Source: Verrucomicrobiia bacterium (GTDB lineage: Bacteria > Verrucomicrobiota > Verrucomicrobiia > Opitutales > Cerasicoccaceae). Taken from it: a stretch of DNA of 64,000 nucleotides. This document shows positions 1 through 64,000 of this stretch, one piece after another (position 1 is the first letter of the stretch; each line of letters starts with the position of its first letter). The position numbers were made by a program, and so were the translations under genes. Under the pieces are notes generated by a model. That model was not told where the DNA came from, did not search any database, and saw only the letters and a program-made list of their open reading frames with translations. The DNA lies in assembly GCA_030425485.1 (NCBI GenBank), contig JAUIAM010000003.1, positions 124,001-188,000 of the forward strand. Direction: 5' to 3'.

Positions 1-332
1 AAACCGAGCGAATGCTGACCCTGCGGCATTTCCTGTCGATGAAACCCGGAGCCGTGTTTATCAATACGGCGAGGGGAGCGGTAGTGGACGAGGCAGGACT
101 GATTAACGCGCTTAGGGAACGCCCCGACATAGATGCCCTTCTGGATGTGACCTGTCCAGAACCACCCGGCAATGACTCTCTACTCTATACCCTGCCCAAT
201 GTCACGCTCAGCCCTCACATTGCGGGAAGCATGGGCAGTGAATGTCATCGCCTTGGCCGTGCGATGGTGGAGGAACTTCAACGCTACCTGACGAACAAGC
301 CCTTAAAGTATGCCGTTTCCTGCGAATGTTAG
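1..332 (+). CDS. D-2-hydroxyacid dehydrogenase, C-terminal fragment cut by the window edge
   Basis: Only the last ~110 residues are present; the frame is open to the left edge (first full codon at position 3). The visible part is the end of the NAD-binding domain of the D-isomer 2-hydroxyacid dehydrogenase family. It contains FINTARGAVVDEAGL, which carries the substrate-binding Arg, and SPHIAGS, which carries the catalytic His. The Glu of the usual D-x-x-x-x-E-P segment is replaced: DVTCPEPP keeps the EP pair in a shortened form. The end KPLKYAV resembles the normal family terminus, so the gene appears to end naturally. Its role is probably reduction of a 2-keto acid, but the substrate cannot be read from this fragment. 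A second, only distantly similar dehydrogenase lies at 5214-6170. Confidence 0.85.
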   Translation, partial: TERMLTLRHFLSMKPGAVFINTARGAVVDEAGLINALRERPDIDALLDVTCPEPPGNDSLLYTLPNVTLSPHIAGSMGSECHRLGRAMVEELQRYLTNKPLKYAVSCEC

Positions 333-548
333 GATGCGCATCATCGGAACCTGTTCCTTTCGGAGAGGACGACAGCAGCCTGAGTGATAAGCAAATCCTA
401 TGTGCACTCTGTGAATTGGACCTGTCTATTGATGTGACTGAGGATGACTTGGACAAGCTGCTACGCGCCGCATAGCCGAATCGCAGTTTAGGGATTCTAT
501 TTTTTCGGAAATCTGTCACCGATTTTTCGGAATATTTATAACTAAACT

Positions 549-610
549 ACAACCTACATTCATAACTATCTCATAGACAACAAACCGTTCGATCCCGATC
601 GGCACCACCA
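549..610 (+). repeat. att-like direct repeat A (tRNA-Ala/tmRNA 3' end)
   Basis: The last 24 bases read as a tRNA T-loop (TTCGATC), the 3' half of the T stem, an acceptor strand (cggcacc) and ACCA. The 5' half of the T stem does not pair, so this is a fragment and not a tRNA gene. The preceding ~35 bases (AACTATCTCA and flanks) are also shared with copies B and C. There is one acceptor-strand difference from B and C (GGCACC against GGCTCC). Such 3' ends are the usual crossover sites of tyrosine recombinases, so an att site is inferred. Confidence 0.6.
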
Positions 611-620
611 TCACTTTTCG

Positions 621-648
621 CCCTCCCTACCCAGGAGGGATCTTTTTA
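621..648 (+). terminator. Rho-independent terminator-like hairpin after repeat A
   Basis: A CCCTCC / GGAGGG stem of 6 bp with a 7-base loop is followed by ATCTTTTT. It lies 10 bases after the CCA of repeat A, where the terminator of the original tRNA or tmRNA gene would be expected. Repeats B and C have no such hairpin after them. Confidence 0.55.
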
Positions 649-908
649 TGCCTGGATGCCGCGACGAGGTTGTGTCCAGACGCTTGGAGAACAGTGGGAT
701 TGCTTGAGCTCTATAGCTAAAAATGCAGCTTCGTGGTGAATTGATGCCCGGTTTACACAAGCTGAGTGAAAGCAGGTTGCGGAAGCAACACTGAGATAAG
801 CATGGACGAGTCGTGCTACCAGCACACGGGCATACTACCAATTGAGAAAGACCTATAGTGACAGTAGTCTAAAAAACGTAACTTTGGAGAGATAGGGAGT
901 CGATAAGG

Positions 909-2309
909 TCATCCCGTTGACAATTGGGCGCCTTGTCGGAGGAGGATTTGTTGGACGCTTTCATGCGCGACATCCCGGGCGGGAACCTTTTCGTCGTGCG
1001 CCAAGGCGGCTAGGATGCCGCCGGCATGGCCGATGGCCATTGCGATCGGGGTAACACGGAATGCTGCGGAGGCTTCGTGTGTAGCACTGATGCAGCGTCC
1101 TACGACAACGAGGTTTTCCATCTGCTCGGAGAGCAGGCACCGGAGGGGGATCTGGTATATGTCGTCTGGCTTGAGATGCTGCGTGCGTGTCTCGACATCG
1201 TCTGAAGAGTGGATGTCGATGGGGTAGCCTCCTCGCGCGATGACATCATCAAAGTCGTGCTGACCGAGGACCTCTTCGGCGGTCAGCACGTGCAGGCCAC
1301 GGATGTGCCGGCTTTCGCGAACACCGACTTTTGCCGCCGTATCCATGCGGATTGCTTTTTCAAAACCGACGGCATGCTGGCGCAGGAAGCTAAAAATCTG
1401 CATGCACTGCTGGCGGCCGATGCGTTCCGCCTGACTGAGTTGGAAGGGGTCGGTGGGGGCCAGACCGGTGATACGGGAGGTATTTACGATGACGGTTCCC
1501 GGCTCGGCGGTTTCGAAGAACAGCACCTGGTCGCGCGGGACGTCGATCTCGCCCCGTTCCTGCGCCGCTTTCCAGGCATGTAGAAACCCGGCCAGGCTAA
1601 GCCGGGGAGAGGATTTCAAGCGTTCAAGCCCGACATCCACGCCACCATGCCAGAGGAAGTCGTCAGGGTGATTCGTCGCGTATTGGCGTATAGCGGCGGT
1701 GTCGACATTTGCCAGCTTGAGGTTCATTGTCATCGGCTGGATGGCCGAGTCGGCTTCGCGTCCGTAGAAAAAGGGCACGCCGCTGCGGGCGGCGAGGTCG
1801 GCGTCGCCCGTGGCATCGATATAGGTGTGCGCGGGGATAGCGGTTAGTCCGGCCTTGTTGCAGACGATGACTTCGCGGATGCGCTTTCCATCCGTTTGAA
1901 CCGCAGCCAACTGGGTATGGTACAGCACGCTGCCGTCCGCTTCGTCGAGCATGGTTTCCAGCTCGATTTTCAGCGCTTCGCTATCGAAGGGTGTGACCGT
2001 GCTGCAATAACTCGTTGTATCCGGAATATGCCCTGGGCTGGCGCCCTTGCGCACGAGCCTCTGAATCAGTTCATCGGCAATGCCGCGTACGACTTGCCGG
2101 CCGGCCGGATTGTGGAAGCTCATCATGGGGCCGACTCCCATCGAGGTAAGCGTGCCGCCCAGAAAGCCGTGCTCCTCAATGAGCAACACGTTGCTGCCGA
2201 GCCGCGCGGCGGCGATTGCGGCAATGCTCCCGGAAACGCCGCCGCCGACTATGACGACGTCGTATGATGGGGCTTTTAAGACGGGGAGAGAGTAGTCTTC
2301 GGTCTGCAT
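909..2309 (-). CDS. FAD-dependent oxidoreductase (FAD_oxidored family)
   Basis: This 466-residue flavoprotein has a Rossmann dinucleotide motif, VVIVGGGVSGSIAA, at residues 18-31. The strand-2 acidic pair (LLIEE, about 41-45) would bind the FAD ribose. A C-terminal FAD-contact segment, VVVGRCISATHEA, is near residue 410. These match the FAD_oxidored family common in Verrucomicrobia and Planctomycetes sugar loci, whose substrates are mostly unknown. There is no signal peptide, so it is probably cytoplasmic. It is the last gene of the minus-strand operon starting at 6170, 11 bases after the sialidase-like gene, and a longer relative lies at 32507. The role is inferred to be oxidation of a sugar or sugar derivative; no substrate can be assigned. 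Confidence 0.8.
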   Translation of the reverse strand: MQTEDYSLPVLKAPSYDVVIVGGGVSGSIAAIAAARLGSNVLLIEEHGFLGGTLTSMGVGPMMSFHNPAGRQVVRGIADELIQRLVRKGASPGHIPDTTSYCSTVTPFDSEALKIELETMLDEADGSVLYHTQLAAVQTDGKRIREVIVCNKAGLTAIPAHTYIDATGDADLAARSGVPFFYGREADSAIQPMTMNLKLANVDTAAIRQYATNHPDDFLWHGGVDVGLERLKSSPRLSLAGFLHAWKAAQERGEIDVPRDQVLFFETAEPGTVIVNTSRITGLAPTDPFQLSQAERIGRQQCMQIFSFLRQHAVGFEKAIRMDTAAKVGVRESRHIRGLHVLTAEEVLGQHDFDDVIARGGYPIDIHSSDDVETRTQHLKPDDIYQIPLRCLLSEQMENLVVVGRCISATHEASAAFRVTPIAMAIGHAGGILAALAHDEKVPARDVAHESVQQILLRQGAQLSTG

Positions 2310-2320
2310 GAGGGATTTGT

Positions 2321-4060
2321 TTATCGCACGAGGTCTTCTTCATGCACCAGGTAGGCACGGATGAACGGGTTGTGGCCGCCGTGCTTATGCCAGGTATAGC
2401 TTTCGAGGCTTCCGCCGTTGGTATAGTCGAGGATGGCTATGGTGCCGTCGGGCAACTGATCCCAACTGCTGTAGCCGGTGTCGGCGTGGAAAGCCATGTC
2501 CAGCTCAACAACGCGGTCACGGCGGAATTGATCGGGGTAGATGCCGGATTTTGCTGTCCAGCTCCAGTCGATGGAATGGGTGTCGGGGTTGTCCACGCGC
2601 ACACGCATAGCTCGCCAGGCCGTGCGTGAGGCGTTGCTGAAGTAGCCGTCATTGAGATTACTCTTGTGGGCATCGTAGAATGAGCTGGAGCCGCCCACCC
2701 GGTTGCCGATGCGCACAAGGCGGTTCCATGTCTCGTCCACCGACGTCTCCAGCGCGTGCTCGCCGTCGATGTGGAGGCTGAGTATGCCGTTTTCACGGAC
2801 AAGGCGGTAGTCGTGCCAGTCGCTTGTGTCGAAGTGGATGCCGGTCTCCGGCCGGTCGGCCAGGCAGATGCGGTTTGGCTCGAAGCGCACCCAGCAGCCC
2901 GCGCTGAGGTTGCAGCCATTGATGTCTGCGGCTTCCACGCGCAGGGTGGCTTCGATCTCGACGCGTGCGCCGGCGTCTTGTGCCGGGTAAAAGATGAAGC
3001 TGACCGTGCCGGCTTTGCCCTCGTCGGACTCGACGCGCAATTCCGGTTGCGAGCCAGTGGTGACGAGGCGGCAGCGCTCTTCCTCAATGATCCTGGATTG
3101 AGGTTCGTAGTCGAATTGCTCCTCAGGATCAAAGACGAAGGCGCAATTGCCGGGCTTGCCCGGTGCGCTGCGATAAGTGGCAAGCAATCTACCGGACTGT
3201 AACTGGCGGACGCAGGCGCGGTGTGCGTAGATGGGCGAAAGCGTGGGCTGCTCCCAGGTCAGGCCGCCGTCATGGCTGCGCACAAAGCGGCTCGGCTGTC
3301 CGTAGACGGAGCCACCCATGCCGATGCGGGTAATGGCCAGCAGGTGGCCGGGCGCGTATTCGGTGACACCGACTTCGCAGTCGCCGTGAAAGGGGTCGTC
3401 GGCAAGGGAGGAAACCTGCGGCCAGGTTTTGCCGCTGTCGGTGGATATGACGGCGGAATTCTTGTAATAGATGTTGCCCCAGGGCAAAGGCGCATCCTGC
3501 AGCTTGTCCGTACGGGCCGAGTCGGTGCGTGTATACAGGAGCGTGCCGGCGGCGAGTTCGGTGATGTACGAGGGCTCGCCCCCGACTTCGTCGATCAGGC
3601 GCGGCCCGTGCCAGCTAAGCCCCTCGTCGTCGCTCCAGAACAGGTGATTGCTCATTCCGCGTTCGGGGTATTGCCATTGGGAGAGCATGGGCCAGTCCTG
3701 CCCGGCGTTGCGCTGACCCTGGTCCACGAGGATGAGAATGCGTCCGTTGCGCAGTCGCGACATCTGGGGCGCGACCCAAACGCAGTGGTCTTCCCAGACG
3801 TTGCAGTGCGTAAGCAGGCGTGGGGTTTCCCAGGTTCGGCCACCGTCGAGCGAGCGCGTGGTCATGATGTTGGTGGAAACGGCGCAATGGCTGTCTGAAA
3901 GCCGGTAGCAGGCGACAAGCGTGCCGGAGGGCATGGCCGCCACGCCTGCGACGGAGTGGTACCAGCCTCTTGGGTTGGGACAGGCGAGGTCCGGGTAGTG
4001 TGACGGGGAAACCTGAAATTTCTTTTCGTCGGGGATCTTGATGGAAACGCTATTGGGCAT
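2321..4060 (-). CDS. BNR/Asp-box sialidase-like protein with LamG-like domain
   Basis: About 579 residues from the chosen ATG at 4060; an in-frame start 105 bases upstream would overlap the enolase-family gene and adds no conserved sequence. Four Asp-box repeats, SLDGGRTW, SDDEGLSW, STDSGKTW and SHDGGLTW (residues ~70, 143, 206, 262), define a six-bladed sialidase-type propeller. A concanavalin/LamG-like beta-sandwich follows at about residues 350-480. The propeller family includes exo-sialidases and many uncharacterised glycosidases, so the true substrate is open. No signal peptide is visible, implying action on imported oligosaccharides. It sits between the dehydratase and the FAD oxidoreductase in one operon. 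Confidence 0.75.
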   Translation of the reverse strand: MPNSVSIKIPDEKKFQVSPSHYPDLACPNPRGWYHSVAGVAAMPSGTLVACYRLSDSHCAVSTNIMTTRSLDGGRTWETPRLLTHCNVWEDHCVWVAPQMSRLRNGRILILVDQGQRNAGQDWPMLSQWQYPERGMSNHLFWSDDEGLSWHGPRLIDEVGGEPSYITELAAGTLLYTRTDSARTDKLQDAPLPWGNIYYKNSAVISTDSGKTWPQVSSLADDPFHGDCEVGVTEYAPGHLLAITRIGMGGSVYGQPSRFVRSHDGGLTWEQPTLSPIYAHRACVRQLQSGRLLATYRSAPGKPGNCAFVFDPEEQFDYEPQSRIIEEERCRLVTTGSQPELRVESDEGKAGTVSFIFYPAQDAGARVEIEATLRVEAADINGCNLSAGCWVRFEPNRICLADRPETGIHFDTSDWHDYRLVRENGILSLHIDGEHALETSVDETWNRLVRIGNRVGGSSSFYDAHKSNLNDGYFSNASRTAWRAMRVRVDNPDTHSIDWSWTAKSGIYPDQFRRDRVVELDMAFHADTGYSSWDQLPDGTIAILDYTNGGSLESYTWHKHGGHNPFIRAYLVHEEDLVR

Positions 4061-4085
4061 GTCAGGAGTATGGTGAAGGTTTAAT

Positions 4086-5210
4086 CTAGGCAATGGATGT
4101 CGAAGAGTTTGTCGTGTGGGCGTCGATCCAATCTGCGTCCAGTTCGACTCCCAGTCCGGGGCCATCGGGCAGGGTTATCATGCCGTCATCAGTAAGGCTA
4201 TCGAAGGGGTGTTGTTTCAGGCCGAACCGGAAGACCGGATGGTGAACTTCCATAAAAGTGGTGTTGCGGGCGGCGCAGGCGACGTGGAGGTTGGCTACAT
4301 CGAGCAAGGGCGTGTTGGCCGTGTGGATTTCCAGGTTCAGTCCGGCCAGCTCGCATGCAGCCATGGCCTTGCGCAGTCCGGTGATCCCGCCTTTGAGCAG
4401 AACGTCCCCGCGCAGCATGACGGCGACGCGCCCTTGGATGCAGTTGGCCAGATCGGCCAGTGGAAGGGTCTCGGCGGCGAGGATAGGCGTGCGCAGTGTC
4501 TGGGTCAGGTATCGGTAATTGGCCAGTTGGGCTTCCGGGATGGGCTCTTCAAACCAGTGGTAGTCGCACGCGTTCAGCACGCGACCGACTTCGAGCGCCT
4601 CATGGAGCGAATAGGCGGAGTTGGGGTCCTGCATCAGGCGGAAGTCCTTTCCCACAGCCTCGCGCGCCGCGCGCAGGCGCGGAATGTCCGCTGCCGGGCC
4701 GTCGCGAAGCTGGAGCTTGTAGCCGTGATAGCCCGCCTGCCGGGCGCTGATGGCTTCCCGGGCAATTTGCTCGGCACTGTAGTGCTCACTATGTGCGCTC
4801 ATGTAGGCGGGTACGCGATCGCGGTACTGGCCCAGTAAGGTGGCGATGGGTTGTCCGGTTGCCTTGCCGAGAATATCCCAAAGCGCGACATCGATCACGG
4901 CGGCAAGAGTGTCCCGCTGATTGTAAAGGTGGCGCTGCTTGCGTTGAAGTTTTTGCCAGAGACTTTCGATATGAAGTGGGTTCTCCCCCAAGAGTTCACT
5001 GCGGTAAACGTGATGGAGGATGTCGGCGAGAGCAGCGCCGTCACCGTGCGGGCCGTAGGCCATGCTATGGCCGCTGATGCCGGAGTCGGTGTGGACGGTG
5101 ACGAGGGGGTAATGCCAGACGCTCGGGCGACCGGGAGGAATCCGGCCGTCGAGATAGCGCGGACGTGGATCGACGGCAATCAGGCGGGTGGTGAGATCGG
5201 TGATTTTCAT
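4086..5210 (-). CDS. Mandelate racemase/enolase superfamily sugar-acid dehydratase-like protein
   Basis: 374 residues, the usual length for the superfamily. The metal ligands are visible as D195 (LMQDPN), E221 (WFEEP) and E247 (ILAAETLP). H296 (LEIHTAN) fits the catalytic His position. At the KxK base motif the sequence reads YKLQ (K165, Q167), so the second Lys appears replaced by Gln. This argues for a His-dependent acid-sugar dehydratase or cycloisomerase and not a two-base racemase. The partners are a 2-hydroxyacid dehydrogenase 3 bases upstream and an HpcH/HpaI aldolase at 14445. This suggests that it makes a 2-keto-3-deoxy sugar acid from an aldonic acid. The exact substrate (rhamnonate, fuconate, galactonate or anhydrogalactonate) cannot be read. 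Confidence 0.85.
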   Translation of the reverse strand: MKITDLTTRLIAVDPRPRYLDGRIPPGRPSVWHYPLVTVHTDSGISGHSMAYGPHGDGAALADILHHVYRSELLGENPLHIESLWQKLQRKQRHLYNQRDTLAAVIDVALWDILGKATGQPIATLLGQYRDRVPAYMSAHSEHYSAEQIAREAISARQAGYHGYKLQLRDGPAADIPRLRAAREAVGKDFRLMQDPNSAYSLHEALEVGRVLNACDYHWFEEPIPEAQLANYRYLTQTLRTPILAAETLPLADLANCIQGRVAVMLRGDVLLKGGITGLRKAMAACELAGLNLEIHTANTPLLDVANLHVACAARNTTFMEVHHPVFRFGLKQHPFDSLTDDGMITLPDGPGLGVELDADWIDAHTTNSSTSIA

Positions 5211-5213
5211 CGC

Positions 5214-6170
5214 TCAATATCCTCGGGTGAAGTTGGCAGGGTTGATGAGTGGCTCATTGGCCAGGAAATGATCCAGGTTGCGCTGAAAGAGCGCTAGCGT
5301 GGCGTCTCCGAGGTTGCGGTGATGGCCGGCGATGTGCGGAGTGATCAAGGTACGCGGGGCGGACCACCAGGGGCTGTCGTCCGGGAGCGGTTCTTGCTCG
5401 AAGACATCCAGGGCGGCTCCGCCGAGGGAGCGATCGTGCAGGCGCTTGAGCAAAGCGCTTTCGTCGACGAGGCCGCCGCGGGCGACATTATAGAAAAACG
5501 CACCTTTTGGCATCAGCGCGACCCGGTGGGCATTAATCAGGTTTCGGGTACTATCCGTGAGCGGAAGTCCCATTACGATGTGCTGGCTCTGCGCCAGCAG
5601 TCGGTCGAGATCATTTATGTTGCCGACCCATTCCAGCCCTTGCTGCGGCGCGGGTGTGTGGCGCACGGCTGTCGCGCGCAGCCCGAGCGTAGGCAAAAAA
5701 CGCATGAGTTCCCGGGCAATGCCGCCCAGTCCGACGAAGCCTACCGTCTGCCCCGCCAGGTTAAAGGGGATGGCCGGGGAGCGGTTCCATTGGCGCTCAT
5801 GGCGGCACTGTTCGAAGTGAAGCTGCCCGCGGGAGAACATCAGCATCGCCATCAACACGTGCTGCGCAAGAAAGGGGGAGTGGACGCCACGCGCGGTCGT
5901 AAGGGTGACGGGTGCGCCCTCGGCGTTGTGTGCGTTCTTAAGCGATGCGTATTCGTCGAACCCGGCCGATACAATCTGTACCCAACGCAGCCGTGGTGCC
6001 TTGACAAGTAGATCGGCGGGTATGTTGCCGAGGACAACCTCGGCTTCTTCCAGATGTGCGTTGAGCTGGCTTGCGTCCGTGGTCTGGACAAAGGTGCACT
6101 GTGGATAGCGTTGGCATATGCCATCCAGGTCGGATTTGGAAATGGGGCGATAAAGCAGGATATTATGCAT
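5214..6170 (-). CDS. D-2-hydroxyacid dehydrogenase (GhrA-like)
   Basis: 318 residues, full length for the family. The NAD motif is VGLGGIA at 146-152, where the third Gly of GxGxxG is Ala. The catalytic set is R231 (NVARGG), E260 (DVFEQEP) and H279 (TPHIAGH). It probably reduces a 2-keto acid such as glyoxylate, hydroxypyruvate or a keto sugar acid with NAD(P)H. It is the first gene of a four-gene minus-strand operon, and its stop is 3 bases before the ATG of the enolase-family gene, so translation is likely coupled. The 192 bases upstream separate it from the regulator and contain the inverted repeat AGCGT-N6-ACGCT (6205-6220). That repeat could be an operator but is unproven. Confidence 0.88.
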   Translation of the reverse strand: MHNILLYRPISKSDLDGICQRYPQCTFVQTTDASQLNAHLEEAEVVLGNIPADLLVKAPRLRWVQIVSAGFDEYASLKNAHNAEGAPVTLTTARGVHSPFLAQHVLMAMLMFSRGQLHFEQCRHERQWNRSPAIPFNLAGQTVGFVGLGGIARELMRFLPTLGLRATAVRHTPAPQQGLEWVGNINDLDRLLAQSQHIVMGLPLTDSTRNLINAHRVALMPKGAFFYNVARGGLVDESALLKRLHDRSLGGAALDVFEQEPLPDDSPWWSAPRTLITPHIAGHHRNLGDATLALFQRNLDHFLANEPLINPANFTRGY

Positions 6171-6362
6171 CAGGGCTTGAGTCTAAATATATAACGTTTG
6201 GTCGAGCGTGTCGGTACGCTTTGGACATCTCCGACTTCATACCCTTGTCGCACAGGCTAGAAGGTAAAACACCTGGCACCATTATGGAGCCAGTTATGCG
6301 CAGAGTAATCGCCCGCCCCATACGTTTAGCCTGTTGCCCGTTATCGTAAGGGCGGGATGACG

Positions 6363-7451
6363 CTATGGGCGAGACTGCGACATCGCTGCCAGGGATTCAC
6401 CGCGGATGAAGCGGGGTTCTATGCGTATATGGCGCTGAGAAATGGGCTGATTGCTCGTCATGGCTACGATCATCTTGAAGAGTCGGCCCGCCTGCACTTG
6501 CGGGTCGCACCGGTAGCGGGTAGGGGTGGGCAGGATGGCGTCCAGAAACACGTCGTCGGTACGGGAAATGAGGGAGACGTCGTCGGGCACCTTGAGTCCA
6601 AGTTGCGTCATGTAGCTCGTCACGGTCAGATAGTTCATCCCGTGTGTGGTCAGGATGGCGGTGGGAGGGGAGGGCATATGGAATAACCTCTCAAGTATGC
6701 GCAGAAGGTGGTCGCGCGAGCGGTGATGCCAAACGACGATAGGCGAGGCGTCTTCCAGCTTGCGCTTGCTAAAGGCCTCGCGGAAGCCTGCTTCAGCGGC
6801 GACTTCACTGGCGATGAAGCCAGGGACTTCGGTTAGCAGCAGCGCAATCTGCCGATGTCCGAGCGAGAGCGCCGTATTGGCGGCATGGAAGCACAGGGCG
6901 TGGGCGTCGAAGTCTACATCCGGGAGGTTGACATCGGCGTGGCGGGTTCCGGCCAGGACGCAGGGAACACGATGTTCCTCAAACCATGCCTGGGTTTCGT
7001 GGGTAGACTGGGTCAGCACCCAGCACTTTTTGGGCGAATTCTGGGTCAGCTTACGCAGTGCGTTTGCCGGATGTCTGGTGAAATATTTGTGGCCGTAAAA
7101 GGGTGTTAGCCTTCCATTGTTTTGGGAGAGCAAAACCTGGAGAGAGTTGACCCATAAGGACGCCCCGGGCCTGAGGTCTTCCAGGGGTTCGGGGGTAAGC
7201 AGTCCGACCGAGAGGGTATTCTCATTCGAGGCATTTCCTGCCGCTTGCAGGATGCGGTTGCCGCGGCCCCTCTCCGAGCGGATTACGCCTTCCTTTTTGA
7301 GTTGGTCGATCGCGGTGCTCAGAGAGCGGCGACTGACTTGCAGGGATTCGGCCAGGGTGCGTTCACCGGGCAGCCATTCCTGCCAGCGCCCTTTGGCGAT
7401 TTCCGCTTTGAGGTGATCGGCGACTTGGGAGGGAAGGGAGCAGAATTTCAT
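6363..7451 (-). CDS. GntR-type winged-helix regulator with LacI-type ligand domain
   Basis: 362 residues. Residues 1-70 form a GntR winged helix (LPGERTLAESLQVSRRSL and EGVIRSERGRGNRI). From about 78 to 350 the protein follows the periplasmic-binding fold of LacI-family effector domains (GLLTPEP start, VPCVLAGTRH, VPDDVSLISR). This combination is an established architecture for sugar-responsive regulators. It lies between the minus-strand catabolic operon and the divergent PEP-CTERM/beta-helix/pseudopilin genes, so it probably controls both. The effector is unknown. The 200-base gap to the PEP-CTERM gene contains a perfect 10-base palindrome, ACGCTAGCGT (7594-7603). Confidence 0.9.
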   Translation of the reverse strand: MKFCSLPSQVADHLKAEIAKGRWQEWLPGERTLAESLQVSRRSLSTAIDQLKKEGVIRSERGRGNRILQAAGNASNENTLSVGLLTPEPLEDLRPGASLWVNSLQVLLSQNNGRLTPFYGHKYFTRHPANALRKLTQNSPKKCWVLTQSTHETQAWFEEHRVPCVLAGTRHADVNLPDVDFDAHALCFHAANTALSLGHRQIALLLTEVPGFIASEVAAEAGFREAFSKRKLEDASPIVVWHHRSRDHLLRILERLFHMPSPPTAILTTHGMNYLTVTSYMTQLGLKVPDDVSLISRTDDVFLDAILPTPTRYRCDPQVQAGRLFKMIVAMTSNQPISQRHIRIEPRFIRGESLAAMSQSRP

Positions 7452-7651
7452 CGGGACGGATTAATGGTAGTGCTAAAATTGGACTGCGTTATTTGTATAT
7501 ATCAAGCCGCATAACGGACAGGAGGATTCAAAATGTAGCCACTATAAAGCATTTGTCGAGGTGAGTATGCTGAGAGATGTTTTTATATGTATTACGCTAG
7601 CGTGTCGCCATGGCGGCGACTTCGAAACACCCAACCCTATATAAGAAGAAA

Positions 7652-8404
7652 ATGAAAAACGTATCGATCCGTAAACTTACTCGTTCCTTCGCAATTGGTA
7701 TCTCCCTGTTGGTGGCCAGCGCCGTCCACGCAGATGTCATTATTGAGCACCTCGGTTCCACAGACCCTACAACAGAAGGTTGGGGTACATTGGGAACAGG
7801 CACCGAGATGGGCTATCCCGATAACATAAATAGTGCCTGGACGTTGGATGACGATTCAACCACGGCATCGCGGGCTTACTACTATGCGCCTACCTTGCAG
7901 GAGCAAACAGATGTCAACACGTTTGGGTGGAATCTTTCTGTCACCCTACAGGTAACCGATGTGGACAATGCGCCTGATTATACCCGCTACGTTGACTATG
8001 TGGACAATATCAATGGCGTGCGCTGGGGTCTCAACTTCGGCTCTGATGCTTCCGGCAATGTGATTGTTTCCCTGCGGGACAACGATTGGGAGCTTAATCT
8101 TGGAGACTCCGGTGTGCACACCTATTCGCTTGTATACGATCCTGCGGCCGAAACCGCCTCCCTGTATATCGACGGCTCCACCACCGCAGCACTGAGTGGA
8201 TATACCGGTGGTGACGATGCACCCGTCACGAACTCAACCGTCCGCTGGGGTTCGAGCGCCAACGTTCCTGTAGGCTCCGCAGATTACTACTCGGTTACAT
8301 TCTCCCAGATCCCCGAGCCGGCTGAGAGCGGCCTCTTGCTGGGCATGCTCCTGTTGGGGCTGTGCTACCGATTGAAGCGCGGTGTCAGCAAGCATCGCAG
8401 TTAA
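7652..8404 (+). CDS. PEP-CTERM sorting-signal protein with LamG-like fold
   Basis: About 250 residues from the ATG at 7652, chosen because it directly gives a signal peptide (basic MKNVSIRKLTR, hydrophobic core, SAVHA cleavage); an upstream in-frame ATG at 7610 adds an unlikely leader. The body (about 25-220) looks like a beta-sandwich lectin, with VHTYSLVYDPAAETASLYIDG typical of LamG-like domains. The C terminus is a PEP-CTERM signal: IPEPAES, a hydrophobic stretch, then YRLKRG, recognised by exosortase. It is probably an exported, surface-attached glycan-binding protein. It is the first gene of a unit continuing into the beta-helix and pseudopilin genes. Confidence 0.8.
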   Translation: MKNVSIRKLTRSFAIGISLLVASAVHADVIIEHLGSTDPTTEGWGTLGTGTEMGYPDNINSAWTLDDDSTTASRAYYYAPTLQEQTDVNTFGWNLSVTLQVTDVDNAPDYTRYVDYVDNINGVRWGLNFGSDASGNVIVSLRDNDWELNLGDSGVHTYSLVYDPAAETASLYIDGSTTAALSGYTGGDDAPVTNSTVRWGSSANVPVGSADYYSVTFSQIPEPAESGLLLGMLLLGLCYRLKRGVSKHRS

Positions 8405-8418
8405 TTGTCTTGTTAATC

Positions 8419-10317
8419 ATGTTCTCTATCCATTTCATGTTATCCCTGTCACGTTTGCGTAAGTTTGCACAGGTCCTTTGCCGGAGTGTTATCGTGTTGG
8501 CTTTGTTTCCCCCTGTCTTTGCCCAGGCAGAGACGGTGGGACAGGAGCCACCGGTGCCAAGACCTTCATCGCCGCCGCGTCTTCTGGTTTCCGATTACGG
8601 TGCGGTGGCCGATGATGGCAAGGATGACCGCGAGGCCTTGTCGGCTGCTTTTGAGGCCTGCAAGGAGCTTGATGCGTCGGTCCTGGTCTTCGAATCTGGC
8701 ACCTACGATATCTTCCAGCCTGAGGATGAGCCGACGGACACCATCAGCTTTTTCCTCGAAGACATGCGCAACCTGACGATAGAGGGGAACGGAGCCACGC
8801 TGCTGGCGCGTACCTGGCATCCGCTCTTTCGCATCCATGACAGCCCGAACCTCCATGTTAAAAACCTGACGGTTGACTGCGACCCTGTCCCGCATGCGGC
8901 GGGCGTGGTGGTCGAGCGTGGCGACGGCTGGTTCCTGCTCCGGCTTGACGAAGCGTACCGGAATATGCCGGATGCGACTGTTGACCTGGTGGTCGGGCTC
9001 GATCCTGAAACGAAGATTACACGGCAGATTCCCAATCAGCAGAACTACTTGCTGGCTCAATACTACGACCGTAAGACCGAGCGCGTGTCCCCGGATACTG
9101 TCCGTGTGTTTTTGAGCGAAAAGCCGCGTACGATTAGCGAGTACACGCGGGAAATCGGTGCGCCGGAGGTGGGCTCGTATGTGCTGTTGCGACTGCGTGC
9201 CCGAGGTGCCACTGCCTTCCTTTTTCAAAAATGCGACGACCTGGTGGTCGAGGATGTGACCATTTACTCCGCGCCGGGCATGGGCATCTATGTCCAGCAC
9301 GCGACTAATGCCGTGCTGCGGAGGGTACACGTCGTACCTGGACCGGGTCGCGTGATTTCGACCTGTGTTGACTCCACGCACTTCAATATCTGTCGCGGCA
9401 CGATTGTGATCGAGGATTGTGTTTTCATCGGCCAGATGGATGACGGTTCGAACATGCATAACGCATATATGCGCCTGTACCGGAAAGTGTCTGAGCGGAC
9501 GGTTGAGTTAACCGGAGGACGCGGCTATGCGGCGTTTCAGCCTGACCCTGACCCGCGAGTGGGAGACTTGCTCGAATTCAGTTCCGAGGACAATCCGTAT
9601 GTTGCCGGTTTCGAAGCCCGCATCGTCAGCGTCAGCAGTGTGCCTACGCGTGAGGACGGCAAGGCCAAGCTGTTTACAGTGACACTCGACCGGGATTTCC
9701 CTGATATGCCGGTTGATACGCTTGTCGGAAATGCCACGGCGGTGCCGGACTTGTTTGTCATGCGCAATACTGTGGTGAAAGGAAACCGAGGCATGGCCAT
9801 GCGCGTCAAGACCCGCAACGCGATTATCGAAGACAATTACTTCGAGGACACGTTGGGGCCGGCCCTTTACCTGTCCTGCGAGATGGATAAGAACGTTAAC
9901 GCGGCCGAGGGCATCAGCAACCGCAACATCCTTATCCGCAATAACCACATTGTGCGGGCGGGGGCGATGTTCGGCGAGAACGGCGGTGCCATCCAGGTGA
10001 GAACGGGCTTGGGAAAAAGCTATCCGTTTGTGCACAGGGACATCGTCATCGAGGGCAACACTTTCGAGGATTCTTTCGGCTATGCGGTCCGGATCACCTC
10101 GGCCGATGGTGTCGAGATTTTCGACAACAAGATTATCTTTCCGCAAAATGCGCCGATCTATGTGGATACCTCTCGCGATGTATACGTCGGCGAAAACGAG
10201 TTTGTTTTGAGCGAAGACCAAGCTGAACTCCCAGATGTGAAGCTCGGCCCCGGTAACCTGCTGGATACTATTGAAATCGTGGATAATGAGCGTTTGATCC
10301 TAAACACGACGCTTTAA
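8419..10317 (+). CDS. Secreted right-handed beta-helix glycosidase-like protein (GH110-like)
   Basis: About 632 residues from the ATG at 8419, with an N-terminal signal peptide ending near VFAQA; the in-frame ATG at 8437 is also possible. The start of the mature part (LLVSDYGAVADDGKDDREAL) is the classic opening of a pectate-lyase-like beta-helix. Many short coils such as IIEDNYFEDT, ILIRNNHIV and IVIEGNTF follow. A conserved central segment (DSTHFNICRG and, later, QMDDGSNMHN) is shared with the protein at 18619-20349 (DATHFTCCRG, MMDDPLNVHG). This pattern resembles GH110 alpha-1,3-galactosidases as I remember them, so that family is an inference. It overlaps the pseudopilin start by one base (TAATG). 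Confidence 0.75.
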   Translation: MFSIHFMLSLSRLRKFAQVLCRSVIVLALFPPVFAQAETVGQEPPVPRPSSPPRLLVSDYGAVADDGKDDREALSAAFEACKELDASVLVFESGTYDIFQPEDEPTDTISFFLEDMRNLTIEGNGATLLARTWHPLFRIHDSPNLHVKNLTVDCDPVPHAAGVVVERGDGWFLLRLDEAYRNMPDATVDLVVGLDPETKITRQIPNQQNYLLAQYYDRKTERVSPDTVRVFLSEKPRTISEYTREIGAPEVGSYVLLRLRARGATAFLFQKCDDLVVEDVTIYSAPGMGIYVQHATNAVLRRVHVVPGPGRVISTCVDSTHFNICRGTIVIEDCVFIGQMDDGSNMHNAYMRLYRKVSERTVELTGGRGYAAFQPDPDPRVGDLLEFSSEDNPYVAGFEARIVSVSSVPTREDGKAKLFTVTLDRDFPDMPVDTLVGNATAVPDLFVMRNTVVKGNRGMAMRVKTRNAIIEDNYFEDTLGPALYLSCEMDKNVNAAEGISNRNILIRNNHIVRAGAMFGENGGAIQVRTGLGKSYPFVHRDIVIEGNTFEDSFGYAVRITSADGVEIFDNKIIFPQNAPIYVDTSRDVYVGENEFVLSEDQAELPDVKLGPGNLLDTIEIVDNERLILNTTL

Positions 10318-11021
10318 TGCGAGCGCCGTTTCCCCACCGCCCCATGAAGACCCGACGTGCTTTTTCCCTTATCGAGACTATTACCGTGATGGCGGTCATT
10401 GCCGTCCTGGCACTTATTCTCATAACGGTTATTGGGAGAGTAAAGGCGACGGCTCGGAGCACGACCTGTCTGAGCAACCTGCGTCAGGTGCATGTCGGTA
10501 TCATGGGCTACGTCAACGACAACGACGGGTACTTCCCGGCTGTGAATATGCGGCCGAACGGACAAGGCCCATGGGTCCAGTGGTGGCGCCTGGTCCAGCC
10601 CTATATGGGCGCCGACAATATCAACGGTTTCAAAGCCTATAAGACACAGCAGTGCCCCGAGGTGGTCGAGATCGCCAAGGAGGTCATGCAACGTAACGAC
10701 GCCGACATTCTCCCAAATTACGGATTAAACTACATGCTAGGCTTGCAGAGTAACAGCCTGGGTGCCTTGCGAGGTCAAAGCGTTCGGCTCAGTTATGTCG
10801 AAGAACCGTCTCAAACGCTGCTGGCCGGTGACAATGGTGTCGGAGTTACCTCTCCGATGGCTCCGTTAGCTCCGGATAGGGTGTTCTTGTATGGCGACAA
10901 GCACCCCAACGGGTCCAACTTTGTTTGGATCGACGGTCATGTTTCCACATGGCAAGATGTAAGCACGCTGGCAGAGGAGCCCTACGCGCCTGGCGGCGAG
11001 AAAGATGTATGGACGCCTTAA
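10317..11021 (+). CDS. Type II pseudopilin-like protein with H-X9-DG motif
   Basis: 234 residues. The N terminus has a prepilin peptidase site in RRAFSLIET followed by a hydrophobic helix (TVMAVIAVLALILITVI). The globular part ends in HPNGSNFVWIDGHV, the H-X9-DG signature of prepilin-type proteins abundant in Verrucomicrobia, Planctomycetes and Lentisphaerae. It would be cleaved by PilD-like peptidase and may form part of a surface or secretion pseudopilus. The ATG at 10317 overlaps the beta-helix stop; ATG 10344, 27 bases later, gives a shorter leader and is equally plausible. Two similar proteins lie at 35712 and 61413, each near a PEP-CTERM gene. Confidence 0.85.
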   Translation: MRAPFPHRPMKTRRAFSLIETITVMAVIAVLALILITVIGRVKATARSTTCLSNLRQVHVGIMGYVNDNDGYFPAVNMRPNGQGPWVQWWRLVQPYMGADNINGFKAYKTQQCPEVVEIAKEVMQRNDADILPNYGLNYMLGLQSNSLGALRGQSVRLSYVEEPSQTLLAGDNGVGVTSPMAPLAPDRVFLYGDKHPNGSNFVWIDGHVSTWQDVSTLAEEPYAPGGEKDVWTP

Positions 11022-11164
11022 GCGTAAGGATGGCCTGTCTAACATTGGTACCTCTTCATCGCTAGTTGTGTCTCATGCAGAGCAGAACCGCCCACGGGCA
11101 TAATCGCGTCACGGAAGCAGTCGAAGCCTTGCGCCTGTAACCCATTAAGAATGACGAAATAATC

Positions 11165-14100
11165 ATGCTTTTGCTAAACACACTGAAGTCGAAGGCGCGA
11201 CTGGCGCATTGTATTGTGGTATTTTCTTGTACCGTTACAGGTTGCAAAGCGGAAATGCCAGATCCAACCGCAACGATAGATGAGGGGGCACGCCCAAGCT
11301 TTGATTTTCGCCCTGTGGCAGACCCTGCCGAGGCACGGGGGGACGCTTTCCCCATGGCGGTCTTCATTGAGGGCGAGACCGATTACCCGCCCGTCGTTCA
11401 TATTGCAGTGACGCCCGCGCTGCCCGAGGGCACGCCCTTAACGGCAAGGTGCTACAACTTCTGGGATGAGGAGGTCGGTTCCGTCGAGGTGCGCGCAGCG
11501 GGGGAGGGACGCTACAGCCTGCATCCCGACGTCGAAGACATCGGATGGTACCGTCTCGAGCTTGCGGCGGACGAGTGGGTCCAACTGCGGAGAATCCCCG
11601 GCGATGAGCGTTCACTGGAAACGTATCCGTTTCTTCCCTTTGCCATCGTCCCGTTTCCGCACTCAGAAGACACTTATCCGCATACGCCCTTTGGGATCGA
11701 TACCGGCCCGGGCCTGGGCGCGACTTGGATGCCTCCGGCCGATTGGCTGGCTGAGATGTCCTGGTTAACCGGATGCCGCTGGGTGCGCGACCGTATGATA
11801 TGGACAAAGACCAATCCGGCTCGTGATACCTTCGTCTGGGAGTCGGTCGAACCCAGTGCACGGCTTTTTGGTGAGTATGGCATGCGCGTGCTACAGCTGT
11901 TCGCGCGCCCGGTGCCCAAGTGGATACAGCCCGAGGGTGGCTCGATGAGCAGTTACCCGGAAGACTTGCGCGACGCCTATAATTACGCTTACCAGGCAAC
12001 CTTCGTGCTGGCTCCCGACGTGCAGGCCTTCGAGATTTGGAACGAACACGACATCGGGCACTATGCCGATGAGCCGCCCGATGCCTTTGCTGCCGTTACC
12101 AAGGCCATGGCCCTGGGCATTCATGCCGCCTGTGTGGATATGGGGATGGGCGAGGAGCGTACACTCGCTCTGCTCGGGCCTTTCGCGCGGCATCCTGAAG
12201 TGGGCGGCTATGCCCGCACGCTCGGTGCCAATGAGATTTCTCCCTATCTGGATGCCTACAGCTTTCATACCTATCAGCCGGTTGGGGACGCCATGTTCGG
12301 CCGTGTGTTGGATACCCACCTGCAGGTAAGCCGTGAGCTGGGCTTTCCGCCACCCACGGCTACGGACTATACCGTCTGGCTCACCGAAACGGGCAAGCCT
12401 TACGGGCGCAACGAAATCCCCGAGCCCCGCAAAGCCATGGAGCAACAACTGACTTATCTTTTCGAGAGCTACATGAAGTCATTGAGTAAAGGGGTTTCGC
12501 CGGTATTCACGTTTTGGCTGACGCCCTATTACGGTTCGCGATTCAGTAAGCCGGAAGACCGGATCTTGCTGCAATTCGGCATTACGGACTCTAACTGGGC
12601 GCCGTTGCCGACCTATGCCGCGCTCGCCACCATGGCGTATGAACTCGGCGAAGCCCGATTGATAAACCAGTTCGCGGAAGGTGAAAATCGTATTTATATT
12701 TTCGATACAGATGGCGAAGGCGAGCAGTTGGTTGCCTTTGTCCTTCCGCCTGCGCAGTCCGCCGGGTCAGAGACACCTCTGCGCCTACATGGCCTGGAGG
12801 CCGACTGCGAGGTAATCGACGCGATGGGTACCCCGCTCAGCGTTTTGAAGGATGCGGAGGGCTTCATTGTCGAGTCCCACGGCTTTCCGGTCTACGTTAA
12901 GAATCCGCCTCTGGCCTGGCTGTATGCCGAAGGGAGTGAGTCCGGCGATAAAGCTATTACCTCCGCTGATGAAAGTGATGAGGCAGCCTCGGACGGGGAT
13001 ATCAACCTCGACGTGGTGCTCCGTGTTGTCTACCCGCGCGGCTATATTGACAAGGATGCCAGGCGGGTTGAATCCAATTGGGACGGACTCAACTCCAATT
13101 GGACGCCGCGTGGTTATCTCTATACGCCAGGAGAGACCATCGAGGCCTCAATGGACGTGTACAATTTCAGCAAGGAAACGCAGGCCGGCAGTCTGACCCC
13201 GGATTTTCCACCGGGCTACAAGGTGGCGATGGATTCAGAGACGGTAACGGTTCCTTCGATGGGGCGTGTCACCGTGAAGCTGGCGATTACGACTCCGCCA
13301 ACTCCGCCCGATGCTGATGAGGAAACGGCTCCGTTGTGGGTCATGCGCGGGCAGTTTTCCGGTAGAACCGTTACGCCGAGCGCGTCTCAGTGGCATGCGC
13401 GTCCTGCGCCTCAGGCTTCCCTTGCTCGGCCACCCATCCGGCAAAAGGCCTACGTCTTTGCCTTGGCGGACGAACTTGAGCCGACACGAAGTGTGTCCTA
13501 CAAGCAGGAGCAGGACGGGCGCGGGCTGAGGCTTCACCTGTTTGAGCCGGACGATTCCACGATGACGGGTTTGCGTCCCTGCTTGGTCGTTTTTCATGGA
13601 GGAGGGTGGACGGGTGGTTCGCCCCGGATGGTTTATCCATTTGCCCAATGGGCGGCGTCCCAGGGGATGGTGGGGATCAGTGTTGAATACCGTTTGTCCC
13701 AAATGCAGCCGGATGAAGCTCCGACGGTATTCGATTCAGTGGCGGACGCCCGCTCCGCCATGCGCTATGTCCTTTCGCATGCGGATGAGCTGGGGGTTGA
13801 TCCCGATCGTGTGGTCGTCTGTGGTGCTTCCGCCGGTGGGCATCTTGCGGTGGCCACGACAATGTTTCCGCAAATCAACGCCCCCGGGGACGACCTTGGC
13901 GTTTCGCCCGCGCCTGCGGCCATGATTCTGCTCTCGCCGGTTCTGGACACATCTGCCAAGGGTTACGGCACTGCCAAGATTGGCGAGCGCTGGGCCGAGC
14001 TCTCACCGCTTGAGCAGGTCAAAGGCGACCTGCCGCCAACGGTTATCTTTCACGGGACGGGGGATTCGGTCACGCCATTTTCCGGTGCGCAGGCCTTTCA

Positions 14101-14248
14101 ATTCGCTATGCTCGAAGCCGGTAATGATTGTGAGTTGGTTGCGGTCGAGAAGGGCATCCACACGTACATGTTCAAGGACGAAAACCGCTACCGCGAAACG
14201 CTGGTGCGCATGGAAGGCTTCCTGCGAAATCACGGCTTGCTTCCCTGA
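11165..14248 (+). CDS. Lipoprotein fusing a clan GH-A glycosidase with an alpha/beta-hydrolase esterase
   Basis: 1027 residues. The lipobox VTGC puts the lipidated Cys at 27, so the protein is probably anchored in the cell envelope. Residues ~170-560 form a TIM-barrel glycosidase. E294 in EIWNEHD fits the acid/base and E408 in WLTETG the nucleophile of clan GH-A (GH39/GH5-like layout). A beta-rich linker covers about 640-750. Residues ~770-1027 are an alpha/beta-hydrolase of the BD-FAE/acetyl-xylan-esterase type: oxyanion HGGGW at 811-815, nucleophile S889 in GASAGG, D967 in GTGD and H999 in GIHTY. One protein could therefore remove acyl groups and cleave the backbone. It is a separate unit 143 bases after the pseudopilin. 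The family number and substrate are not assigned. Confidence 0.82.
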   Translation: MLLLNTLKSKARLAHCIVVFSCTVTGCKAEMPDPTATIDEGARPSFDFRPVADPAEARGDAFPMAVFIEGETDYPPVVHIAVTPALPEGTPLTARCYNFWDEEVGSVEVRAAGEGRYSLHPDVEDIGWYRLELAADEWVQLRRIPGDERSLETYPFLPFAIVPFPHSEDTYPHTPFGIDTGPGLGATWMPPADWLAEMSWLTGCRWVRDRMIWTKTNPARDTFVWESVEPSARLFGEYGMRVLQLFARPVPKWIQPEGGSMSSYPEDLRDAYNYAYQATFVLAPDVQAFEIWNEHDIGHYADEPPDAFAAVTKAMALGIHAACVDMGMGEERTLALLGPFARHPEVGGYARTLGANEISPYLDAYSFHTYQPVGDAMFGRVLDTHLQVSRELGFPPPTATDYTVWLTETGKPYGRNEIPEPRKAMEQQLTYLFESYMKSLSKGVSPVFTFWLTPYYGSRFSKPEDRILLQFGITDSNWAPLPTYAALATMAYELGEARLINQFAEGENRIYIFDTDGEGEQLVAFVLPPAQSAGSETPLRLHGLEADCEVIDAMGTPLSVLKDAEGFIVESHGFPVYVKNPPLAWLYAEGSESGDKAITSADESDEAASDGDINLDVVLRVVYPRGYIDKDARRVESNWDGLNSNWTPRGYLYTPGETIEASMDVYNFSKETQAGSLTPDFPPGYKVAMDSETVTVPSMGRVTVKLAITTPPTPPDADEETAPLWVMRGQFSGRTVTPSASQWHARPAPQASLARPPIRQKAYVFALADELEPTRSVSYKQEQDGRGLRLHLFEPDDSTMTGLRPCLVVFHGGGWTGGSPRMVYPFAQWAASQGMVGISVEYRLSQMQPDEAPTVFDSVADARSAMRYVLSHADELGVDPDRVVVCGASAGGHLAVATTMFPQINAPGDDLGVSPAPAAMILLSPVLDTSAKGYGTAKIGERWAELSPLEQVKGDLPPTVIFHGTGDSVTPFSGAQAFQFAMLEAGNDCELVAVEKGIHTYMFKDENRYRETLVRMEGFLRNHGLLP

Positions 14249-14444
14249 TGCCGAAGCCGCCGCCCAGCAGGCATATTGCGAGGGCTTGTTCAGATAAACG
14301 CTCAATGAGGCAGTAAATGGATCTTTTCGGTCTGGACTCGACGCTTTTCGACTCGATGAATCTTGATTCACCCTGTCTCAAAACCTCAATCCAGCCACGA
14401 AAAATCCCTCATTTTTCCATCTTTTCCGTTTGTCTGAACAGGCC

Positions 14445-15335
14445 CTAAGAAATGGTTCCAACGTTTCTGCCGTTGGCCAGCGCGTGTGCCTCTGCCTTGT
14501 CCAGGGAAACAACGGTCTGCTCCTGCTCGGCCCCATAGCCTTCGAACGTTTTTGCGAGTTCCCGAATGCCGTTGAGCATGACGCGTGTGTCGCCGCCGGG
14601 GCAGATTAACTGTGCGCCGAGCGCGCGGACTTTCTGGTAGTGTTCCCGGCCGATGCCGAGCGTACCCCACCATTTGCTATGCCGCTGGCAGGCCTTTGCC
14701 ACCGTTTCCATGGCGTGCATGACGCGCGGGTGGTTCAGTTGTCCGAGATGACCGATGCGATGTGCGAAGTCTCCCGGCCCAAAAAAGATAGCGTTTACGC
14801 CGGGTGTGGCAATGATCTCGTCTACCTTCTCCAACGCCTCCTCGGTTTCTACCTGGCAAAGAATGGCAACTTCAGTGTTCTGGTAACTTACATATTCTGC
14901 CGCGGATATCGTGCCGTAGCGGGCGTCGACTCCGCCGCCGTTCCAGCCTCGCTGGCCGGTAGTCTCTCCTTCCCGAGGGGATGGGTTGTTAAACTTGGCC
15001 CAGCGAACAATATTGGCCGCTTCCTCCGCATTTTCGACCATCGCGCACATGATTGCGCCGACACCCGTTTCCAGGACGCGCTGGACATTCTGGTAGTTGG
15101 TTGCTTTAAAACGCGCGATGGTTGTCATCCGGTGCGCATGCGCGACCATGTTCAGGGTGGCGAGCTGGCGTATCGGGATATCGAAATGCTCCAGATCGAA
15201 CCAGATAGCTGGAAAATGTCCGGTTTCTCCAACGAAGTCGATATGTCGGGTTGTCGCGTGATTACCACAGACGTAGACATTTTGAACCTTCCCGGCGCTG
15301 ATATCGGCCAGGAGTCTATTTGGATGCAAAGGCAT
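14445..15335 (-). CDS. HpcH/HpaI family aldolase (2-keto-3-deoxy sugar-acid aldolase-like)
   Basis: 296 residues, a TIM-barrel class II aldolase of the HpcH/HpaI family. Metal ligands are E163 (CQVETEEA) and D189 (FFGPGDFA); R75 (TIARFK) would bind the pyruvate moiety, and WFDLEH (45-50) is the usual second-strand motif. The family cleaves 2-keto-3-deoxy acids such as 2-keto-3-deoxy-rhamnonate to pyruvate and an aldehyde. With the dehydratase at 4086 and the dehydrogenase at 5214 it completes a plausible non-phosphorylated route. It is transcribed alone, convergent with the glycosidase-esterase gene. Its insertion around residues 118-140 (SPREGETTGQRGW) is longer than in the shortest family members. 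Confidence 0.87.
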   Translation of the reverse strand: MPLHPNRLLADISAGKVQNVYVCGNHATTRHIDFVGETGHFPAIWFDLEHFDIPIRQLATLNMVAHAHRMTTIARFKATNYQNVQRVLETGVGAIMCAMVENAEEAANIVRWAKFNNPSPREGETTGQRGWNGGGVDARYGTISAAEYVSYQNTEVAILCQVETEEALEKVDEIIATPGVNAIFFGPGDFAHRIGHLGQLNHPRVMHAMETVAKACQRHSKWWGTLGIGREHYQKVRALGAQLICPGGDTRVMLNGIRELAKTFEGYGAEQEQTVVSLDKAEAHALANGRNVGTIS

Positions 15336-15676
15336 GTATGATAATCCATCTAAAATAAGATGCTACAGCAAGTGGCGTGAGCTGGATTCAAAATGTGACC
15401 TCTTCTGTTTGGGAAATTGCCTGGATCACAGGCAATCTATTTTGTCCGAATCCAGACGGAATACTCAGGAATAGGGACAGCTCAATCTCTTCAAATTATG
15501 CAACGCGCAGAGCAGTCAATTTCTGAGTTTGCAAGACCACGCGAGAAATTTTCAAACTCCGAAATAGTATAGTCCTCTTAGACTAGCCATTTTCAAGCAG
15601 CGATTGGTATTGAATTGATTTGGATTAAAGCCATTTATCATCTTTTGAAAATACCTGAATAATCTACAACTAAAAA

Positions 15677-15738
15677 ACAACCGACATTCGTAACTATCTC
15701 ACTAGCAACACTTCGTTCGATCCCGATCGGCTCCACCA
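15677..15738 (+). repeat. att-like direct repeat B (tRNA-Ala/tmRNA 3' end)
   Basis: It shares with copy C an almost identical run from ATTCGTAACTATCTCACT through the terminal CTCCACCA. The tRNA-like part has the T-loop TTCGATC, the 3' T-stem strand CCGAT, the acceptor strand CGGCTCC and ACCA, matching tRNA-Ala or tmRNA ends. The upstream T-stem half (CTTCG) does not pair, so the tRNA is incomplete. It is in the same orientation as A and C and marks the left edge of the LacI-regulated locus. Confidence 0.65.
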
Positions 15739-16034
15739 ATATTGTCGATGTCGGAAGCTGTGTGCAGTCGCACTTTCCTGACATTCAGGTTTTGACGATT
15801 TAGTTCCTGGGGTACTTTGGCAGGAAGGCCGAACGATCTACTTCGCATTCCATGTGCGACACACACACACTCGTACCAGTACCGAATCACATTGACCCTG
15901 CGGTACTGGCGCCCGCGAGTGTAAATTTTCTGGATGCCTCCTGGCGACCAGTGATCAGGCGTGCAGCTTTTCTAGAAGGCTTTTTCTCACGCGAATAGTG
16001 CACGATATGTTTTTGTTTGACTTATATGATTGTA

Positions 16035-16052
16035 ATGGAAAACGTTTTCCAT
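16035..16052. promoter_or_regulatory. LacI-family operator 1 (perfect 18-bp palindrome)
   Basis: The sequence is ATGGAAAACGTTTTCCAT with the CG centre typical of LacI-family sites. It lies 64 bases before the ATG of the sugar transporter and 5 bases after a TATGAT hexamer, so bound repressor would cover the transcription start. The likely ligand is the LacI regulator encoded at 17566-18597. Confidence 0.85.
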
Positions 16053-16116
16053 TTTTGGGGAATAACCGTATCTTCCTCAATTCACCTCCATTGCTATCTT
16101 TCTCCCGCGTTCCCCC

Positions 16117-17541
16117 ATGAAAAGCTCTGAAACCTTGAAGAACAAAGATAAGATACCCTTTCCGCAGAAAATTGCTTTCGCATTCGGAGGGAAGATGAGC
16201 TACCTGGCGACTGATATGTTGACGGGCATTCTGTGGATGCCGTTCTTCAATATCGGTTTGGGGATCAGCCCGATTACGCTTGGGCTAATTCTAATGGGCT
16301 TGCGTGCGTGGGACGCGATTACCGACCCGGTCGTCGGGAATTTATCGGATAACACGCGGACGCGCTGGGGGCGTCGTCGTCCCTTCATGTTTGTTGGAGC
16401 CATCGCAACGGGGCTGCTTTATCCCTTTTTATGGCAGGTGCCGGGCACTTGGAGCGAGGGGCATACCGCGCTGTACCTGCTGGTCTTTGGGTGCTTTTTC
16501 TATACCTGTTTTACGGTGTGGTCGATGCCTTACTACAGCCTGCAGCTTGAACTGACACCGGACTATGATGAGCGAACACGCCTGACGGCGTGGATGGCCT
16601 TGTTCTCCAAGCTCGTGTCTCTCGGCGGTGGGTGGACGCTCGCGCTGTTGAGCAGTTCCTGGTTTGCGGACCCCTACACCGGTAAACCAGACATCGTAAA
16701 TGGCATGCAGACGTGCAGTTGGTTCATGGGCATGCTCATCATTGTCATGGGGTTGCTCCCGGCGTTATTTGTGCGTGAGCGTTACTATAAGGCTGATGCG
16801 GCCAAGCAGAGCCGGATGCCGTTCTGGAAGAGTATGAAGGAATCGGTTACATGCCGTCCGCTCTGGTGTCTGATCGGTGCATCGTTTTTTGTCGTGCTGG
16901 GAACCACCTCGATTTCCGGCCTGAACCAGTACCTGTACATCTATTTTCTGGGCGGAGGTGACTTGTCAAAAGCTTCTATCATACTGGGGTTGAGGACGAG
17001 TGTCCTCATTGCGACAAGTATCCTGCTCATTCCTGTTTGGACGTGGCTTGGGGAGCGTTTTGACAAAAAGTCCATGGTTTTGACCACCTTGTGCATCAGT
17101 ATCTTCGGGCACCTGCTTAACATTTGGCTGATGCGTCCAGACATGCCTTACCTTCAATTCATCTCGGCGGTGTTTGAGTCCGGTTCCATCTCAGCCTTAT
17201 GGTTGTTTCTTCCCTCGATGAAGGCCGATGTCGCAGACTATGACGAGCGGCAGACCAAACATCGACGCGAGGGTTCGCTCAATGCCGTATTCTCCTGGTT
17301 CATCAAAGTGAGTTCGACGCTCGCCGTTGGCCTCAGTGGCTATGTCTTGAGTGTATCGGGGTTCGCTTCTGAAATTGAGGTCCAACCACCCGAGGTGCTT
17401 AGTAAGATGTTCAATATCTACCTTGTTCTCCCGGTTATCTTCTGGTTGCTCGCCTTGGCATGCATCCTGGCCTATCCGCTGAGTCGCGCCAAAATGAGCG
17501 CACTCCGGACCGAACTGGAAGCCATGCGCGGTAAGGTGTAA
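16117..17541 (+). CDS. GPH-family (MelB-like) glycoside/cation symporter
   Basis: 474 residues with about 12 membrane segments. The family signature is present after TM2: DAITDPVVGNLSDNTRTRWG, where the Asp residues and the Arg-rich loop are characteristic of glycoside-pentoside-hexuronide cation symporters. The second-half motif DYDERQTKHRREG matches the loop before TM11. It would import mono- or oligosaccharides with Na+ or H+. It is the first gene of block 2, with a LacI operator directly upstream. It is convergent with the LacI gene, leaving a 24-base gap. It is the only transporter in the block, so it is the likely route for sulfated oligosaccharides or their products. Confidence 0.9.
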   Translation: MKSSETLKNKDKIPFPQKIAFAFGGKMSYLATDMLTGILWMPFFNIGLGISPITLGLILMGLRAWDAITDPVVGNLSDNTRTRWGRRRPFMFVGAIATGLLYPFLWQVPGTWSEGHTALYLLVFGCFFYTCFTVWSMPYYSLQLELTPDYDERTRLTAWMALFSKLVSLGGGWTLALLSSSWFADPYTGKPDIVNGMQTCSWFMGMLIIVMGLLPALFVRERYYKADAAKQSRMPFWKSMKESVTCRPLWCLIGASFFVVLGTTSISGLNQYLYIYFLGGGDLSKASIILGLRTSVLIATSILLIPVWTWLGERFDKKSMVLTTLCISIFGHLLNIWLMRPDMPYLQFISAVFESGSISALWLFLPSMKADVADYDERQTKHRREGSLNAVFSWFIKVSSTLAVGLSGYVLSVSGFASEIEVQPPEVLSKMFNIYLVLPVIFWLLALACILAYPLSRAKMSALRTELEAMRGKV

Positions 17542-17565
17542 ACAAGCTTATTGCCAGCGCGGTAC

Positions 17566-18597
17566 CTAGGCCTTACCGGGCTCAGTTAGCTCATAGTCCG
17601 AGGACTGTCTCAGGATGAAACGTGGCTGGAACATGATGGACTGATTGGTGGTAATCGAATCAGCGTTGTCTATCCAGTTCAGGATGTGCTCGGCGGCGAC
17701 CTTACCCATTTCCTCGGCAGGAATAGCTACTGCGGTGAGGGGGGGCACCAGGTGATCGATCGGGTAAATGTCATTAAATGTTGCGATCGCGATGTCCTGC
17801 GGAATTTGGACACCCCGCTGGGCCAGCTCACCCACCAGGTTGATCGCAAGCACATGGGAGTGAACCATCAACGCTGTGGGGGTAGATTCCTCGCCGCGCT
17901 TGATGACGTTGGCCAAGTGGGTATAGGTGTCGGTGATGACGCGGATGTTCTTGTCCAACCCGGCTGCCTTCATGGCATCTTCGTAGCCTAGCTGCCTGCG
18001 CTTTACGCTATAGTGAAGCTTTTCGGAGGGATTACGTCCGATATAGTAGGCGATGTTCTGGTGCCCGTTTTGGATAAAGTGCTCAGTCAGGATTTTGGCA
18101 CCGTACTCATCGTCATTTTCAATTTTTATCCCTTGCGCGGAGACTGTGCCGTTGAGGACGACCAGGGGGAATCCCCGGTGATTGATCTCCTGCAAGACAT
18201 CTTCTTCACACTTTCCATTGAGAAGAATAAAGCCATCAACACGTTCAAAAACCGCCTCACTGTCATCCAGAAGCAGTTGGCTTGGGAGGAACAGGACGTA
18301 GTATTGCGCGCGCTGGAGCTCGGCGCTCATAGCGGATACCATTTCGTGGAAGTTGCCCTCCTGCAGGGGGAAATTTCCGCTGTAAACCAGCCCGACGATG
18401 TGCTTGCGCCGATTGATCATGGCTCGTGCCACCCAGTTGGGGCGATAGCCTGCTTTTTCTGCCTCCCGGAGGATACGTTTGCGCAGCTTATCGCGTACCC
18501 CACTGCGGAAATTGGGGTTCAGTGCCTTGCTGACGGTGGATACTGATACGCCGCATTGCGAGGCAATATCTTTGATCGTTGGGACGGTCCTGTTCAC
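17566..18597 (-). CDS. LacI-family transcriptional repressor
   Basis: 343 residues. The N-terminal helix-turn-helix TIKDIASQCGVSVSTVSKAL and the hinge region (AGYRPNWVARAMINRRKHIVGLV) are canonical. The effector domain (60-330) has the usual PLVVLNG and ENDDEYGAK strand-loop elements, where Asp/Glu residues contact sugar hydroxyls. It lies inside block 2, and the five CG-centred palindromes of that block are its probable targets. No copy of the palindrome is seen directly before its own ATG, so it may not be autoregulated. It is divergent from nothing: the minus-strand beta-helix gene lies just upstream and reads the same way, ending 21 bases before this ATG, so the two may be co-transcribed. 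Confidence 0.93.
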   Translation of the reverse strand: MNRTVPTIKDIASQCGVSVSTVSKALNPNFRSGVRDKLRKRILREAEKAGYRPNWVARAMINRRKHIVGLVYSGNFPLQEGNFHEMVSAMSAELQRAQYYVLFLPSQLLLDDSEAVFERVDGFILLNGKCEEDVLQEINHRGFPLVVLNGTVSAQGIKIENDDEYGAKILTEHFIQNGHQNIAYYIGRNPSEKLHYSVKRRQLGYEDAMKAAGLDKNIRVITDTYTHLANVIKRGEESTPTALMVHSHVLAINLVGELAQRGVQIPQDIAIATFNDIYPIDHLVPPLTAVAIPAEEMGKVAAEHILNWIDNADSITTNQSIMFQPRFILRQSSDYELTEPGKA

Positions 18598-18618
18598 GGG
18601 CGTGCTAGGTTGGAAATG

Positions 18619-20349
18619 CTACGTTATGGACTGCAAATCAACATCATTGCAATTCTCAATCCGGTAGTACCCCTCGTGTGTGTGGGGAGTGGGGTAGGCA
18701 TGGGTAAAGGCAACGTTGTTGTCTGAAAAGGTGAGGTTATCGGTACAACGGGCGACGAGCAACTCGCGGTGAAAGGTATGGAAGTCGTTGCCTACGATGC
18801 GAATATTGTGGTGGTACTTTTGCTCCCGAAAGCCTGCTGGCTCAATTTCGGGATCGATCGCAATGATACCCCGACCCCAGGGGCCATAGCCACAGTTGTC
18901 GAAAATATTATCGCGGATAAGGACATCCCGGACGGAGCCGGATTCAAACCACGAGTTGGCGTCGCCGGAAAGTTTGATGGCCGTGCCTGCGTGATGAAAA
19001 GTGTTGCGCTCAATGCGGATGCGGCCCGCTGTCGAAAGCAGGGGTCCACGAGCGCGATTGCGCCCCATCCGGCAGTGTGTGACGCGTACGTCCGGACACC
19101 AGACCAGCGATTCCAGGCAGTCACCCGGTTGCAGCGCGCAGGGGAGCGGCGCCGCGAGGGTAACGTGCCAGCGTCCGCTGTTTATCATGTCAACCCGGGC
19201 AATATCCACTTCACCCCGGGGCAGCAGCGTTTCTCCGCTAATGATCACGGCTCGCCCGGGGGCCAGGGGGCAGATACCGGCCTGCTGGTAGTGCCCGATG
19301 CTCACATCAAGATGTCTGTCGTCGTAGGCTGTGGCGATGGGGGCATAGATGCCATGCACGTTGAGCGGGTCGTCCATCATGCCTTCAAAACGGCAATGAC
19401 TGAGCTCGATTTTACCCCTACAGCAGGTAAAGTGCGTAGCGTCGGCATAGGTGGAAAATACGCGGCTCCGGGACGCATTGGGCATGATATCCACGTGCTC
19501 AAGCCGGATGTTCTCGCAGTGCTGGGCAATCACCCCCATGGCACCGGCATGATGGACAACGATGTTTTCCAGTGAGGTGTTTATCGCCCGATCGAGGCAG
19601 AAACCGAACATCTCGCGCCGATCATGCATCAGGACGAGCTGGTTGCCAGGGCGGGGGAGTGGCTCCGGGTATTGCGTCAGAAAGCGCAGGGTGCCAGGAG
19701 TGACTTCCTCGACCGAGGCCTTGGAGAGCCACGAATGGTCGTTTGCCATGAAGGCAGGTTCGACGCGTTCGGTATCAAATTCCAGAGCGCGCATGTAACT
19801 ACCGCGTTTAGCGCGCACTCCGTCACTCGCACCACGCTCCTCATAGCCTTCCCCGGTAAACCAGAGCTGCCCGGAGGCGATCTCGTAGGGGTAGTCTTCG
19901 CTCAGGCGGACGGTGACTGATGAGCTGTCTGCTGCCAGGATCTCGCCTTGACTCAAGTTGGGGCGGGGGAAATCGATGCGAAAGTTGCGGAGGCTTACGT
20001 CCTGACAACCCTGCACGAGAAAGGGGCATATGCGCCCGTGAAAGAGAAAGGTCGCGCCTTGTCCGTCCAGCACGACATCTCGCATATCAATAAAGGCAAA
20101 GGCAATGCGGCGCAGACCTGCGTCGTTGTTGGCAACGAAACAGAAGCGCTCCTCTGCTTCCTCCGCATGAAAGTGGTAGGTCCCCGGGCGAAAGGAGAGG
20201 CGCAGCGGCTTGTGCTTGGGATGGGTGCGGAGGATTTCCCGTATGCGTGCGGTCAGGCCGGGTTGGTTGTCCAGCACTTCGTATGTCGTATCAACTGGTA
20301 TAGCGGCATATAATGATTCCCCCTTGGGGGCCGGAACTCGAAGGTGCAT
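18619..20349 (-). CDS. Right-handed beta-helix glycosidase-like protein, apparently cytoplasmic (GH110-like)
   Basis: 576 residues from the ATG at 20349; the frame extends further upstream, but that would run through an operator. No signal peptide is seen, unlike its relative at 8419. It starts with a domain ending in RLSFRPGTYHF, then the beta-helix coils: VVLDGQGATFLFHGR, VSLRNFRIDFPRP, ENIRLEHVDIMP, IRIERNTFHHAG. The central segment DATHFTCCRG...MMDDPLNVHG aligns with the 8419 protein and resembles the acidic active-site region of GH110 alpha-galactosidases; family membership is inferred. An operator at 20384-20399 lies just upstream, so the LacI repressor likely controls it. A galactose-containing glycan would fit with the GH2 enzymes nearby. 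Confidence 0.72.
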   Translation of the reverse strand: MHLRVPAPKGESLYAAIPVDTTYEVLDNQPGLTARIREILRTHPKHKPLRLSFRPGTYHFHAEEAEERFCFVANNDAGLRRIAFAFIDMRDVVLDGQGATFLFHGRICPFLVQGCQDVSLRNFRIDFPRPNLSQGEILAADSSSVTVRLSEDYPYEIASGQLWFTGEGYEERGASDGVRAKRGSYMRALEFDTERVEPAFMANDHSWLSKASVEEVTPGTLRFLTQYPEPLPRPGNQLVLMHDRREMFGFCLDRAINTSLENIVVHHAGAMGVIAQHCENIRLEHVDIMPNASRSRVFSTYADATHFTCCRGKIELSHCRFEGMMDDPLNVHGIYAPIATAYDDRHLDVSIGHYQQAGICPLAPGRAVIISGETLLPRGEVDIARVDMINSGRWHVTLAAPLPCALQPGDCLESLVWCPDVRVTHCRMGRNRARGPLLSTAGRIRIERNTFHHAGTAIKLSGDANSWFESGSVRDVLIRDNIFDNCGYGPWGRGIIAIDPEIEPAGFREQKYHHNIRIVGNDFHTFHRELLVARCTDNLTFSDNNVAFTHAYPTPHTHEGYYRIENCNDVDLQSIT

Positions 20350-20383
20350 GACACCTGTTATCTTCACTTTGACGCATTCAATC

Positions 20384-20399
20384 AAGAAAACGTTTTCCA
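20384..20399. promoter_or_regulatory. LacI-family operator 2 (imperfect)
   Basis: AAGAAAACGTTTTCCA keeps the CG centre and the right half-site of the palindrome but differs in the outer two bases of the left half. It lies 35 bases upstream of the ATG of the minus-strand beta-helix gene and 35 bases from operator 3, which could allow cooperative binding or looping over the divergent promoter. Confidence 0.6.
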
Positions 20400-20434
20400 A
20401 ATCTGCGTTTTACCTGTTGACATTTGGCCGGCAA

Positions 20435-20454
20435 TATGGAAAACGTTTTCCATA
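20435..20454. promoter_or_regulatory. LacI-family operator 3 (perfect 20-bp palindrome)
   Basis: TATGGAAAACGTTTTCCATA is palindromic over 20 bases, the best copy in the window. A TTGACA hexamer lies at 20417-20422. It is 57 bases before the proposed TTG start of the LamG-GH2 gene, the first gene of the long plus-strand operon. Confidence 0.85.
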
Positions 20455-20511
20455 GTTTTCTTGCACCTGCTTTTGCGCGTCATCAATGCCCCCATCAACC
20501 CCTGTCTTCCT

Positions 20512-23500
20512 TTGAAATTCTATTCCCATATCGTTACCTTTATTCTGGCCCTGGTACTGTTGCTACTTGCTCCTGCTTCGAGCGCTATAGAGCCTGAGGT
20601 CTTTTTAGATTTTGAAGGAGGGGGAGCGGAGGTGCTTGAGCCTGCCAGCGGTAGTTTCATTCGGCTGGAGGCAGGGCAGTTATCGCCAGGGAGGTCAGGC
20701 GGACGGGCGCTGACATTCTCCGGTGATAACCGGGCCGTGAGCATTCCCTGGAAGTCGCGCTTTTCTGAAACAGGTTCCGTGCTGTTCTGGCTCAAGCCTG
20801 AGGGAGAAGGCGGCACGGTGATCGCGTTGACGGCGGGCGGTGTCCATTTTGCCAATAACCATTTGAAGCTTACCTACGACGGGGCCTCGCAGGCGATATT
20901 AGCGGAAAGTCGCTGGAAGGGGGAGAAGGCCCCTTACCACTGGCATGGTGGGACTCCGAAAGGGAGTGTGCCACTTGGTAAATGGACTCAGGTTGCACTG
21001 GTCCAGGATGGCGAGGGTGTTAAAATCTATCTTAACGGGCAACTCACCTCAACGTTAACCGAGGGCAACGCAATCGGCTCATGGACGGATATCCAGGGGG
21101 TGAGTCCCTACCAGCGCTCCCGCTGGCTGCTGGGGGGAGACCTGACGAAATCTGCACAAGGCTTTCAGGGACTTATTGATGATTTGCTGATTACGAATGA
21201 GGTGCTTACCGAAGCTGATATTCAGCGGGCCTATCAGGGGGATTCGCTGGTGGACGTTGGCGATTCGGACAATACGGAGTTAGCCCTGTCGGTTAGCGGG
21301 AAGCGCGAGCGCGTTTCCATGCTTGGAGAGTGGGATTTCGCCTTTGTGCCTCCTGAGGAAGATGCCACCGAACAGCCCGATTCCTGGACCCCGATCTATA
21401 TCAAGGAGGAGCGCATGTATGCCAAGCCGTGGTGGCGTTATGGTGTGGATTTAGGCGAATGGAAAGCGCGTGATATCGACGTCGTTTGGTATAAGAAAAC
21501 GGTTGATATCCCCAAAGACTTGCCCCGGGATCGTCGTCTTATCCTGCATTTTGATGCCGTTGCGTTTACGAGTGAGGTATACTGGAACGGTGAGTTGCTG
21601 GGCCGTAATCTCGACGGCTTCCTGCCCTTTGAATTTGATATCACCGACAAGGTGCGGCCGGGCGAACCCAACGAGCTCGTGTTGCAGGTCGGCTCCTTTC
21701 GCGTCGCAAAATCGTTGGGCGCGCCGATCGGAGCTATGTACGATCAGCATGGAGGTATCTGGCAGCCGGCCTGGCTGGAGAGCCGTGGTGCGGCCTATGT
21801 AGATTCTGTTTTCATCCAGCCATCGGTACGTAATGAAGAACTCACCGTGGACATCGAGAATGCCGGTGACGTGGAACAGGTGCATGCTGTGCGTCTCTCA
21901 TTCTTCGACGGTGAGGCTCGGCTTGGGGAACAGGTGTTTCCTGCCGAGGGACAGGCGGGTGTGCGGTTTACCATTCCTTGGGAGAACCCCGAACTGTGGT
22001 GGCCACAGACCCCAAAGCTTTATCAGCTCGGCATTGAGTTACTGGGCGCCAATGGCCAAGTCATTGACAGCACGCAGGAGACCTTTGGTTTCCGTGAGGT
22101 ATGGATCGAAGGCAATGACTTTTATCTCAACGGAAAAAAGATTCACCTTTATGGGCGCTGGGGGCACACCGGGCAGTATTACGCAGCGCGCCGTTATGAC
22201 GGTGGCTATCTTTCACCTGAAGAACTCTGGACTGCGCACAAGGAAGGCGGTGGCATCGATACTGTACGCCTGCATTGCCAGCCGTTGCCCAAGGTCTTTC
22301 TCGATGAAGCCGACCGCCAGGGTATTCTGCTTATCCCCGAAACGGCGCTCAACCACCGCCCAGACACGCAAGTGGCCATCGATCATGCGGTCAGGATGAT
22401 TGAGCGCGACCGGAACCACCCCAGTGTGGTCCTCTGGTCGGGGTCGAATGAATTCGAACACTGGAAGGTGCCACGCAGCGAGGCCACCAGCTTCTTCCTG
22501 GCCAGGGTGCGGGACGCCATGCATGAGGCCGATCCGACGCGTCCGGTTTCCCATAGCGCGTACGGGCCGACCGATGGTCATGACGACGTCATCAATTACC
22601 ATTATCCCGAGCGGATGCGTCCCTATGTGAACAACTGGCCCAACGAGCTCTTTTGGCCGGTTGACCAAAGTGTGTGTAAAAAGCGCGAGACGACGGGTAA
22701 TTACATGCAGGGCGAGGACCGCGACAAGCCAATCATGATCGGTGAAATGCTCCCACCCTGGCGCCTGGAGTACTCCGAGGGGTATGGACAGGACTATTTC
22801 ACGCTGACCTCGGAAGAACGCGCGGCGCTCGATTTGGAGCAAAAACCATTCTGGTTCTCTCAAGCGCTTATCGTCTATCGCATGCTGAACGTCCTGCACG
22901 TAGGCCAGTCGATTGGCGGAAGCGGATACGTGGATAACCCCATGAAAGTGGAGATGGCCCGTTTGGCCTATGCTCCGGTCGTGGGCATGTTTTATCCGTG
23001 GACAGCCAACTATTGGGCGGACGAGCCCATCGAAACTGAGCTGTGGGTAAGCAATGATGAGCTCGAAGATTTTTCCGGCACATTGAACTGGAAGTTGGCG
23101 AGTGCTGAAGGTGAAGTACTCGCGAGCGGGCAGGAATCTGTTTGGATCGAACAGGGAGGGACTGCTAAAGTGCCGCTAAGCGTTCGTGTTGAGCCCGTTG
23201 CAGGTAACGCTTGGCGGGATGCCACGTGGGTAGCACATCTGGAAGGAAAAATAGGTGACGAGGTTGAGCAGCTTAATATCGAGAAACCGATCCTTATCTT
23301 TCCCCGAAAACCAGGCCAGTTGGAGTTGCATCGCAAACTCGCTGTCTGGAGTACTGAGACTACCAAACCACAGGTCGAGGCTTTGCGTCCCTGGCTCGAA
23401 GATGCGGCTGAAGTTTCGGATGTCGCGACACTGCAAGCGCTGGCACCCCGCGAAACTATTCTCGTGCTACCGGGTGCACTGGACACCGCAGCTCAGGAGT

Positions 23501-25179
23501 CCTTGGCCAAGCCGCTGGCGACCTTTGTCGAAGCGGGGGGACGCCTGCTCGTGCTTGAGCAGGAGGATTGGGCATCAGGATGGCTGCCCCTGGATATTCG
23601 GCTCAGTAGCACTGAAAGCAATAATATCTTTCCCGGCAGTCCGCAGCGATCTCTGTTCGGCAACCTTCCCGAAGCTGGCTTGCAATACTGGCAGGACGAC
23701 CACCGGGTCATCCGGCGACCACTGGTTGCTTCGACCTCGGGGCGCACGCGCCCTTTGGTGGACTATCCGGTAACGGCAGTGAGCGAGGCTTTCTTTGGGC
23801 AGGGCGTCTATCTCTTTTCCCAAATCCTTGTTCAGGAGAAGGTGGGAGTCGATCCCATGGCCGGGCGTGTGCTGCATGCTCTGATAAATTATCTGGATAA
23901 GGTGCCGGCGCCGACGGAGCGTTCCACCTATCTATGGGGGGCTGTCGATGGCCGTTATGCCGAAGCTGTGGTTGCGACAGGTGCCGAGTTAGCGGGAGCA
24001 AACGATAGCCTCGCCGAACTGCCTGCCTTTGCAGGGGATGTACAACTGCTGGTCGATGGTGCCAGTGTGGACTTGGACAAACTTCCAGAATTGAGAACCT
24101 GGGTAAATCGCGGAGGACGTATTGTTTTTCATAATCTAGACGCGGAGCAGATCGCTGTGGTCGGAGCTGTGTTTGACTTGGAGTTGGGCGCAGGTGAGAG
24201 GACTGAGCGTATCCGCCTCTTATCTGACGCACTGAATGCAGGCTTGAGTCCCTATGCCGTTGCCTTTGGCGAAAAGGCTTGGCCACGCGCCAATGTGCCA
24301 GTCGTCGGGGAGGGTGTGGAAGCTGCTACTGAACCCATGTTGTGGGGGAGCGTGCCCTATGGGGCAGGGGAGATCGTTTTTGATCAAAGTCAGTGGGAGT
24401 TCGAAAACAAGGACTACGAAAAGGCGAGTGAGTTTGGGCGTGTTTTCCTCATCAATCTTGGCGTTCCAATTGGTGCCTTACCCGTTACGAGCGGTATGGA
24501 GCAGGCATGGCATCCCATCGTGCTGGAGGAGGTCTTTAATGCTCCGCTGGCAACGGAATACAATAAGCGCAACCCGGACGGACGTAATATCGACGCGGGA
24601 AAACTCCTGCGGGGCGAGTGGCCACGCGGTCGACAGTCTTTCGAGGAAATTGAGGTGCTTATGCCCGACCCAGCCTCCGAGGAAGAGCCGTCGATCATAC
24701 GTGTCAACGCCAGGCGTCAGGCGGATGACGGCACATGGGTCGAAACGTTCCCGGGGGGCGAGTCAACGGTATCGGTGCCGGTGCCGCGTGTGCATGCTGA
24801 CGAACTGGCCTTTGTCCACAGCTATCTTCGCTTGTGGGGTGCCCCCTATCGTCCCCCGCAACCGACACCGCTCATCCTGACCTATCGCGTTTGCTTCGAG
24901 AGCGGGCGGGAAATCGAAATCCCGGTTTATTCAGCGCAGCATATTCGCGCTGTACGCACCAGCGTGCAACCCTTACCCAAGGCGGAGTTGGCCTTTCAGT
25001 CGCATGAAGTCGACGGCGAGGATGCCGGAGAGACGACCGCATATTACCTCATGCGGTGGCGCAATCCCTATCCGGAAGAGAAAATCAGGCGTATTGAGAT
25101 CGTAGCGAGTAACCAGTCTGCCCACATGCCCATCGTGCTGGCCATCAGTTACGCAGCTTCGGAAATAGCCTTTGACTAA
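20512..25179 (+). CDS. Secreted LamG-GH2 glycoside hydrolase (beta-galactosidase-like)
   Basis: 1555 residues from a TTG at 20512. This start gives a clean signal peptide (MKFYSH, hydrophobic core, APASSA), whereas the in-frame ATG at 20344 would place two operators inside the gene. Domains: LamG-like sandwich (~30-235), GH2 sugar-binding domain (LGEWDFAF to LQVGSF, ~275-405), Ig-like domain, then a TIM barrel (from WIEGNDFYLNGKKI). E647 in SGSNEFE is the acid/base and E745 in IMIGEMLPP the probable nucleophile. A long C-terminal part (~900-1555) contains a Rossmann-like glutamine-amidotransferase-type region and a beta domain, shared with the second GH2 at 36401. The role is inferred as exo-cleavage of beta-linked galactose or a related sugar outside the cytoplasm. 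Confidence 0.85.
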   Translation: MKFYSHIVTFILALVLLLLAPASSAIEPEVFLDFEGGGAEVLEPASGSFIRLEAGQLSPGRSGGRALTFSGDNRAVSIPWKSRFSETGSVLFWLKPEGEGGTVIALTAGGVHFANNHLKLTYDGASQAILAESRWKGEKAPYHWHGGTPKGSVPLGKWTQVALVQDGEGVKIYLNGQLTSTLTEGNAIGSWTDIQGVSPYQRSRWLLGGDLTKSAQGFQGLIDDLLITNEVLTEADIQRAYQGDSLVDVGDSDNTELALSVSGKRERVSMLGEWDFAFVPPEEDATEQPDSWTPIYIKEERMYAKPWWRYGVDLGEWKARDIDVVWYKKTVDIPKDLPRDRRLILHFDAVAFTSEVYWNGELLGRNLDGFLPFEFDITDKVRPGEPNELVLQVGSFRVAKSLGAPIGAMYDQHGGIWQPAWLESRGAAYVDSVFIQPSVRNEELTVDIENAGDVEQVHAVRLSFFDGEARLGEQVFPAEGQAGVRFTIPWENPELWWPQTPKLYQLGIELLGANGQVIDSTQETFGFREVWIEGNDFYLNGKKIHLYGRWGHTGQYYAARRYDGGYLSPEELWTAHKEGGGIDTVRLHCQPLPKVFLDEADRQGILLIPETALNHRPDTQVAIDHAVRMIERDRNHPSVVLWSGSNEFEHWKVPRSEATSFFLARVRDAMHEADPTRPVSHSAYGPTDGHDDVINYHYPERMRPYVNNWPNELFWPVDQSVCKKRETTGNYMQGEDRDKPIMIGEMLPPWRLEYSEGYGQDYFTLTSEERAALDLEQKPFWFSQALIVYRMLNVLHVGQSIGGSGYVDNPMKVEMARLAYAPVVGMFYPWTANYWADEPIETELWVSNDELEDFSGTLNWKLASAEGEVLASGQESVWIEQGGTAKVPLSVRVEPVAGNAWRDATWVAHLEGKIGDEVEQLNIEKPILIFPRKPGQLELHRKLAVWSTETTKPQVEALRPWLEDAAEVSDVATLQALAPRETILVLPGALDTAAQESLAKPLATFVEAGGRLLVLEQEDWASGWLPLDIRLSSTESNNIFPGSPQRSLFGNLPEAGLQYWQDDHRVIRRPLVASTSGRTRPLVDYPVTAVSEAFFGQGVYLFSQILVQEKVGVDPMAGRVLHALINYLDKVPAPTERSTYLWGAVDGRYAEAVVATGAELAGANDSLAELPAFAGDVQLLVDGASVDLDKLPELRTWVNRGGRIVFHNLDAEQIAVVGAVFDLELGAGERTERIRLLSDALNAGLSPYAVAFGEKAWPRANVPVVGEGVEAATEPMLWGSVPYGAGEIVFDQSQWEFENKDYEKASEFGRVFLINLGVPIGALPVTSGMEQAWHPIVLEEVFNAPLATEYNKRNPDGRNIDAGKLLRGEWPRGRQSFEEIEVLMPDPASEEEPSIIRVNARRQADDGTWVETFPGGESTVSVPVPRVHADELAFVHSYLRLWGAPYRPPQPTPLILTYRVCFESGREIEIPVYSAQHIRAVRTSVQPLPKAELAFQSHEVDGEDAGETTAYYLMRWRNPYPEEKIRRIEIVASNQSAHMPIVLAISYAASEIAFD

Positions 25180-25204
25180 CGATAATCACCCTACAGAGCC
25201 AAAC

Positions 25205-26209
25205 ATGAACATCACCGAAAAGAAAACGATTTGGGGTCGGTATAATCCGGCGCTGAATGAACGCCTGAAGGCACTCATCGAGACAAAGTGGAGCGACCAC
25301 CCGCAAAGCCCGGTCATTGAGCCTTTTCTCAAAAACGTCATTGCTGACCCGACGGTCATCACGCCGTCCCTTTCACCTGATGGCCAGTGGCATATTATCA
25401 CCTGTGGCAGTCATGGCACGCTCGCTCAGTGGACGTCGCCGGACGGTATTGATTGGGAGCGCTATGCCTTTCACGAGTGGGATGGCTTTTCACCCTTCGT
25501 CTACCCGATGGACGGACGCTACTACCTGTTCTATCAGATGAACAATTTTCCCGAGCGCTGCTGGATCGTTATGCGCCACAGTGACGACCTGAAAAACTGG
25601 TCCGAACCCAAGACACTCCTGGAGCCCGATCTGGAATGGGAGGACATGGAGTTTCGCCCGACATGTCGTAATGCCTGTCTGACACCCATGCCGGACGGAC
25701 GTTTCGCCCTCTATTACAGTGGCGGTGTTAAACGCATCCCGGACCTGGGTTTTGAAGAACCAGCCAACATCGGCGTAGCATTCGCGGACAAAATCGATGG
25801 TCCGTATGTCAAACATCCCGAGCCGCTGCTTCCACCAGATGAGGATGACCCCTACCGTAATATCGGGGCGGGGGCGATGAAGGTCTACTACCTCGAAGCC
25901 TATGGCTTATACGTTGGGTTTAACAACGGTGTCTACTGGGATAAGGAGGTCGATCACAGCCGCTCTGCCATTCACGTGCTGCTATCGGAAGATGGTCTCG
26001 ACTGGTATGATACTCCAAACAATCCCATCATCGAACCAGAGGCCAACAGTTGGAAGTCCTCGCTGGTCTACCAACTTTGCCTTGCTGCCCACGGGGATGA
26101 GTGGCGCCTTTATTATAACTCACGCGAAGGTTGGGAAGTCGGTATCGAGCGTATTGGTTTGGCCATCGCGCCGCGAAACGGTGTTAACCCGAAAGGTGTC
26201 GTCAGCTAA
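25205..26209 (+). CDS. GH43-like five-bladed beta-propeller glycosidase
   Basis: 334 residues from the ATG at 25205, 25 bases after the GH2 stop; a TTG at 25172 would overlap that gene. The sequence shows repeated propeller elements: VIADPTVITPSLSPDGQWH, LAQWTSPDGIDW, SPFVYPMDGRYYLFYQ, MRHSDDLKNWSEP. The Asp of ADPTV fits the catalytic base of clan GH-F/GH32-like propellers, and the Glu of EWEDMEFRP may be the acid. No signal peptide is visible, so it probably acts on imported oligosaccharides. The family cannot be fixed from sequence alone; GH43, GH117-like and GH130-like propellers all look alike here. Its stop shares a base with the next ATG. Confidence 0.7.
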   Translation: MNITEKKTIWGRYNPALNERLKALIETKWSDHPQSPVIEPFLKNVIADPTVITPSLSPDGQWHIITCGSHGTLAQWTSPDGIDWERYAFHEWDGFSPFVYPMDGRYYLFYQMNNFPERCWIVMRHSDDLKNWSEPKTLLEPDLEWEDMEFRPTCRNACLTPMPDGRFALYYSGGVKRIPDLGFEEPANIGVAFADKIDGPYVKHPEPLLPPDEDDPYRNIGAGAMKVYYLEAYGLYVGFNNGVYWDKEVDHSRSAIHVLLSEDGLDWYDTPNNPIIEPEANSWKSSLVYQLCLAAHGDEWRLYYNSREGWEVGIERIGLAIAPRNGVNPKGVVS

Positions 26210-27732
26210 TGGCATCTGCCGAGTCCAGACCGAACATCCTGCTGCTCTTCACCGACCAGCAGCGTTTCGATGCGCTCGGCGCCCTCGGCAATCCCGTCCT
26301 GCGCACGCCGAATCTCGATCGGCTCTGCTCGGAGGGTACGGTGTTTACGCGCTGTTATACGCCCTCGCCGGTTTGTGTCCCGGCGAGGGCGGCACTGGTC
26401 AGTGGTTTGCCGCCGCATCGCACGGGTTGTTGGGACAATGGTACAAACATTGGCGAGGAGATTCCCAGCGTCATGGGGAAACTCACGGATCTGGGTTACC
26501 GGACGCATGGTATCGGTAAGATGCACTTCACCCCGCAGCGCGAACGGCTGTGGGGCTTCGAAAGCCGTGAGGTCAGCGAGCGTGGTGACGATGACTACCG
26601 TGCCTTTCTTGATGCCAACGGTTACGGGCATGTTCTCGACGTGCACGGGGCCTTGCGCGAAATGTATTGCGTGCCGCAGGTGTCCCAGATGCCTGCCCAC
26701 TTGCACGAGACCGCATGGGTAGCTGACAGGTCTATCGATTTTCTGAAAGATCGTGACCGGGAGCGTCCTTTCTTCCTCTGGTCGAGCTTCTTTAGTCCGC
26801 ATCCACCTTTTAATGCGCCGACCCCGTGGAATCTTATCTACTGGGCTGGCCAGATGCCTCCACCCTTCAGGCCTGAGGGGTACGAGGACCTGCTAACCTT
26901 CTGGAACCATCGCCAGCAGCGGGCCAAGTATCGCGACCAAGGGTACGATCTTTGGCTGATGCGTACCATCAAGGCGATTTATTACGCTTCCATTTCATTC
27001 GTTGATTTTCATATTGGGCGTATCCTTGAGGCTCTTGGAGACGATTTGGCCAATACCTTGGTCGTATTTGCCAGTGACCACGGTGAATTACTCGGTGACT
27101 ATGGTTGTGTCGGTAAGCGCTCGATGCTCGATGCCTCAGCTCGTGTGCCGTTGGTTGTACGCTGGCCCGACGGTCAACGTGCAGGAACGCGCCATGAGGG
27201 TGTAACCAGTTTGCTGGACTTGCACCCGACCTTCCTCGCTGCGGCGGGAAGCGAGCAGCCCACAGTATGTGAAGAGGGCAAAGATCTCGCCTCGGTTGCC
27301 GATGGCGGGGTGGGCGAGCGCACGGTCTACAGTCAGCTCCAGACAGACGGTATCGGCCTGCATATGGCCGTTAACGAGCGGCGCAAGTATGTGTACTCGG
27401 CTGCCGATGAGCGGGAGTGGCTCTTTGACCTGGAATCGGACCCGAAAGAAACGCACGACTTTGCTGGGAATACAGCCTATACGGATGATCGGGCAGCTTT
27501 ATCGACAGCCCTGAAAGAGCGTTATCGGAATGACCATTATAGCTCTTGCCTGGATGGTGCGTCTTGGCGTCGCTTCGGTAAGAGGGCCCTTCCTGATAAC
27601 CCGGATGATGGGGTTCTGGTTCAACACCCCAAGGGGGTGGAGAAGCTCTTGGAGGAACTGGGCCCTTATGCACCTCCTGCTTTGCCTGCCACCTGGTGGA
27701 TGGGAAAGCCCAACCCTAGCAACAAGGCATGA
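26209..27732 (+). CDS. Type I (formylglycine) sulfatase 1
   Basis: 507 residues. The formylglycine motif is C56-V-P-A-R in SPSPVCVPARAAL-like context (SPVCVPAR), so the Cys must be converted to formylglycine. Metal ligands are seen as D16 (LFTDQQ) and ASDHGE further on (calcium-binding DH pair). GKMHF supplies the usual Lys/His pocket. No signal peptide is present: the protein starts directly with RPNILLLFTDQQ, which argues for cytoplasmic action. It begins in the stop of the propeller gene (TAATG) and overlaps the next sulfatase by 4 bases. It resembles the sulfatase at 31013 (same PSPVC-x-PAR and GDLG/GDYG layouts). The substrate is likely a sulfated sugar in the imported glycan. Confidence 0.92.
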   Translation: MASAESRPNILLLFTDQQRFDALGALGNPVLRTPNLDRLCSEGTVFTRCYTPSPVCVPARAALVSGLPPHRTGCWDNGTNIGEEIPSVMGKLTDLGYRTHGIGKMHFTPQRERLWGFESREVSERGDDDYRAFLDANGYGHVLDVHGALREMYCVPQVSQMPAHLHETAWVADRSIDFLKDRDRERPFFLWSSFFSPHPPFNAPTPWNLIYWAGQMPPPFRPEGYEDLLTFWNHRQQRAKYRDQGYDLWLMRTIKAIYYASISFVDFHIGRILEALGDDLANTLVVFASDHGELLGDYGCVGKRSMLDASARVPLVVRWPDGQRAGTRHEGVTSLLDLHPTFLAAAGSEQPTVCEEGKDLASVADGGVGERTVYSQLQTDGIGLHMAVNERRKYVYSAADEREWLFDLESDPKETHDFAGNTAYTDDRAALSTALKERYRNDHYSSCLDGASWRRFGKRALPDNPDDGVLVQHPKGVEKLLEELGPYAPPALPATWWMGKPNPSNKA

Positions 27733-29141
27733 GCACTCACCCTTCAGTGCTCGTTTTGATCGCCGACGACTGGTCGCCACTGGCTGGTTGCTACGGTAAC
27801 GCGGTCGTGCGCACGCCCAACATTGATTCGGTGGCGGCGAAGGGTATGCTCTTTGAGCGTGCCTACTGCACGACGCCCTCGTGTGCGGCCTCGCGGGCAA
27901 ACATACTCACGGGCCTTTATAGCCATCAGCACGGGCAGTATGGGCATACGCATGGAGTGCACCACTTCTCTACGCATGAGCATGTACGCAGTTTGCCTGC
28001 TATACTCAACGATGCGGGTGTGCTCACCGGGATGATTGGCAAAGATCACGTTTCACCCCAAAGCGTGTATCCATTTTCTCACTACGACAAATCTCTGCCT
28101 TGGCGCACGCGAGACTTGGTGGCTTCCACTCGTCGCTTTCTAAAGGATGCTGATGGAAAGAGCTTCTACCTGCAGGTCGGGTCCATGTATCCGCACCGTA
28201 CTGGCGGGGACTTCGACCCCTCGGTGGGCGATGGATACGAACCGGATGTTCGCTACTCGCCAGATGAGGTTATCGTGCCGGATTTTCTGCCAGATACGAT
28301 CGGGGTGAGGCACGAGCTGGCGGATTATTACCGCTTTGTAACGCGCTTTGACCGCTTTGTTGGTGAGGTGCTTGGAGAGCTTGAACGTGCCGGGAGAATC
28401 AGGGATACGCTGGTGATGATCCTATCGGATCATGGTATGCCTTTCCCTGGTGCGAAGGCGTCGTCTTACAATACCGGGCATCATTGCCCGCTGATTATCC
28501 GGCACCCCGATGGTTATGGAGGTAAAACGGATGCCGGTGTTAACTGGACGGATATCGCTCCAACCGTAACTGATTTTCTGGATGTCTCACCGGAGGAATG
28601 TCCAGAGGAGTGGACGGGGCGATCCCTGCTTCCGCTGCTGGCGCACCCCGCTGCACCGGGCTACGAACTGACGTGGTTCTCCCATAGTTTTCATGAGGTA
28701 ACTAACTATTACCCTTACCGTGCGGTGCTCGATAGACGCTACAAGTACGTACGTCATTTGGCTTATCGTGAGCCCATGCCGCTTGGGACTGATCTCTACG
28801 ACTCGGTTACCTGGCAGCAGGTCCTGGCTGATAATAGCGAGCGCATGGGGAGTCGGGTGACCCGTGATGTATGCTTTCGACCGCAGGAGGCACTCTACGA
28901 CCTCGATGACGACCCGATGGAAACCGTCAACCTAATCGATGAGTCCGGGCTGCGGGAAACGGCGGAACGTCTGCGGGCAGCGCTCATGCAAATGCGCCTG
29001 CGTACTCGAGATCCATGGCTTGAACTGGATTACCAGCAGGGGCGCTTACCTGAGCACTTACGCGACGGTCTGTCGGGACGGTCCTGGCATGTGCCTCGTG
29101 GGCTCGCACCCCTCGCACAAGAGGAGTGCGCCAGGCAATAA
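27729..29141 (+). CDS. Type I sulfatase 2 (CAASR type, N-sulfoglucosamine sulfohydrolase-like)
   Basis: 470 residues. The maturation motif is C52-A-A-S-R in TTPSCAASRANIL, which fits C-x-A-x-R and not the C-x-P-x-R of the other three sulfatases here. Metal-site features are LIADDW near residue 11 and LSDHGM later. The overall layout (YSHQHGQYGHTHGVHHF, TGMIGKDHV) resembles the heparan N-sulfatase-like S1 group, though that does not prove the substrate. There is no signal peptide. It overlaps the preceding sulfatase by ATGA, so translation is coupled, and is followed 7 bases later by the sugar isomerase gene. Confidence 0.9.
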   Translation: MSTHPSVLVLIADDWSPLAGCYGNAVVRTPNIDSVAAKGMLFERAYCTTPSCAASRANILTGLYSHQHGQYGHTHGVHHFSTHEHVRSLPAILNDAGVLTGMIGKDHVSPQSVYPFSHYDKSLPWRTRDLVASTRRFLKDADGKSFYLQVGSMYPHRTGGDFDPSVGDGYEPDVRYSPDEVIVPDFLPDTIGVRHELADYYRFVTRFDRFVGEVLGELERAGRIRDTLVMILSDHGMPFPGAKASSYNTGHHCPLIIRHPDGYGGKTDAGVNWTDIAPTVTDFLDVSPEECPEEWTGRSLLPLLAHPAAPGYELTWFSHSFHEVTNYYPYRAVLDRRYKYVRHLAYREPMPLGTDLYDSVTWQQVLADNSERMGSRVTRDVCFRPQEALYDLDDDPMETVNLIDESGLRETAERLRAALMQMRLRTRDPWLELDYQQGRLPEHLRDGLSGRSWHVPRGLAPLAQEECARQ

Positions 29142-29148
29142 TTTACTT

Positions 29149-29976
29149 ATGAAACTATCTATCGTATCCACGCTACGGGGAGGCTTTTTCTTCCCAGACA
29201 TGCTGCCGGGAGAGAGCTTTCGGGAGCGTCTCGTTTCGCTGAAGCGCTTTGGTTTCGACGCGGTCGAAATCTGGGGGAAATGGTTGAAGGAGGACCTCGA
29301 CGATGTGCAGGCGGCGCTCAAGGCAGAAGGCGTTCCTGCTGGCAATATTTGTTCGGGCTTCCGTGGCAATCTTCTCGCGGGTGACCGCGATGAGCGCATG
29401 ACCTGCTTTCAGGACTTTTTCGAGCTCTTGGAGTTGGCCGCGAAGCTTGAGTCTGCCGGGCTGGTTTTTGTGCCGCTCTTCGACAAGCGCCCGCAGATGC
29501 CGGATCTCAGTCCGCTCTGGGACCCACACGAAGTTCAGCGGCAGGTATTTCTCGACATGTTGGGCAAGCTCACGGAGCGGGCTGAGTCTCTCGGAGTAAA
29601 GCTCCTGCTTGAGCCAGTCAACCGCTACGAGACGCACGTGGCCAACACCCTTGCTGATGCGGCCGATTATATTGAGGCAGTCGGCTCGGATGCGCTGCGC
29701 ATTACGGCAGATTTTTTCCATATGAATATCGAGGAGATGGATATGGCGGCGAGCATACGCCAGTACGGCCACCTCATTGGTCATGTTCACATGGTGGACT
29801 CTAATCGCTTCCTTCCCGGCCAGGGGCATACCGATTTTTCTCCCGCCATGCAGGCGCTAAAGGAAGTCGGCTACACGGGCAACCTGTCGCTGGAGTGCTT
29901 TGCCCGGGGCGAACCAGAAGTCGTGCTGCCGAAGTCGGTGGCTTTTATGAGAAACCTTATCGAAGACGCATCATGA
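29149..29976 (+). CDS. Sugar phosphate isomerase/epimerase (xylose-isomerase-like TIM barrel)
   Basis: 275 residues from the ATG at 29149; longer frames upstream lie inside the sulfatase gene. The metal ligands of the AP-endonuclease-2/xylose-isomerase-like barrel are visible: Glu in LLLEPVNRYE, Asp/His in ITADFFHMN, His in GHVHMVDSNR and Glu in LSLECF. HTDFSP is the usual substrate loop. Members isomerise or epimerise keto sugars, inositol derivatives or 3-keto-glycosides. It overlaps the Gfo/Idh/MocA gene by 4 bases (ATGA). That pairing, with an FAD oxidoreductase downstream, fits oxidation-epimerisation chemistry on a sugar, but this is inference. Confidence 0.85.
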   Translation: MKLSIVSTLRGGFFFPDMLPGESFRERLVSLKRFGFDAVEIWGKWLKEDLDDVQAALKAEGVPAGNICSGFRGNLLAGDRDERMTCFQDFFELLELAAKLESAGLVFVPLFDKRPQMPDLSPLWDPHEVQRQVFLDMLGKLTERAESLGVKLLLEPVNRYETHVANTLADAADYIEAVGSDALRITADFFHMNIEEMDMAASIRQYGHLIGHVHMVDSNRFLPGQGHTDFSPAMQALKEVGYTGNLSLECFARGEPEVVLPKSVAFMRNLIEDAS

Positions 29977-31001
29977 TTAAAATTGGAATCATAGGACTCG
30001 GCGGAGGTGGTGCCAACCACGCCAGTACGCAAGCGAAGAACCCCATGGCGGATCTTGTTGCCGTATCGGATATCGACACGGCATTGATGAAGAAGGTAGC
30101 GACTGAGAACAAGGTTCCGCATCAGTACAAGGACTGGCGAGATTTAATTGCCAACCCGGATGTCGATGCGGTGATCCTGGCCACGCCTCCCTTTATGCGC
30201 AAAGAGATGTTTCTGGCCGCGGCTGAAGCGGGCAAAGACATCCTGGCCGAAAAGCCTTTCGGTGTATCGCTGAAGGAGGCGAGAGAGATGGCTACGGCTG
30301 CCAGAAAACACAAGGTGCGCGCTATGGTCAACTTCGGCACACGCAACCTGCCAACGTACAAGAAGCTGCGCTCACTGGTCGCATCTGGTAAGTACGGTAA
30401 GCCTCAGTTCATTTGGTTTAAGTACTTCCTTGTCTGCAATCCCAAGCGTTTTATGCCGCCGGGTTGGTTCTGGAAAAAGGAGCTAAGCGGCGGGCATTTG
30501 TGCGAGAATGCCGGGCACGCCTTTGATTTGATCTGCGAGCTGATGGGGCCGGTAAAGTCCGTTAGCGGTACGATTGCAACCTTACCGATCAAGCACTATG
30601 CGGAGCGTTTAAAAAACGATCAACCAAACTCGGAAAACCTGGGCATAGCCACGCTTCAGCATGAGTCCGGAGCCATCGCAGTGTTGGCCAACGGCAGTAA
30701 CCCGGGTGGGCAGTGGGGGATGACCTTCGACCTGATTACCGACAGTTGCATTATCTCTGTGACCGGAGACAAGGTCATCGAGGTGCGGCAATACGGTGAG
30801 CGCATCTACCGTTATGCTTCGCCCGTAGGTTGGGACCCTATTCCACGTGGCTCGCGGGCCTTTGTTCGCTACTTGAGTAATGGCGGCGCACATGACGACT
30901 CCATCGCGACGGTGGAGGATGGTGTTCGCGCCATGCAAATCGCCGAGGCTGCCTACCTCTCCTCTGACAAGGGTAGGACTGTCGCCTTTGACAAAATCTA
31001 A
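29973..31001 (+). CDS. Gfo/Idh/MocA family NAD(P)-dependent oxidoreductase
   Basis: 342 residues from the ATG at 29973. The Rossmann motif is IGIIGLGGGGANHA (4-17). The family Glu-Lys-Pro is E93-K94-P95 in ILAEKPFG, with Lys as the catalytic base. The C-terminal domain carries GGHLCENAGHAFDL, giving the conserved His near residue 190. It would oxidise or reduce a sugar hydroxyl, most often at C1 or C3. It has no signal peptide. It is embedded between the isomerase (4-base overlap) and a sulfatase 11 bases downstream, in the same operon. Confidence 0.88.
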   Translation: MIKIGIIGLGGGGANHASTQAKNPMADLVAVSDIDTALMKKVATENKVPHQYKDWRDLIANPDVDAVILATPPFMRKEMFLAAAEAGKDILAEKPFGVSLKEAREMATAARKHKVRAMVNFGTRNLPTYKKLRSLVASGKYGKPQFIWFKYFLVCNPKRFMPPGWFWKKELSGGHLCENAGHAFDLICELMGPVKSVSGTIATLPIKHYAERLKNDQPNSENLGIATLQHESGAIAVLANGSNPGGQWGMTFDLITDSCIISVTGDKVIEVRQYGERIYRYASPVGWDPIPRGSRAFVRYLSNGGAHDDSIATVEDGVRAMQIAEAAYLSSDKGRTVAFDKI

Positions 31002-31012
31002 GCGATTCCCCC

Positions 31013-32503
31013 ATGCCTATCGATAAACCAAACATTCTGCTGATTCTGACCGACCAGCAACGAGCCGATACGATTGCCGCCCTCGGCAACGAGCGTATCC
31101 GTACACCCAATCTGGATCGTTTGGTATCGGAAGGGGTTGCCTTTACTAATGCCTATTCCCCATCGCCAGTCTGCGCGCCTGCCCGTGCATGTCTACACTA
31201 CGGACAGTATCCGGCCAAGACCCAATGCCTCGGTAATATCCACCCGACTACCCCGGATGACCGTGAGTCCTACGCGGACGTGTTCTCACGTCATGGCTAT
31301 GAGACCATCGGAATTGGTAAGTGTCATTTTCTGCCGGATCGGCTGGCCCTGCGCGGTTTCAAGCAGCGGCTTACGCAGGAGGAGGCACCACGTTGCATTG
31401 AAGATGATGATTACCTGAAGTTCATCCGGCAGAGCCCTTATAAAAATACCCGCGATGTGCATGGGACGTGGAGGGACCTGCTTTATATGCCGCAAACTTC
31501 ACCGCTTGATGAGGCGCATCACCCTACGCAGTGGGTTGGTGATCGTACGATAGACTTTATCCGGGAGAAGGCTGGGGGAGAGCACCCCTGGATGGCTTTT
31601 TGCAGTTTCATCCATCCTCATCCGCCCTACGCGCCACCGGCACCATGGGATATGCTGTACACTCCAGACGAGATGGAGTTGCCGTATCAGCCAGCGGGAT
31701 ATGAGTCGCGCCAGCCAGCTTTTCAGGGAAGTGACGGGTTGCATCATTACTATTTCGATCCACCCGTGAGCGATACGCTCTGGCGCATGGTTAAGTCGCG
31801 CTACTATGCCTGTATTTCCTTTGTGGACCACCAGATCGGGCGTATCCTGGATGCCCTCGAAAGCAGTGGGCAACTGGACAACACGCTCATTGTCTTCAGC
31901 TCGGATCACGGTGAGATGCTCGGCGACCTTGGCCTCATTGGTAAAGGTAACATGTACGAGTCTTCGGCCAGGATTCCACTTGTTGTACGTTGGGGGGATG
32001 GCCGCCATGCTGGCGAGCGAGTGGATCTGCCAGTGACGCTCGTGGATGTCGCCCCGACGATGCTTGCCGCTGCCGGGTTGCCGCAACTGTCCGATTGCGA
32101 TGGAGAAGATCTTCATCAGCTCATCGACTGCCGTGGTGAATATACTGATCGGATTGTTTTTTCCCATCTCTTTAACCCTGACCGGGGCAGGTACATGAGC
32201 CGGAGCAGACGCTATAAGTACATCCATAGTGCCAGCGACCATATCGAGCAACTTTTTGACCTCGTCGCGGACCCAAATGAAGACGTGAACCTGATTGATA
32301 AGCCCTCCCTGGCAGGCGTTAAAAGCCAGCTTAAGGAAGCGCTGTTTAATTATCTGAAGCAGAACGCTATGACGGCGGGCATACTAAATGAAGCGTCTGA
32401 TGACTGGAAGGACTGGCCCGACGATAAACGGCGCATGCCCCGTACGAAGTCCAACGATCCCTGCCCATGGTGGGTGGAGAGGGAACAGCCTACACACATT
32501 TGA
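31013..32503 (+). CDS. Type I (formylglycine) sulfatase 3
   Basis: 496 residues. The maturation motif is C54-A-P-A-R in SPVCAPARAC. The N terminus KPNILLILTDQQ gives the first metal Asp (D14) without any signal peptide. SSDHGEMLGD supplies the second metal-binding pair, and IGIGKCHF the pocket Lys and His. Closest relative in the window is the sulfatase at 26209, suggesting duplication within the locus followed by divergence to a different sulfate position. It is separated from the FAD oxidoreductase by 3 bases. The exact sulfate ester is not predictable. Confidence 0.92.
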   Translation: MPIDKPNILLILTDQQRADTIAALGNERIRTPNLDRLVSEGVAFTNAYSPSPVCAPARACLHYGQYPAKTQCLGNIHPTTPDDRESYADVFSRHGYETIGIGKCHFLPDRLALRGFKQRLTQEEAPRCIEDDDYLKFIRQSPYKNTRDVHGTWRDLLYMPQTSPLDEAHHPTQWVGDRTIDFIREKAGGEHPWMAFCSFIHPHPPYAPPAPWDMLYTPDEMELPYQPAGYESRQPAFQGSDGLHHYYFDPPVSDTLWRMVKSRYYACISFVDHQIGRILDALESSGQLDNTLIVFSSDHGEMLGDLGLIGKGNMYESSARIPLVVRWGDGRHAGERVDLPVTLVDVAPTMLAAAGLPQLSDCDGEDLHQLIDCRGEYTDRIVFSHLFNPDRGRYMSRSRRYKYIHSASDHIEQLFDLVADPNEDVNLIDKPSLAGVKSQLKEALFNYLKQNAMTAGILNEASDDWKDWPDDKRRMPRTKSNDPCPWWVEREQPTHI

Positions 32504-32506
32504 ATC

Positions 32507-34729
32507 ATGCAAAGAGAAACCAATATTATTGAAGAAAATTACGATGTCGTCGTGATTGGCGGAGGGCTTGCTGGTATATGCGCAGCAGTCGCGGCCGCAC
32601 GGCAAGGAAGAACAACCGTGCTGGTGCAGAATCGCCCGGTACTTGGTGGTAACTCAAGTGCGGAGATTGGTGTGCCACCACACGGGGCTGACCAGGCAGG
32701 CTCTTATCGTAATGTGCGCGAGACCGGTATTATTGACGAGATTGCTGCTGCTAACGTTACGTTTCCCAACCACCTCGATTCGCCATCAATATGGAGTCTT
32801 GTGCTGTGGTCTTTCTGTCGTGATGAGGCTAACCTTACCGTACATTTAAACACTCACGCTATGGATGTGGATGTCGATGGCACACGCATCACTGCGGTTG
32901 CGGCGGACCAGCAAACGACCGAGAAGCATTTCCGCTTTACGGGAGCCGTTTTTATCGACTGTTCCGGGGACGGCTTCCTCGGCTACCAGGCTGGGGCGGA
33001 TTACATGACCGGGCGAGAAGGCAGGGATGCTTACGGCGAGGCCATGGCTCAGGACAAGGCCGATGACTTTCGTATGGGCAACAGCATTTATATGCGCGCC
33101 CGTAAGGTGGAACAAGCCGTCCCCTTCGAGACGCCCGATTGGGCTCATGTGATACCTGGTGACGACAGCCTGCCCAACGAGGGCCGTAGTTGTCCGCACC
33201 CGATTGAGCACCTGACCAACCCGCGCGGTGGATGGTGGTGGATGGAAACCGGTGGTCGGCTGGATACCATTACGGATGCAGAGACGATTCGGGATGAGTT
33301 ATACCGCCGGGCGGTGGGCGTCTGGGATCATTTAAAAAACCGTGGTGAGCACGGTGCTGAAAACTATGTGCTGGAGTCTATCATGACGATGCCGGGCAAG
33401 CGAGATTCGCGCCGTTTCTATGGCGACTACGTCATGGTGCAGCAGGATGTCGAGGGTGGGTGTATCTTTGACGACACGGTGGCCTATGGCGGGTGGCATA
33501 TTGATGTCCATCAGCCTGACGGTATCGCGGGTGATATCTACTGGAAGGGGCGGCTGCTCAACGGCATTTACACCATTCCCTATCGTTCACTTTACTCGCG
33601 CAATATCGATAACCTGCTCTTTGCCGGACGGAACATCAGCGCCTCGCATGTCGCATTCGCCAGCGCACGTGTCATGCTGACTTGTGCGGTCATGGGGCAG
33701 GCTGTTGGTAATGCGGCTGCACTCTGCCTGGAGCACAAGTGTTCGCCGCGTGCCGTTGGGCAGCAGCATATACGTGAACTTCAGCAGCGTTTGGTGGAGC
33801 AGGATTGCTACCTGCCCGGTGTGGTTGGACGTCGTGAGGCAGACCTGGCACAAAGCGCCACCGTGCGCGTGTCTTCCGAGCATGTGCTGTCCTCACCTCA
33901 GGCGCACGAGTACATTCCCCTCGATGTAGATCGCGGACAGATGTTCGTGCTATCGGAAAAGCACCTGCGGGATGTGACTTTGCCTTTGGCTAATTCCGGT
34001 GAATCGGACATAAAGGTCAGGGCGGTCTTGCGAGCGGGGAAGCGCATTGACGACTTCACATCCGAGGTGCATCTGGCAGTAGCAGAAGCCACGGTCGCCC
34101 CGGGCAAGCACGAGGTGAGCTTTGCATTTGATTGCGATTTACCTGAAACTAATCGACCTTACTGGATACTACTGCCGGCGACGAAAAATCTGTCTTGGGC
34201 TTTTACGAAAGCCGAAGAGCCAGGCAGTCAAGCGGCAGCCCGCAAGGACCAGTATTTTACCGAACCGGGGACGGAGCAGCTAATGCACCGTGAGAGAGGC
34301 ACGCTTGGCTTTACCTTGAACCCAGCCAGCCGATGTTTTGGTGGCGAGCAGGTGCTTTCCGGTGTCACCCGAGCGGAGGCGGCTACCAATATGTGGTGCA
34401 GTGGCGATGGCTTGCCCCAATCCTTGTCGCTTTCCTGGGAAGCGCAGGTGCGACTATCCGAGGTGCAGCTTACCTTTGATAACGGACTTGATCTACCCAT
34501 GGGCAAGTGGTGTCAGCGTGGCCAATCACCTAGCCTGGTTCGCGATTATCGCGTCCTCTTTTTCGATGGCGAAGAGGAGGTCGGGCGAATTGAAGAAAGC
34601 AAGAACCGATTGCGCCGACGGATTCACGCCGCACCTTCGGCACCAGTAACATCCATCCGGGTCGAAGTGATGGCGACATGGGGCCTGCCTCAAGCCCGCA
34701 TTTATGAGGTGCGAGCGTTGCCAGAATAA
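32507..34729 (+). CDS. FAD-dependent oxidoreductase with C-terminal discoidin-like domain
   Basis: 740 residues. The FAD Rossmann motif is YDVVVIGGGLAGICAA (12-27), followed by PVLGGNSSAEIG, typical of the FAD_oxidored family. The distal FAD contact LLFAGRNISASHVAF is near residue 370. The flavin part ends at about residue 430. Residues ~440-540 look like a beta domain, and the last 150 (DGLPQSLSLSWEA to ARIYEVRAL) resemble an F5/8-type carbohydrate-binding fold. No signal peptide. It closes the long operon that begins at 20512. The shorter family member at 909 lacks the C-terminal extension. Sugar oxidation is inferred from context. Confidence 0.8.
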   Translation: MQRETNIIEENYDVVVIGGGLAGICAAVAAARQGRTTVLVQNRPVLGGNSSAEIGVPPHGADQAGSYRNVRETGIIDEIAAANVTFPNHLDSPSIWSLVLWSFCRDEANLTVHLNTHAMDVDVDGTRITAVAADQQTTEKHFRFTGAVFIDCSGDGFLGYQAGADYMTGREGRDAYGEAMAQDKADDFRMGNSIYMRARKVEQAVPFETPDWAHVIPGDDSLPNEGRSCPHPIEHLTNPRGGWWWMETGGRLDTITDAETIRDELYRRAVGVWDHLKNRGEHGAENYVLESIMTMPGKRDSRRFYGDYVMVQQDVEGGCIFDDTVAYGGWHIDVHQPDGIAGDIYWKGRLLNGIYTIPYRSLYSRNIDNLLFAGRNISASHVAFASARVMLTCAVMGQAVGNAAALCLEHKCSPRAVGQQHIRELQQRLVEQDCYLPGVVGRREADLAQSATVRVSSEHVLSSPQAHEYIPLDVDRGQMFVLSEKHLRDVTLPLANSGESDIKVRAVLRAGKRIDDFTSEVHLAVAEATVAPGKHEVSFAFDCDLPETNRPYWILLPATKNLSWAFTKAEEPGSQAAARKDQYFTEPGTEQLMHRERGTLGFTLNPASRCFGGEQVLSGVTRAEAATNMWCSGDGLPQSLSLSWEAQVRLSEVQLTFDNGLDLPMGKWCQRGQSPSLVRDYRVLFFDGEEEVGRIEESKNRLRRRIHAAPSAPVTSIRVEVMATWGLPQARIYEVRALPE

Positions 34730-34790
34730 TCGTGTTTTAACTTTTTATTCCAGTGAAATTTTTCTTGAAATGGAGGCGAAATACGGTAGC

Positions 34791-34808
34791 ATGGAAAACG
34801 TTTTCCAT
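34791..34808. promoter_or_regulatory. LacI-family operator 4 (perfect 18-bp palindrome)
   Basis: ATGGAAAACGTTTTCCAT, identical to operator 1, 29 bases before the ATG of the PEP-CTERM gene. A possible promoter has TTGAAA at 34765-34770 and TAGCAT at 34787-34792 (16-base spacing), the latter overlapping the operator. It would control the second plus-strand unit of block 2. Confidence 0.85.
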
Positions 34809-34837
34809 TTATCTTCTCATCCCTAAAACAAAATACT

Positions 34838-35620
34838 ATGAAAAAAAAATCCCCCTTACCCCTGATTGTCGCATTGTTCACTAGTGTTGCACTGTCCCCA
34901 AGCCTTCTCGCCCAAGTTCCTGTTGATACGGCGTACAATGCTCCTACTGGCGGTGCGTTGATCTTCGAGGAATACTATGGTAATGGTGCCGGGCGCGACG
35001 GCACAGGTAGCCTGGACATTGACGACCTGAATTCTATCAGCGCGGAATCTATCAACTTCACGCTGGATGCTCCTACCAACGCGACGCTTGATCTGAGCGG
35101 CATTTTGAATGTCTATACGCAGGCATGCGTAATCGACATCGGTTTCATGGGCTGGTCAACGAGCAATACTGGCAGTGAGTTTTCGCTGCAGTTCATTGTT
35201 GGATCTGGTGATGGCGGTACGCTTAACTACATTGCTACCCCCAATCCCGACGAACTTTTTGGTAAGGATGACGCGGCTAACGGCCTGTCCTTTCCTCAGG
35301 ATGTGCAGAATGTCTTGCGCTTGTCTTCTCAGGCAACCGGTGGCTCTAACCCAACGACCGCGGCGATCTTAGGCCTTAACCCGGACTCGACCAGTTCCTC
35401 GATTGGCGGTGCGGCTGGCGCCGGCGAGATTTTCGTCATTACCTCGGGCTCCGGCGCAGCCCAGTCAACGATCGACCTGAGCTGGATTCGTATTTACACA
35501 GGTACAACCGACTTTAATGCGCCACTTACTGCCATCCCAGAAGTCTCTAGCATGGGGTATATGGCCTTCGCCTCCTTGTTGGTGCTATGCGTTTACCGCC
35601 GTCGTTCCATTCGCAAGTAA
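34838..35620 (+). CDS. PEP-CTERM sorting-signal protein
   Basis: 260 residues. The signal peptide (MKKKSPLPLIVALFTSVAL, cleavage near LLAQ) and the C-terminal tripartite anchor (IPEVSS, hydrophobic helix MGYMAFASLLVLCV, YRRRSIRK) mark an exosortase substrate; the motif reads PEV instead of PEP. The middle is Gly/Asn/Thr-rich with no recognised domain and is predicted to be beta-rich. It is probably surface-attached. It is the first gene after operator 4 and precedes a pseudopilin by 91 bases, repeating the gene pairing seen in the first block. Confidence 0.8.
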   Translation: MKKKSPLPLIVALFTSVALSPSLLAQVPVDTAYNAPTGGALIFEEYYGNGAGRDGTGSLDIDDLNSISAESINFTLDAPTNATLDLSGILNVYTQACVIDIGFMGWSTSNTGSEFSLQFIVGSGDGGTLNYIATPNPDELFGKDDAANGLSFPQDVQNVLRLSSQATGGSNPTTAAILGLNPDSTSSSIGGAAGAGEIFVITSGSGAAQSTIDLSWIRIYTGTTDFNAPLTAIPEVSSMGYMAFASLLVLCVYRRRSIRK

Positions 35621-35711
35621 TCGATCCCGACTAAGCCCAAGCCTGATGCCTTTCTGGTCCAAGTGACTGGGTAGGCTGTCGGATGCTGGATAACAGACAA
35701 ACGGCGCAGAG

Positions 35712-36398
35712 ATGCAATACCCCAAGGCAATGACAGCATTTCAAGCTTACGTGCACACAGGCACGATAAGCCGGGATGAGAGAGCGGCTCGCAGTTTCCG
35801 TGGCTTTTCGCTCACGGAGCTGCTTGTTGCTTTGGCTGTCATCGCGATCATTGCAGTGATCCTGTTTCCGGTGCTGGACGTTGTCAGGAACTCCAGCCAT
35901 CAGGCTGCTTGTGCCAGTAACTTACGTCAAATCGGGAGCACCTTTTCGATCTACGCTCTGGAGTATAACGGGAAGCTTCCACCGTGCATGCAGAGGAGGT
36001 CACCCGAAAGTGGCCTGTTTAATCCATGGCCCCGATATTTGACTCGGGTCATGCCGGAGTTTACGGGTGAATTGCAAAATCAGTGGTGGCGGTCTGACAT
36101 CTTTGTCTGTCCCGCCACGGGTGATGTCCGCAGTTATGGGATGAATTGGGCTGCCGGAGGCGTGACCGTGGCCAATATTGAGGACGCAAGTCGTAAGGTA
36201 TTGGCAGCCGACTCGGCACTTGGTCAGGGTGACTGGTCTCTAGCCCTGTATCCCGTCTGGCCAGACGATAAACATCAGCTTGATTTCCGCCATGGAGGGC
36301 GTGCGAACTTTCTGTTTTTTGACGGACACGTTGAGGCGCGCGACAACGACGAGATATACGAATGGGATAAGCCGGGGACCTGGAGAATCGAGCAGTAG
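35712..36398 (+). CDS. Type II pseudopilin-like protein with H-X9-DG motif
   Basis: 228 residues. The prepilin cleavage site is RG-FSLTELL followed by the helix LVALAVIAIIAVILFPV. The C-terminal region has HGGRANFLFFDGHVE, the H-X9-DG signature. The leader before the cleavage site is long (about 30 residues) if the ATG at 35712 is used; the ATG at 35730 shortens it. It lies 2 bases before the GH2 lipoprotein gene, so the two are co-transcribed. A role in surface assembly or secretion of the glycan-degrading machinery is inferred only from recurring neighbourhood. Confidence 0.85.
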   Translation: MQYPKAMTAFQAYVHTGTISRDERAARSFRGFSLTELLVALAVIAIIAVILFPVLDVVRNSSHQAACASNLRQIGSTFSIYALEYNGKLPPCMQRRSPESGLFNPWPRYLTRVMPEFTGELQNQWWRSDIFVCPATGDVRSYGMNWAAGGVTVANIEDASRKVLAADSALGQGDWSLALYPVWPDDKHQLDFRHGGRANFLFFDGHVEARDNDEIYEWDKPGTWRIEQ

Positions 36399-36400
36399 TC

Positions 36401-39400
36401 ATGATGAGTTTTTTCTTGTGCGGGGCGTTCCGGCAGTTCCGGGGTGTATGGTGTTTACTGATTTGCGTATTGGGGTTCGTGTGCGCTTGTGGCGGGCAGG
36501 AGCGTACGCAGGAGTCCCTGCTGGGGCAATGGCAGATCACGCCAGTGATGCCTGGGGAGGCGCTGAAGGATACACCACCGGATGGTCCATGGAAGACCAT
36601 TGATATCCCTCACGATCAGGCCTGGCTGACACAGGGAAAGGATTACAAAGGGCCGTTGCATGGCCTGCACTTTGGGGTGAATGCCAACAAGATACGTTAC
36701 GTTTGGTATCGCAAGGAATTTGAGCTCGATTCTGAGCAGCGAAACGAGGTTCGCCAGGGGCGGAGACTGTTTATCCACTTTGACGCCGTTGCTTTCGTAA
36801 CCGATGTCTACCTCAACGGCCATCATCTTGGCCGTAGCATAGATGGCTTCCTGCCCTTCGAGTTCGATGTCACTGACCTGGTTAACCTCAGTGGCGAGAA
36901 TACGCTGGAACTGAGGGTAGGTACCTATCATGTGGCCAAGGAGTTGGGCGCGCCCGTGGGAAATACTTTCCAGCAGCACGGTGGCATCTGGCAGCCGGCA
37001 TATCTGGAAACGCGTGGCTCAGCCTATGTGGAGGATATCTTTGTGCAGCCATCGGTGCGTAAGGGAGAGTTCAAGGTCGACTTGACTGTTAAGGGTGATG
37101 CGGGGGCTATACGGTCTGTTCGTTATGAAGTGTTGGACGATGGCGAGAGCGTGATCGAGGAGACGTTGCCGTTAGGTGAAGCCGTGAGTGTTGCTCTACC
37201 TTTTGATAACCCGACACTCTGGTGGCCCGATAGTCCGCATTTGTATACCTTGCGGACAGCATTGATCGCAGAAGACGGCTCCGTGCTGGATTACTTTGAC
37301 CAAGCGTTTGGCTTTCGTGAAGTTTGGATCGAGGGAACTGGGTTTTACCTTAATGGCAAAAAAGTTCATCTCTACGGACGCTGGACGCACGCGCCGTCGT
37401 TCTACCGTTCGCGTCTGTATCCGCCCGAGGCAGAGCCGTATTATGACGGGCGTTATACCATGCCGGAGGGAGGAGAGTACCTTACACCTGAAAATCTGTG
37501 GATGGCGCATAAGGAGCGCGGGGGGATTAATGTCGTACGCATTCATTGCCAGCCGGTGCCCAAGGTTTATCTTGATGAGGCAGACCGCCAGGGGATTTTG
37601 CTGATTGCCGAAACCGCCATCGACCATCGACCCAGGACGGAAGAGGCGTTTGAGCACGCTGTCAACTACGTCAAGCGCGACCGCAATCACCCGAGTATCG
37701 TCATGTGGTCGGGGTCGAATGAATTTTACCTGTGGATGGCTCCACAGCCACAACCCTACAAAACCTTTATGGCACAGGTCAGCCAGGGGATGCATGGAGT
37801 GGACCCGACGCGTCCGGTAACGCACTCCGGATTCGGCGTGGCCGATGAGAATGACGAGGTGATGAACTATCACTACCCGACACTAATGCGTCCGCAGTAT
37901 ATGCCCAATGAGCTGTTTTGGCCGCAGGACGTCGAGGAGTGTCGTCGGGATAAGGTCAAGACCTACCTCGAGCAATGGGAGCAGGACAAGCCGCTCATGC
38001 TCGGTGAAGTTCTTCCTCCGTGGAAGATGCGCTATGAATACGGTTTTGGCCATGAGTATTTCAAGCTGACGGCGCAGGAGCAGTTGGAGTTGGACCTGGA
38101 GCAAAAGCCGCTGCTGTACGCGAAGGTTGCGCTGATGTATCGGATGCAGGGTGTGATGCACCTCGGACAGTCAATTGGCGGCTCCGGTTACGTCGATAAC
38201 CCGATTAAGCAGCGCTTGGCGGACTTGGCCTATACCACGGTTGGGGGGATGTTTTATCCCTGGACGAAGCACTGGTTTGAGGGCCAGCCGATTCGTTACG
38301 AGTTATGGCTGTCTAACATTGGCTTGGAGGACTTTGAGGGAGACGTTGCCTTTCATCTAACTCAAGGGGAAAAGGTACTGTACGCATCCGAGCAGGCGCT
38401 GCGCATCCCACAAGGTGAAGCCCTGAAGGTGCCGCTCGAGATGACGGTCCACGCCGCGGATTATAACGCTGGGGTTGAATTACTGCTTACGGCACAAGTG
38501 GCTGGACGGGTGGGTGATGAGCAGATCGATACGCTCATCGAGCAGTCGCTTCGCGTGCTCCCCGCGGACGAGACCATTTCTGACCTGAGCCGTAGCGTTT
38601 TTATCTGGGCTGGCGGTGACTCCTACGAGCGAGCTGAAGCCTTATGGACGCGGATTGAAGAGGCGAAGTTTGTCGAGTCGGCTCAAGAGGTTCGGCAACT
38701 CGATCCCGGGGAAAGTATCCTCGTGCTCCCCGCTGGCGTGCATGCCCAGGCACAGGCCGCGCTTTCAGAATCCTTGAGTGCATATCTCAAGCGCGGGGGG
38801 CGCTTGCTTGTGTTGGAGCAGGAGAGCATGGAGCAAGCCTGGCTGCCCACGGAGATGGCTTTGTTGGATGATGCTCAGAACACCCTTTTCGCCAGTCCGG
38901 ACAGCCTGGCCCTTGGCTCGCTCCCAGAAGACGCATTGACCTACTGGCAGGGGGATCACCGGGTGGTACGTCGACCTTTCGCTGAGTCCATCGGGGGCGG
39001 CGTAACGGTCTTGGCCGATTTTCCAAGTGCGGGTGTTGTGCAGCTTCGCTGCGGCGAGGGGCTTGCCGTGCTCTCACAAGTTCTGGTCCAGGAAAAACTG
39101 AGTTTGGAGCCGATGGCGGAGGAAGTGCTGGAGGAGTTGCTTCGCTATTTAGACGAGGTTCGTATGCCCAGGCTGCGTGCGACGCATCTATGGGCAGATG
39201 AAGGGAGTCGCTACCGGGAAGCGCTTTCCGAGATCGGCGTGGTGCTGGAAAAGGAGACGTTCACACCTCGACCTGCGCTGGGAAAGAACGAACAGCTTCT
39301 CGTGGATGCCACGACAGTTGACATCGCTGAGCTTGTTGTCGTGCGCGATTGGGTAAAGCAGGGCGGGAGGCTGGTCCTGCACGATCTCAGCAACGAGCAA

Positions 39401-40481
39401 ATACGCGAGGTGGGAACCTTGTTCTCGCTGCCGATCGAAGCTGGAAAACCGCAGGAGCGTGTGGCACTGCTCGATAGTCCCCTGAGCTTTGGCATGAGCC
39501 CATATCTGTTGGCCTTTGGAGACGACGCCTGGCCATTGGCAGCCAGTCCGGTGTCTCTGACAAGCTCGGATTCGCATCTGGCCGAGCCAGCTACAGCGCC
39601 TATGCTCTGGGGAAGTTATCGCTATGGTGAAGGTGAGCTGGTGATTGATCAGGTTCAGTGGGACCGCGAGGCAAAGGAACGGCAGAAAGCCCTTCGCTTT
39701 GGCACCACACTGATCATTCATCAGTGTGGTGAAAGCCCTTCGCTTTGGCACCACACTGATGAATGATCTCGGTGTGCCGATGCAAGCCATCGAGGTGAGC
39801 ACAGGCGATGACGCCGGCTGGATGCCTATCGACTTATCGGCTAATATTAATGCGGGCGACACGATGGCTTTACCCGTGGTGAATGCCGGTAATGGAGCGA
39901 CTTCACGCCTTGATTTGCTCTCTGGCCAATGGCCGCGTGGCCGACAAGATATAGATGGCGTGACTTTCATTTTACCGGACCCGGTTGCGAATGAAGATTG
40001 CCTGATCCGCTTGAACACCAGGCGAGAATTGCCTGGCGGTACTATGTTAGAAACATTTCCGGGCCAGCCCACACGCCAGCGCATTCGCATCCCGCAGCGG
40101 ATCAACGCCGAGGAACTGGCTTTTGTCCACGGCTACATGCGTCTCTGGGACGAGCCCTACGAGCCCCCCGCACCTCCGGCCACCGTCATGACCTATCGGG
40201 TTCACTATGATACGGGCCGCGTCGTGGACATCCCGGTGCGTGATGGTGAAGCGATTCGACATATGCAGGACAAGCGGTCTGGCGAGTTGCCCGACGCGGT
40301 TCCTGCGTTCAAAACCCAAGTGCCCTACAGAGAGGGGAACACCTATTACATGATGCGGTGGCTTAACCCCCACCCGGAAGAAAAAATTGTCGCTGTGGAG
40401 GTGCTGGCGGAGCAATCACCGGCTTACGTGCCGGTTGTTCTTAGCATGAGTTTTGTCGAGTCCGCATTAGCCTACGACTAG
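36401..40481 (+). pseudogene. GH2 glycoside hydrolase lipoprotein, frameshifted by a 46-bp insertion
   Basis: The first frame (36401-39766) encodes a lipobox (VCAC), GH2 sugar-binding and Ig-like domains, and a TIM barrel with E441 (SGSNEFY) as acid/base and E536 (LMLGEVLPP) as nucleophile. At about residue 1104 the frame shifts. The remaining ~240 residues continue in the next frame to 40481. Removing 39715-39760 restores one protein of 1344 residues that aligns along its length with the LamG-GH2 at 20512 but lacks the LamG domain. The catalytic domains are intact upstream of the shift, so a truncated but active enzyme is possible. A true mutation, a phase-variable state or a sequencing/assembly error are all possible. 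Confidence 0.85.
39686..39760 (+). repeat. Quasi-palindromic 29-bp duplication causing a frameshift
   Basis: A 29-base segment (39686-39714) is repeated exactly at 39732-39760. Between them lie 17 bases, CATTCATCAGTGTGGTG, which are the exact reverse complement of CACCACACTGATGAATG at 39750-39766, the end of the second copy and its continuation. This direct-inverted-direct layout is what a polymerase template switch to the complementary strand and back would leave. Net insertion is 46 bases, shifting the GH2 frame by one. Confidence 0.9.
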
Positions 40482-40517
40482 ATCGGTTCTGTCGGTACCT
40501 TCACTCTGGATGCATCC

Positions 40518-42098
40518 ATGAATATTCTCAGACAACTCCTTCTAGCGGGACTTTTCGTTACCTCGATGTCATCTCTGGTGCATGCGGATGTGCGTATGCC
40601 TGCTCTCTTTGGGGATCATATGGTTTTGCAGCGTGATCGTCCATTGCCCGTCTGGGGATGGGCTGAGCCGAGCGAGCGGGTTCGCGTTTCGCTGGGCACG
40701 GTAGCTGCGGAGACTGTGGCTGATCAACAGGGGAAATGGCAACTTAGCCTGCCTGCGATGGAAGCTTCGCACGCACCGCTTGAGATGGTGGTTTCCGGGC
40801 GTAATCGCATTGTAATCAAAGATGTATTGGTGGGCGATGTATGGGTGTGCGCGGGGCAGTCGAATATGGAGCGTACGGTACTCCAGTCACATAACGCCAA
40901 ACAGGCTTTGTCAGAAGCCGACCTCCCTGCCATACGCTTCTTTCAGGTCGGGCGTAAAATCGCTTTTGAGCCACAGGCAGATTGCGCAGGGCAATGGGTG
41001 GTGTGTGAGCTGGGTTCACCTGCGCTAAGAAAGTTTTCGGCAGTCGCCTATTTTTTCGGCAAGGAAATTTTTGCCGCGCAGGGTATGCCCGTGGGACTTA
41101 TCGGAACCTACCGTGGTGGATCGCCAGCAGAAGCCTGGACGAGCCTTGAAAAACTCGGGTCCGTGCCCGCCCTCCAGCACTACGTCGAGGCATTTGAGGA
41201 AACCAAGATACACCTGCCCGAATTGGTCGAGGTCTACAATAAGGAGACTTTACCTGCCTGGCGTTTAGCCGTGAAAGCGTGGGAAGCCAAGCCGGCACCA
41301 CGAGGCCCCAAACCACGCTGGCCGCTGAGCCCCAGTACAAACCCGCGGCAGCCTACCGTACTTTTTAACGGTATGGTGAACCCGATCATTCCCTTTGCGA
41401 TTAAAGGTATTATCTGGTATCAAGGGGAAAACAACGGTCTCAGCACTGAGCATGCGAGCGAGTACGCAGTGCTCTTTCCAGCTATGATTGCTGATTGGCG
41501 GGAGCGCTGGGGGCAGGGTGATTTCCCTTTTCTTTACGTCCAACTCGCGAGCTACCAGACCAAGCAGCCCGAGAACGATTGGCCAAGGTTGCGGGAGTCG
41601 CAACGCCAGGCTCTCACCGTGCCCGAGACAGCCATGGCGGTGAGCATTGATATTGGTGAGCAATTCGACAGCCACCCCAAGAACAAAGTCGATGTGGGAA
41701 AACGCCTTGCGCTGGCTGCCCGTCACGTAGCCTACGGCGAAGACATTGTTTACTCTGGGCCTATGGTGAAGTCCATGCATACCGAAGGCACGAAGGCAGT
41801 GCTTCGGTTTGAACACATCGGTAGCGGGCTGACCATTGGTGTCCCACCTCCGATCCGTATGGGGCAAAAGCCACAGCAACCGTCGAGTTCCCTGCAGTCC
41901 TTTGAGATTGCCGGAGTAGAAGGTGAATTTTTTCCGGCAGAGGCAATCATCCAGGGGGATACCTTGGTGGTATCTTCGCCTGAGGTAAAGGCACCCGTTG
42001 CGGTGCGTTACGCCTGGGCCGCATGGCCTGACCCACGGCCCAATCTTTATAACCGGGACGGGTTGCCCGCCTCTCCTTTCACCGTACGATTGCCCTGA
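40518..42098 (+). CDS. Sialate O-acetylesterase-type (SASA/SGNH) carbohydrate esterase
   Basis: 526 residues. The signal peptide ends at LVHA-D. The start of the mature part (MPALFGDHMVLQRDRPLPVWGWA) is the beta-sandwich typical of this family. The catalytic Ser is S115 in CAGQSNME (SGNH block I), with block V near DSHPKNKVDVGKRLA supplying Asp and His. IIWYQGENN is the third conserved block. The family removes acetyl groups from sialic acids, xylans or other glycans in the periplasm. It follows the frameshifted GH2 by 36 bases in the same unit and overlaps the convergent sulfatase by 52 bases. Confidence 0.9.
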   Translation: MNILRQLLLAGLFVTSMSSLVHADVRMPALFGDHMVLQRDRPLPVWGWAEPSERVRVSLGTVAAETVADQQGKWQLSLPAMEASHAPLEMVVSGRNRIVIKDVLVGDVWVCAGQSNMERTVLQSHNAKQALSEADLPAIRFFQVGRKIAFEPQADCAGQWVVCELGSPALRKFSAVAYFFGKEIFAAQGMPVGLIGTYRGGSPAEAWTSLEKLGSVPALQHYVEAFEETKIHLPELVEVYNKETLPAWRLAVKAWEAKPAPRGPKPRWPLSPSTNPRQPTVLFNGMVNPIIPFAIKGIIWYQGENNGLSTEHASEYAVLFPAMIADWRERWGQGDFPFLYVQLASYQTKQPENDWPRLRESQRQALTVPETAMAVSIDIGEQFDSHPKNKVDVGKRLALAARHVAYGEDIVYSGPMVKSMHTEGTKAVLRFEHIGSGLTIGVPPPIRMGQKPQQPSSSLQSFEIAGVEGEFFPAEAIIQGDTLVVSSPEVKAPVAVRYAWAAWPDPRPNLYNRDGLPASPFTVRLP

Positions 42099-43555
42099 AC
42101 GCACTCTTTGCTGTCGCGTGGGTCGAGCTTCCAGGGGACGACATCCGCGGTCTCCAGATAGTGGGCCAGCAGGCGCTCCTTCATTTCTGGGACGATAGGC
42201 TGGTAGTGCGTGTTACCAATGAGGTTTGTGGTTTCGCATGGATCGTCTTTCAGGTCGTACAACTCGTCGGCCTCCTCCTTTCTGAGCACATACTTGTAGC
42301 GATCCGTGCGGCACATAATGGCTTTGCCGTGAGCTTGTGCATCATTGGCCTGAACATGAACTCGTGGCCAGTAGAGGCTGTCTTTATTCGCCTGTGGGGT
42401 ACCCTCGCTGCAATGTTCCTCGGTGGGCAGGCGTCCACCCTCACAAAAGACAGCGTCCCGGTGGGGTGTGTTCCGGCTTAGCAGGGGCAAGAGTGATTTA
42501 CCAAAATGTGTGTACTCCGGTTGCCAGCCAATGAGGTCGTATACCGTGGCAGGGAAGTCGATCAGCTCGACAAGCGCGTTGCGGGTACCCGGCATGCGTG
42601 GGTGGCTTTGTGGAGGCTTGAAAATAAAGGGCACGCGGGTCAGGCAATCTTCAAAGGTGTTCTGGGCTTTCTCGACCAAGCCGTAGTCACCCGTGTAGTC
42701 ACCATGGTCGGAGAAGAAAAACAGGGCGGTATCATCCCAACAGCCCATTGCCTTAAAGGCGTCGATCAGTCTACCGAGTGCCTGGTCGGTGCGCATGGCC
42801 ATCCCATAATAGGTTGCTCGGAGTTCATCCCACTGATCCTCGCTCCAGTGGACCAAGGCCTGGCGTTTACGCACTTCCTCCAGCAGGCGGGGTTTGCCGG
42901 GAGCAAGATCTTCAGCGCGAATCCGGGGCGGGAGCTTTGACCTGTCAATAGCACTGAAATAAGGCTCTTCGACGCCGTATGGCGGGTGGGGATACTCCAG
43001 CGCAAGGAAAAGGCAGAGCGGCTTTTCGCCCCCATAGTTTTGGGCAAAGGAGGTGGCGTCGAGTACATGAGCCCAGTCTGAGTCGAGGTACACGCTCTCG
43101 CTCACCTCCTTCTTCAGGCGACCTGCCATAAATGAATAGGCGTCTGCATCGCGCCAGCTTGTGTGTGTGTGCAGATTGGGGTGAGTCGGTTTCACCTGAT
43201 GGCGATAGTTGCAGGACGCAAGCGGGTCGGTTACGAGGTCGTTTTTTCCGCCCCAGTAGACGAAGTAGCCAGCCTTCTTTAGCTCCTTCAACAGACAGGG
43301 TTCCCCGGTGTGAAGAAGGTGCTGCATGCTGCGATGTCCGCGGACATGAGGGTACCAGCCTGTCATGAAGGAGCATCGACTGGGCGTGCAAACCGGATTC
43401 TGGCAAAAGGTCTGAGTGAAGGAAATTGCCTCTGTTTCAACCAATTGGTCAAGTACGGGTGTTTGTGCTGCACGATTTCCGAGGTGCCCAAGCATATCCC
43501 CGCGCCACTGATCAGGAATGAAGAAAATCAGGTTCGGTTTCTTATCAGCACTCAT
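42047..43555 (-). CDS. Type I (formylglycine) sulfatase 4
   Basis: 502 residues from the ATG at 43555; an ATG 18 bases upstream lies inside the operator and is less likely. The maturation motif is C56-T-P-S-R in NPVCTPSRCSFMTG, the canonical form. Metal-site features are FFIPDQW (D15) and FFSDHGDYTGD. The layout (WGGKNDL, ALEYPHPPYG) differs from the other three, so it probably removes a different sulfate. No signal peptide. It is convergent with the esterase gene and their coding sequences overlap by 52 bases. Operator 5 overlaps its 5' leader, so the LacI repressor is the likely regulator. It is the last gene before repeat C. Confidence 0.92.
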   Translation of the reverse strand: MSADKKPNLIFFIPDQWRGDMLGHLGNRAAQTPVLDQLVETEAISFTQTFCQNPVCTPSRCSFMTGWYPHVRGHRSMQHLLHTGEPCLLKELKKAGYFVYWGGKNDLVTDPLASCNYRHQVKPTHPNLHTHTSWRDADAYSFMAGRLKKEVSESVYLDSDWAHVLDATSFAQNYGGEKPLCLFLALEYPHPPYGVEEPYFSAIDRSKLPPRIRAEDLAPGKPRLLEEVRKRQALVHWSEDQWDELRATYYGMAMRTDQALGRLIDAFKAMGCWDDTALFFFSDHGDYTGDYGLVEKAQNTFEDCLTRVPFIFKPPQSHPRMPGTRNALVELIDFPATVYDLIGWQPEYTHFGKSLLPLLSRNTPHRDAVFCEGGRLPTEEHCSEGTPQANKDSLYWPRVHVQANDAQAHGKAIMCRTDRYKYVLRKEEADELYDLKDDPCETTNLIGNTHYQPIVPEMKERLLAHYLETADVVPWKLDPRDSKECVQGNRTVKGEAGNPSRL

Positions 43556-43556
43556 G

Positions 43557-43572
43557 TGGAAATCGTTTTCCA
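43557..43572. promoter_or_regulatory. LacI-family operator 5 (one mismatch)
   Basis: TGGAAATCGTTTTCCA differs from the perfect palindrome at one position left of the CG centre. It lies directly before the ATG at 43555 of the minus-strand sulfatase, in the 5' leader, and is the right-most copy, close to repeat C. Confidence 0.7.
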
Positions 43573-43759
43573 TTTTCGAGGCTGAGTCGAGCAGATTTGA
43601 AGAAGAGCCTTTCTGTCTTACTAGGGTGAAGAACAGTATCCCGCAAGCGACTAGCTTGACGCGATTGGCTTAAGGGTGCTGTCTGAAATATTGAACGACG
43701 TGGGGTAGTCAGCTTGTCGCAAGCTTGTGTGAAAATTCCGGAATAAGCTCAGCGAAATT

Positions 43760-43821
43760 ACAACCGGAATTCGTAACTATCTCACTAGCAACACTTCGTT
43801 CGATCCCGATCGGCTCCACCA
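43760..43821 (+). repeat. att-like direct repeat C (tRNA-Ala/tmRNA 3' end)
   Basis: It matches repeat B almost base for base from ATTCGTAACTATCTCACT to the terminal CCA. The tRNA-like part is T-loop TTCGATC, CCGAT, acceptor CGGCTCC and ACCA; the 5' T-stem half is missing. It separates the LacI-regulated glycan locus from the metal-efflux locus. Confidence 0.65.
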
Positions 43822-44018
43822 TTTAAGATGCTTTGCAACAAAAGTATAGGGAATCTAAAGGCATGGGATATCACGATGGTAATGTCGTTCTATCCAGCCT
43901 CATCGGAGTATCGGTATATTGAATTTAGTGCAATCCTGCCGTGCAAATCTACCTGCAATAATAGGTGTTGGATATTCTTTTTTTAAGGGTATTTTGGGGA
44001 TCTGACGTTAAACAGGAT

Positions 44019-44351
44019 ATGCACCACAAAAAATTTGAAGACATGGTTGGGCGTCTTTCCGGGCAATCGCCGCCAAGCTGTCCGGGGAATTTGGAAGCCA
44101 ATGTGCTCCGGCGTATTCGTCTAGACGAGGACAGTCGTTTTCGCGGTGTCTGGTCGTGGCTCGGCGAGCTTATGCCACAGACCGGTTTTATGGCGTCGGT
44201 GCTGACGATTGCCGTAATGATCAGCTCAATGGCGGCTTTTCTCACGACATCTGCCTACGCTAAAAAAATCGAACAGCAGCAGTTGATGAGCTATGCAATG
44301 GATTTTAACATCATTAAGGATACCCACCTGGTGTCTCTGGACCGTGAGTAA
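44019..44351 (+). CDS. Small single-pass membrane protein, CnrY-like anti-sigma candidate
   Basis: 110 residues from the ATG at 44019, chosen because AGGA lies a few bases upstream and the longer frame from 43965 adds an unconvincing leader. Residues 1-50 are charged and probably cytoplasmic. A membrane helix covers about 56-78 (FMASVLTIAVMISSMAAFL), and the tail of ~30 residues would be outside. Size and topology match CnrY-type anti-sigma factors, which hold an ECF sigma factor at the membrane. No clear sequence motif is shared, so the assignment rests on topology and on the order Y-X-H upstream of an RND pump. It is separated from the sensor gene by 6 bases. Confidence 0.6.
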   Translation: MHHKKFEDMVGRLSGQSPPSCPGNLEANVLRRIRLDEDSRFRGVWSWLGELMPQTGFMASVLTIAVMISSMAAFLTTSAYAKKIEQQQLMSYAMDFNIIKDTHLVSLDRE

Positions 44352-44357
44352 ACAACC

Positions 44358-44822
44358 ATGAATATAAACCAAAGTGCGAAGAACCGTCAGCGATTGGCTA
44401 TATTTGTTTTGCTGTTGATTGTCATATGCGTGGGCGTGTCGGTTGCCATTAGCAACTGGGTGATGCGCGAGCAGCAGTGGAAGCACGATGCACCTCACGG
44501 CCATGACTGGTTGTATCAAGAGTTAGGGTTAACCGACGCAGAGGCGGCTCGGGTGGATGAGTTTGAGGCAACTTACCGAGCGCAACGGGCGGATCTGCTA
44601 GAGCAGTTTAATCTTAAAATTGCTAAACTGGCGGACCTCCTGCGGACCAATGACTCGCTCTCCCCGGAGGTCACTCATGCTGTCCACGAATTGCATGAGG
44701 TTCACGGCGAGATTCAAAATCTATCGATCCAGCATTACTACGATATGTTAAGCGTTCTCCCGCCTGACAAGCAGGCGAAGCTGCGCGACATCGCAGTAGA
44801 GGCGCTCAGCACTCCACAGTAA
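44358..44822 (+). CDS. CnrX-like periplasmic metal sensor (heavy-metal resistance family)
   Basis: 154 residues. An N-terminal membrane anchor (13-32) precedes a helical periplasmic domain. HDWLYQELGLTDAEAARVDEFE (49-70) and HYYDM (126-130) fit the CnrX/NccX pattern. From memory, CnrX binds metal with His42, His46, Glu63, His119 and Met123. Here the equivalent positions are H49, Y53, E70, H126 and M130, so four of five ligands are kept and the second His is Tyr. An additional HDAPH stretch at 43-47 could supply another ligand. It would sense periplasmic metal and release the sigma factor via the membrane protein. It lies 16 bases before the sigma factor gene. Confidence 0.75.
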   Translation: MNINQSAKNRQRLAIFVLLLIVICVGVSVAISNWVMREQQWKHDAPHGHDWLYQELGLTDAEAARVDEFEATYRAQRADLLEQFNLKIAKLADLLRTNDSLSPEVTHAVHELHEVHGEIQNLSIQHYYDMLSVLPPDKQAKLRDIAVEALSTPQ

Positions 44823-44838
44823 ACGCGACCATCGGTGC

Positions 44839-45414
44839 ATGGACGAAGATTGGCCACTCCTTCAGAAGGTTCAGCGAGGTGACGAAAGCGGCCTGGTGGA
44901 ACTCATGGCGCGCCATAAGGAAGCGCTGTTTCGCTTTATCTACCGCTACGTGCGCAACGAAAGCGATGCCGCTGAACTAACCGAACTCACGTTTTACCGC
45001 GTGTACCAGAAGGCTGATCGTTTTCGCCCCAAAGCTAAAGTCGGCACATGGATTTTTTCCATTGCTGGAAATCTGTGTCGTGATTTTCTCCGTCGCAACA
45101 ATAAGCGCAAAAATGACTTATTGCTGAGTAGTCACATCGGCAGTGATGAGAACTCTACACTCGAAGCTATTATTTCGAGCGAGGCTCCAGCCCCTTCGGA
45201 GCAAACAGAGTCTAATGAAGCACTGAGGCGGCTGGAATTACTCATCCACGAACTACCCTACAAGCTCAAGGCTCCGTTCATCCTATGCGTTTTGGAGGGC
45301 CATTCCTACAGCTATTGCGCAGAGGTTTTAAAAACAAACCATAAGGCCATTGAAAACCGCATTTATCGTGCGCGTAAGCTTCTGAAGGAGCGACTTGAAG
45401 CCTCAGCTATTTGA
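44839..45414 (+). CDS. ECF-type RNA polymerase sigma factor (CnrH-like)
   Basis: 191 residues. Region 2 is clear at residues 20-90: LMARHKEALFRFIYRYVRNESDAAELTELTFYRVYQ, then WIFSIAGNLCRDFLRR. Region 4 covers 130-185: LPYKLKAPFILCVLEGHSYSYCAEVLKTNHKAIENRIYRARKLLKE in two parts, forming the -35-recognising helix-turn-helix. With the CnrY-like and CnrX-like genes before it and a CBA efflux system after it, it probably directs transcription of the metal-resistance genes when metal is bound. A terminator-like hairpin follows at 45513, suggesting the regulatory genes and the CBA genes are partly separate units. Confidence 0.9.
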   Translation: MDEDWPLLQKVQRGDESGLVELMARHKEALFRFIYRYVRNESDAAELTELTFYRVYQKADRFRPKAKVGTWIFSIAGNLCRDFLRRNNKRKNDLLLSSHIGSDENSTLEAIISSEAPAPSEQTESNEALRRLELLIHELPYKLKAPFILCVLEGHSYSYCAEVLKTNHKAIENRIYRARKLLKERLEASAI

Positions 45415-45520
45415 CAGCAGTGTGCCGCTTGGGTTTATTTCGCTGACTGAAAACCTCATGATGATTATCATGGCCGTGTGGATGATGGTCAAAGTCGCTG
45501 TGATTTGATGGACATGCCAT
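45407..45520 (-). CDS. Possible 37-residue His-rich peptide (unproven)
   Basis: A short minus-strand frame, antisense to the gap between the sigma factor and channel genes, encodes FDHHPHGHDNHHE near its middle, with 8 His in about 15 residues. Such clusters bind divalent metals, and the location in a metal-resistance locus is suggestive. Against it: no Shine-Dalgarno sequence, its ATG sits inside a terminator-like hairpin, and its stop overlaps the sigma gene. It may be chance. Confidence 0.2.
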   Translation of the reverse strand: MACPSNHSDFDHHPHGHDNHHEVFSQRNKPKRHTAVK

Positions 45521-45535
45521 AAGGCATGATTTTTT
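45513..45535 (+). terminator. Rho-independent terminator after the sigma factor gene
   Basis: A perfect 6-bp stem CATGCC / GGCATG with an ATAA loop is followed by ATTTTTT. It lies about 100 bases after the sigma factor stop and 50 bases before the channel gene, so it would end or attenuate the regulatory transcript. Confidence 0.7.
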
Positions 45536-45584
45536 AAGATTTCCCTAAGGGTTTTCGACCTGGCCTGCGTTTAAGTGGGCATTG

Positions 45585-46919
45585 ATGAATCGAGAACCAC
45601 TTTCCAGAGCATACAAACGCACCGCAACCGGGCTCACATTACTGTTTGCGCTAAGTTATTCGCTGGCAAGTGCCCATCCCCCTGAGGCAGCGGATATCCC
45701 GCTGACGGACTTGAACAGCTACCTCGCGCGGGCAATGTCCGCGAACCCGCAGATACAGGCGTTTGAGTCGCGTTATAACGCCGCGATGCAGCGCATTACT
45801 CAAGCTTCCGCGTTGCCTGATCCGATGTTTCAAATTACGCACTTCGTGGAGTCCGTGCAAACGCGAACCGGCCCGCAGGAAAACGTATTCATGGTCAGCC
45901 AAACGCTGCCGTGGTTCGGTAAGTTAAGCAGCCGGGAAAACGCGGCGTCGGCCGAAGCTGAGGCGCTCTGGTATGCCTACCAGAACCAACAGTTGATGTT
46001 GGCACGAGCGGTCTCACTGGCCTACTATGAGTATGGCTACACGGGCGAAGCGATTGCCCTAACACAAGAAAATCTCGACTTGCTCAGCCAGTTGGAGCCC
46101 ATTGTGGAAGAGAAGGTGCGTGGCGGTGGCGAACTTAATGCCTTGCTTCGGCTCAAGGTAGAAATCGGCAAGGTCTCCGATCAATTAGAGTCGCTCAAAC
46201 AGAAGCGCATCGCCCAATCTTCCCAACTAAGCGCGCTTCTGGCGCTACCGGTGGATCGGCTGCTTGCGTGGCCTCACTGGGAGCCGGGAGAAGCCGTTGA
46301 AGTTAATGGCGCGGCCCTCGTCCCGGCTATCGAGGCTAACAATCCACAATTGAAAATGCTGGAGCGTAAAATCGCCAGCGCGGAAGCCCGTCGCGAAATA
46401 GCACGGCTGGAGGGTTATCCGGATATCACGCTCGGTTTTAACTATATTCAGGTTGGCTCGCCGGTAGTGAACCCCAATACACCAGATGCTGGGCAGGACC
46501 CGTGGGGCTTTACCGTTGCCGTCAACATTCCCATTTGGTTTGAGAAATACGACGCCGCCAAGGCAGAAGCGCTCGCCAGTAAACGAGCAATTGAGAATGA
46601 ATACACAAACCGCTTTAATGAATTGCGTGGCGATCTCACGGCGAGCATTGCCCGTCTCAACGACGCTAACCGTCGACTGGAACTTTATGGGCAGGACCTG
46701 CTGAGTCTTGCCGAACAAGCCGTGGAAAACAGCCGCACGAGTTATGAAGGCGGCGGCGCAAGCATTCTCGATGTCATCGACAGCGAGCGCTCCTTGCTCG
46801 AATTGCAGATGCTCTATTGGCGGGCAGCGGCGGATGCGTGGCAACAGCGTGTGATCCTGCAAACCCTGGCGAACCAGCCTATTCTCGGAACCTTTAATGT
46901 CACTTCAGAACATGAATAA
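45585..46919 (+). CDS. TolC-family outer-membrane channel of the metal efflux system (CzcC/CusC/CnrC-like)
   Basis: 444 residues from the ATG at 45585 (a TTG lies immediately before). A signal peptide ending near SLASA is present. Residues 45-220 and 240-430 form the two repeated outer-membrane-factor halves; typical segments are NPQIQAFESRYNAAMQR, LPDPMFQI and PWFGKLSSR, and in the second half NPQLKMLERKIASAEARREIAR. It would form the trimeric outer-membrane duct of the tripartite pump. No lipobox Cys is seen after the signal peptide. Its stop overlaps the start of the fusion-protein gene (ATGAATAA). Confidence 0.9.
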   Translation: MNREPLSRAYKRTATGLTLLFALSYSLASAHPPEAADIPLTDLNSYLARAMSANPQIQAFESRYNAAMQRITQASALPDPMFQITHFVESVQTRTGPQENVFMVSQTLPWFGKLSSRENAASAEAEALWYAYQNQQLMLARAVSLAYYEYGYTGEAIALTQENLDLLSQLEPIVEEKVRGGGELNALLRLKVEIGKVSDQLESLKQKRIAQSSQLSALLALPVDRLLAWPHWEPGEAVEVNGAALVPAIEANNPQLKMLERKIASAEARREIARLEGYPDITLGFNYIQVGSPVVNPNTPDAGQDPWGFTVAVNIPIWFEKYDAAKAEALASKRAIENEYTNRFNELRGDLTASIARLNDANRRLELYGQDLLSLAEQAVENSRTSYEGGGASILDVIDSERSLLELQMLYWRAAADAWQQRVILQTLANQPILGTFNVTSEHE

Positions 46920-48810
46920 GAAATTAATTTCCACCGTGGCCGTGGCCCTTGTGGTCGGTCTGCTGGCGGGCCGCTACGGGCTGCCTGCCCAGTCCGAGCA
47001 TAAGCATGATGATGAAGCGGCTACAGCGCTATCCATGGATACACTGAGCCAGTCAACGATTTGGACTTGCTCTATGCATCCTCAAATTCGTCAGAACGAG
47101 CCCGGAGACTGTCCTATCTGTGGCATGGATCTAATCCCGCTTCTGGAGGATAGCGGTAGCGATGAAGGCCCCCGCGCGCTGACGATGAGCGAGAGTTCCC
47201 GCGCCTTAGCCGAGATCCAAACCAGTGAAGTGGTGAAAGCCTTTCCGGTAGCTCAAGTGCGCATGGTGGGTAAGTTGGAATACGACGAAACCCTGGTCAA
47301 GGCGCTGACGGCTCGCTTCCCTGCGCGCATTGACGAGCTGTTCGTCAACTACACGGGCTTGGCTGTTAAGCCAGGAGAACGCCTGGCCAAGATTTACAGC
47401 CCGGAATTATTAACCGCCCAGCGAGAGCTCTTGAGCGCGTATCAGCGCGACCCCGGCAGCTCCATTACGGAAGCGGCTCGTGACAAGCTCAGCTTGTGGG
47501 GCCTGCTGCCGGATCAGGTCGACGAAATCATTGAAAGCGGGGAAGCGCGTGACCACTTCGTCCTGCGTGCGCCGATCGGCGGTATTGTCGTTGCTAAAAA
47601 TGTGAAGGAAGGAGACTACATAAAAACGGGCGAGGCTTTGTTCAAAATCGTCGATCTGAGCCAGCTCTGGCTCTACCTGAGCGCCTATGAGTCCGATCTC
47701 ACCTGGCTTCGTTATGGGCAGGATGTCGTCTTTACTGTGGAAGCGTTCCCAGGCAAAACATTCCACGGTCAGATCGCCTTCATGGACCCGGAAGTCAATC
47801 GCCGGACGCGCACGGTAATGGTCCGCGTTAACGTACCCAATGGCAGCGGCGAGTTGAAGCCCGGAATGTTTGCTCAAGGCATTGTGAAAGCGAAATTAGC
47901 CGAAGGCGGTCGTGTGCTCGCACCCGATTTTTCGGGCAAATGGATTAGCCCGATGCATCCGGAAATTGTGAAGGATGGCCCCGGCGTCTGTGATATTTGC
48001 GGCATGAATCTGGTGCCAGCTGAAGAGCTGGGCTACGTGCTGGACGCCAAAGAGCAACCGCCTTTGGTAATCCCCGCATCGGCAGTCTTGCGAACCGGCA
48101 AGCGGGCAGTTGTGTATGTCGAAAAACCCAATACTGAACGCCCGACCTATGAAGGACGTGAAATTGTGCTGGGGCCACGTGCGGGTGACGCGTTCATCGT
48201 CGAGGCGGGTTTGGATGCCGGGGAGCGCGTAGTGACCAACGGCGCTTTCAAGATCGACAGCGCACTACAGATCAAAGCCAAGCCGAGTATGATGAATCCG
48301 GAAGGCGGCGGATCGATGCCGGGGCATAATCATGGCGTCGCCACGCCTGCTGAATCGCATGTTGAGATGCTGGGCCTGGAGATTTCCACCGAGCAGGCCG
48401 TACAGTTGCTGTCGCCTTATCTGAAGATGCAATCCGCATTGGCCAGCGATAACCTGGAGGCCGCGAAAAAGGAAGCCAAGGCGATGATGAAAATCACCGG
48501 ACACTCAGGCGCATTACCGGACTTGCTCCATAACATGCTGGCAGCGGAAACCCTCGATGAGTTGCGTAAGCCGTCATTCGAAGAACTCTCCGAGGCGATG
48601 ATTAGGGTGGCGAGAGCACACCCTGATAAGATGGGGCAAGACTTACTGATTATGCATTGTCCAATGGTTTACCCGGACCGCGGAGCGGATTGGCTCCAGG
48701 CTTCGGAGCCACTGAGAAATCCATACTTTGGCGAAATGATGCTGCAATGCGGTGAGGTTACCGAAACCATCGCCATCGACCAAGCGGAGGCGCCGAGCCA
48801 TGCCCACTGA
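46912..48810 (+). CDS. Membrane-fusion protein with two heavy-metal-binding domains and a C-terminal DUF3347 domain
   Basis: 632 residues from the ATG at 46912, which gives a clean leader; ATG 46897 adds five residues. Residues 51-76 form a heavy-metal-binding domain (WTCSMHPQ, CPICGMDL). The HlyD/CusB core (beta-barrel, lipoyl and hairpin) runs from ~95 to 330 with IVVAKNVKEGDYIKTGE. A second metal-binding domain is inserted at 344-369 (WISPMHPE, CDICGMNL), where the first Cys of the usual CSMHP is Pro-preceded Ser, so it may bind metal differently. Residues ~490-625 are DUF3347-like (MHCPMVYPDRGADWLQ, NPYFGEMMLQCG), as in the separate protein at 52579. It would join pump to channel and deliver metal, most likely Cu(I)/Ag(I). 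Confidence 0.87.
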   Translation: MNKKLISTVAVALVVGLLAGRYGLPAQSEHKHDDEAATALSMDTLSQSTIWTCSMHPQIRQNEPGDCPICGMDLIPLLEDSGSDEGPRALTMSESSRALAEIQTSEVVKAFPVAQVRMVGKLEYDETLVKALTARFPARIDELFVNYTGLAVKPGERLAKIYSPELLTAQRELLSAYQRDPGSSITEAARDKLSLWGLLPDQVDEIIESGEARDHFVLRAPIGGIVVAKNVKEGDYIKTGEALFKIVDLSQLWLYLSAYESDLTWLRYGQDVVFTVEAFPGKTFHGQIAFMDPEVNRRTRTVMVRVNVPNGSGELKPGMFAQGIVKAKLAEGGRVLAPDFSGKWISPMHPEIVKDGPGVCDICGMNLVPAEELGYVLDAKEQPPLVIPASAVLRTGKRAVVYVEKPNTERPTYEGREIVLGPRAGDAFIVEAGLDAGERVVTNGAFKIDSALQIKAKPSMMNPEGGGSMPGHNHGVATPAESHVEMLGLEISTEQAVQLLSPYLKMQSALASDNLEAAKKEAKAMMKITGHSGALPDLLHNMLAAETLDELRKPSFEELSEAMIRVARAHPDKMGQDLLIMHCPMVYPDRGADWLQASEPLRNPYFGEMMLQCGEVTETIAIDQAEAPSHAH

Positions 48811-51800
48811 GCCATCACGCAATCCGATTAATGGGCTGATCCGGTTTTGCCTGGAAAACAAACTAGTCGTCATCCTCTTTACGGCGGCGCTCATCCTGTG
48901 GGGTGTCATGGTGGCGCCCTTTGACTGGGAGTTTGAAGCCCTCCCGCGCGACCCGGTACCCGTCGATGCGATTCCAGACATCGGTGAAAACCAGCAGATT
49001 GTTTTCACTGAATGGATGGGGCGCTCGCCGCAAGACATCGAAGACCAGATCACCTATCCGCTGACTACGGCGCTGCTTGGGCTGCCGGAGGTAAAGACGA
49101 TTCGCAGCTATTCGATGTTTGGGTTTTCGTCGATCTACATCATCTTTAAAGAAGAGGCCGAATTCTATTGGACGCGCAGTCGCATCCTGGAAAAACTGAA
49201 CAGCCTGCCGCCCGGAACCTTGCCACAGGGCGTCTCCCCTCAACTCGGGCCTGACGCCACCGCGCTGGGCCAGATATTCTGGTATACGCTGGAGGGCATG
49301 GACTCCGAAGGTAATCCCACCGGAGGCTGGGATCTGGAAGAACTACGCAGCGCGCAGGATTGGTATGTTCGCTATGCCCTGCAAGGTGTCGATGGCGTGG
49401 CGGAGGTTGCTTCGATCGGCGGCTACGTGAAGGAGTACCAAGTCGACGTAAACCCGGACGCTTTGCGTACCTATGACATACCCCTGCACGAGGTGTTCAA
49501 TGCCGTACGCGGTAGCAATCTGGATGTGGGCGCCCGCACGATTGAGATCAATAGTGCCGAATACGTCATCCGTGGCATTGGCTTTATCAAAGACCTGGAA
49601 GACCTGCGCAAGACGGTCATTACGCAACGCGATAATGTGCCCATCACGCTTTCCCAGGTGGCGGAAATTGAATATGGCCCGGCGCTGCGTCGCGGCGCGC
49701 TGGATAAGGCAGGCGCCGAAGCCGTTGGCGGTGTGGTGGTGACTCGCTATGGAGAAAACCCCCTCGCAGTCATTAAGCGGGTAAAAGATAAAATCGCCGA
49801 GATATCCCCCGGCTTGCCTAAGAAGGTTTTGGCGAATGGTAAGACGAGCCAAGTGGAGATCGTTCCGTTCTATGATCGAAGCGGGCTCATCAATGAAACG
49901 CTAGGTACACTGGAAGACGCCGTGCGCCAGCAGATACTGGTCACGGTTATCGTCGTGGTCATCATGGTGCTGCATCTGCGGAGCGCATCGTTGATTTCTG
50001 GCGTGTTGCCACTGGCCGTGCTCTTTGCTTTTATCGGCATGCGCTTGTGCGGCGTGGATGCTAACGTGGTTGCGCTGTCAGGCATCGCAATCGCCATTGG
50101 CACCATTGTTGATATGGGTGTCGTGCTGATCGAAAACATCCTGAAGCATTTGGATGAGGCTCCGCCCGATGAGAGCCGGTTGGAGGTGGTTTATCGTGCC
50201 TGCTGCGAAGTCGCAAGCGCGGTGGTCACGGCGGTTCTCACCACGGTTATCAGCTTTCTTCCTGTCTTCACGATGGAAGCCTCGGAGGGTAAACTCTTCC
50301 GCCCGCTGGCCTACACAAAGACCTTTGCGCTGGTCGGCTCTATCATCGTTGCATTGACGGTCATTCCACCGCTCGCGCACTGGTTCATTGCTGGTGAATT
50401 TAAATCTAAATGGACGCGCTTTGGGCTTTGGGGCGGCATCGGGTTGATAGGACTGCTAGCTGCCGTTTTTGTCGCCTGGTTCCCTTGGTGGCTTGGCGTG
50501 CTGATGATCACTGTGGCGGTGTTTCACCTGATGCGTGACCGCATGCCAGCTAAGATAGGGCAGGGGATCCTGATGGCGTTTAACTTCGTCATCGCCATTC
50601 TTGTTGCTCTTTGGCTTGCAGCCGACTGGAAGCCTCTTGGCCCCGAAGAACATTGGCAGAACATCGTATTCGTTCTCGTAAGTGTCGGCGGGCTACTGGG
50701 TTTCTTTTACCTGTTCATCCGCTTCTACGCCCGCATGCTCGCAGCGATTCTTCGCTTCAAGATTATCTTCCTTGCAGGCAGCGCAATCTTGGTTCTGTTC
50801 GGTGGGGCGGTCTGGCTGGGCTGGGATCGGCTGTTCGGCTGGATGCCAGAATTCGTCAAGAAGTCTGACTCTTACGTTTATCTGGCGCATCAAGTGCCCG
50901 GGCTGGGTAAAGAGTTCATGCCCGATCTCGATGAAGGCTCCTTCCTGCTTATGCCAACCACGATGCCGCATGCTTCCATCGGCGAAGTCATGGATGTGCT
51001 GAAAAAGCAAGACATGGCCATCAATGCGATCCCTGAAGTGGAAATGGCGGTTGGTAAATTGGGGCGCGTCGAAAGTCCGCTCGATCCGGCGCCAATTTCG
51101 ATGATCGAAACCATCATCAGCTACAAATCCGAGTATCGAACCGATGAGAATGGGCGCATCTTGACGTTCAAATATGACGAGACGACGGACGACTTTGCCC
51201 GTGATGCACAAGGTGAGCTCATCCCCGACGAAGAGGGGCGCCCCTTCCGGCAGTGGCGTGATGAGATTCGCAGCCCGGATGACATCTGGGACCAAATCGT
51301 GAAAGCCGCAGCCATCCCGGGGACAACCTCTGCGCCGAAGCTACAACCCATTGCTGCCCGCATCGTGATGCTGCAAAGCGGCATGCGGGCACCGATGGGA
51401 CTCAAAGTTTATGGCCCTGATTTAGAGACGATTGAAGGCGTTGCCCTGGACATTGAAGCTTTGCTGAAAGAGGTGCCTTCGATCAAATCGGAAGCCGTGC
51501 TGGCCGACCGCATCGTGGGCAAACCATACCTGGAGATCGAAATTGATCGCGATGCGATTGCACGCTACGGCGTAAAGATTCAGATGGTACAGGATGTCAT
51601 CGAGGTCGCCGTCGGTGGGAAGCCAATTACGCAAACGGTGGAGGGACGCGAGCGCTATCCCGTGCGCGTTCGCTACATGCGCGAGCTGCGCGACACCATC
51701 GAGTCCATTGAAGAAATCCTGATCGCGGCACCGGATGGCACGCAAATCCCGCTTCGACAGTTAGCTATGATCAACTACGTGCGTGGCCCACAAGTCATCA

Positions 51801-52582
51801 AGAGCGAGGACACCTTCCTCGTCGGCTATGTGATTTTTGATAAGCGCGAAGGCTACGCTGAAGTGGAGGTGGTCGAGCAGGCGAAGCAATATCTTCGAGA
51901 CAAGATCGACTCGGGGGAATTGGATATCCCGGCTGGCGTCAGCTACAAGTTTACCGGCAGCTATGAAAACCAAATTCGCGCCGAAAAAAAGTTAACCATC
52001 GTTCTGCCGATTGCGCTGTTCGCTATCTGGCTGATTTTATATTTTCAATTCAAGCGAATCGGCGAAACCTTGTTGGTTTTTTCCGGCATCCTCTTTGCCT
52101 GGTCAGGCGGGTTCATCTTCATTTGGCTCTACGGTCAACCCTGGTTTCTGGATATTACTGTTTGGGGCCACAATCTGCGTGACCTGTTTCAGATGGGCAC
52201 GATCAACCTCAGCGTGGCGGTATGGGTTGGCTTTCTGGCACTGTTTGGCATTGCCACCGACAACGGCGTCATCGTCTGCACTTACCTTCAGCAAATCTTC
52301 CGGGAGAAGAATCCACAGACCATCGCGGAAATCCGTGCAGCAACCGTGGAGGCGGGTAATCGACGCGTGCGCCCGGCCATGATGACCAGCGCCACCACAA
52401 TCCTGGCGTTACTTCCTGTGCTGACGTCGGTCGGGCGTGGCTCGGACATCATGGTCCCGATGGCAATCCCATCCTTTGGCGGTATGCTGCTGGCCCTGCT
52501 TTCTATCTTTGTCGTCCCGGTTCTTTTCTGCGCCATGGCCGAAGTTTCATACAACATAAAAACCAGATCAAAAGTATCATGA
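48800..52582 (+). CDS. Heavy-metal efflux RND pump (CusA/CzcA family), unusually long
   Basis: 1260 residues from the ATG at 48800, overlapping the fusion-protein stop by 11 bases; known CusA/CzcA pumps are roughly 1040-1070. The opening (VPVDAIPDIGENQQIVFTEW) and QDIEDQITYPLTTAL are the family hallmarks. The TM4 region is IVDMGVVLIENILKHL (D438, E445), closer to CusA-type than CzcA-type motifs. The extra length comes from a hydrophobic insertion at about 535-660, predicted to add several membrane helices, and a hydrophilic periplasmic insertion at about 775-815 (SEYRTDENGR to DEEGRPFRQW). It uses proton flow to export metal from the periplasm. Copper/silver is inferred; cobalt/nickel is possible given the Cnr-like regulators. 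Confidence 0.92.
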   Translation: MPTEPSRNPINGLIRFCLENKLVVILFTAALILWGVMVAPFDWEFEALPRDPVPVDAIPDIGENQQIVFTEWMGRSPQDIEDQITYPLTTALLGLPEVKTIRSYSMFGFSSIYIIFKEEAEFYWTRSRILEKLNSLPPGTLPQGVSPQLGPDATALGQIFWYTLEGMDSEGNPTGGWDLEELRSAQDWYVRYALQGVDGVAEVASIGGYVKEYQVDVNPDALRTYDIPLHEVFNAVRGSNLDVGARTIEINSAEYVIRGIGFIKDLEDLRKTVITQRDNVPITLSQVAEIEYGPALRRGALDKAGAEAVGGVVVTRYGENPLAVIKRVKDKIAEISPGLPKKVLANGKTSQVEIVPFYDRSGLINETLGTLEDAVRQQILVTVIVVVIMVLHLRSASLISGVLPLAVLFAFIGMRLCGVDANVVALSGIAIAIGTIVDMGVVLIENILKHLDEAPPDESRLEVVYRACCEVASAVVTAVLTTVISFLPVFTMEASEGKLFRPLAYTKTFALVGSIIVALTVIPPLAHWFIAGEFKSKWTRFGLWGGIGLIGLLAAVFVAWFPWWLGVLMITVAVFHLMRDRMPAKIGQGILMAFNFVIAILVALWLAADWKPLGPEEHWQNIVFVLVSVGGLLGFFYLFIRFYARMLAAILRFKIIFLAGSAILVLFGGAVWLGWDRLFGWMPEFVKKSDSYVYLAHQVPGLGKEFMPDLDEGSFLLMPTTMPHASIGEVMDVLKKQDMAINAIPEVEMAVGKLGRVESPLDPAPISMIETIISYKSEYRTDENGRILTFKYDETTDDFARDAQGELIPDEEGRPFRQWRDEIRSPDDIWDQIVKAAAIPGTTSAPKLQPIAARIVMLQSGMRAPMGLKVYGPDLETIEGVALDIEALLKEVPSIKSEAVLADRIVGKPYLEIEIDRDAIARYGVKIQMVQDVIEVAVGGKPITQTVEGRERYPVRVRYMRELRDTIESIEEILIAAPDGTQIPLRQLAMINYVRGPQVIKSEDTFLVGYVIFDKREGYAEVEVVEQAKQYLRDKIDSGELDIPAGVSYKFTGSYENQIRAEKKLTIVLPIALFAIWLILYFQFKRIGETLLVFSGILFAWSGGFIFIWLYGQPWFLDITVWGHNLRDLFQMGTINLSVAVWVGFLALFGIATDNGVIVCTYLQQIFREKNPQTIAEIRAATVEAGNRRVRPAMMTSATTILALLPVLTSVGRGSDIMVPMAIPSFGGMLLALLSIFVVPVLFCAMAEVSYNIKTRSKVS

Positions 52583-53124
52583 AAACAAGACGCGTCCTGG
52601 CCCTCGGGCTTTCACTCATCCTCTCAAACCTGCTATTTGCACACGACGACGCCTATAAGCCGAAATTTGTCGATACATTGATGACATCATATTTTGCTGT
52701 TCAAAAAGCGCTAGCTGCCGATGACCTCTCCGGTGCACAAGCTGGTGCAAAAAGCTTTCTGGTCGCAATGGAAGCAGCACCAGAAGGAAGCAAGCAAATC
52801 TCCGAGATCAACGAAGAGCTAAGCACTCCGGCAAGCGTCATAGCCAATGCGAGTGACATCAAGGCCGCACGCGAAGCATTTGGCAGTTTGTCCAAAGAGA
52901 TGGCTTCGCTGGTGAAGCACGTGGGCGTATCGGGAGATGAAAACCTGTATCTTGTGCATTGCCCTATGGCCTTCGGAGGCAAAGGCGGCGACTGGATCCA
53001 GGCTGACAAAACCGTGAGCAATCCCTACTATGGATCAATGATGCTTCGCTGTGGAAGTGTAAAAGAGCAATTGGCCGGGAAGCCCGAAACAAGGCATGAT
53101 GAGCATGCCGACCACATACACTAA
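52579..53124 (+). CDS. Periplasmic DUF3347-like protein with His-rich tail
   Basis: 181 residues. Signal peptide ends at LLFA-H. The mature part follows the DUF3347 pattern: YFAVQKALAADDLSGAQ, then VHCPMAFGGKGGDWIQ and NPYYGSMMLRCG. The two Cys, Met and His residues are candidates for binding copper. The tail HDEHADHIH adds a metal-binding cluster. It overlaps the pump gene by ATGA, so it belongs to the efflux operon. It resembles the C-terminal domain of the fusion protein at 46912, which suggests a duplicated and separately expressed metal-binding module. Confidence 0.82.
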   Translation: MKTRRVLALGLSLILSNLLFAHDDAYKPKFVDTLMTSYFAVQKALAADDLSGAQAGAKSFLVAMEAAPEGSKQISEINEELSTPASVIANASDIKAAREAFGSLSKEMASLVKHVGVSGDENLYLVHCPMAFGGKGGDWIQADKTVSNPYYGSMMLRCGSVKEQLAGKPETRHDEHADHIH

Positions 53125-53265
53125 ACTTCCTTCAAATACGTTTGATCGCGCTTTTAGGAAATTGGCGTCAGTAGTCATTGACCCCAAAAATGTAACCAAG
53201 CCATAACTGAAATCTGTAAGCAATTGTCCCGTGGGGGAAGGTCCAATCAACGTTCTTTGAGCACG

Positions 53266-54402
53266 CTAGCTGCTAGACCTGTTTATGGACAGGTTTAACG
53301 CTGATTCCGGGTCGAAGAAGTGGAGCTTGTCAGCTTTGAGGCAGAGGGACAGGCATTGACCCGATTGATAGCGACGGCTGCAGTCCATCCGTGCGATAAA
53401 GGATTGGTCGCCATTTCTGAGATGCAAGTAGGTCTCTGCGCCCATCGGCTCGGAGAGTTCGACCGTGGCCTGAAGATGGGGCGACTGACCGTCTCGCGCC
53501 TCGGAGATGTCCTCGGGGCGAACGCCCAGGATGACTTTGCGGCCATTTAATTGGCTGAAATCGTGGTTCTGCTTTGGGTCGATGATAACATGCATGGGAG
53601 ACGCGGTTGTCTCAGATGCATGAAATCGGGTTACCCCGTCCTGGTGGCTTATTTCTCCCGGGAAGAAATTCATGGGCGGGCTGCCAATGAACCCGGCGAC
53701 GAACTTGCTCTCGGGTTTGTTGTAGAGTGTGAGCGGATCGGCAACCTGCATGATGTTGCCATCTTTCATCACGCATATGCGGTCGCCCATGGTCATGGCT
53801 TCAACTTGATCGTGGGTGACGTAGATCATGGTTGCGTCCAGCTTCTCGTGGAGTTTGGAGATTTCGGTGCGCATCTGCACCCGCATCTTGGCGTCGAGGT
53901 TGGATAGTGGCTCGTCGAAGAGAAATACCTTGGGCTGGCGGACAATGGCGCGTCCCACGGCTACCCGCTGACGCTGCCCGCCGGAGAGAGCCTTGGGCTT
54001 GCGCTCAAGCAGAGGGCGCAGTCCAAGGATGTCGGCTGCGTCCTCCACGCGCTGTTTAATTTCGCCCTTGGAGTACTTCATCAGCTTGAGACCAAAGGCC
54101 ATGTTCTCGAAAATGCTCATGTGCGGGTAGAGGGCATAATTTTGGAAGACCATGGCGATGTCGCGGTTCTTGGGCAGCACATCGTTAACGACTTTGTCGT
54201 CGATCAAAATGCTGCCGCTACTGATTTCTTCCAAGCCCGCGATCATGCGGAGGGTGGTGGACTTTCCGCAACCGGAGGGGCCGACCAGCACCATGAACTC
54301 ATGGTCCCGGATATCCAGGTCGATACTTTTGACGGCGCGAAAGATGCCTTTGTGACCATCTCGGTAGTCTTTAACCAATTGATTGAGTTGAACGCGTGCC
54401 AT
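53266..54402 (-). CDS. Sugar ABC transporter ATP-binding protein (MalK/UgpC/MsmX type)
   Basis: 378 residues. Walker [10 protein letters not shown], the Q-loop [10 protein letters not shown], signature [10 protein letters not shown], Walker [13 protein letters not shown] and the switch His in YVTHDQ are all intact. The C-terminal ~140 residues form the OB-fold (MOI-type) regulatory domain, with VRPEDI and the late [12 protein letters not shown] segment. It would energise the permeases encoded at 62208 and 63047, although it is separated from them by about 8 kb. No permease gene adjoins it, so it may serve several importers as MsmX does. It is transcribed alone. Confidence 0.93.
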
Positions 54403-54515
54403 GGAGGGGCTGTATTCAAAGATAAGTTTATAGGAGTCGTTGGCTGTGTATCCGTTCCGGCATGCTCATCGTGATGATGAGGCCATATAGAGGCAAGCGT
54501 TAGCACCCTAAACGA

Positions 54516-54547
54516 GCGAAAGCAGGCAATGGCTGTCCTGCTTTCGC
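54516..54547. terminator. Strong hairpin, possible terminator
   Basis: An 11-bp perfect stem, GCGAAAGCAGG / CCTGCTTTCGC, with a 10-base loop lies 79 bases after the stop of the minus-strand PEP-CTERM gene. No long T-run follows on either strand, so it may terminate weakly or have another role. Confidence 0.45.
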
Positions 54548-54625
54548 GGTAGGATGCTCACTGCTATGTCAGGCGTAGGACACCTTTGCCTCTGCGAGCG
54601 GATACGGATAGATGACGGGCTGTTT

Positions 54626-55399
54626 CTATTTGCAGCGACGTCGCAGCAGAATCCCAATGCAAATGATGCCGAACAGCAGGGCGCTCTGGCTAGGCTCGGG
54701 TACGGTAGCGAGGTTGTTAAAGAAGAGGGCGTCGGCGTCTGTTCCGGCAGTGCTGCCGATGTAGAGCTTGAAACTGCGGGCAATGCCGGCGTAGGTGCCG
54801 CTCGCGGTGTCGCTAACGCCTCCGCTGCGGGTGATGGTCCAGTTGCCGCCCGATACATCTACCTGCTCGAACACGATGTGGAAGAGCGTGTTGTCGCTGT
54901 AGCTATCACCGATGCTGCCGTTACCCGTGAGGGCTCCGTTTACCGTATAATCGTCGTCGCCGATGTTGAAGTTGAAAATGTTTTCGTCAGAAATGCCGCG
55001 TAGATCGATACCTTTATAACCGTTACGGAAGTTGACCGCCAGATCGATGGAGAAGGTCTGACCGGCGCTGAGCCCATCATCGTCGATGAAGCGAAAAGCC
55101 GTCGCTTCTTGCCCATTCTTTCCCATCATGCGAAAGGATACGCCTCCGGTGTTCAAGTTTGGGGCATTACTGCTCAGGCTGGAGACGCTTGCTGTCTCGT
55201 GGATGATGTCAGCCGTATCGGCGTTGAGAAACCACATCCCGTAGGCATCGGGGCCGGTGATGTGGCCGTTTGATCCATCGACCCAGCCGCCCGAGTAGGC
55301 GCTGGCGCTGGCGTTATCGGTGCCTGTGTAGGCTCCGAAGCAGGGGAGTGCGAGAAGAGCACTGCTAGTGATGAGGGCGAGATATGGGACGGTTTTCAT
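54626..55399 (-). CDS. PEP-CTERM sorting-signal protein
   Basis: 257 residues. Signal peptide MKTVPYLALITSSALLALPCFGAY and a textbook PEP-CTERM end: VPEPSQS, hydrophobic helix ALLFGIICIGILL, then RRRCK. The body is rich in Gly, Asn, Ser and Asp with no recognised domain; IDDDGLSAGQTFSIDLAVNF and similar strands suggest a beta-sandwich. It is the third exosortase-type substrate in the window and again sits in a carbohydrate locus. It is transcribed on its own between the ATPase and the GH66 gene. Confidence 0.85.
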   Translation of the reverse strand: MKTVPYLALITSSALLALPCFGAYTGTDNASASAYSGGWVDGSNGHITGPDAYGMWFLNADTADIIHETASVSSLSSNAPNLNTGGVSFRMMGKNGQEATAFRFIDDDGLSAGQTFSIDLAVNFRNGYKGIDLRGISDENIFNFNIGDDDYTVNGALTGNGSIGDSYSDNTLFHIVFEQVDVSGGNWTITRSGGVSDTASGTYAGIARSFKLYIGSTAGTDADALFFNNLATVPEPSQSALLFGIICIGILLRRRCK

Positions 55400-55525
55400 G
55401 GAGTATGTCAGTTGATAGATTATCGCTAAGGACAGGGTATTGGTGATGAATGTCTTTGTTTAGGGTTGATGATAAAGAGGTGTGGGCGGAGGGCCAGTAT
55501 GGCGCAGTTTGACAGTTAAACGGGC

Positions 55526-57706
55526 TCAGTACTGTACGATGACACTGCCGTGATTGATGAGCTTGGGGACGGTCAGGGTGAGCTTGTCTCCGGCTTGCTC
55601 AAAGGGGATGCTTTTCGGGAGCTGATGGGCTGGGGAGTCGGGCGAAGCGTAGTAAACCTTTTGCGGGCGGATGCCCTCGGGGAGCTTAAAGGTGATCGCG
55701 AGTGCTTGTTTCGCTGGAACTGGAAAAGGTGCTTCGGTCCACTTACGCTGGTTGCCAATGTTGAGCAACTGGAGGCAGATCGCCCTGCGCTTAGGCGCGT
55801 GGAAGGCACGAGTCAGGCAGCCTGCCACCGGAATGTAGGCATTCCAGTTCTCCACATGACGGCCGTGGGTGTAGCCGTAGAGCATGGCGTCGTGCTGGTA
55901 GTAGCGCTGGAGTACGTCGTAGTTGGCCTGGCTGAGCGGCTGGTGGTCGGGGTAAAAGAGAGAGTTGAGCGCGTGCATGGTGCCTGTTGCTTCATCGGGC
56001 TCTCCTACGACCATCAGGCTCCCGCCGCCCGTCATGGTGGCCCCGAGGATGCGGGGCAGCGTCAGCGTGGGCCAGGTGGTTAGTGGGGGAGCCATGTCTG
56101 CGGGGTAAAGTTTGAGCACGACGCGTTGGTTGCGCGCGCTGCGGTGGTGGTAGCAGACATCGACCAAGTCACTGAGGAGGGGGGCGTGCCAGCTCCAGAG
56201 TTCGAGAAAGAGGAAATCCGTGGCCGAGTACATGTTTTCCACGCCGAATTCGTTGACGCTGTTGAACGAGACGAGTCCGTGGGCTTTGGTCTGGTGGGTC
56301 ATCTCAGTCACCTCAAGGACGAAGCCCTGTAGGACATCGGCCAGGGGCTCGCCGTCCTGCGGACTGCCTTTGGCGTAAAAGCGCTCGTTTGCGTTGTCGC
56401 CGTAGGTATCGATCTCGAAGCCGTCAAAGGCAGCGATCCCGCTGTCACCACCGGTCAGGGCGCGCTTCAGTTCGGGCAGGATGTAGTCACGCCAACGGGC
56501 GTTTTCGGAGATGTTCATGAGCCAGAACCACTTTGCCTCGTCGTTGGCGTCTGCCTCGGTTTCGCTCATGATGCGTCCGTTAAAAATCTTGGGTGAGCCG
56601 TGCTCGTCGGTCATGGGGTCGGGGAGCGAACGATACACGCTCTCGGAGGCGGCATAGGCGGCGATGTAGGCGAGCGCGAGAATGCCACGCTCCTGACAAG
56701 CGCTTATCTTGGCCTTAACGTCGTTGCCATTGATCGCGATGTCGAAGGGCTCAAACAGGTAGTGCGTTTCGTCCGGGGCGTAATCTCCGTGCGCAGGGAA
56801 GTAGTCGTAGAATTCGACCGCGTTAATGTGGAGGTCCGCCAGCATGGCTGCCTTGGCCGGGTAGTCCTGCTTACCGTCGGGATAGGTGGCGAAAAAACCA
56901 TAGCGCAGGTCGTCCTCGGGATGACTGGTCACGCTGAGGATGGTGTGCGCGCTCTGGACGGGGGAGCCATCGGGGGCCTCCAGGGTCACAACGACGACGA
57001 AGCCGCCCTCGGCCTGGACAGGGGGCAGGGATAGCTTGTTGACCTCTCCTTGGACGGCTTGTCGGTTGAGGTAAAACGGGTCTCCCAGCGGAGTGAGCAA
57101 ACGGATCTGCAGTCGCATGCCTGCCTGGGGCGCATCCACCTTGACGGTGAGCGTGTTACTGGCGCCAGGCTCGACCCAGACGCGCTCGAGGGAAAGCTGA
57201 AGGCCGGGAGAGGAGAGACTGGCTTCGTCTGGACTCGCGGCGGTGTTCAGGGAGGAGTTAGCCAGTTGAAGGACGGAGTTGCCACCCTCGCGCTCGGCAA
57301 CATGTTGATCGGCCATCCAGATCATCTCACCGTCCGTGGTTTCGACTACATACTGGTAGGCAATGGGCCCCTGGGGGAGGTCGATCCACTTGTACCAGAC
57401 GCCCGAGTCCGTCTCTTGTAAGGTGAAGCGTGAGCCGCGAATGACGCCGTCGTCATTGCCCGCCCATGCATTAAAAGAGCCCGCCAGGTGGACGCGGGCA
57501 ACGTCCAGTTGCTTGGGGGGAGTGAAGCGAAACAGCACTCCGGATACGTCCACGATTGGCGGGCCGCTTTGGCTGAGTGCGTTGCGCCATTTCGGGTCGA
57601 GGTTGTCGAGAGGCCCCGTGTCTTCGAAGGCCAGGAGTGGGGCGGCACACATCAGCGTTGCGAGAGCAGTTCGGATGAAGCGGGGGAGGTGCGGGATGCT
57701 GGGCAT
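55526..57706 (-). CDS. Secreted GH66 family dextranase-like enzyme
   Basis: 726 residues. Signal peptide ends near APLLA. An E-set domain resembling the glycogen-binding type (LAGSFNAW, WYKWIDLPQGPIAYQYVV) covers ~60-145. A TIM barrel follows from about residue 270 (RYGFFATYPDG). D433 in FDGFEIDTYGD fits the GH66 nucleophile and E502 in FLELWSW the acid/base; their spacing of 69 is close to the 68 I recall for Streptococcus dextranase. The family hydrolyses alpha-1,6-glucan or makes cyclic isomaltooligosaccharides. A C-terminal beta domain (~600-726) is present. It starts in the stop of the GH15-like gene (TAATG), so the two are translationally coupled. Confidence 0.8.
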   Translation of the reverse strand: MPSIPHLPRFIRTALATLMCAAPLLAFEDTGPLDNLDPKWRNALSQSGPPIVDVSGVLFRFTPPKQLDVARVHLAGSFNAWAGNDDGVIRGSRFTLQETDSGVWYKWIDLPQGPIAYQYVVETTDGEMIWMADQHVAEREGGNSVLQLANSSLNTAASPDEASLSSPGLQLSLERVWVEPGASNTLTVKVDAPQAGMRLQIRLLTPLGDPFYLNRQAVQGEVNKLSLPPVQAEGGFVVVVTLEAPDGSPVQSAHTILSVTSHPEDDLRYGFFATYPDGKQDYPAKAAMLADLHINAVEFYDYFPAHGDYAPDETHYLFEPFDIAINGNDVKAKISACQERGILALAYIAAYAASESVYRSLPDPMTDEHGSPKIFNGRIMSETEADANDEAKWFWLMNISENARWRDYILPELKRALTGGDSGIAAFDGFEIDTYGDNANERFYAKGSPQDGEPLADVLQGFVLEVTEMTHQTKAHGLVSFNSVNEFGVENMYSATDFLFLELWSWHAPLLSDLVDVCYHHRSARNQRVVLKLYPADMAPPLTTWPTLTLPRILGATMTGGGSLMVVGEPDEATGTMHALNSLFYPDHQPLSQANYDVLQRYYQHDAMLYGYTHGRHVENWNAYIPVAGCLTRAFHAPKRRAICLQLLNIGNQRKWTEAPFPVPAKQALAITFKLPEGIRPQKVYYASPDSPAHQLPKSIPFEQAGDKLTLTVPKLINHGSVIVQY

Positions 57707-60147
57707 TATGACGGGGGTTGCAGATGTTTGAGGGATAGGTGAGCGCTGGCCAAGTTGACTAAGTTATAGCTATGTGGACCACCACCTGCCCGTGCCGTGT
57801 AGGTTTCATTCCTCTCCAGATAACTCATGTTACGGGAGAAGCAGTCCTCGTACAAGTGAAAGGCGTAGGCGTGCCCCGAGATGAAGTCGGCTTCGATCAC
57901 GTTTGAGTAGGCGTAGCGTTGCCAGGAGCCCGTTTGTGGCATGATGAGGTAGCCGTGGGCTAAGAGCTGATCGCGGCCGCAGTCGATGATGTCGAGTCGC
58001 TTGACCGCGCAGGTGATCCCCGTGTTAATGGGGCCAGCACCGTTGGAATAGTTAAAGCATAGCGCGTAGCGCCCTGACGTGTTGACCGTTATCGGCTCGC
58101 AGCGGATGTCATCGGTGGGCGCGCCCCAGCCCTCCAGTACCCCTTTCCCGCTCAGGTGACCGCCGCTGCGCTTCATTTCGGCGAGGGGGAGCGTTTGTTG
58201 CTGGGATTTGGGGACGTAGCTGCGGGCGGGACTAAAGTGTGAGCGCAGCCCGTTGCTCACGTTGCGTGTGAGGAGGTGGTAGGTATGTGGAGTTGTTGCG
58301 CGGTCGCTAGAGTCCGGGTCGCTCCAACAGTGTCCGGTGATGTCGCGGGCAACACAGTGGCCATCCCGGTAAACGTCCGTGACGGTCGAGGTGTGCTCGC
58401 AAGGTCTGAAGTGAAGCCTGACCTGGTTGTCTTGAAGCACGACAGCGCCGAGCGCGTCATCCCATCGCGGTTGTGGTGGTGCGCAGATATGCGTGTCGTC
58501 GAGAGAACTGAGACGTTTGAGCAAAGGCGCGGGTGTGTCTTCTTCGGGTGCGCTCAAGGTGACAACCCAGCAGTTGTGCGCGCGCAACATATCTGCACAT
58601 ACAGGTTGAGTCGCGACCTTTTCTCCGTTGAGCATCATGCAGCTGACGACGGCGACGCCTGTGCGAAAAGTTTCCCTGCGGGGCAGCGTGATGCGGATGT
58701 CGTGGGTGGTGCCGAGGTAGGGGAACGCGCTGAGGCTTATCTGCTCGCTCTGGGCAAAGAGCTCTGCGCGCATCCAGGCCGTAATGAAGGGAGAAAGGCT
58801 GATCCCCTGACGCGATATTTCCAGCCCGAAGACGACTTGCTGTACCAGCGATTGATAGCCCGCTACCGACCAAAGCTGACGGCGTGAATTGATGACCGGT
58901 CCGCTGCGCCGGGGGGACTCCGCATAGGCCAGGCCGGAGACGAAGTCGTAGTTCTCCATGTTGGAGAGATTGGCTGCGGTGAGGTCCATGAGGGAGCGCA
59001 GGCCCGCCTCGACCACGTCAGTATGCCCAAGTTTTTTACCTGCCCGCACCCAGTAGGCAGTGACAAAGGGCCAGATGCCCTGATTGTGGTAGATGGCAAC
59101 AGTGGCCTCTTGGGGCCAGACGACAGAGGGGCCGTGCGGGCCCGTGGGGTAGTGCTCGAGCAGGGTGCGTCCGCAGGCTTCATCGACGATGCCAAGCTCG
59201 ATGGCCAGGCATTGGGCAAGGAGGTCGTAGCGGCCAGCGGGTAGATCATGGCTACCGTTTTCAGAAAACAGGTAGGCTCGCAGCATGCCTGCTGCTTCAT
59301 CGAAAAAGGCAGCGTGTATTTTTTCCTTCAGTGCGAGTGCCCAGCCAGAGTAGCGCTCGGCTTCCTCCGCGTGACCGAGCTCTTGGGCGTAGGCTGCGCT
59401 CAGCCTCAAGGCGTAGGCGTAGAGGACATTTACACTGAGGGATTTCGACATGGCGATCGGCAGGACGTTCTGCTCGGTCCAGGTGGGATAAGTCTGTTCG
59501 CGCCAGTCGAGAAAGGATTGCTCGCCGCGGTAAAGCCCGTCTGCCTGATCGAAGACGAGGACGCGATCCTGATCGATGGTAGCACGGAGCACCGCGTAGC
59601 TTTGGCGGATGAAGTGCATGCGTTCGGCGGGGAGGAGATAGGGGAGGGTGCTCTCGACGCCCAAGGCCCAGACAATGCGATCGGTGGAAACGGGGTAGCT
59701 GCCGCCGGAACCGGTGTCCTGGATGATTTGTGGTGCGCTCTCACCCGGGATGCCGCGCTTGGGGCGTGAGGTTTTAAACATGAGTGACCGCACGGCGCGT
59801 GCGGGATCGTGGAAAGCGAGCCCGAGGTGGAGGGCGTATGCGAGGTCGCGTGTCCAGACGAAGTGCCATTTTTCCCCCGTTTGGTATGCGGATAAGGGAA
59901 GGGATGCGCCCGCTGCGTAATCGGCGTCCTGTATCTCATCGACGGCATTTTGGGTCGCTTCCTGATTGGCGAGCGCGTACAGCGCGTCGAAGCGTTCGTT
60001 ACCACTGCGGCAGTAGGGGAGGCCGTCTTGCTCTGCCACCTCAAGCCGTTGGTTGGGCGGTTGATTGTCGCGCAGGGTTTGTTGTGTGCGTATATCGTAG
60101 GTGCGCAGGCCACTGGAAGCTTCACGCAACAGCTTAACAGATGTCAT
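57706..60147 (-). CDS. GH15-like (alpha/alpha)6-barrel glycosidase
   Basis: 813 residues from the ATG at 60147. A longer frame to 60384 would run into the divergent LacI gene and its promoter, so it is not used. The barrel starts with RFDALYALANQEA and has WHFVWTRDLAYALHLGLA (about 95-112) and WPQEATVAIYHNQGIWPFVTAYW, where the Glu may be catalytic. These resemble GH15/glucodextranase-type and related six-hairpin enzymes, but the exact family is uncertain. The last ~130 residues form a beta-sandwich, possibly carbohydrate-binding. No signal peptide, so it likely hydrolyses imported oligosaccharides to glucose. It is the first gene of the unit with the GH66 gene. Confidence 0.72.
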   Translation of the reverse strand: MTSVKLLREASSGLRTYDIRTQQTLRDNQPPNQRLEVAEQDGLPYCRSGNERFDALYALANQEATQNAVDEIQDADYAAGASLPLSAYQTGEKWHFVWTRDLAYALHLGLAFHDPARAVRSLMFKTSRPKRGIPGESAPQIIQDTGSGGSYPVSTDRIVWALGVESTLPYLLPAERMHFIRQSYAVLRATIDQDRVLVFDQADGLYRGEQSFLDWREQTYPTWTEQNVLPIAMSKSLSVNVLYAYALRLSAAYAQELGHAEEAERYSGWALALKEKIHAAFFDEAAGMLRAYLFSENGSHDLPAGRYDLLAQCLAIELGIVDEACGRTLLEHYPTGPHGPSVVWPQEATVAIYHNQGIWPFVTAYWVRAGKKLGHTDVVEAGLRSLMDLTAANLSNMENYDFVSGLAYAESPRRSGPVINSRRQLWSVAGYQSLVQQVVFGLEISRQGISLSPFITAWMRAELFAQSEQISLSAFPYLGTTHDIRITLPRRETFRTGVAVVSCMMLNGEKVATQPVCADMLRAHNCWVVTLSAPEEDTPAPLLKRLSSLDDTHICAPPQPRWDDALGAVVLQDNQVRLHFRPCEHTSTVTDVYRDGHCVARDITGHCWSDPDSSDRATTPHTYHLLTRNVSNGLRSHFSPARSYVPKSQQQTLPLAEMKRSGGHLSGKGVLEGWGAPTDDIRCEPITVNTSGRYALCFNYSNGAGPINTGITCAVKRLDIIDCGRDQLLAHGYLIMPQTGSWQRYAYSNVIEADFISGHAYAFHLYEDCFSRNMSYLERNETYTARAGGGPHSYNLVNLASAHLSLKHLQPPS

Positions 60148-60355
60148 GTCTGCGCGTATATCACCGGTAGGCGCAGGGCTGGTCTTTAGGGAGGGGGGAA
60201 GTGTGGCCACGTAACGGAGTTTGAGGTTCGAAAACGGGAGGTTGCCGGGTATCCAATCGCATGCATGTATCGCTGGCAAAAGGGTTGCTCTTAAACAGTT
60301 GACTAAAGTGCTGATGGGGTTGACAGGTTCGGGTGATAAAACGCATTTTAAGGGT

Positions 60356-61375
60356 ATGCCCCCTACCATTCGCAGCCTTGCCAAGCTGGCAAATGTGTCC
60401 CCGGCGACGGTTTCGCTGGCCCTGCGAAACGACGTGCGAATCAGCGCGAAAGTACGTGAGCAGATTAAGGCCCTGGCCGAGAAAGAAGGTTACCGCCCCA
60501 ACCCGATTGTCTCGCAGCTCATCGCACAGGTGCGGACGGGGAAAGCCAAGAGCTACCAGTGTACGCTGGCGGTGATCAATACGGCGGAACACCTCAAGGA
60601 TGCCGAAGAGCATACGGTCTTGCGCTGGAATCGTGCCAGTATGCTACGGTCGGAAGCACTTGGTTACAGCGTCGATCACTTTGTGCTGGCAAAAGAACCG
60701 CTTCGCCCCGAGCGATTGGCGACGATACTGGAAACCCGGGGCATACGCGGGCTGGTTGTTACGGGCCCTTTCCACGACGCCGAGCTGAGCGAGAAATACA
60801 TGCCGCTGTGGGATCGCTTTGCGGCTATTGTGCTTGGCGAGCGCCCCGTGGGGACGGACCTGTCCTGCGTGATTAACGACCAGTACAACACGGTGCGGCA
60901 AGGCATGGTGAAAGCGCTTGAGCTTGGCTACCGACGGCCAGCGCTGTGTGTTCACCCCTTCGTGGATGAGATTCTGGAGCGGCGTTTGACGGGAGGTTTT
61001 CTGGTCGAGCAGGGAGCGCTCCCGGTTAAGCAGCGGCTTCGCCCCATTGACTACAGTTCCGATGGTAAAGCCCGTTTTCAGCAATGGTTTCGCAAGCATC
61101 AGCCAGATGTCATCCTGACCCTGCATACCGAGGTGCGCGAGTGGTTGGAGGAGATCGGCGTGGCTGCGCCCGATCAGGTTGGTCTCATCCACCTCGACCA
61201 TGAGCCGGATCTGGCGGATTGGGCCGGGATGTGCCAAAATCATGATCACGCGGGGCAGGCTGCCGTGGATATGCTGGTGGGGAAGCTACACCGCAACGAG
61301 CTGAGTTTTTCCTCGTTTTCCCAGTGCATCACCATCCGCAGCAAATGGCAGGCCGGGCCAAGCGTACGCGCATAG
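60356..61375 (+). CDS. LacI-family transcriptional regulator
   Basis: 339 residues from the ATG at 60356; upstream in-frame ATGs would overlap the divergent promoter. The helix-turn-helix TIRSLAKLANVSPATVSLAL is canonical and is followed by a hinge (GYRPNPIVSQLIAQVR). The effector domain has LVVTGPF and a C-terminal HLDHEPD segment. It is divergent from the glycosidase/GH66 unit with about 209 bases between them, and would regulate that unit and perhaps itself. No copy of the block-2 palindrome is seen in this gap, so it uses a different operator. It is convergent with the pseudopilin gene downstream. Confidence 0.92.
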   Translation: MPPTIRSLAKLANVSPATVSLALRNDVRISAKVREQIKALAEKEGYRPNPIVSQLIAQVRTGKAKSYQCTLAVINTAEHLKDAEEHTVLRWNRASMLRSEALGYSVDHFVLAKEPLRPERLATILETRGIRGLVVTGPFHDAELSEKYMPLWDRFAAIVLGERPVGTDLSCVINDQYNTVRQGMVKALELGYRRPALCVHPFVDEILERRLTGGFLVEQGALPVKQRLRPIDYSSDGKARFQQWFRKHQPDVILTLHTEVREWLEEIGVAAPDQVGLIHLDHEPDLADWAGMCQNHDHAGQAAVDMLVGKLHRNELSFSSFSQCITIRSKWQAGPSVRA

Positions 61376-61412
61376 AGCGGGGCACAAGAGCCGCGCCCAG
61401 CGGCGGCTGCGT

Positions 61413-62126
61413 TCAGTACTGGTGTTCGGGAGGGACGATTTCGCCCAGCTTGCTGCTGCCGTAAATGTCTTCGGCCGGCAGTAGCTCGACGTGCCCGTCG
61501 GCAAAGCCCACATGGCCACTGCCATCGAAACGGTCCGAAGGGGCATCGAGAAACCAGACGCAGAACGAGTCGTTGGGGTCTTTTTCCTCGTAGACGAGCA
61601 CCTTGGACTCTGGCTTGTGAATGTAAGTGAGGTTCACTGTGGCCAGTGCCAGTTCAAAGCCGCTGGGCTCAGAGGCTCCTTCTTGCAGGATGCCTTGATT
61701 GATGAGGAAGTTAAACCCATAGCTGAAATTGCGCCCCGGCTGCCCTGGCTCGGCCAGACCTTCGTCCTGGGGAGAGCGGATGATCTCGGCTACGCTTTGG
61801 TGGTCGTTCATGTAGGTGGCCAGTGCGGTGTTCTCCGTCTCTGCGACACCATCTCGGGTCACGAAAAAGTAGTCGCGGGGGTCGTCCAGGCCGACGTTGT
61901 CCGGGGCGACTTTTGGCAGATGGCCGCCGTGCTCATTGGCGTAGAGTTGGGACGCGAGCAGGATCTGCCGCACCTGCGACGCCGTCATGCTGGCCCGCGA
62001 ACCTGAGATGAGGTGATTGCTGGCGACAATGATTAACGAGGCGAGGATGGCAATGACCGCAATGACCGAGAGAAGTTCGATCAGGGTAAAGGCAGCGTGT
62101 GGCGTACTGTTGGGGCCGCGTCTCAT
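61413..62126 (-). CDS. Type II pseudopilin-like protein with H-X9-DG motif
   Basis: 237 residues from the ATG at 62126; the frame extends to 62174, but this start places the cleavage site A-FTLIELL at a normal distance. The helix is SVIAVIAILASLIIVAS. The C-terminal part has GHVGFADGHVELL, where the H-X9-DG region is shortened. It is the third such protein in the window and again lies inside a carbohydrate locus. The permease gene ends 82 bases before its ATG and reads in the same direction, so co-transcription is possible. Confidence 0.85.
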   Translation of the reverse strand: MRRGPNSTPHAAFTLIELLSVIAVIAILASLIIVASNHLISGSRASMTASQVRQILLASQLYANEHGGHLPKVAPDNVGLDDPRDYFFVTRDGVAETENTALATYMNDHQSVAEIIRSPQDEGLAEPGQPGRNFSYGFNFLINQGILQEGASEPSGFELALATVNLTYIHKPESKVLVYEEKDPNDSFCVWFLDAPSDRFDGSGHVGFADGHVELLPAEDIYGSSKLGEIVPPEHQY

Positions 62127-62207
62127 GAGTGAGTTTTTTAGGGTATAAGGTTGGGGACCAATGGCAATGCGCATTAAAATCGTATAGTCGTGTGTGTCTC
62201 GCGCTGT

Positions 62208-63050
62208 TTAGCTCTTGCCTCCAGTGGCAGCGATGCCCTCGACAAAGTAGCGTTGGGTGAAGAAAAAGAGGATGACCACGGGCAGGACGACGAGGGTGGA
62301 GGCGGCCATCAGGTAGTGCCAGTCCGTGCCGCCTTCCTTGCTTTGGTAGGCCTGGAGACCGAGGGCCAGGGTGAAGTCTGACTGATCCGTGAGGTAGATG
62401 AGCGGACCGAGAAAATCATTCCATGTCGCCATGAATTGAAAGAGCGCAACCACAATGAGGGCGGGCTTAGCCAGTGGGAGGATGATGTGCAGAAAAATCT
62501 GCCATTCGCTGGCTCCGTCGATACGGGCGGCTTCGGACAACTCCTTGGGCAGGGTGAGGAAAAACTGCCGCAGAAGAAAGACGTTGAAGGCACCCGCGAA
62601 GAAGCTCGGCACCCACAGCGGCTTGAAGCCCCCGATCCAGCCCAGCTCACGGAAGAGCGTGTAGAGCGGGACCATGATGACCGGGAAAGGGATCATCATG
62701 GTGGCCAGTACGAGGATGAATACTTTATCGCGTCCGCGCCACTCGATGCGGGAAAACCCATAGGCGGCCAGTGCACTGCTCGCTACGGTCCCGATCACTG
62801 TCATTGCGCACAGGTAGAGGGTGTTGCCCGTGTAGCGCCAGAAGAGCTTCATTTGCTCGATGGCTTCGGGGTAGTTCTGCCACTGGACTACGGAGGGAAT
62901 CCACCGTGGCGGTAGCGACATGGTTTCGTTCAGGGGCTTGAGCGAGGTGGAGATCATCCAGGCAAAGGGGATGACGAAGACCACTGCCCCCAGCACAAGT
63001 GCGGTGTAGATACAGAGGGTTTGCACCCGCTTGGCGGTTCGAGCAGTCAT
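62208..63050 (-). CDS. Carbohydrate ABC transporter permease (MalG type)
   Basis: 280 residues with six predicted membrane helices. The EAA loop, EAARIDGASEWQIFLHIILP, which docks on the ATPase, is at about 192-211. The N-terminal SLKPLNETMSLPP segment is typical of MalG-type permeases. It overlaps the MalF-type gene by 4 bases (ATGA), so the two are coupled. It would import oligosaccharides, probably the isomaltose-type products of the secreted GH66 enzyme. The ATPase is expected to be the one encoded at 53266. Confidence 0.93.
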   Translation of the reverse strand: MTARTAKRVQTLCIYTALVLGAVVFVIPFAWMISTSLKPLNETMSLPPRWIPSVVQWQNYPEAIEQMKLFWRYTGNTLYLCAMTVIGTVASSALAAYGFSRIEWRGRDKVFILVLATMMIPFPVIMVPLYTLFRELGWIGGFKPLWVPSFFAGAFNVFLLRQFFLTLPKELSEAARIDGASEWQIFLHIILPLAKPALIVVALFQFMATWNDFLGPLIYLTDQSDFTLALGLQAYQSKEGGTDWHYLMAASTLVVLPVVILFFFTQRYFVEGIAATGGKS

Positions 63051-63964
63051 TTTCCGGCGTAGTAGACGTGACGCTCAGAGGCGTAGGTTGCCAGCAAGGT
63101 GAGCGTCAGGATGATTAAGAACAGGATAAGGGCGATGGCGCAGGCGTAGCCCATGCTCCATGCCTGAAAGCCCTTGTTGAAAATGTAGGTGGCGGTAAAG
63201 AGCAGCGAGCGGCCCGGGCCCTCGCCACCATTGGTCATGACGTAGGGAACGGCGAAGACCTGGAAGGAGCCGATGAGGCCCATGATGCCATTAAAGTAAA
63301 TGACAGGCGAGATGATGGGCAGGGTGACATGGCGGGTTTTCTGCCAGAAGTTGCAGCCGTCCAGCTCAGCGGCTTCATAGAGGGAACGGGGAACGTCTTG
63401 CAGCCCGGCCAGGAAAATAACGGTGGCGTTTCCCACGCCCCACATGCTGGCAAGGACGAGACCGAGCTTTGCGTAGGCGGGGTCGGCCAACCAGTTCGGC
63501 GGCGAAATCGCCGTCCCGAGCACAGCGTTCACGGCTTCGCAAAATGGGCTCAGCATCTGGTTAATCAGGCCGATCTGTCCGTTGAGCATCCACTGCCAAA
63601 GCACGCCCAGGCAGACCATGGGCACGAGTGAGGGCAGGAAGTAGAGGGTGCGAAAAACTTTTTTTCCCGGCAGGTTAAAGTTGAGCAGTACGGCCAGGAA
63701 GATGGCGGTGATCAGGTTTATCGGCACCGAGAGCGCGGCAAAGAAGACCGTGTTCCAGATAGACTGCCAGAACAGCTTGTCCTCCATCAGCATGTGGTAG
63801 TTATCCAGGCCCGTGAAAACGGGTTTAGAGAGGACGGAGTAGTCGGTGAGTGAGAAGTAAGCCGAGCTGAGCAGCGGATAAAGGCTGAGCAGGATAAAGC
63901 CTGCGATCCACGGACTGATGAAGAGCAGCCCCAGGCGTAGTCTGCGTTTTTCGTACTTTGTCAT
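63047..63964 (-). CDS. Carbohydrate ABC transporter permease (MalF type)
   Basis: 305 residues from the ATG at 63964, which has GGAG upstream; a GTG 12 bases earlier is possible. Six membrane helices are predicted, starting with LGLLFISPWIAGFILLSLYPLL, the usual MalF/UgpA opening. The EAA loop is YEAAELDGCNFWQKTRHVTLP near residues 205-225. It pairs with the MalG-type permease downstream. Its ATG overlaps the stop of the preceding gene, so all three are one operon. Confidence 0.93.
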   Translation of the reverse strand: MTKYEKRRLRLGLLFISPWIAGFILLSLYPLLSSAYFSLTDYSVLSKPVFTGLDNYHMLMEDKLFWQSIWNTVFFAALSVPINLITAIFLAVLLNFNLPGKKVFRTLYFLPSLVPMVCLGVLWQWMLNGQIGLINQMLSPFCEAVNAVLGTAISPPNWLADPAYAKLGLVLASMWGVGNATVIFLAGLQDVPRSLYEAAELDGCNFWQKTRHVTLPIISPVIYFNGIMGLIGSFQVFAVPYVMTNGGEGPGRSLLFTATYIFNKGFQAWSMGYACAIALILFLIILTLTLLATYASERHVYYAGK

Positions 63965-64000
63965 TGTGAGCTCCACTCCTTGAGGCGTGCGTTGCTTACC
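63961..64000 (-). CDS. C-terminal end of an ABC transporter gene, probably the solute-binding protein
   Basis: The last 12 codons before a TGA (ending ARLKEWSSQ) are visible in frame, with the TGA overlapping the permease ATG (ATGA). The identity is inferred only from the normal order of sugar ABC operons, where the extracellular solute-binding protein precedes MalF and MalG. Everything upstream lies outside the window. Confidence 0.45.
   Translation of the reverse strand, partial: VSNARLKEWSSQ

Follow-up and report, generated by a model that had tools for sequence, protein, structure and literature searches.

The window, a 64,000-nucleotide stretch of a Verrucomicrobiia genome, appears to carry a catabolic cluster for a sulfated glycan that probably contains alpha-galactose. 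We consider it likely (roughly 0.7) that the work of this cluster is divided across the inner membrane and that desulfation takes place in the cytoplasm. The genes concerned, which include those of four sulfatases (S1 to S4), are as follows.

16117-17541, + strand: GPH-type (MFS_2) cation/sugar symporter, candidate importer (PF13347, 250.6 bits)
17566-18597, - strand: LacI-type regulator (NCBIfam LacI-family models)
18619-20349, - strand: GH110-like alpha-1,3-galactosidase, no signal (PF23763/PF23764)
20344-25179, + strand: GH2 protein with LamG domain, export signal (PF00703/02836/02837, PF13385)
25205-26209, + strand: GH43/GH32-like protein, no signal (PF04616, 32.9 bits against a cut-off of 32.2; PF00251, 29.6 against 22.1)
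26209-27732, + strand: sulfatase S1, no signal (PF00884, 166.8 bits; Cys-type site CVPAR)
27729-29141, + strand: sulfatase S2, no signal (PF00884, 137.7 bits; CAASR)
29149-29976, + strand: xylose-isomerase-like TIM barrel of the sugar epimerase/isomerase type, no signal (PF01261)
29973-31001, + strand: Gfo/Idh/MocA-type oxidoreductase starting with Met, no signal (PF01408)
31013-32503, + strand: sulfatase S3, no signal (PF00884, 179.8 bits; CAPAR)
32507-34729, + strand: FAD-dependent oxidoreductase, no signal (PF12831, 320.6 bits)
36401-39766, + strand: second GH2 protein, export signal judged lipoprotein-like by eye (PF00703/02836/02837)
40518-42098, + strand: SASA-type carbohydrate esterase, export signal (PF03629, 75 bits)
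42047-43573, - strand: sulfatase S4, no signal (PF00884, 119.7 bits; CTPSR), overlapping the 3' end of the esterase gene

All four sulfatases exceed the curated PF00884 cut-off of 25 bits and keep the C-x-P/A-x-R modification site together with the main catalytic motifs. A motif search found the D-Q/D-D first motif, G-K-x-H (G-K-N-D in S4) and SDHG in each of them, the middle-His pattern having matched an off-target site in S1; we take these to be the catalytic and metal-binding motifs of sulfatases. The genome also encodes a sulfatase maturation enzyme (TIGR03942 anSME, 506 bits against a cut-off of 349) and gives seven matches to the broad family PF03781. By domain, motifs and maturation enzyme, S1 to S4 are formylglycine sulfatases of family S1, with the activity predicted.

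The Pfam domain begins at residue 8, 5, 6 and 13 of S1, S2, S3 and S4, respectively, which leaves a leader of 4-12 residues. Upstream of the chosen ATG the frames stay open for just 7, 3, 7 and 32 codons, and inspection of the four frames revealed no upstream start codon able to supply a signal. That true signals lie upstream of misassigned start codons is thus extremely unlikely. A hydrophobic run is present in the upstream open frame of S4, and short hydrophobic stretches precede the favoured Met in four homologues (S1 type: L067 and L068; S4 type: L073; S3 type: L168); however, no ATG, GTG or TTG stands ahead of the run in S4, S1 to S3 are open for only 3-7 codons, and the remaining homologues begin at the same point. 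Misassigned starts, which the earlier note had named as grounds for refutation, were therefore rejected, and its four signal-less sulfatases stand, except that its position 43555 is the second ATG of S4 and the first is 43573. A survey of 387 genomes scored at most four candidates per genome. There are 27 S3-type loci with the start beside the domain in 24 genomes of the phylum (one, L168, is doubtful), including S1, S3 and one paralogue from the window's own genome. A convincing signal was found at none of these 27 loci. Eight homologues of S4 (55-79% identity) likewise start next to the domain, L073 having an ambiguous hydrophobic longer frame.

Export signals were recognised by eye at the N-termini of both GH2 proteins and the esterase, as the earlier note had claimed. 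The hydrophobic run of the first GH2 protein ends in APASSA, and its exact start codon is uncertain. A second genome, G005, keeps the gene order LacI-GH110-GH2-GH43-S1-S2-TIM-Gfo-S3-FADox-two small proteins-GH2-SASA, and the G005 orthologues of the GH2 proteins and the esterase also bear signals, which indicates that the organism does use signals. The LacI-type regulator, whose best model is RbsR (149.7 bits, under the cut-off of 382), has an 81% orthologue in the G005 cluster.

Not mentioned in the earlier note, the GH110, GH43-like, epimerase-like, Gfo/Idh-like and FAD-dependent proteins are also signal-less. The GH110 protein resembles a solved GH110 (PDB 7jw4) over its full length (E 4e-94, residues 33-572) and keeps the Asp at the residue altered in the inactive D344N chain; on these two grounds it is a GH110 member, as predicted from sequence. 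It shares its start Met with the G005 orthologue. The GH43-like protein, a weak identification, has its first in-frame TTG at 25172, and its Met is conserved among orthologues. The start Met of the TIM-barrel protein lies immediately after S2, and the sole hydrophobic run of the FAD-dependent oxidoreductase is the N-terminal nucleotide-binding strand. The missing signals on four sulfatases and a sugar-cutting partner, and their conservation in homologues, thus make cytoplasmic desulfation the best reading, with sulfated fragments probably imported.

The absence of signals was compared across the family by a home-made rule for calling signals, with 2 of 91 calls altered by eye: L084 was changed to signal-less because its Met lies beside the domain and its tree sisters have no signal, and L107 was given a Tat signal, leaving the total of 25 unchanged. 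In the window's genome, 36 PF00884 matches gave 34 genes with a readable N-terminus (one gene was matched twice and one match was a contig-edge fragment), of which 25 lack a signal and nine bear one. Since 25 of 34 are already signal-less, four of four within the cluster is not beyond chance (hypergeometric probability ~0.27, by hand arithmetic), and the view that it is striking was rejected. Across three genomes of the family, 66 of 91 sulfatases lack a signal and 25 carry Sec- or Tat-type signals; for G007, 30 of 34 matches were counted. A further genome, G010, was excluded from this count and from the tree, and showed a signal on none of its 13 N-termini. When the localisation label was mapped on a tree of the 91 sequences built without leaders, it changed 12 times against a mean of 22 for shuffled labels, and none of 500 shuffles gave so low a number. 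The missing signals are thus mostly an inherited property of sulfatase subfamilies rather than a peculiarity of the cluster, and the signal-less arrangement is usual in the close relatives examined.

The same data bear on whether enzymes without classical signals might nevertheless be exported, by a non-classical route, in vesicles, by lysis or piggy-back on exported partners. In the Verrucomicrobiota genus Thalassobacterium, PMC11980603 reports that most products of PUL genes are predicted to be secreted, and it mentions vesicles. However, the signals on 25 of the 91 family sulfatases indicate that these bacteria possess the usual routes and employ them. The label tracks subfamily, and GH110 and the metabolic enzymes, signal-less as well, are encoded within or next to the same operon-like run. 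Such export of S1 to S4 is improbable.

The setting of this pattern against that of Bacteroidetes in the earlier note was too narrow: sulfatases without a signal form the majority in the three family genomes counted, while within the same superphylum Kiritimatiellales F1 and F21, which likewise have many S1 sulfatases, are predicted to have 354 and 339 with a signal and a minority of 141 and 106 that are soluble and cytoplasmic (PMC6388578). In Pontiella agarivorans, 96% of sulfatases bear signals (PMC10880615). No match to a SusC/SusD pair of the Bacteroidetes type was found among the window proteins scanned, and no SusCD was found in the North Sea Verrucomicrobiota sulfatase/fucosidase loci (PMC8857213). 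Like the window, these loci contain sulfatases (S1_8 among them), GH2, symporters and PF03629 proteins. The main text of that paper uses neither 'signal peptide' nor 'localiz', and the phrase 'cytoplasmic sulfatase' was not found in the literature searched.

In the process that we propose, the exported esterase and the two exported GH2 proteins would trim the polymer or oligomers outside the cytoplasm, and small sulfated fragments (mono- to trisaccharides) would enter via a symporter, here probably GPH and elsewhere SSF. S1 to S4, the GH110 and the GH43-like protein would then desulfate and split the fragments in the cytoplasm, and the epimerase-like, Gfo/Idh-like and FAD-dependent proteins would process the sugar. 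Alternatively, the substrates of S1 to S4 might be solely sulfated monosaccharides in free form or small sulfate esters other than carbohydrates, in the manner of a choline-sulfatase, with all glycosidic bonds cut outside. The choline-sulfatase BetC acts in the cytoplasm. The solved chains nearest to S1 are labelled choline-sulfatase and S1_30A, those nearest to S3 are labelled choline-sulfatase, and the choline-sulfatase-like enzymes 7oz8, 6fny and 7pth (PDB) are among the nearest solved sequences to S1 and S3; the exported GH2 proteins could also cut first. However, S1, S2, S3 and S4 score 226.4, 88.9, 243 and 137.2 bits with the choline-sulfatase model TIGR03417, all well under its cut-off of 433.45, so membership was rejected, and S1 and S3, unlike those enzymes, are located in a glycan cluster. 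The signal-less GH110 implies that disaccharides at least enter. In Pseudoalteromonas distincta, S1_8A and S1_15A are monosaccharide-specific (PMC12549532), which favours the alternative; taken together, we regard it as unlikely.

The lambda-carrageenan cascade of P. distincta U2A comprises GH110 alpha-galactosidases, S1_8 sulfatases and a GH2 that is active only after desulfation, and its oligosaccharides are degraded in the periplasm after GH150 (PMC12549532). The window holds a similar set: a GH110, an SGSH-like (S1_8-like) sulfatase, two GH2 proteins and three more sulfatases. S2 is the SGSH-like one, its closest solved relative being the human SGSH entry 4mhx, of the S1_8 type (E 7.8e-77, residues 6-431), and it matches S1_8A with E 1e-24. 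In the GH110 of the window, Ser occupies the alignment column of GH110B E480, which is Arg in GH110A. No GH150 was matched in the subset of window proteins scanned, and Pfam may lack a model for it. In contrast to P. distincta, the GH110 and S1 to S4 bear no export signal and signals occur only on the GH2 proteins and the esterase, so a periplasmic placement of GH110 and sulfatases as in that PUL is not predicted. What would be new here is a GH110/S1_8-like/GH2 kit divided across the inner membrane. An order with GH2 after desulfation does not fit exported GH2 proteins and cytoplasmic sulfatases, unless the GH2 proteins meet unsulfated ends or one of the genome's nine signal-bearing sulfatases acts first.

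At somewhat less than even odds, breakdown of sulfated glycans may be generally cytoplasmic throughout the family, with exchangeable symporters, a GH110/S1_8-type cascade in the cytoplasm, sulfate released inside and intermediates unshared with neighbours. If cytoplasmic desulfation were a rule of the lineage, the bacteria would need transporters that take up sulfated sugars, a function of transporters about which little is known. They would also have to cope with the sulfate released inside the cell, and neighbours would receive little of the product. Location could then be predicted from the sulfatase subfamily, which would aid the annotation of sulfatase-rich genomes.

The role of GPH as importer of sulfated fragments is uncertain. 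The earlier note had assigned uptake to this single symporter. Its MFS_2 domain and 7 spans in a crude hydropathy scan class it as a GPH symporter. It is the only protein with at least 5 predicted spans between 16117 and 43573, and a GPH gene lies beside or one gene from the S4 homologue at 3 of 8 S4 loci (G002, G005), both of which are consistent with that assignment. On the other hand, S4 and GPH are not in the syntenic G005 cluster, and neither GPH nor SSF was found in the 60 kb examined around this copy, so the idea that GPH is conserved alongside the core cluster was rejected. An ABC permease and an NMT1-like binding protein lie ~27 kb from the syntenic copy, and in a paralogous cluster of G005 an SSF symporter takes the place of GPH. 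A GPH or SSF gene occurs within 8 kb of 13 of 66 signal-less sulfatases versus 2 of 25 signal-bearing ones (Fisher p 0.22), and p ranged from 0.18 to 1.0 over the full set of twelve pairings of a distance with a kind of transporter; a significant nearness was thus rejected. A second locus in the window's own genome contains an SSF symporter, a signal-bearing protein, a signal-less sulfatase and a signal-less GH110 homologue, the latter two sharing 8 nt when the first start codon is taken.

The earlier note had claimed that the four sulfatases of the window, S1 to S4, lack signal peptides, and that both GH2 proteins and the esterase carry export signals. The sulfatases and a GH110-like alpha-galactosidase are as follows.

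18619-20349, opposite strand to the run of genes from GH43-like to FAD oxidoreductase: GH110-like alpha-galactosidase; no signal, catalytic Asp kept
26209-27732, plus: sulfatase S1, PF00884; domain from residue 8, 7 open codons upstream of the start
27729-29141, plus: sulfatase S2, PF00884; domain from residue 5, 3 open codons upstream
31013-32503, plus: sulfatase S3, PF00884; domain from residue 6, 7 open codons upstream
42047-43573, minus: sulfatase S4, PF00884; domain from residue 13, 32 open codons upstream

The domains thus begin at residues 5-13, and the frames upstream are short. The upstream frame of S4 contains a hydrophobic run, yet it is preceded by no start codon. Export signals were seen by eye on both GH2 proteins and the esterase. 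The short leaders, the lack of a usable start codon further upstream and these signals together confirm the observation. The Cys-type modification site, the first metal motif, the G-K-x-H/D motif and SDHG are kept in all four sulfatases. At their 3' ends, the genes for the esterase (plus) and S4 (minus) share 52 bases (42047-42098).

Signals were called by inspection together with a rule that considers the start codon, positive charge, a hydrophobic run and cleavage-like residues. The 36 PF00884 matches in the window's genome correspond to 34 genes with a readable N-terminus, of which 9 carry Sec or Tat signals and 25 carry none. Signals were found on 8 of 27 sulfatases in a genome of the same genus, on 8 of the 30 counted (from 34) in one of the same family, and on none of 13 in a more distant genome of the same order. 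In the window's genome and the first two relatives, 66 of 91 sulfatases lack a signal. Since the chance of drawing four signal-less sulfatases out of four in the window's genome is ~0.27 (hypergeometric, by hand), the cluster does not stand out there. The missing signals are a trait of the lineage and of sulfatase subfamilies, not of the window cluster.

On a tree of these 91 sulfatase domains, built with the leaders left out, the signal label changed 12 times against a shuffled mean of 22, and none of 500 shuffles was as low, indicating that location is mostly inherited with the subfamily. The clades that hold the window sulfatases, one of six members with S1 and S3, one of four with S2 and one of three with S4, contain no signal-bearing sequence. 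Of 387 genomes sampled across the phylum, 24 had S3-type sulfatases (E 1e-90 or better), at 27 loci including three from the window's genome. The start adjoins the domain in all 27, one of which is doubtful (a hydrophobic run upstream with TTG). Among closer homologues, two of S1 type (L067, L068) and one of S4 type (L073) have a short hydrophobic stretch after an earlier ATG.

As the window sulfatases and their clade-mates are without signals, the proposed cytoplasmic desulfation is likely; the location taken alone is very probable, and we put the whole scheme at about 0.72. Most sulfatases of Kiritimatiellales strains are exported, 354 against 141 soluble cytoplasmic ones in one strain and 339 against 106 in another (PMC6388578), as are 96% of those of Pontiella agarivorans (PMC10880615). 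Secretion is predicted for most PUL products of Thalassobacterium (PMC11980603), which argues against a phylum-wide rule. A literature search covering few subscription papers found, in the source parts available, no statement of a signal-less sulfatase majority in a Verrucomicrobiota family.

The genes for the GH43-like protein (25205-26209), S1, S2, a TIM-barrel epimerase-like protein (29149), a Gfo/Idh-like protein (29973), S3 and an FAD oxidoreductase are closely packed or overlapping, and no product of this run has a signal. The relative G005 has the same order (LacI, GH110, GH2, GH43-like, S1, S2, TIM, Gfo, S3, FAD oxidoreductase, two small proteins, GH2, esterase), with signal-bearing and signal-less products divided as in the window, as far as read. 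The two genes ahead of the second GH2 (34838-36398) are conserved in G005; they encode a small protein with a signal and a prepilin-like one (N_methyl motif). Similar prepilin-like N-termini were seen by eye near other catabolic clusters (L006, L012).

S4 and the GPH symporter gene are absent from the G005 core cluster. The earlier note had assigned uptake to this single GPH, which is the natural candidate because it is the sole protein with at least five predicted spans between 16117 and 43573. A GPH gene is the direct neighbour of an S4 homologue at G002:C87 and at G005:C37 and lies one gene off in G005:C12, that is, in 3 of 8 S4 loci examined. However, the 60 kb around the G005 core copy contained neither GPH nor SSF symporter genes, and thus no GPH link to the core cluster; it contained an O-antigen-ligase-like protein and, ~27 kb off, an ABC permease with an NMT1-like binding protein. 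In G005, a paralogous cluster (GH43-like, S1, TIM, Gfo, S3, FAD oxidoreductase) ends with an SSF symporter. In the three genomes, 13 of 66 signal-less sulfatases have a GPH or SSF gene no more than 8 kb away, versus 2 of 25 signal-bearing ones (Fisher p 0.22), a trend and not a result. The role of the GPH as importer of sulfated fragments is unproven.

The substrate is, as a best guess, a sulfated alpha-galactoside. S2 has its closest relative in the SGSH entry 4mhx, which PMC6388578 and PMC12549532 place in S1_8. The latter describes a lambda-carrageenan cascade of Pseudoalteromonas distincta that includes GH110, S1_8 sulfatases and GH2, is periplasmic and acts downstream of GH150. The window kit is similar in parts (GH110, S1_8-like sulfatase, GH2), but its predicted cellular place differs, no GH150 was detected among the window proteins scanned, and its GH110 has Ser at the column separating the two GH110 specificities of that system. 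Because the P. distincta GH2 requires earlier desulfation (PMC12549532), the exported window GH2s would probably meet unsulfated ends or depend on other, exported sulfatases. GH38-type alpha-mannosidase genes near S4-type sulfatases in the window's genome (L007:10328-13351) and G005 (L074:287-3313) hint at a possible mannose-containing substrate for S4.

Elsewhere in the window's genome (L019:4293-10228, C24), a compact locus comprises an SSF symporter, a signal-bearing protein judged LamG-like by eye, a signal-less sulfatase and a signal-less GH110 homologue (38% to the window GH110) that overlaps the sulfatase gene. Window 44358-53124 encodes a metal-resistance protein (PF13801), a sigma factor and an outer-membrane efflux protein, followed by what by eye resembles an RND-type metal efflux set, including one 1276-residue protein with 15 predicted spans.

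Follow-up and report, generated by a model that had tools for sequence, protein, structure and literature searches.

Small inverted triplications (SITs), in which a duplicated segment, an inverted piece and a second copy of the duplicate follow one another (DUP/INV/DUP), have been described in yeast rad27 mutants and in human cancers, with median lengths of 148/160/148 bp (PMC13334657). They are raised in rad27/FEN1 mutants and have about 6 bp of microhomology at their junctions, and their reported range goes from 7 bp to over 10 kb for the duplication and from 20 bp for the inverted piece (PMC13334657). On E. coli plasmids carrying SITs, one duplicate and the inverted piece were lost together and precisely, which gave back the original locus; in the absence of SbcCD or Rep this loss was suppressed, and in the absence of DnaQ or HolC it was faster (PMC13334657). 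Template switches have also been formalised with four switch points. In that scheme, events of the '4 before 1' type yield both direct and inverted repeats, and an inter-strand switch is obligatory wherever point 2 is ahead of point 1 (PMC7954356). Inter-strand jumps in the first arm are likewise recognised by an inverted spacer (PMC8604942).

Here we describe a 46-bp insertion that breaks a carbohydrate-active enzyme gene of the GH2 family in the genome of a Verrucomicrobiota bacterium. The window, i.e. the whole stretch of 64,000 nucleotides that was analysed, spans positions 124001-188000 of a 243-kb contig in a draft genome of 3.81 Mb (62 contigs, 98.2% complete). The gene appears in it as two open reading frames (ORFs):

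36401-39766, + strand, 5' part of the broken GH2-family gene, 1121 aa (ORF list, Pfam domains, translation)
39726-40481, + strand, 3' part in a shifted frame, a 251-aa ORF (ORF list, translation), 64% identical to the intact orthologue

The 5' part has GH2 sugar-binding (N), Ig-like and TIM-barrel domains according to Pfam. Its product consists of about 1104 native residues followed by 17 foreign residues, IIHQCGESPSLWHHTDE, and ends at a TGA (39764-39766). The length of the insert is 1 mod 3, hence the frameshift, and the earlier claim that deleting 46 bases yields a single frame of 1344 codons is borne out by simple arithmetic, as the gene span minus 46 bp is 4035 nt, or 1344 codons plus the stop. 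Approximately 240 C-terminal residues are thus cut off. They match no Pfam family, and they are conserved in an intact orthologue and two paralogues; the break interrupts a conserved segment, ...FG..LMN.LGV. The DUF4350-like match that closely precedes the break is weak or sub-threshold, and the broken gene scores well below the cut-off of every named GH2 equivalog. An enzyme of 1344 residues that is cut at about residue 1104 has probably lost its function.

The repeats at the lesion are arranged as follows:

39685-39714, + strand, direct repeat copy 1, 30 nt, from the repeat search; copied before the first jump in the proposed event
39712-39731, + strand, left arm of a 20-nt perfect inverted repeat, from the repeat search
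39715-39730, + strand, inverted segment that separates the two copies, a reverse complement of nearby sequence, 16-20 nt depending on the choice of breakpoints
39731-39760, + strand, direct repeat copy 2, 30 nt, from the repeat search
39749-39768, + strand, right arm of the inverted repeat, matching the template of the inverted segment (hairpin fold)

The direct repeat is exact, with a spacing of 46 bp, and flanks an inverted piece as the preliminary description had it, although it is 30 nt long and not 29. The 17 bases reported there as an exact reverse complement fall within the 20-nt inverted repeat, whose arms match at 100% and are predicted to fold as DNA into a hairpin of -25.4 kcal/mol (z -10.6). 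The 46-bp insertion can be placed equivalently anywhere from 39685 to 39715. Across the whole window, exact direct repeats of at least 14 nt within 300 bp comprise this 30-nt repeat and one 14-nt operator-like palindrome, and none else.

With its inverted repeat nested in a direct repeat, the insert looks like a very small mobile element and its target duplication, which brings to mind a MITE, an integron cassette or an attachment site. However, every base of the insert derives from the adjacent 38 bp, and no other copy of it was found in the genome. The local origin of the bases refutes the insertion of a mobile or site-specific element, to which we give practically no credence.

The 46 bases are likely the product of a single local template switch, giving a small inverted triplication, in the lineage of this genome. 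Starting from the joined flanks, we enumerated by script every forward, reverse-complement and forward copy route to the observed sequence. This exhaustive search returned eight equivalent four-point solutions, all representing one event and reproducing the sequence exactly. The four switch points are in the order 4-3-1-2 along the ancestral sequence, with a microhomology of 3 nt (GAT) at jump 1 and of 1 nt (G) at jump 2, and the spacer GAATG is present inverted as CATTC, as an inter-strand jump in the first arm would leave it. The template switch proposed in the preliminary description is therefore the best explanation, as four switch points give the exact sequence and the intact homologues are without the insert.

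We infer from this architecture a replicative mechanism, its strand and an origin in the cell rather than in the assembly. The strand being copied rightwards would reach ...CACTGAT (39714), where its 3' end would leave the template. At a weak quasi-palindrome, the freed 3' end could then pair by GAT with the ATC that the opposite strand carries 5 bases further on. Sixteen to seventeen bases would be copied backwards, turning the spacer GAATG into CATTC and repeating CACCACACTGAT in reverse. Synthesis would finally go back to the first template at a point some 30 bases upstream, overlapping by 1 base, and those 30 bases would be copied a second time. An imperfect hairpin predicted at the jump site in the joined flanks (-6.1 kcal/mol as DNA, z -2.3, with 6 of 200 shuffles as good) is no more than suggestive; the quasi-palindrome is weak on the other strand (z -1.2). 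The same sequence could also be the outcome of a mirror-image event, with leftward synthesis and an intra-strand snap-back in the order 3-4-2-1. We favour the rightward, inter-strand version because the first jump of its mirror image would have a single base of pairing. The return jump has only 1 nt of microhomology, which counts against the template switch. A history in two steps, a tandem duplication followed by a palindrome mutation, is conceivable, if less economical than one event.

Judging from its sequence, the lesion would belong to a known type of mutation. It shares with SITs the DUP/INV/DUP order and the spacers, and possibly the microhomology at the junctions. Unlike typical SITs, it is smaller (30/17/30 versus a median of 148/160/148 bp); its 30-bp duplication is within the reported range, while its inverted piece of 16-20 bp is at or just under the 20-bp minimum. 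Its microhomologies of 3 and 1 nt are also shorter than the usual 6 or so, and it is found in a bacterial genome. As in '4 before 1' template switches (PMC7954356, S5 Fig), the interval from point 4 to point 1 is directly repeated and accompanied by inverted repeats, a plain alignment displays one large insertion, and one set of four points reproduces the derived sequence exactly; those events were described in great apes, in contrast with the bacterial one reported here. The quasipalindrome-associated template-switch mutations of the Ripley model, known from E. coli (PMC7202029), similarly involve a polymerase that hops twice at an imperfect inverted repeat. Nevertheless, events of the Ripley type perfect an existing palindrome, whereas this lesion keeps the old arms, inverts the spacer and adds 46 bp, including a 30-bp duplication. 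We thus rejected a conversion of quasipalindrome to palindrome.

The closest relative bearing the gene is G005, a member of the same family, in which the orthologue is open in one frame of 1333 codons. Two paralogues, one in the same genome as the lesion and one in G005, are also open (1559 and 1620 aa). The following gene serves as a control for an uninterrupted C-terminus:

20344-25179, + strand, intact GH2-family paralogue in the same cluster

At the site of the break, EVTKARRFGVALMNNLGV of the orthologue aligns with ERQKALRFGTTL / MNDLGV of the broken gene, and the homologues have no extra residues and no trace of the repeat. Among 373 genomes of the order, only 6 contain relatives of the C-terminal part. 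Leaving the broken gene aside, all the matches to this part in the 373 genomes are in uninterrupted frames, nearly all of them long. A more distant homologue was found in Geminisphaera colitermitum TAV2 by a scan of genome contigs. With a same-family orthologue and two paralogues uninterrupted, the ancestral state was without the insert, the direction of change being deduced from a relative within the family, at a protein identity of about 65-70%, rather than from close sister lineages. The frame of the downstream 240 codons is still open and has retained a codon-position bias, with differences of 0.29/0.23/0.66 at the three codon positions, versus 0.26/0.16/0.59 upstream. We read the lesion as recent because the repeat copies are identical and because the downstream frame is open with this bias. 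The sequence is thus consistent with an event that is young compared with the divergence from G005, in agreement with what had been proposed, and no date follows from it.

An intact downstream frame would also be expected if the gene worked in two parts, with the 3' part translated by coupling and the two chains associating. A native in-frame ATG at 39759 indeed overlaps the TGA of the 5' part: the frames overlap, with the start codon 5 bases ahead of the stop, and 240 codons of the downstream frame are uninterrupted. However, neither start is preceded by a Shine-Dalgarno-like sequence, a strong hairpin occupies the site, and the protein is one chain in the intact homologues. A recent lesion predicts an intact downstream frame equally well. 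A working two-part gene, which could hold on top of a template-switch origin, consequently appears improbable to us.

We ran a detector for the direct-inverted-direct order on the window, on shuffles of it, on other sequence of the same genome and on a congener. It fired once within the window, at the lesion alone. It did not fire in 20 mononucleotide shuffles of the window, in about 708 kb of other sequence from the same genome or in 400 kb of the congener G001. In this sample of stretches, which with the window amounts to 772 kb, or about 20% of the genome, the lesion is the sole event of its kind. Viral contigs, phage records and a first scan of genome contigs gave no matches. A genome-wide artefact or mutator was rejected, as there is no second event in the 772 kb or in the 400 kb of G001.

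These figures bear on the idea that the insert might be absent from the cells, as a fold-back chimera generated by amplification or by the assembler. Template-switch chimeras do arise in vitro as well, and the genome is a draft in 62 contigs. Yet the lesion lies in the middle of a 243-kb contig, far from its ends, and two exact jumps would be required in the majority of the reads. Library chimeras should moreover recur, whereas the 772 kb hold no second event, and the lesion is base-exact and matches a class of mutations known in vivo. We hold an assembly or library artefact to be unlikely.

The preliminary description also raised a reversible switch. This holds in the sense of a loss by slippage: a hairpin enclosed by a 30-nt direct repeat with a 46-bp spacing lends itself well to precise deletion. 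Since such a loss between the 30-base repeats would restore the gene, the lesion would probably be revertible, and by analogy with SIT loss in E. coli this route is plausible. It does not hold in the sense of an inversion: inversion between the arms leaves the length unchanged, so that the 46-bp insertion (1 mod 3) would remain and the frame would stay broken. We accordingly discarded an invertible switch. A programmed or phase-variable switch, in which direct or inverted repeats toggle the gene, would benefit from the same slippage. However, the intact homologues bear no trace of the repeat and, since a deletion is not undone by the same route, the lesion could be made anew only through another two-jump event, so there would be no cycle. 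Such a switch seems very improbable.

The cluster around the lesion also encodes sulfatases (26209-27732, 27729-29141, 31013-32503 and 42047-43573), and a 526-aa protein (40518-42098), which no family model named and which we take to be sialate O-acetylesterase-like. In the sulfatase stretch at 27729-31001 of the window, the ORFs 27729-29141, 28939-29976 and 29895-31001 overlap, which could be due to over-extension of start codons or to a second frame break. Palindromes of the form TGGAAAACGTTTTCCA, reminiscent of LacI-family operators, occur near cluster genes (16034-16053, 20386-20454 and 34791-34808 in the window; also L030:16271-16332), and palindromes of this type occur at the G005 cluster too. 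Elsewhere in the genome, we observed a CRISPR-like array near the start of a contig (L048:32-722, G000:C60), with a 31-nt repeat, GTTTCAATCCGCGCCCCCGTGTGGGGGCGAC, and a spacing of about 66 bp, and a tandem hexamer array with the unit GAGACG (L021:12043-12093, G000:C4).

As for the repair genes, the polymerase domain of DNA polymerase I (PF00476) has no match in this genome, in any of the 9 other sampled genomes of the family, or in 70 of the 88 genomes sampled from the order and family. TIGR00593 matches in this genome over its first 280 positions only, in a stand-alone 5'-nuclease of 305 residues (G000:C39:58783-59619, locus L094:1239-2156). A full-text literature search found no report of a missing Pol I polymerase domain in this group. 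SbcD (TIGR00619) is likewise absent from this genome and from the 9 other sampled family genomes, while 13 of 14 control genomes match. A weak hit to the SbcC model at C33:59403 is an Smc protein and not SbcC. UvrD-like helicases are present. These are functions that are linked elsewhere to the formation and removal of inverted triplications. Because faulty Okazaki-fragment maturation makes SITs and SbcCD helps to remove them in other organisms, it is tempting to speculate that this lineage forms or keeps such lesions more often, and that the broken gene might be a natural example. We consider this doubtful: a single event across 772 kb, and zero across 400 kb of a congener that has this gene set too, lend no support to a raised rate. 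We leave the missing SbcD and Pol I domain as a conjecture, since the whole family shares the absence yet a single event was seen.

Our analysis documents a base-exact case of a probable two-jump template switch in a non-model bacterium, which duplicates and inverts at once and whose target, a carbohydrate-active enzyme gene, is broken by the event. In annotation, such events resemble plain insertions or pseudogenes and are easily overlooked. As the class is unstable and precise reversion is possible, apparent pseudogenes of the same kind may be temporary. Lastly, the absence of the Pol I polymerase domain and of SbcD makes the rate of such lesions in this lineage a testable question.
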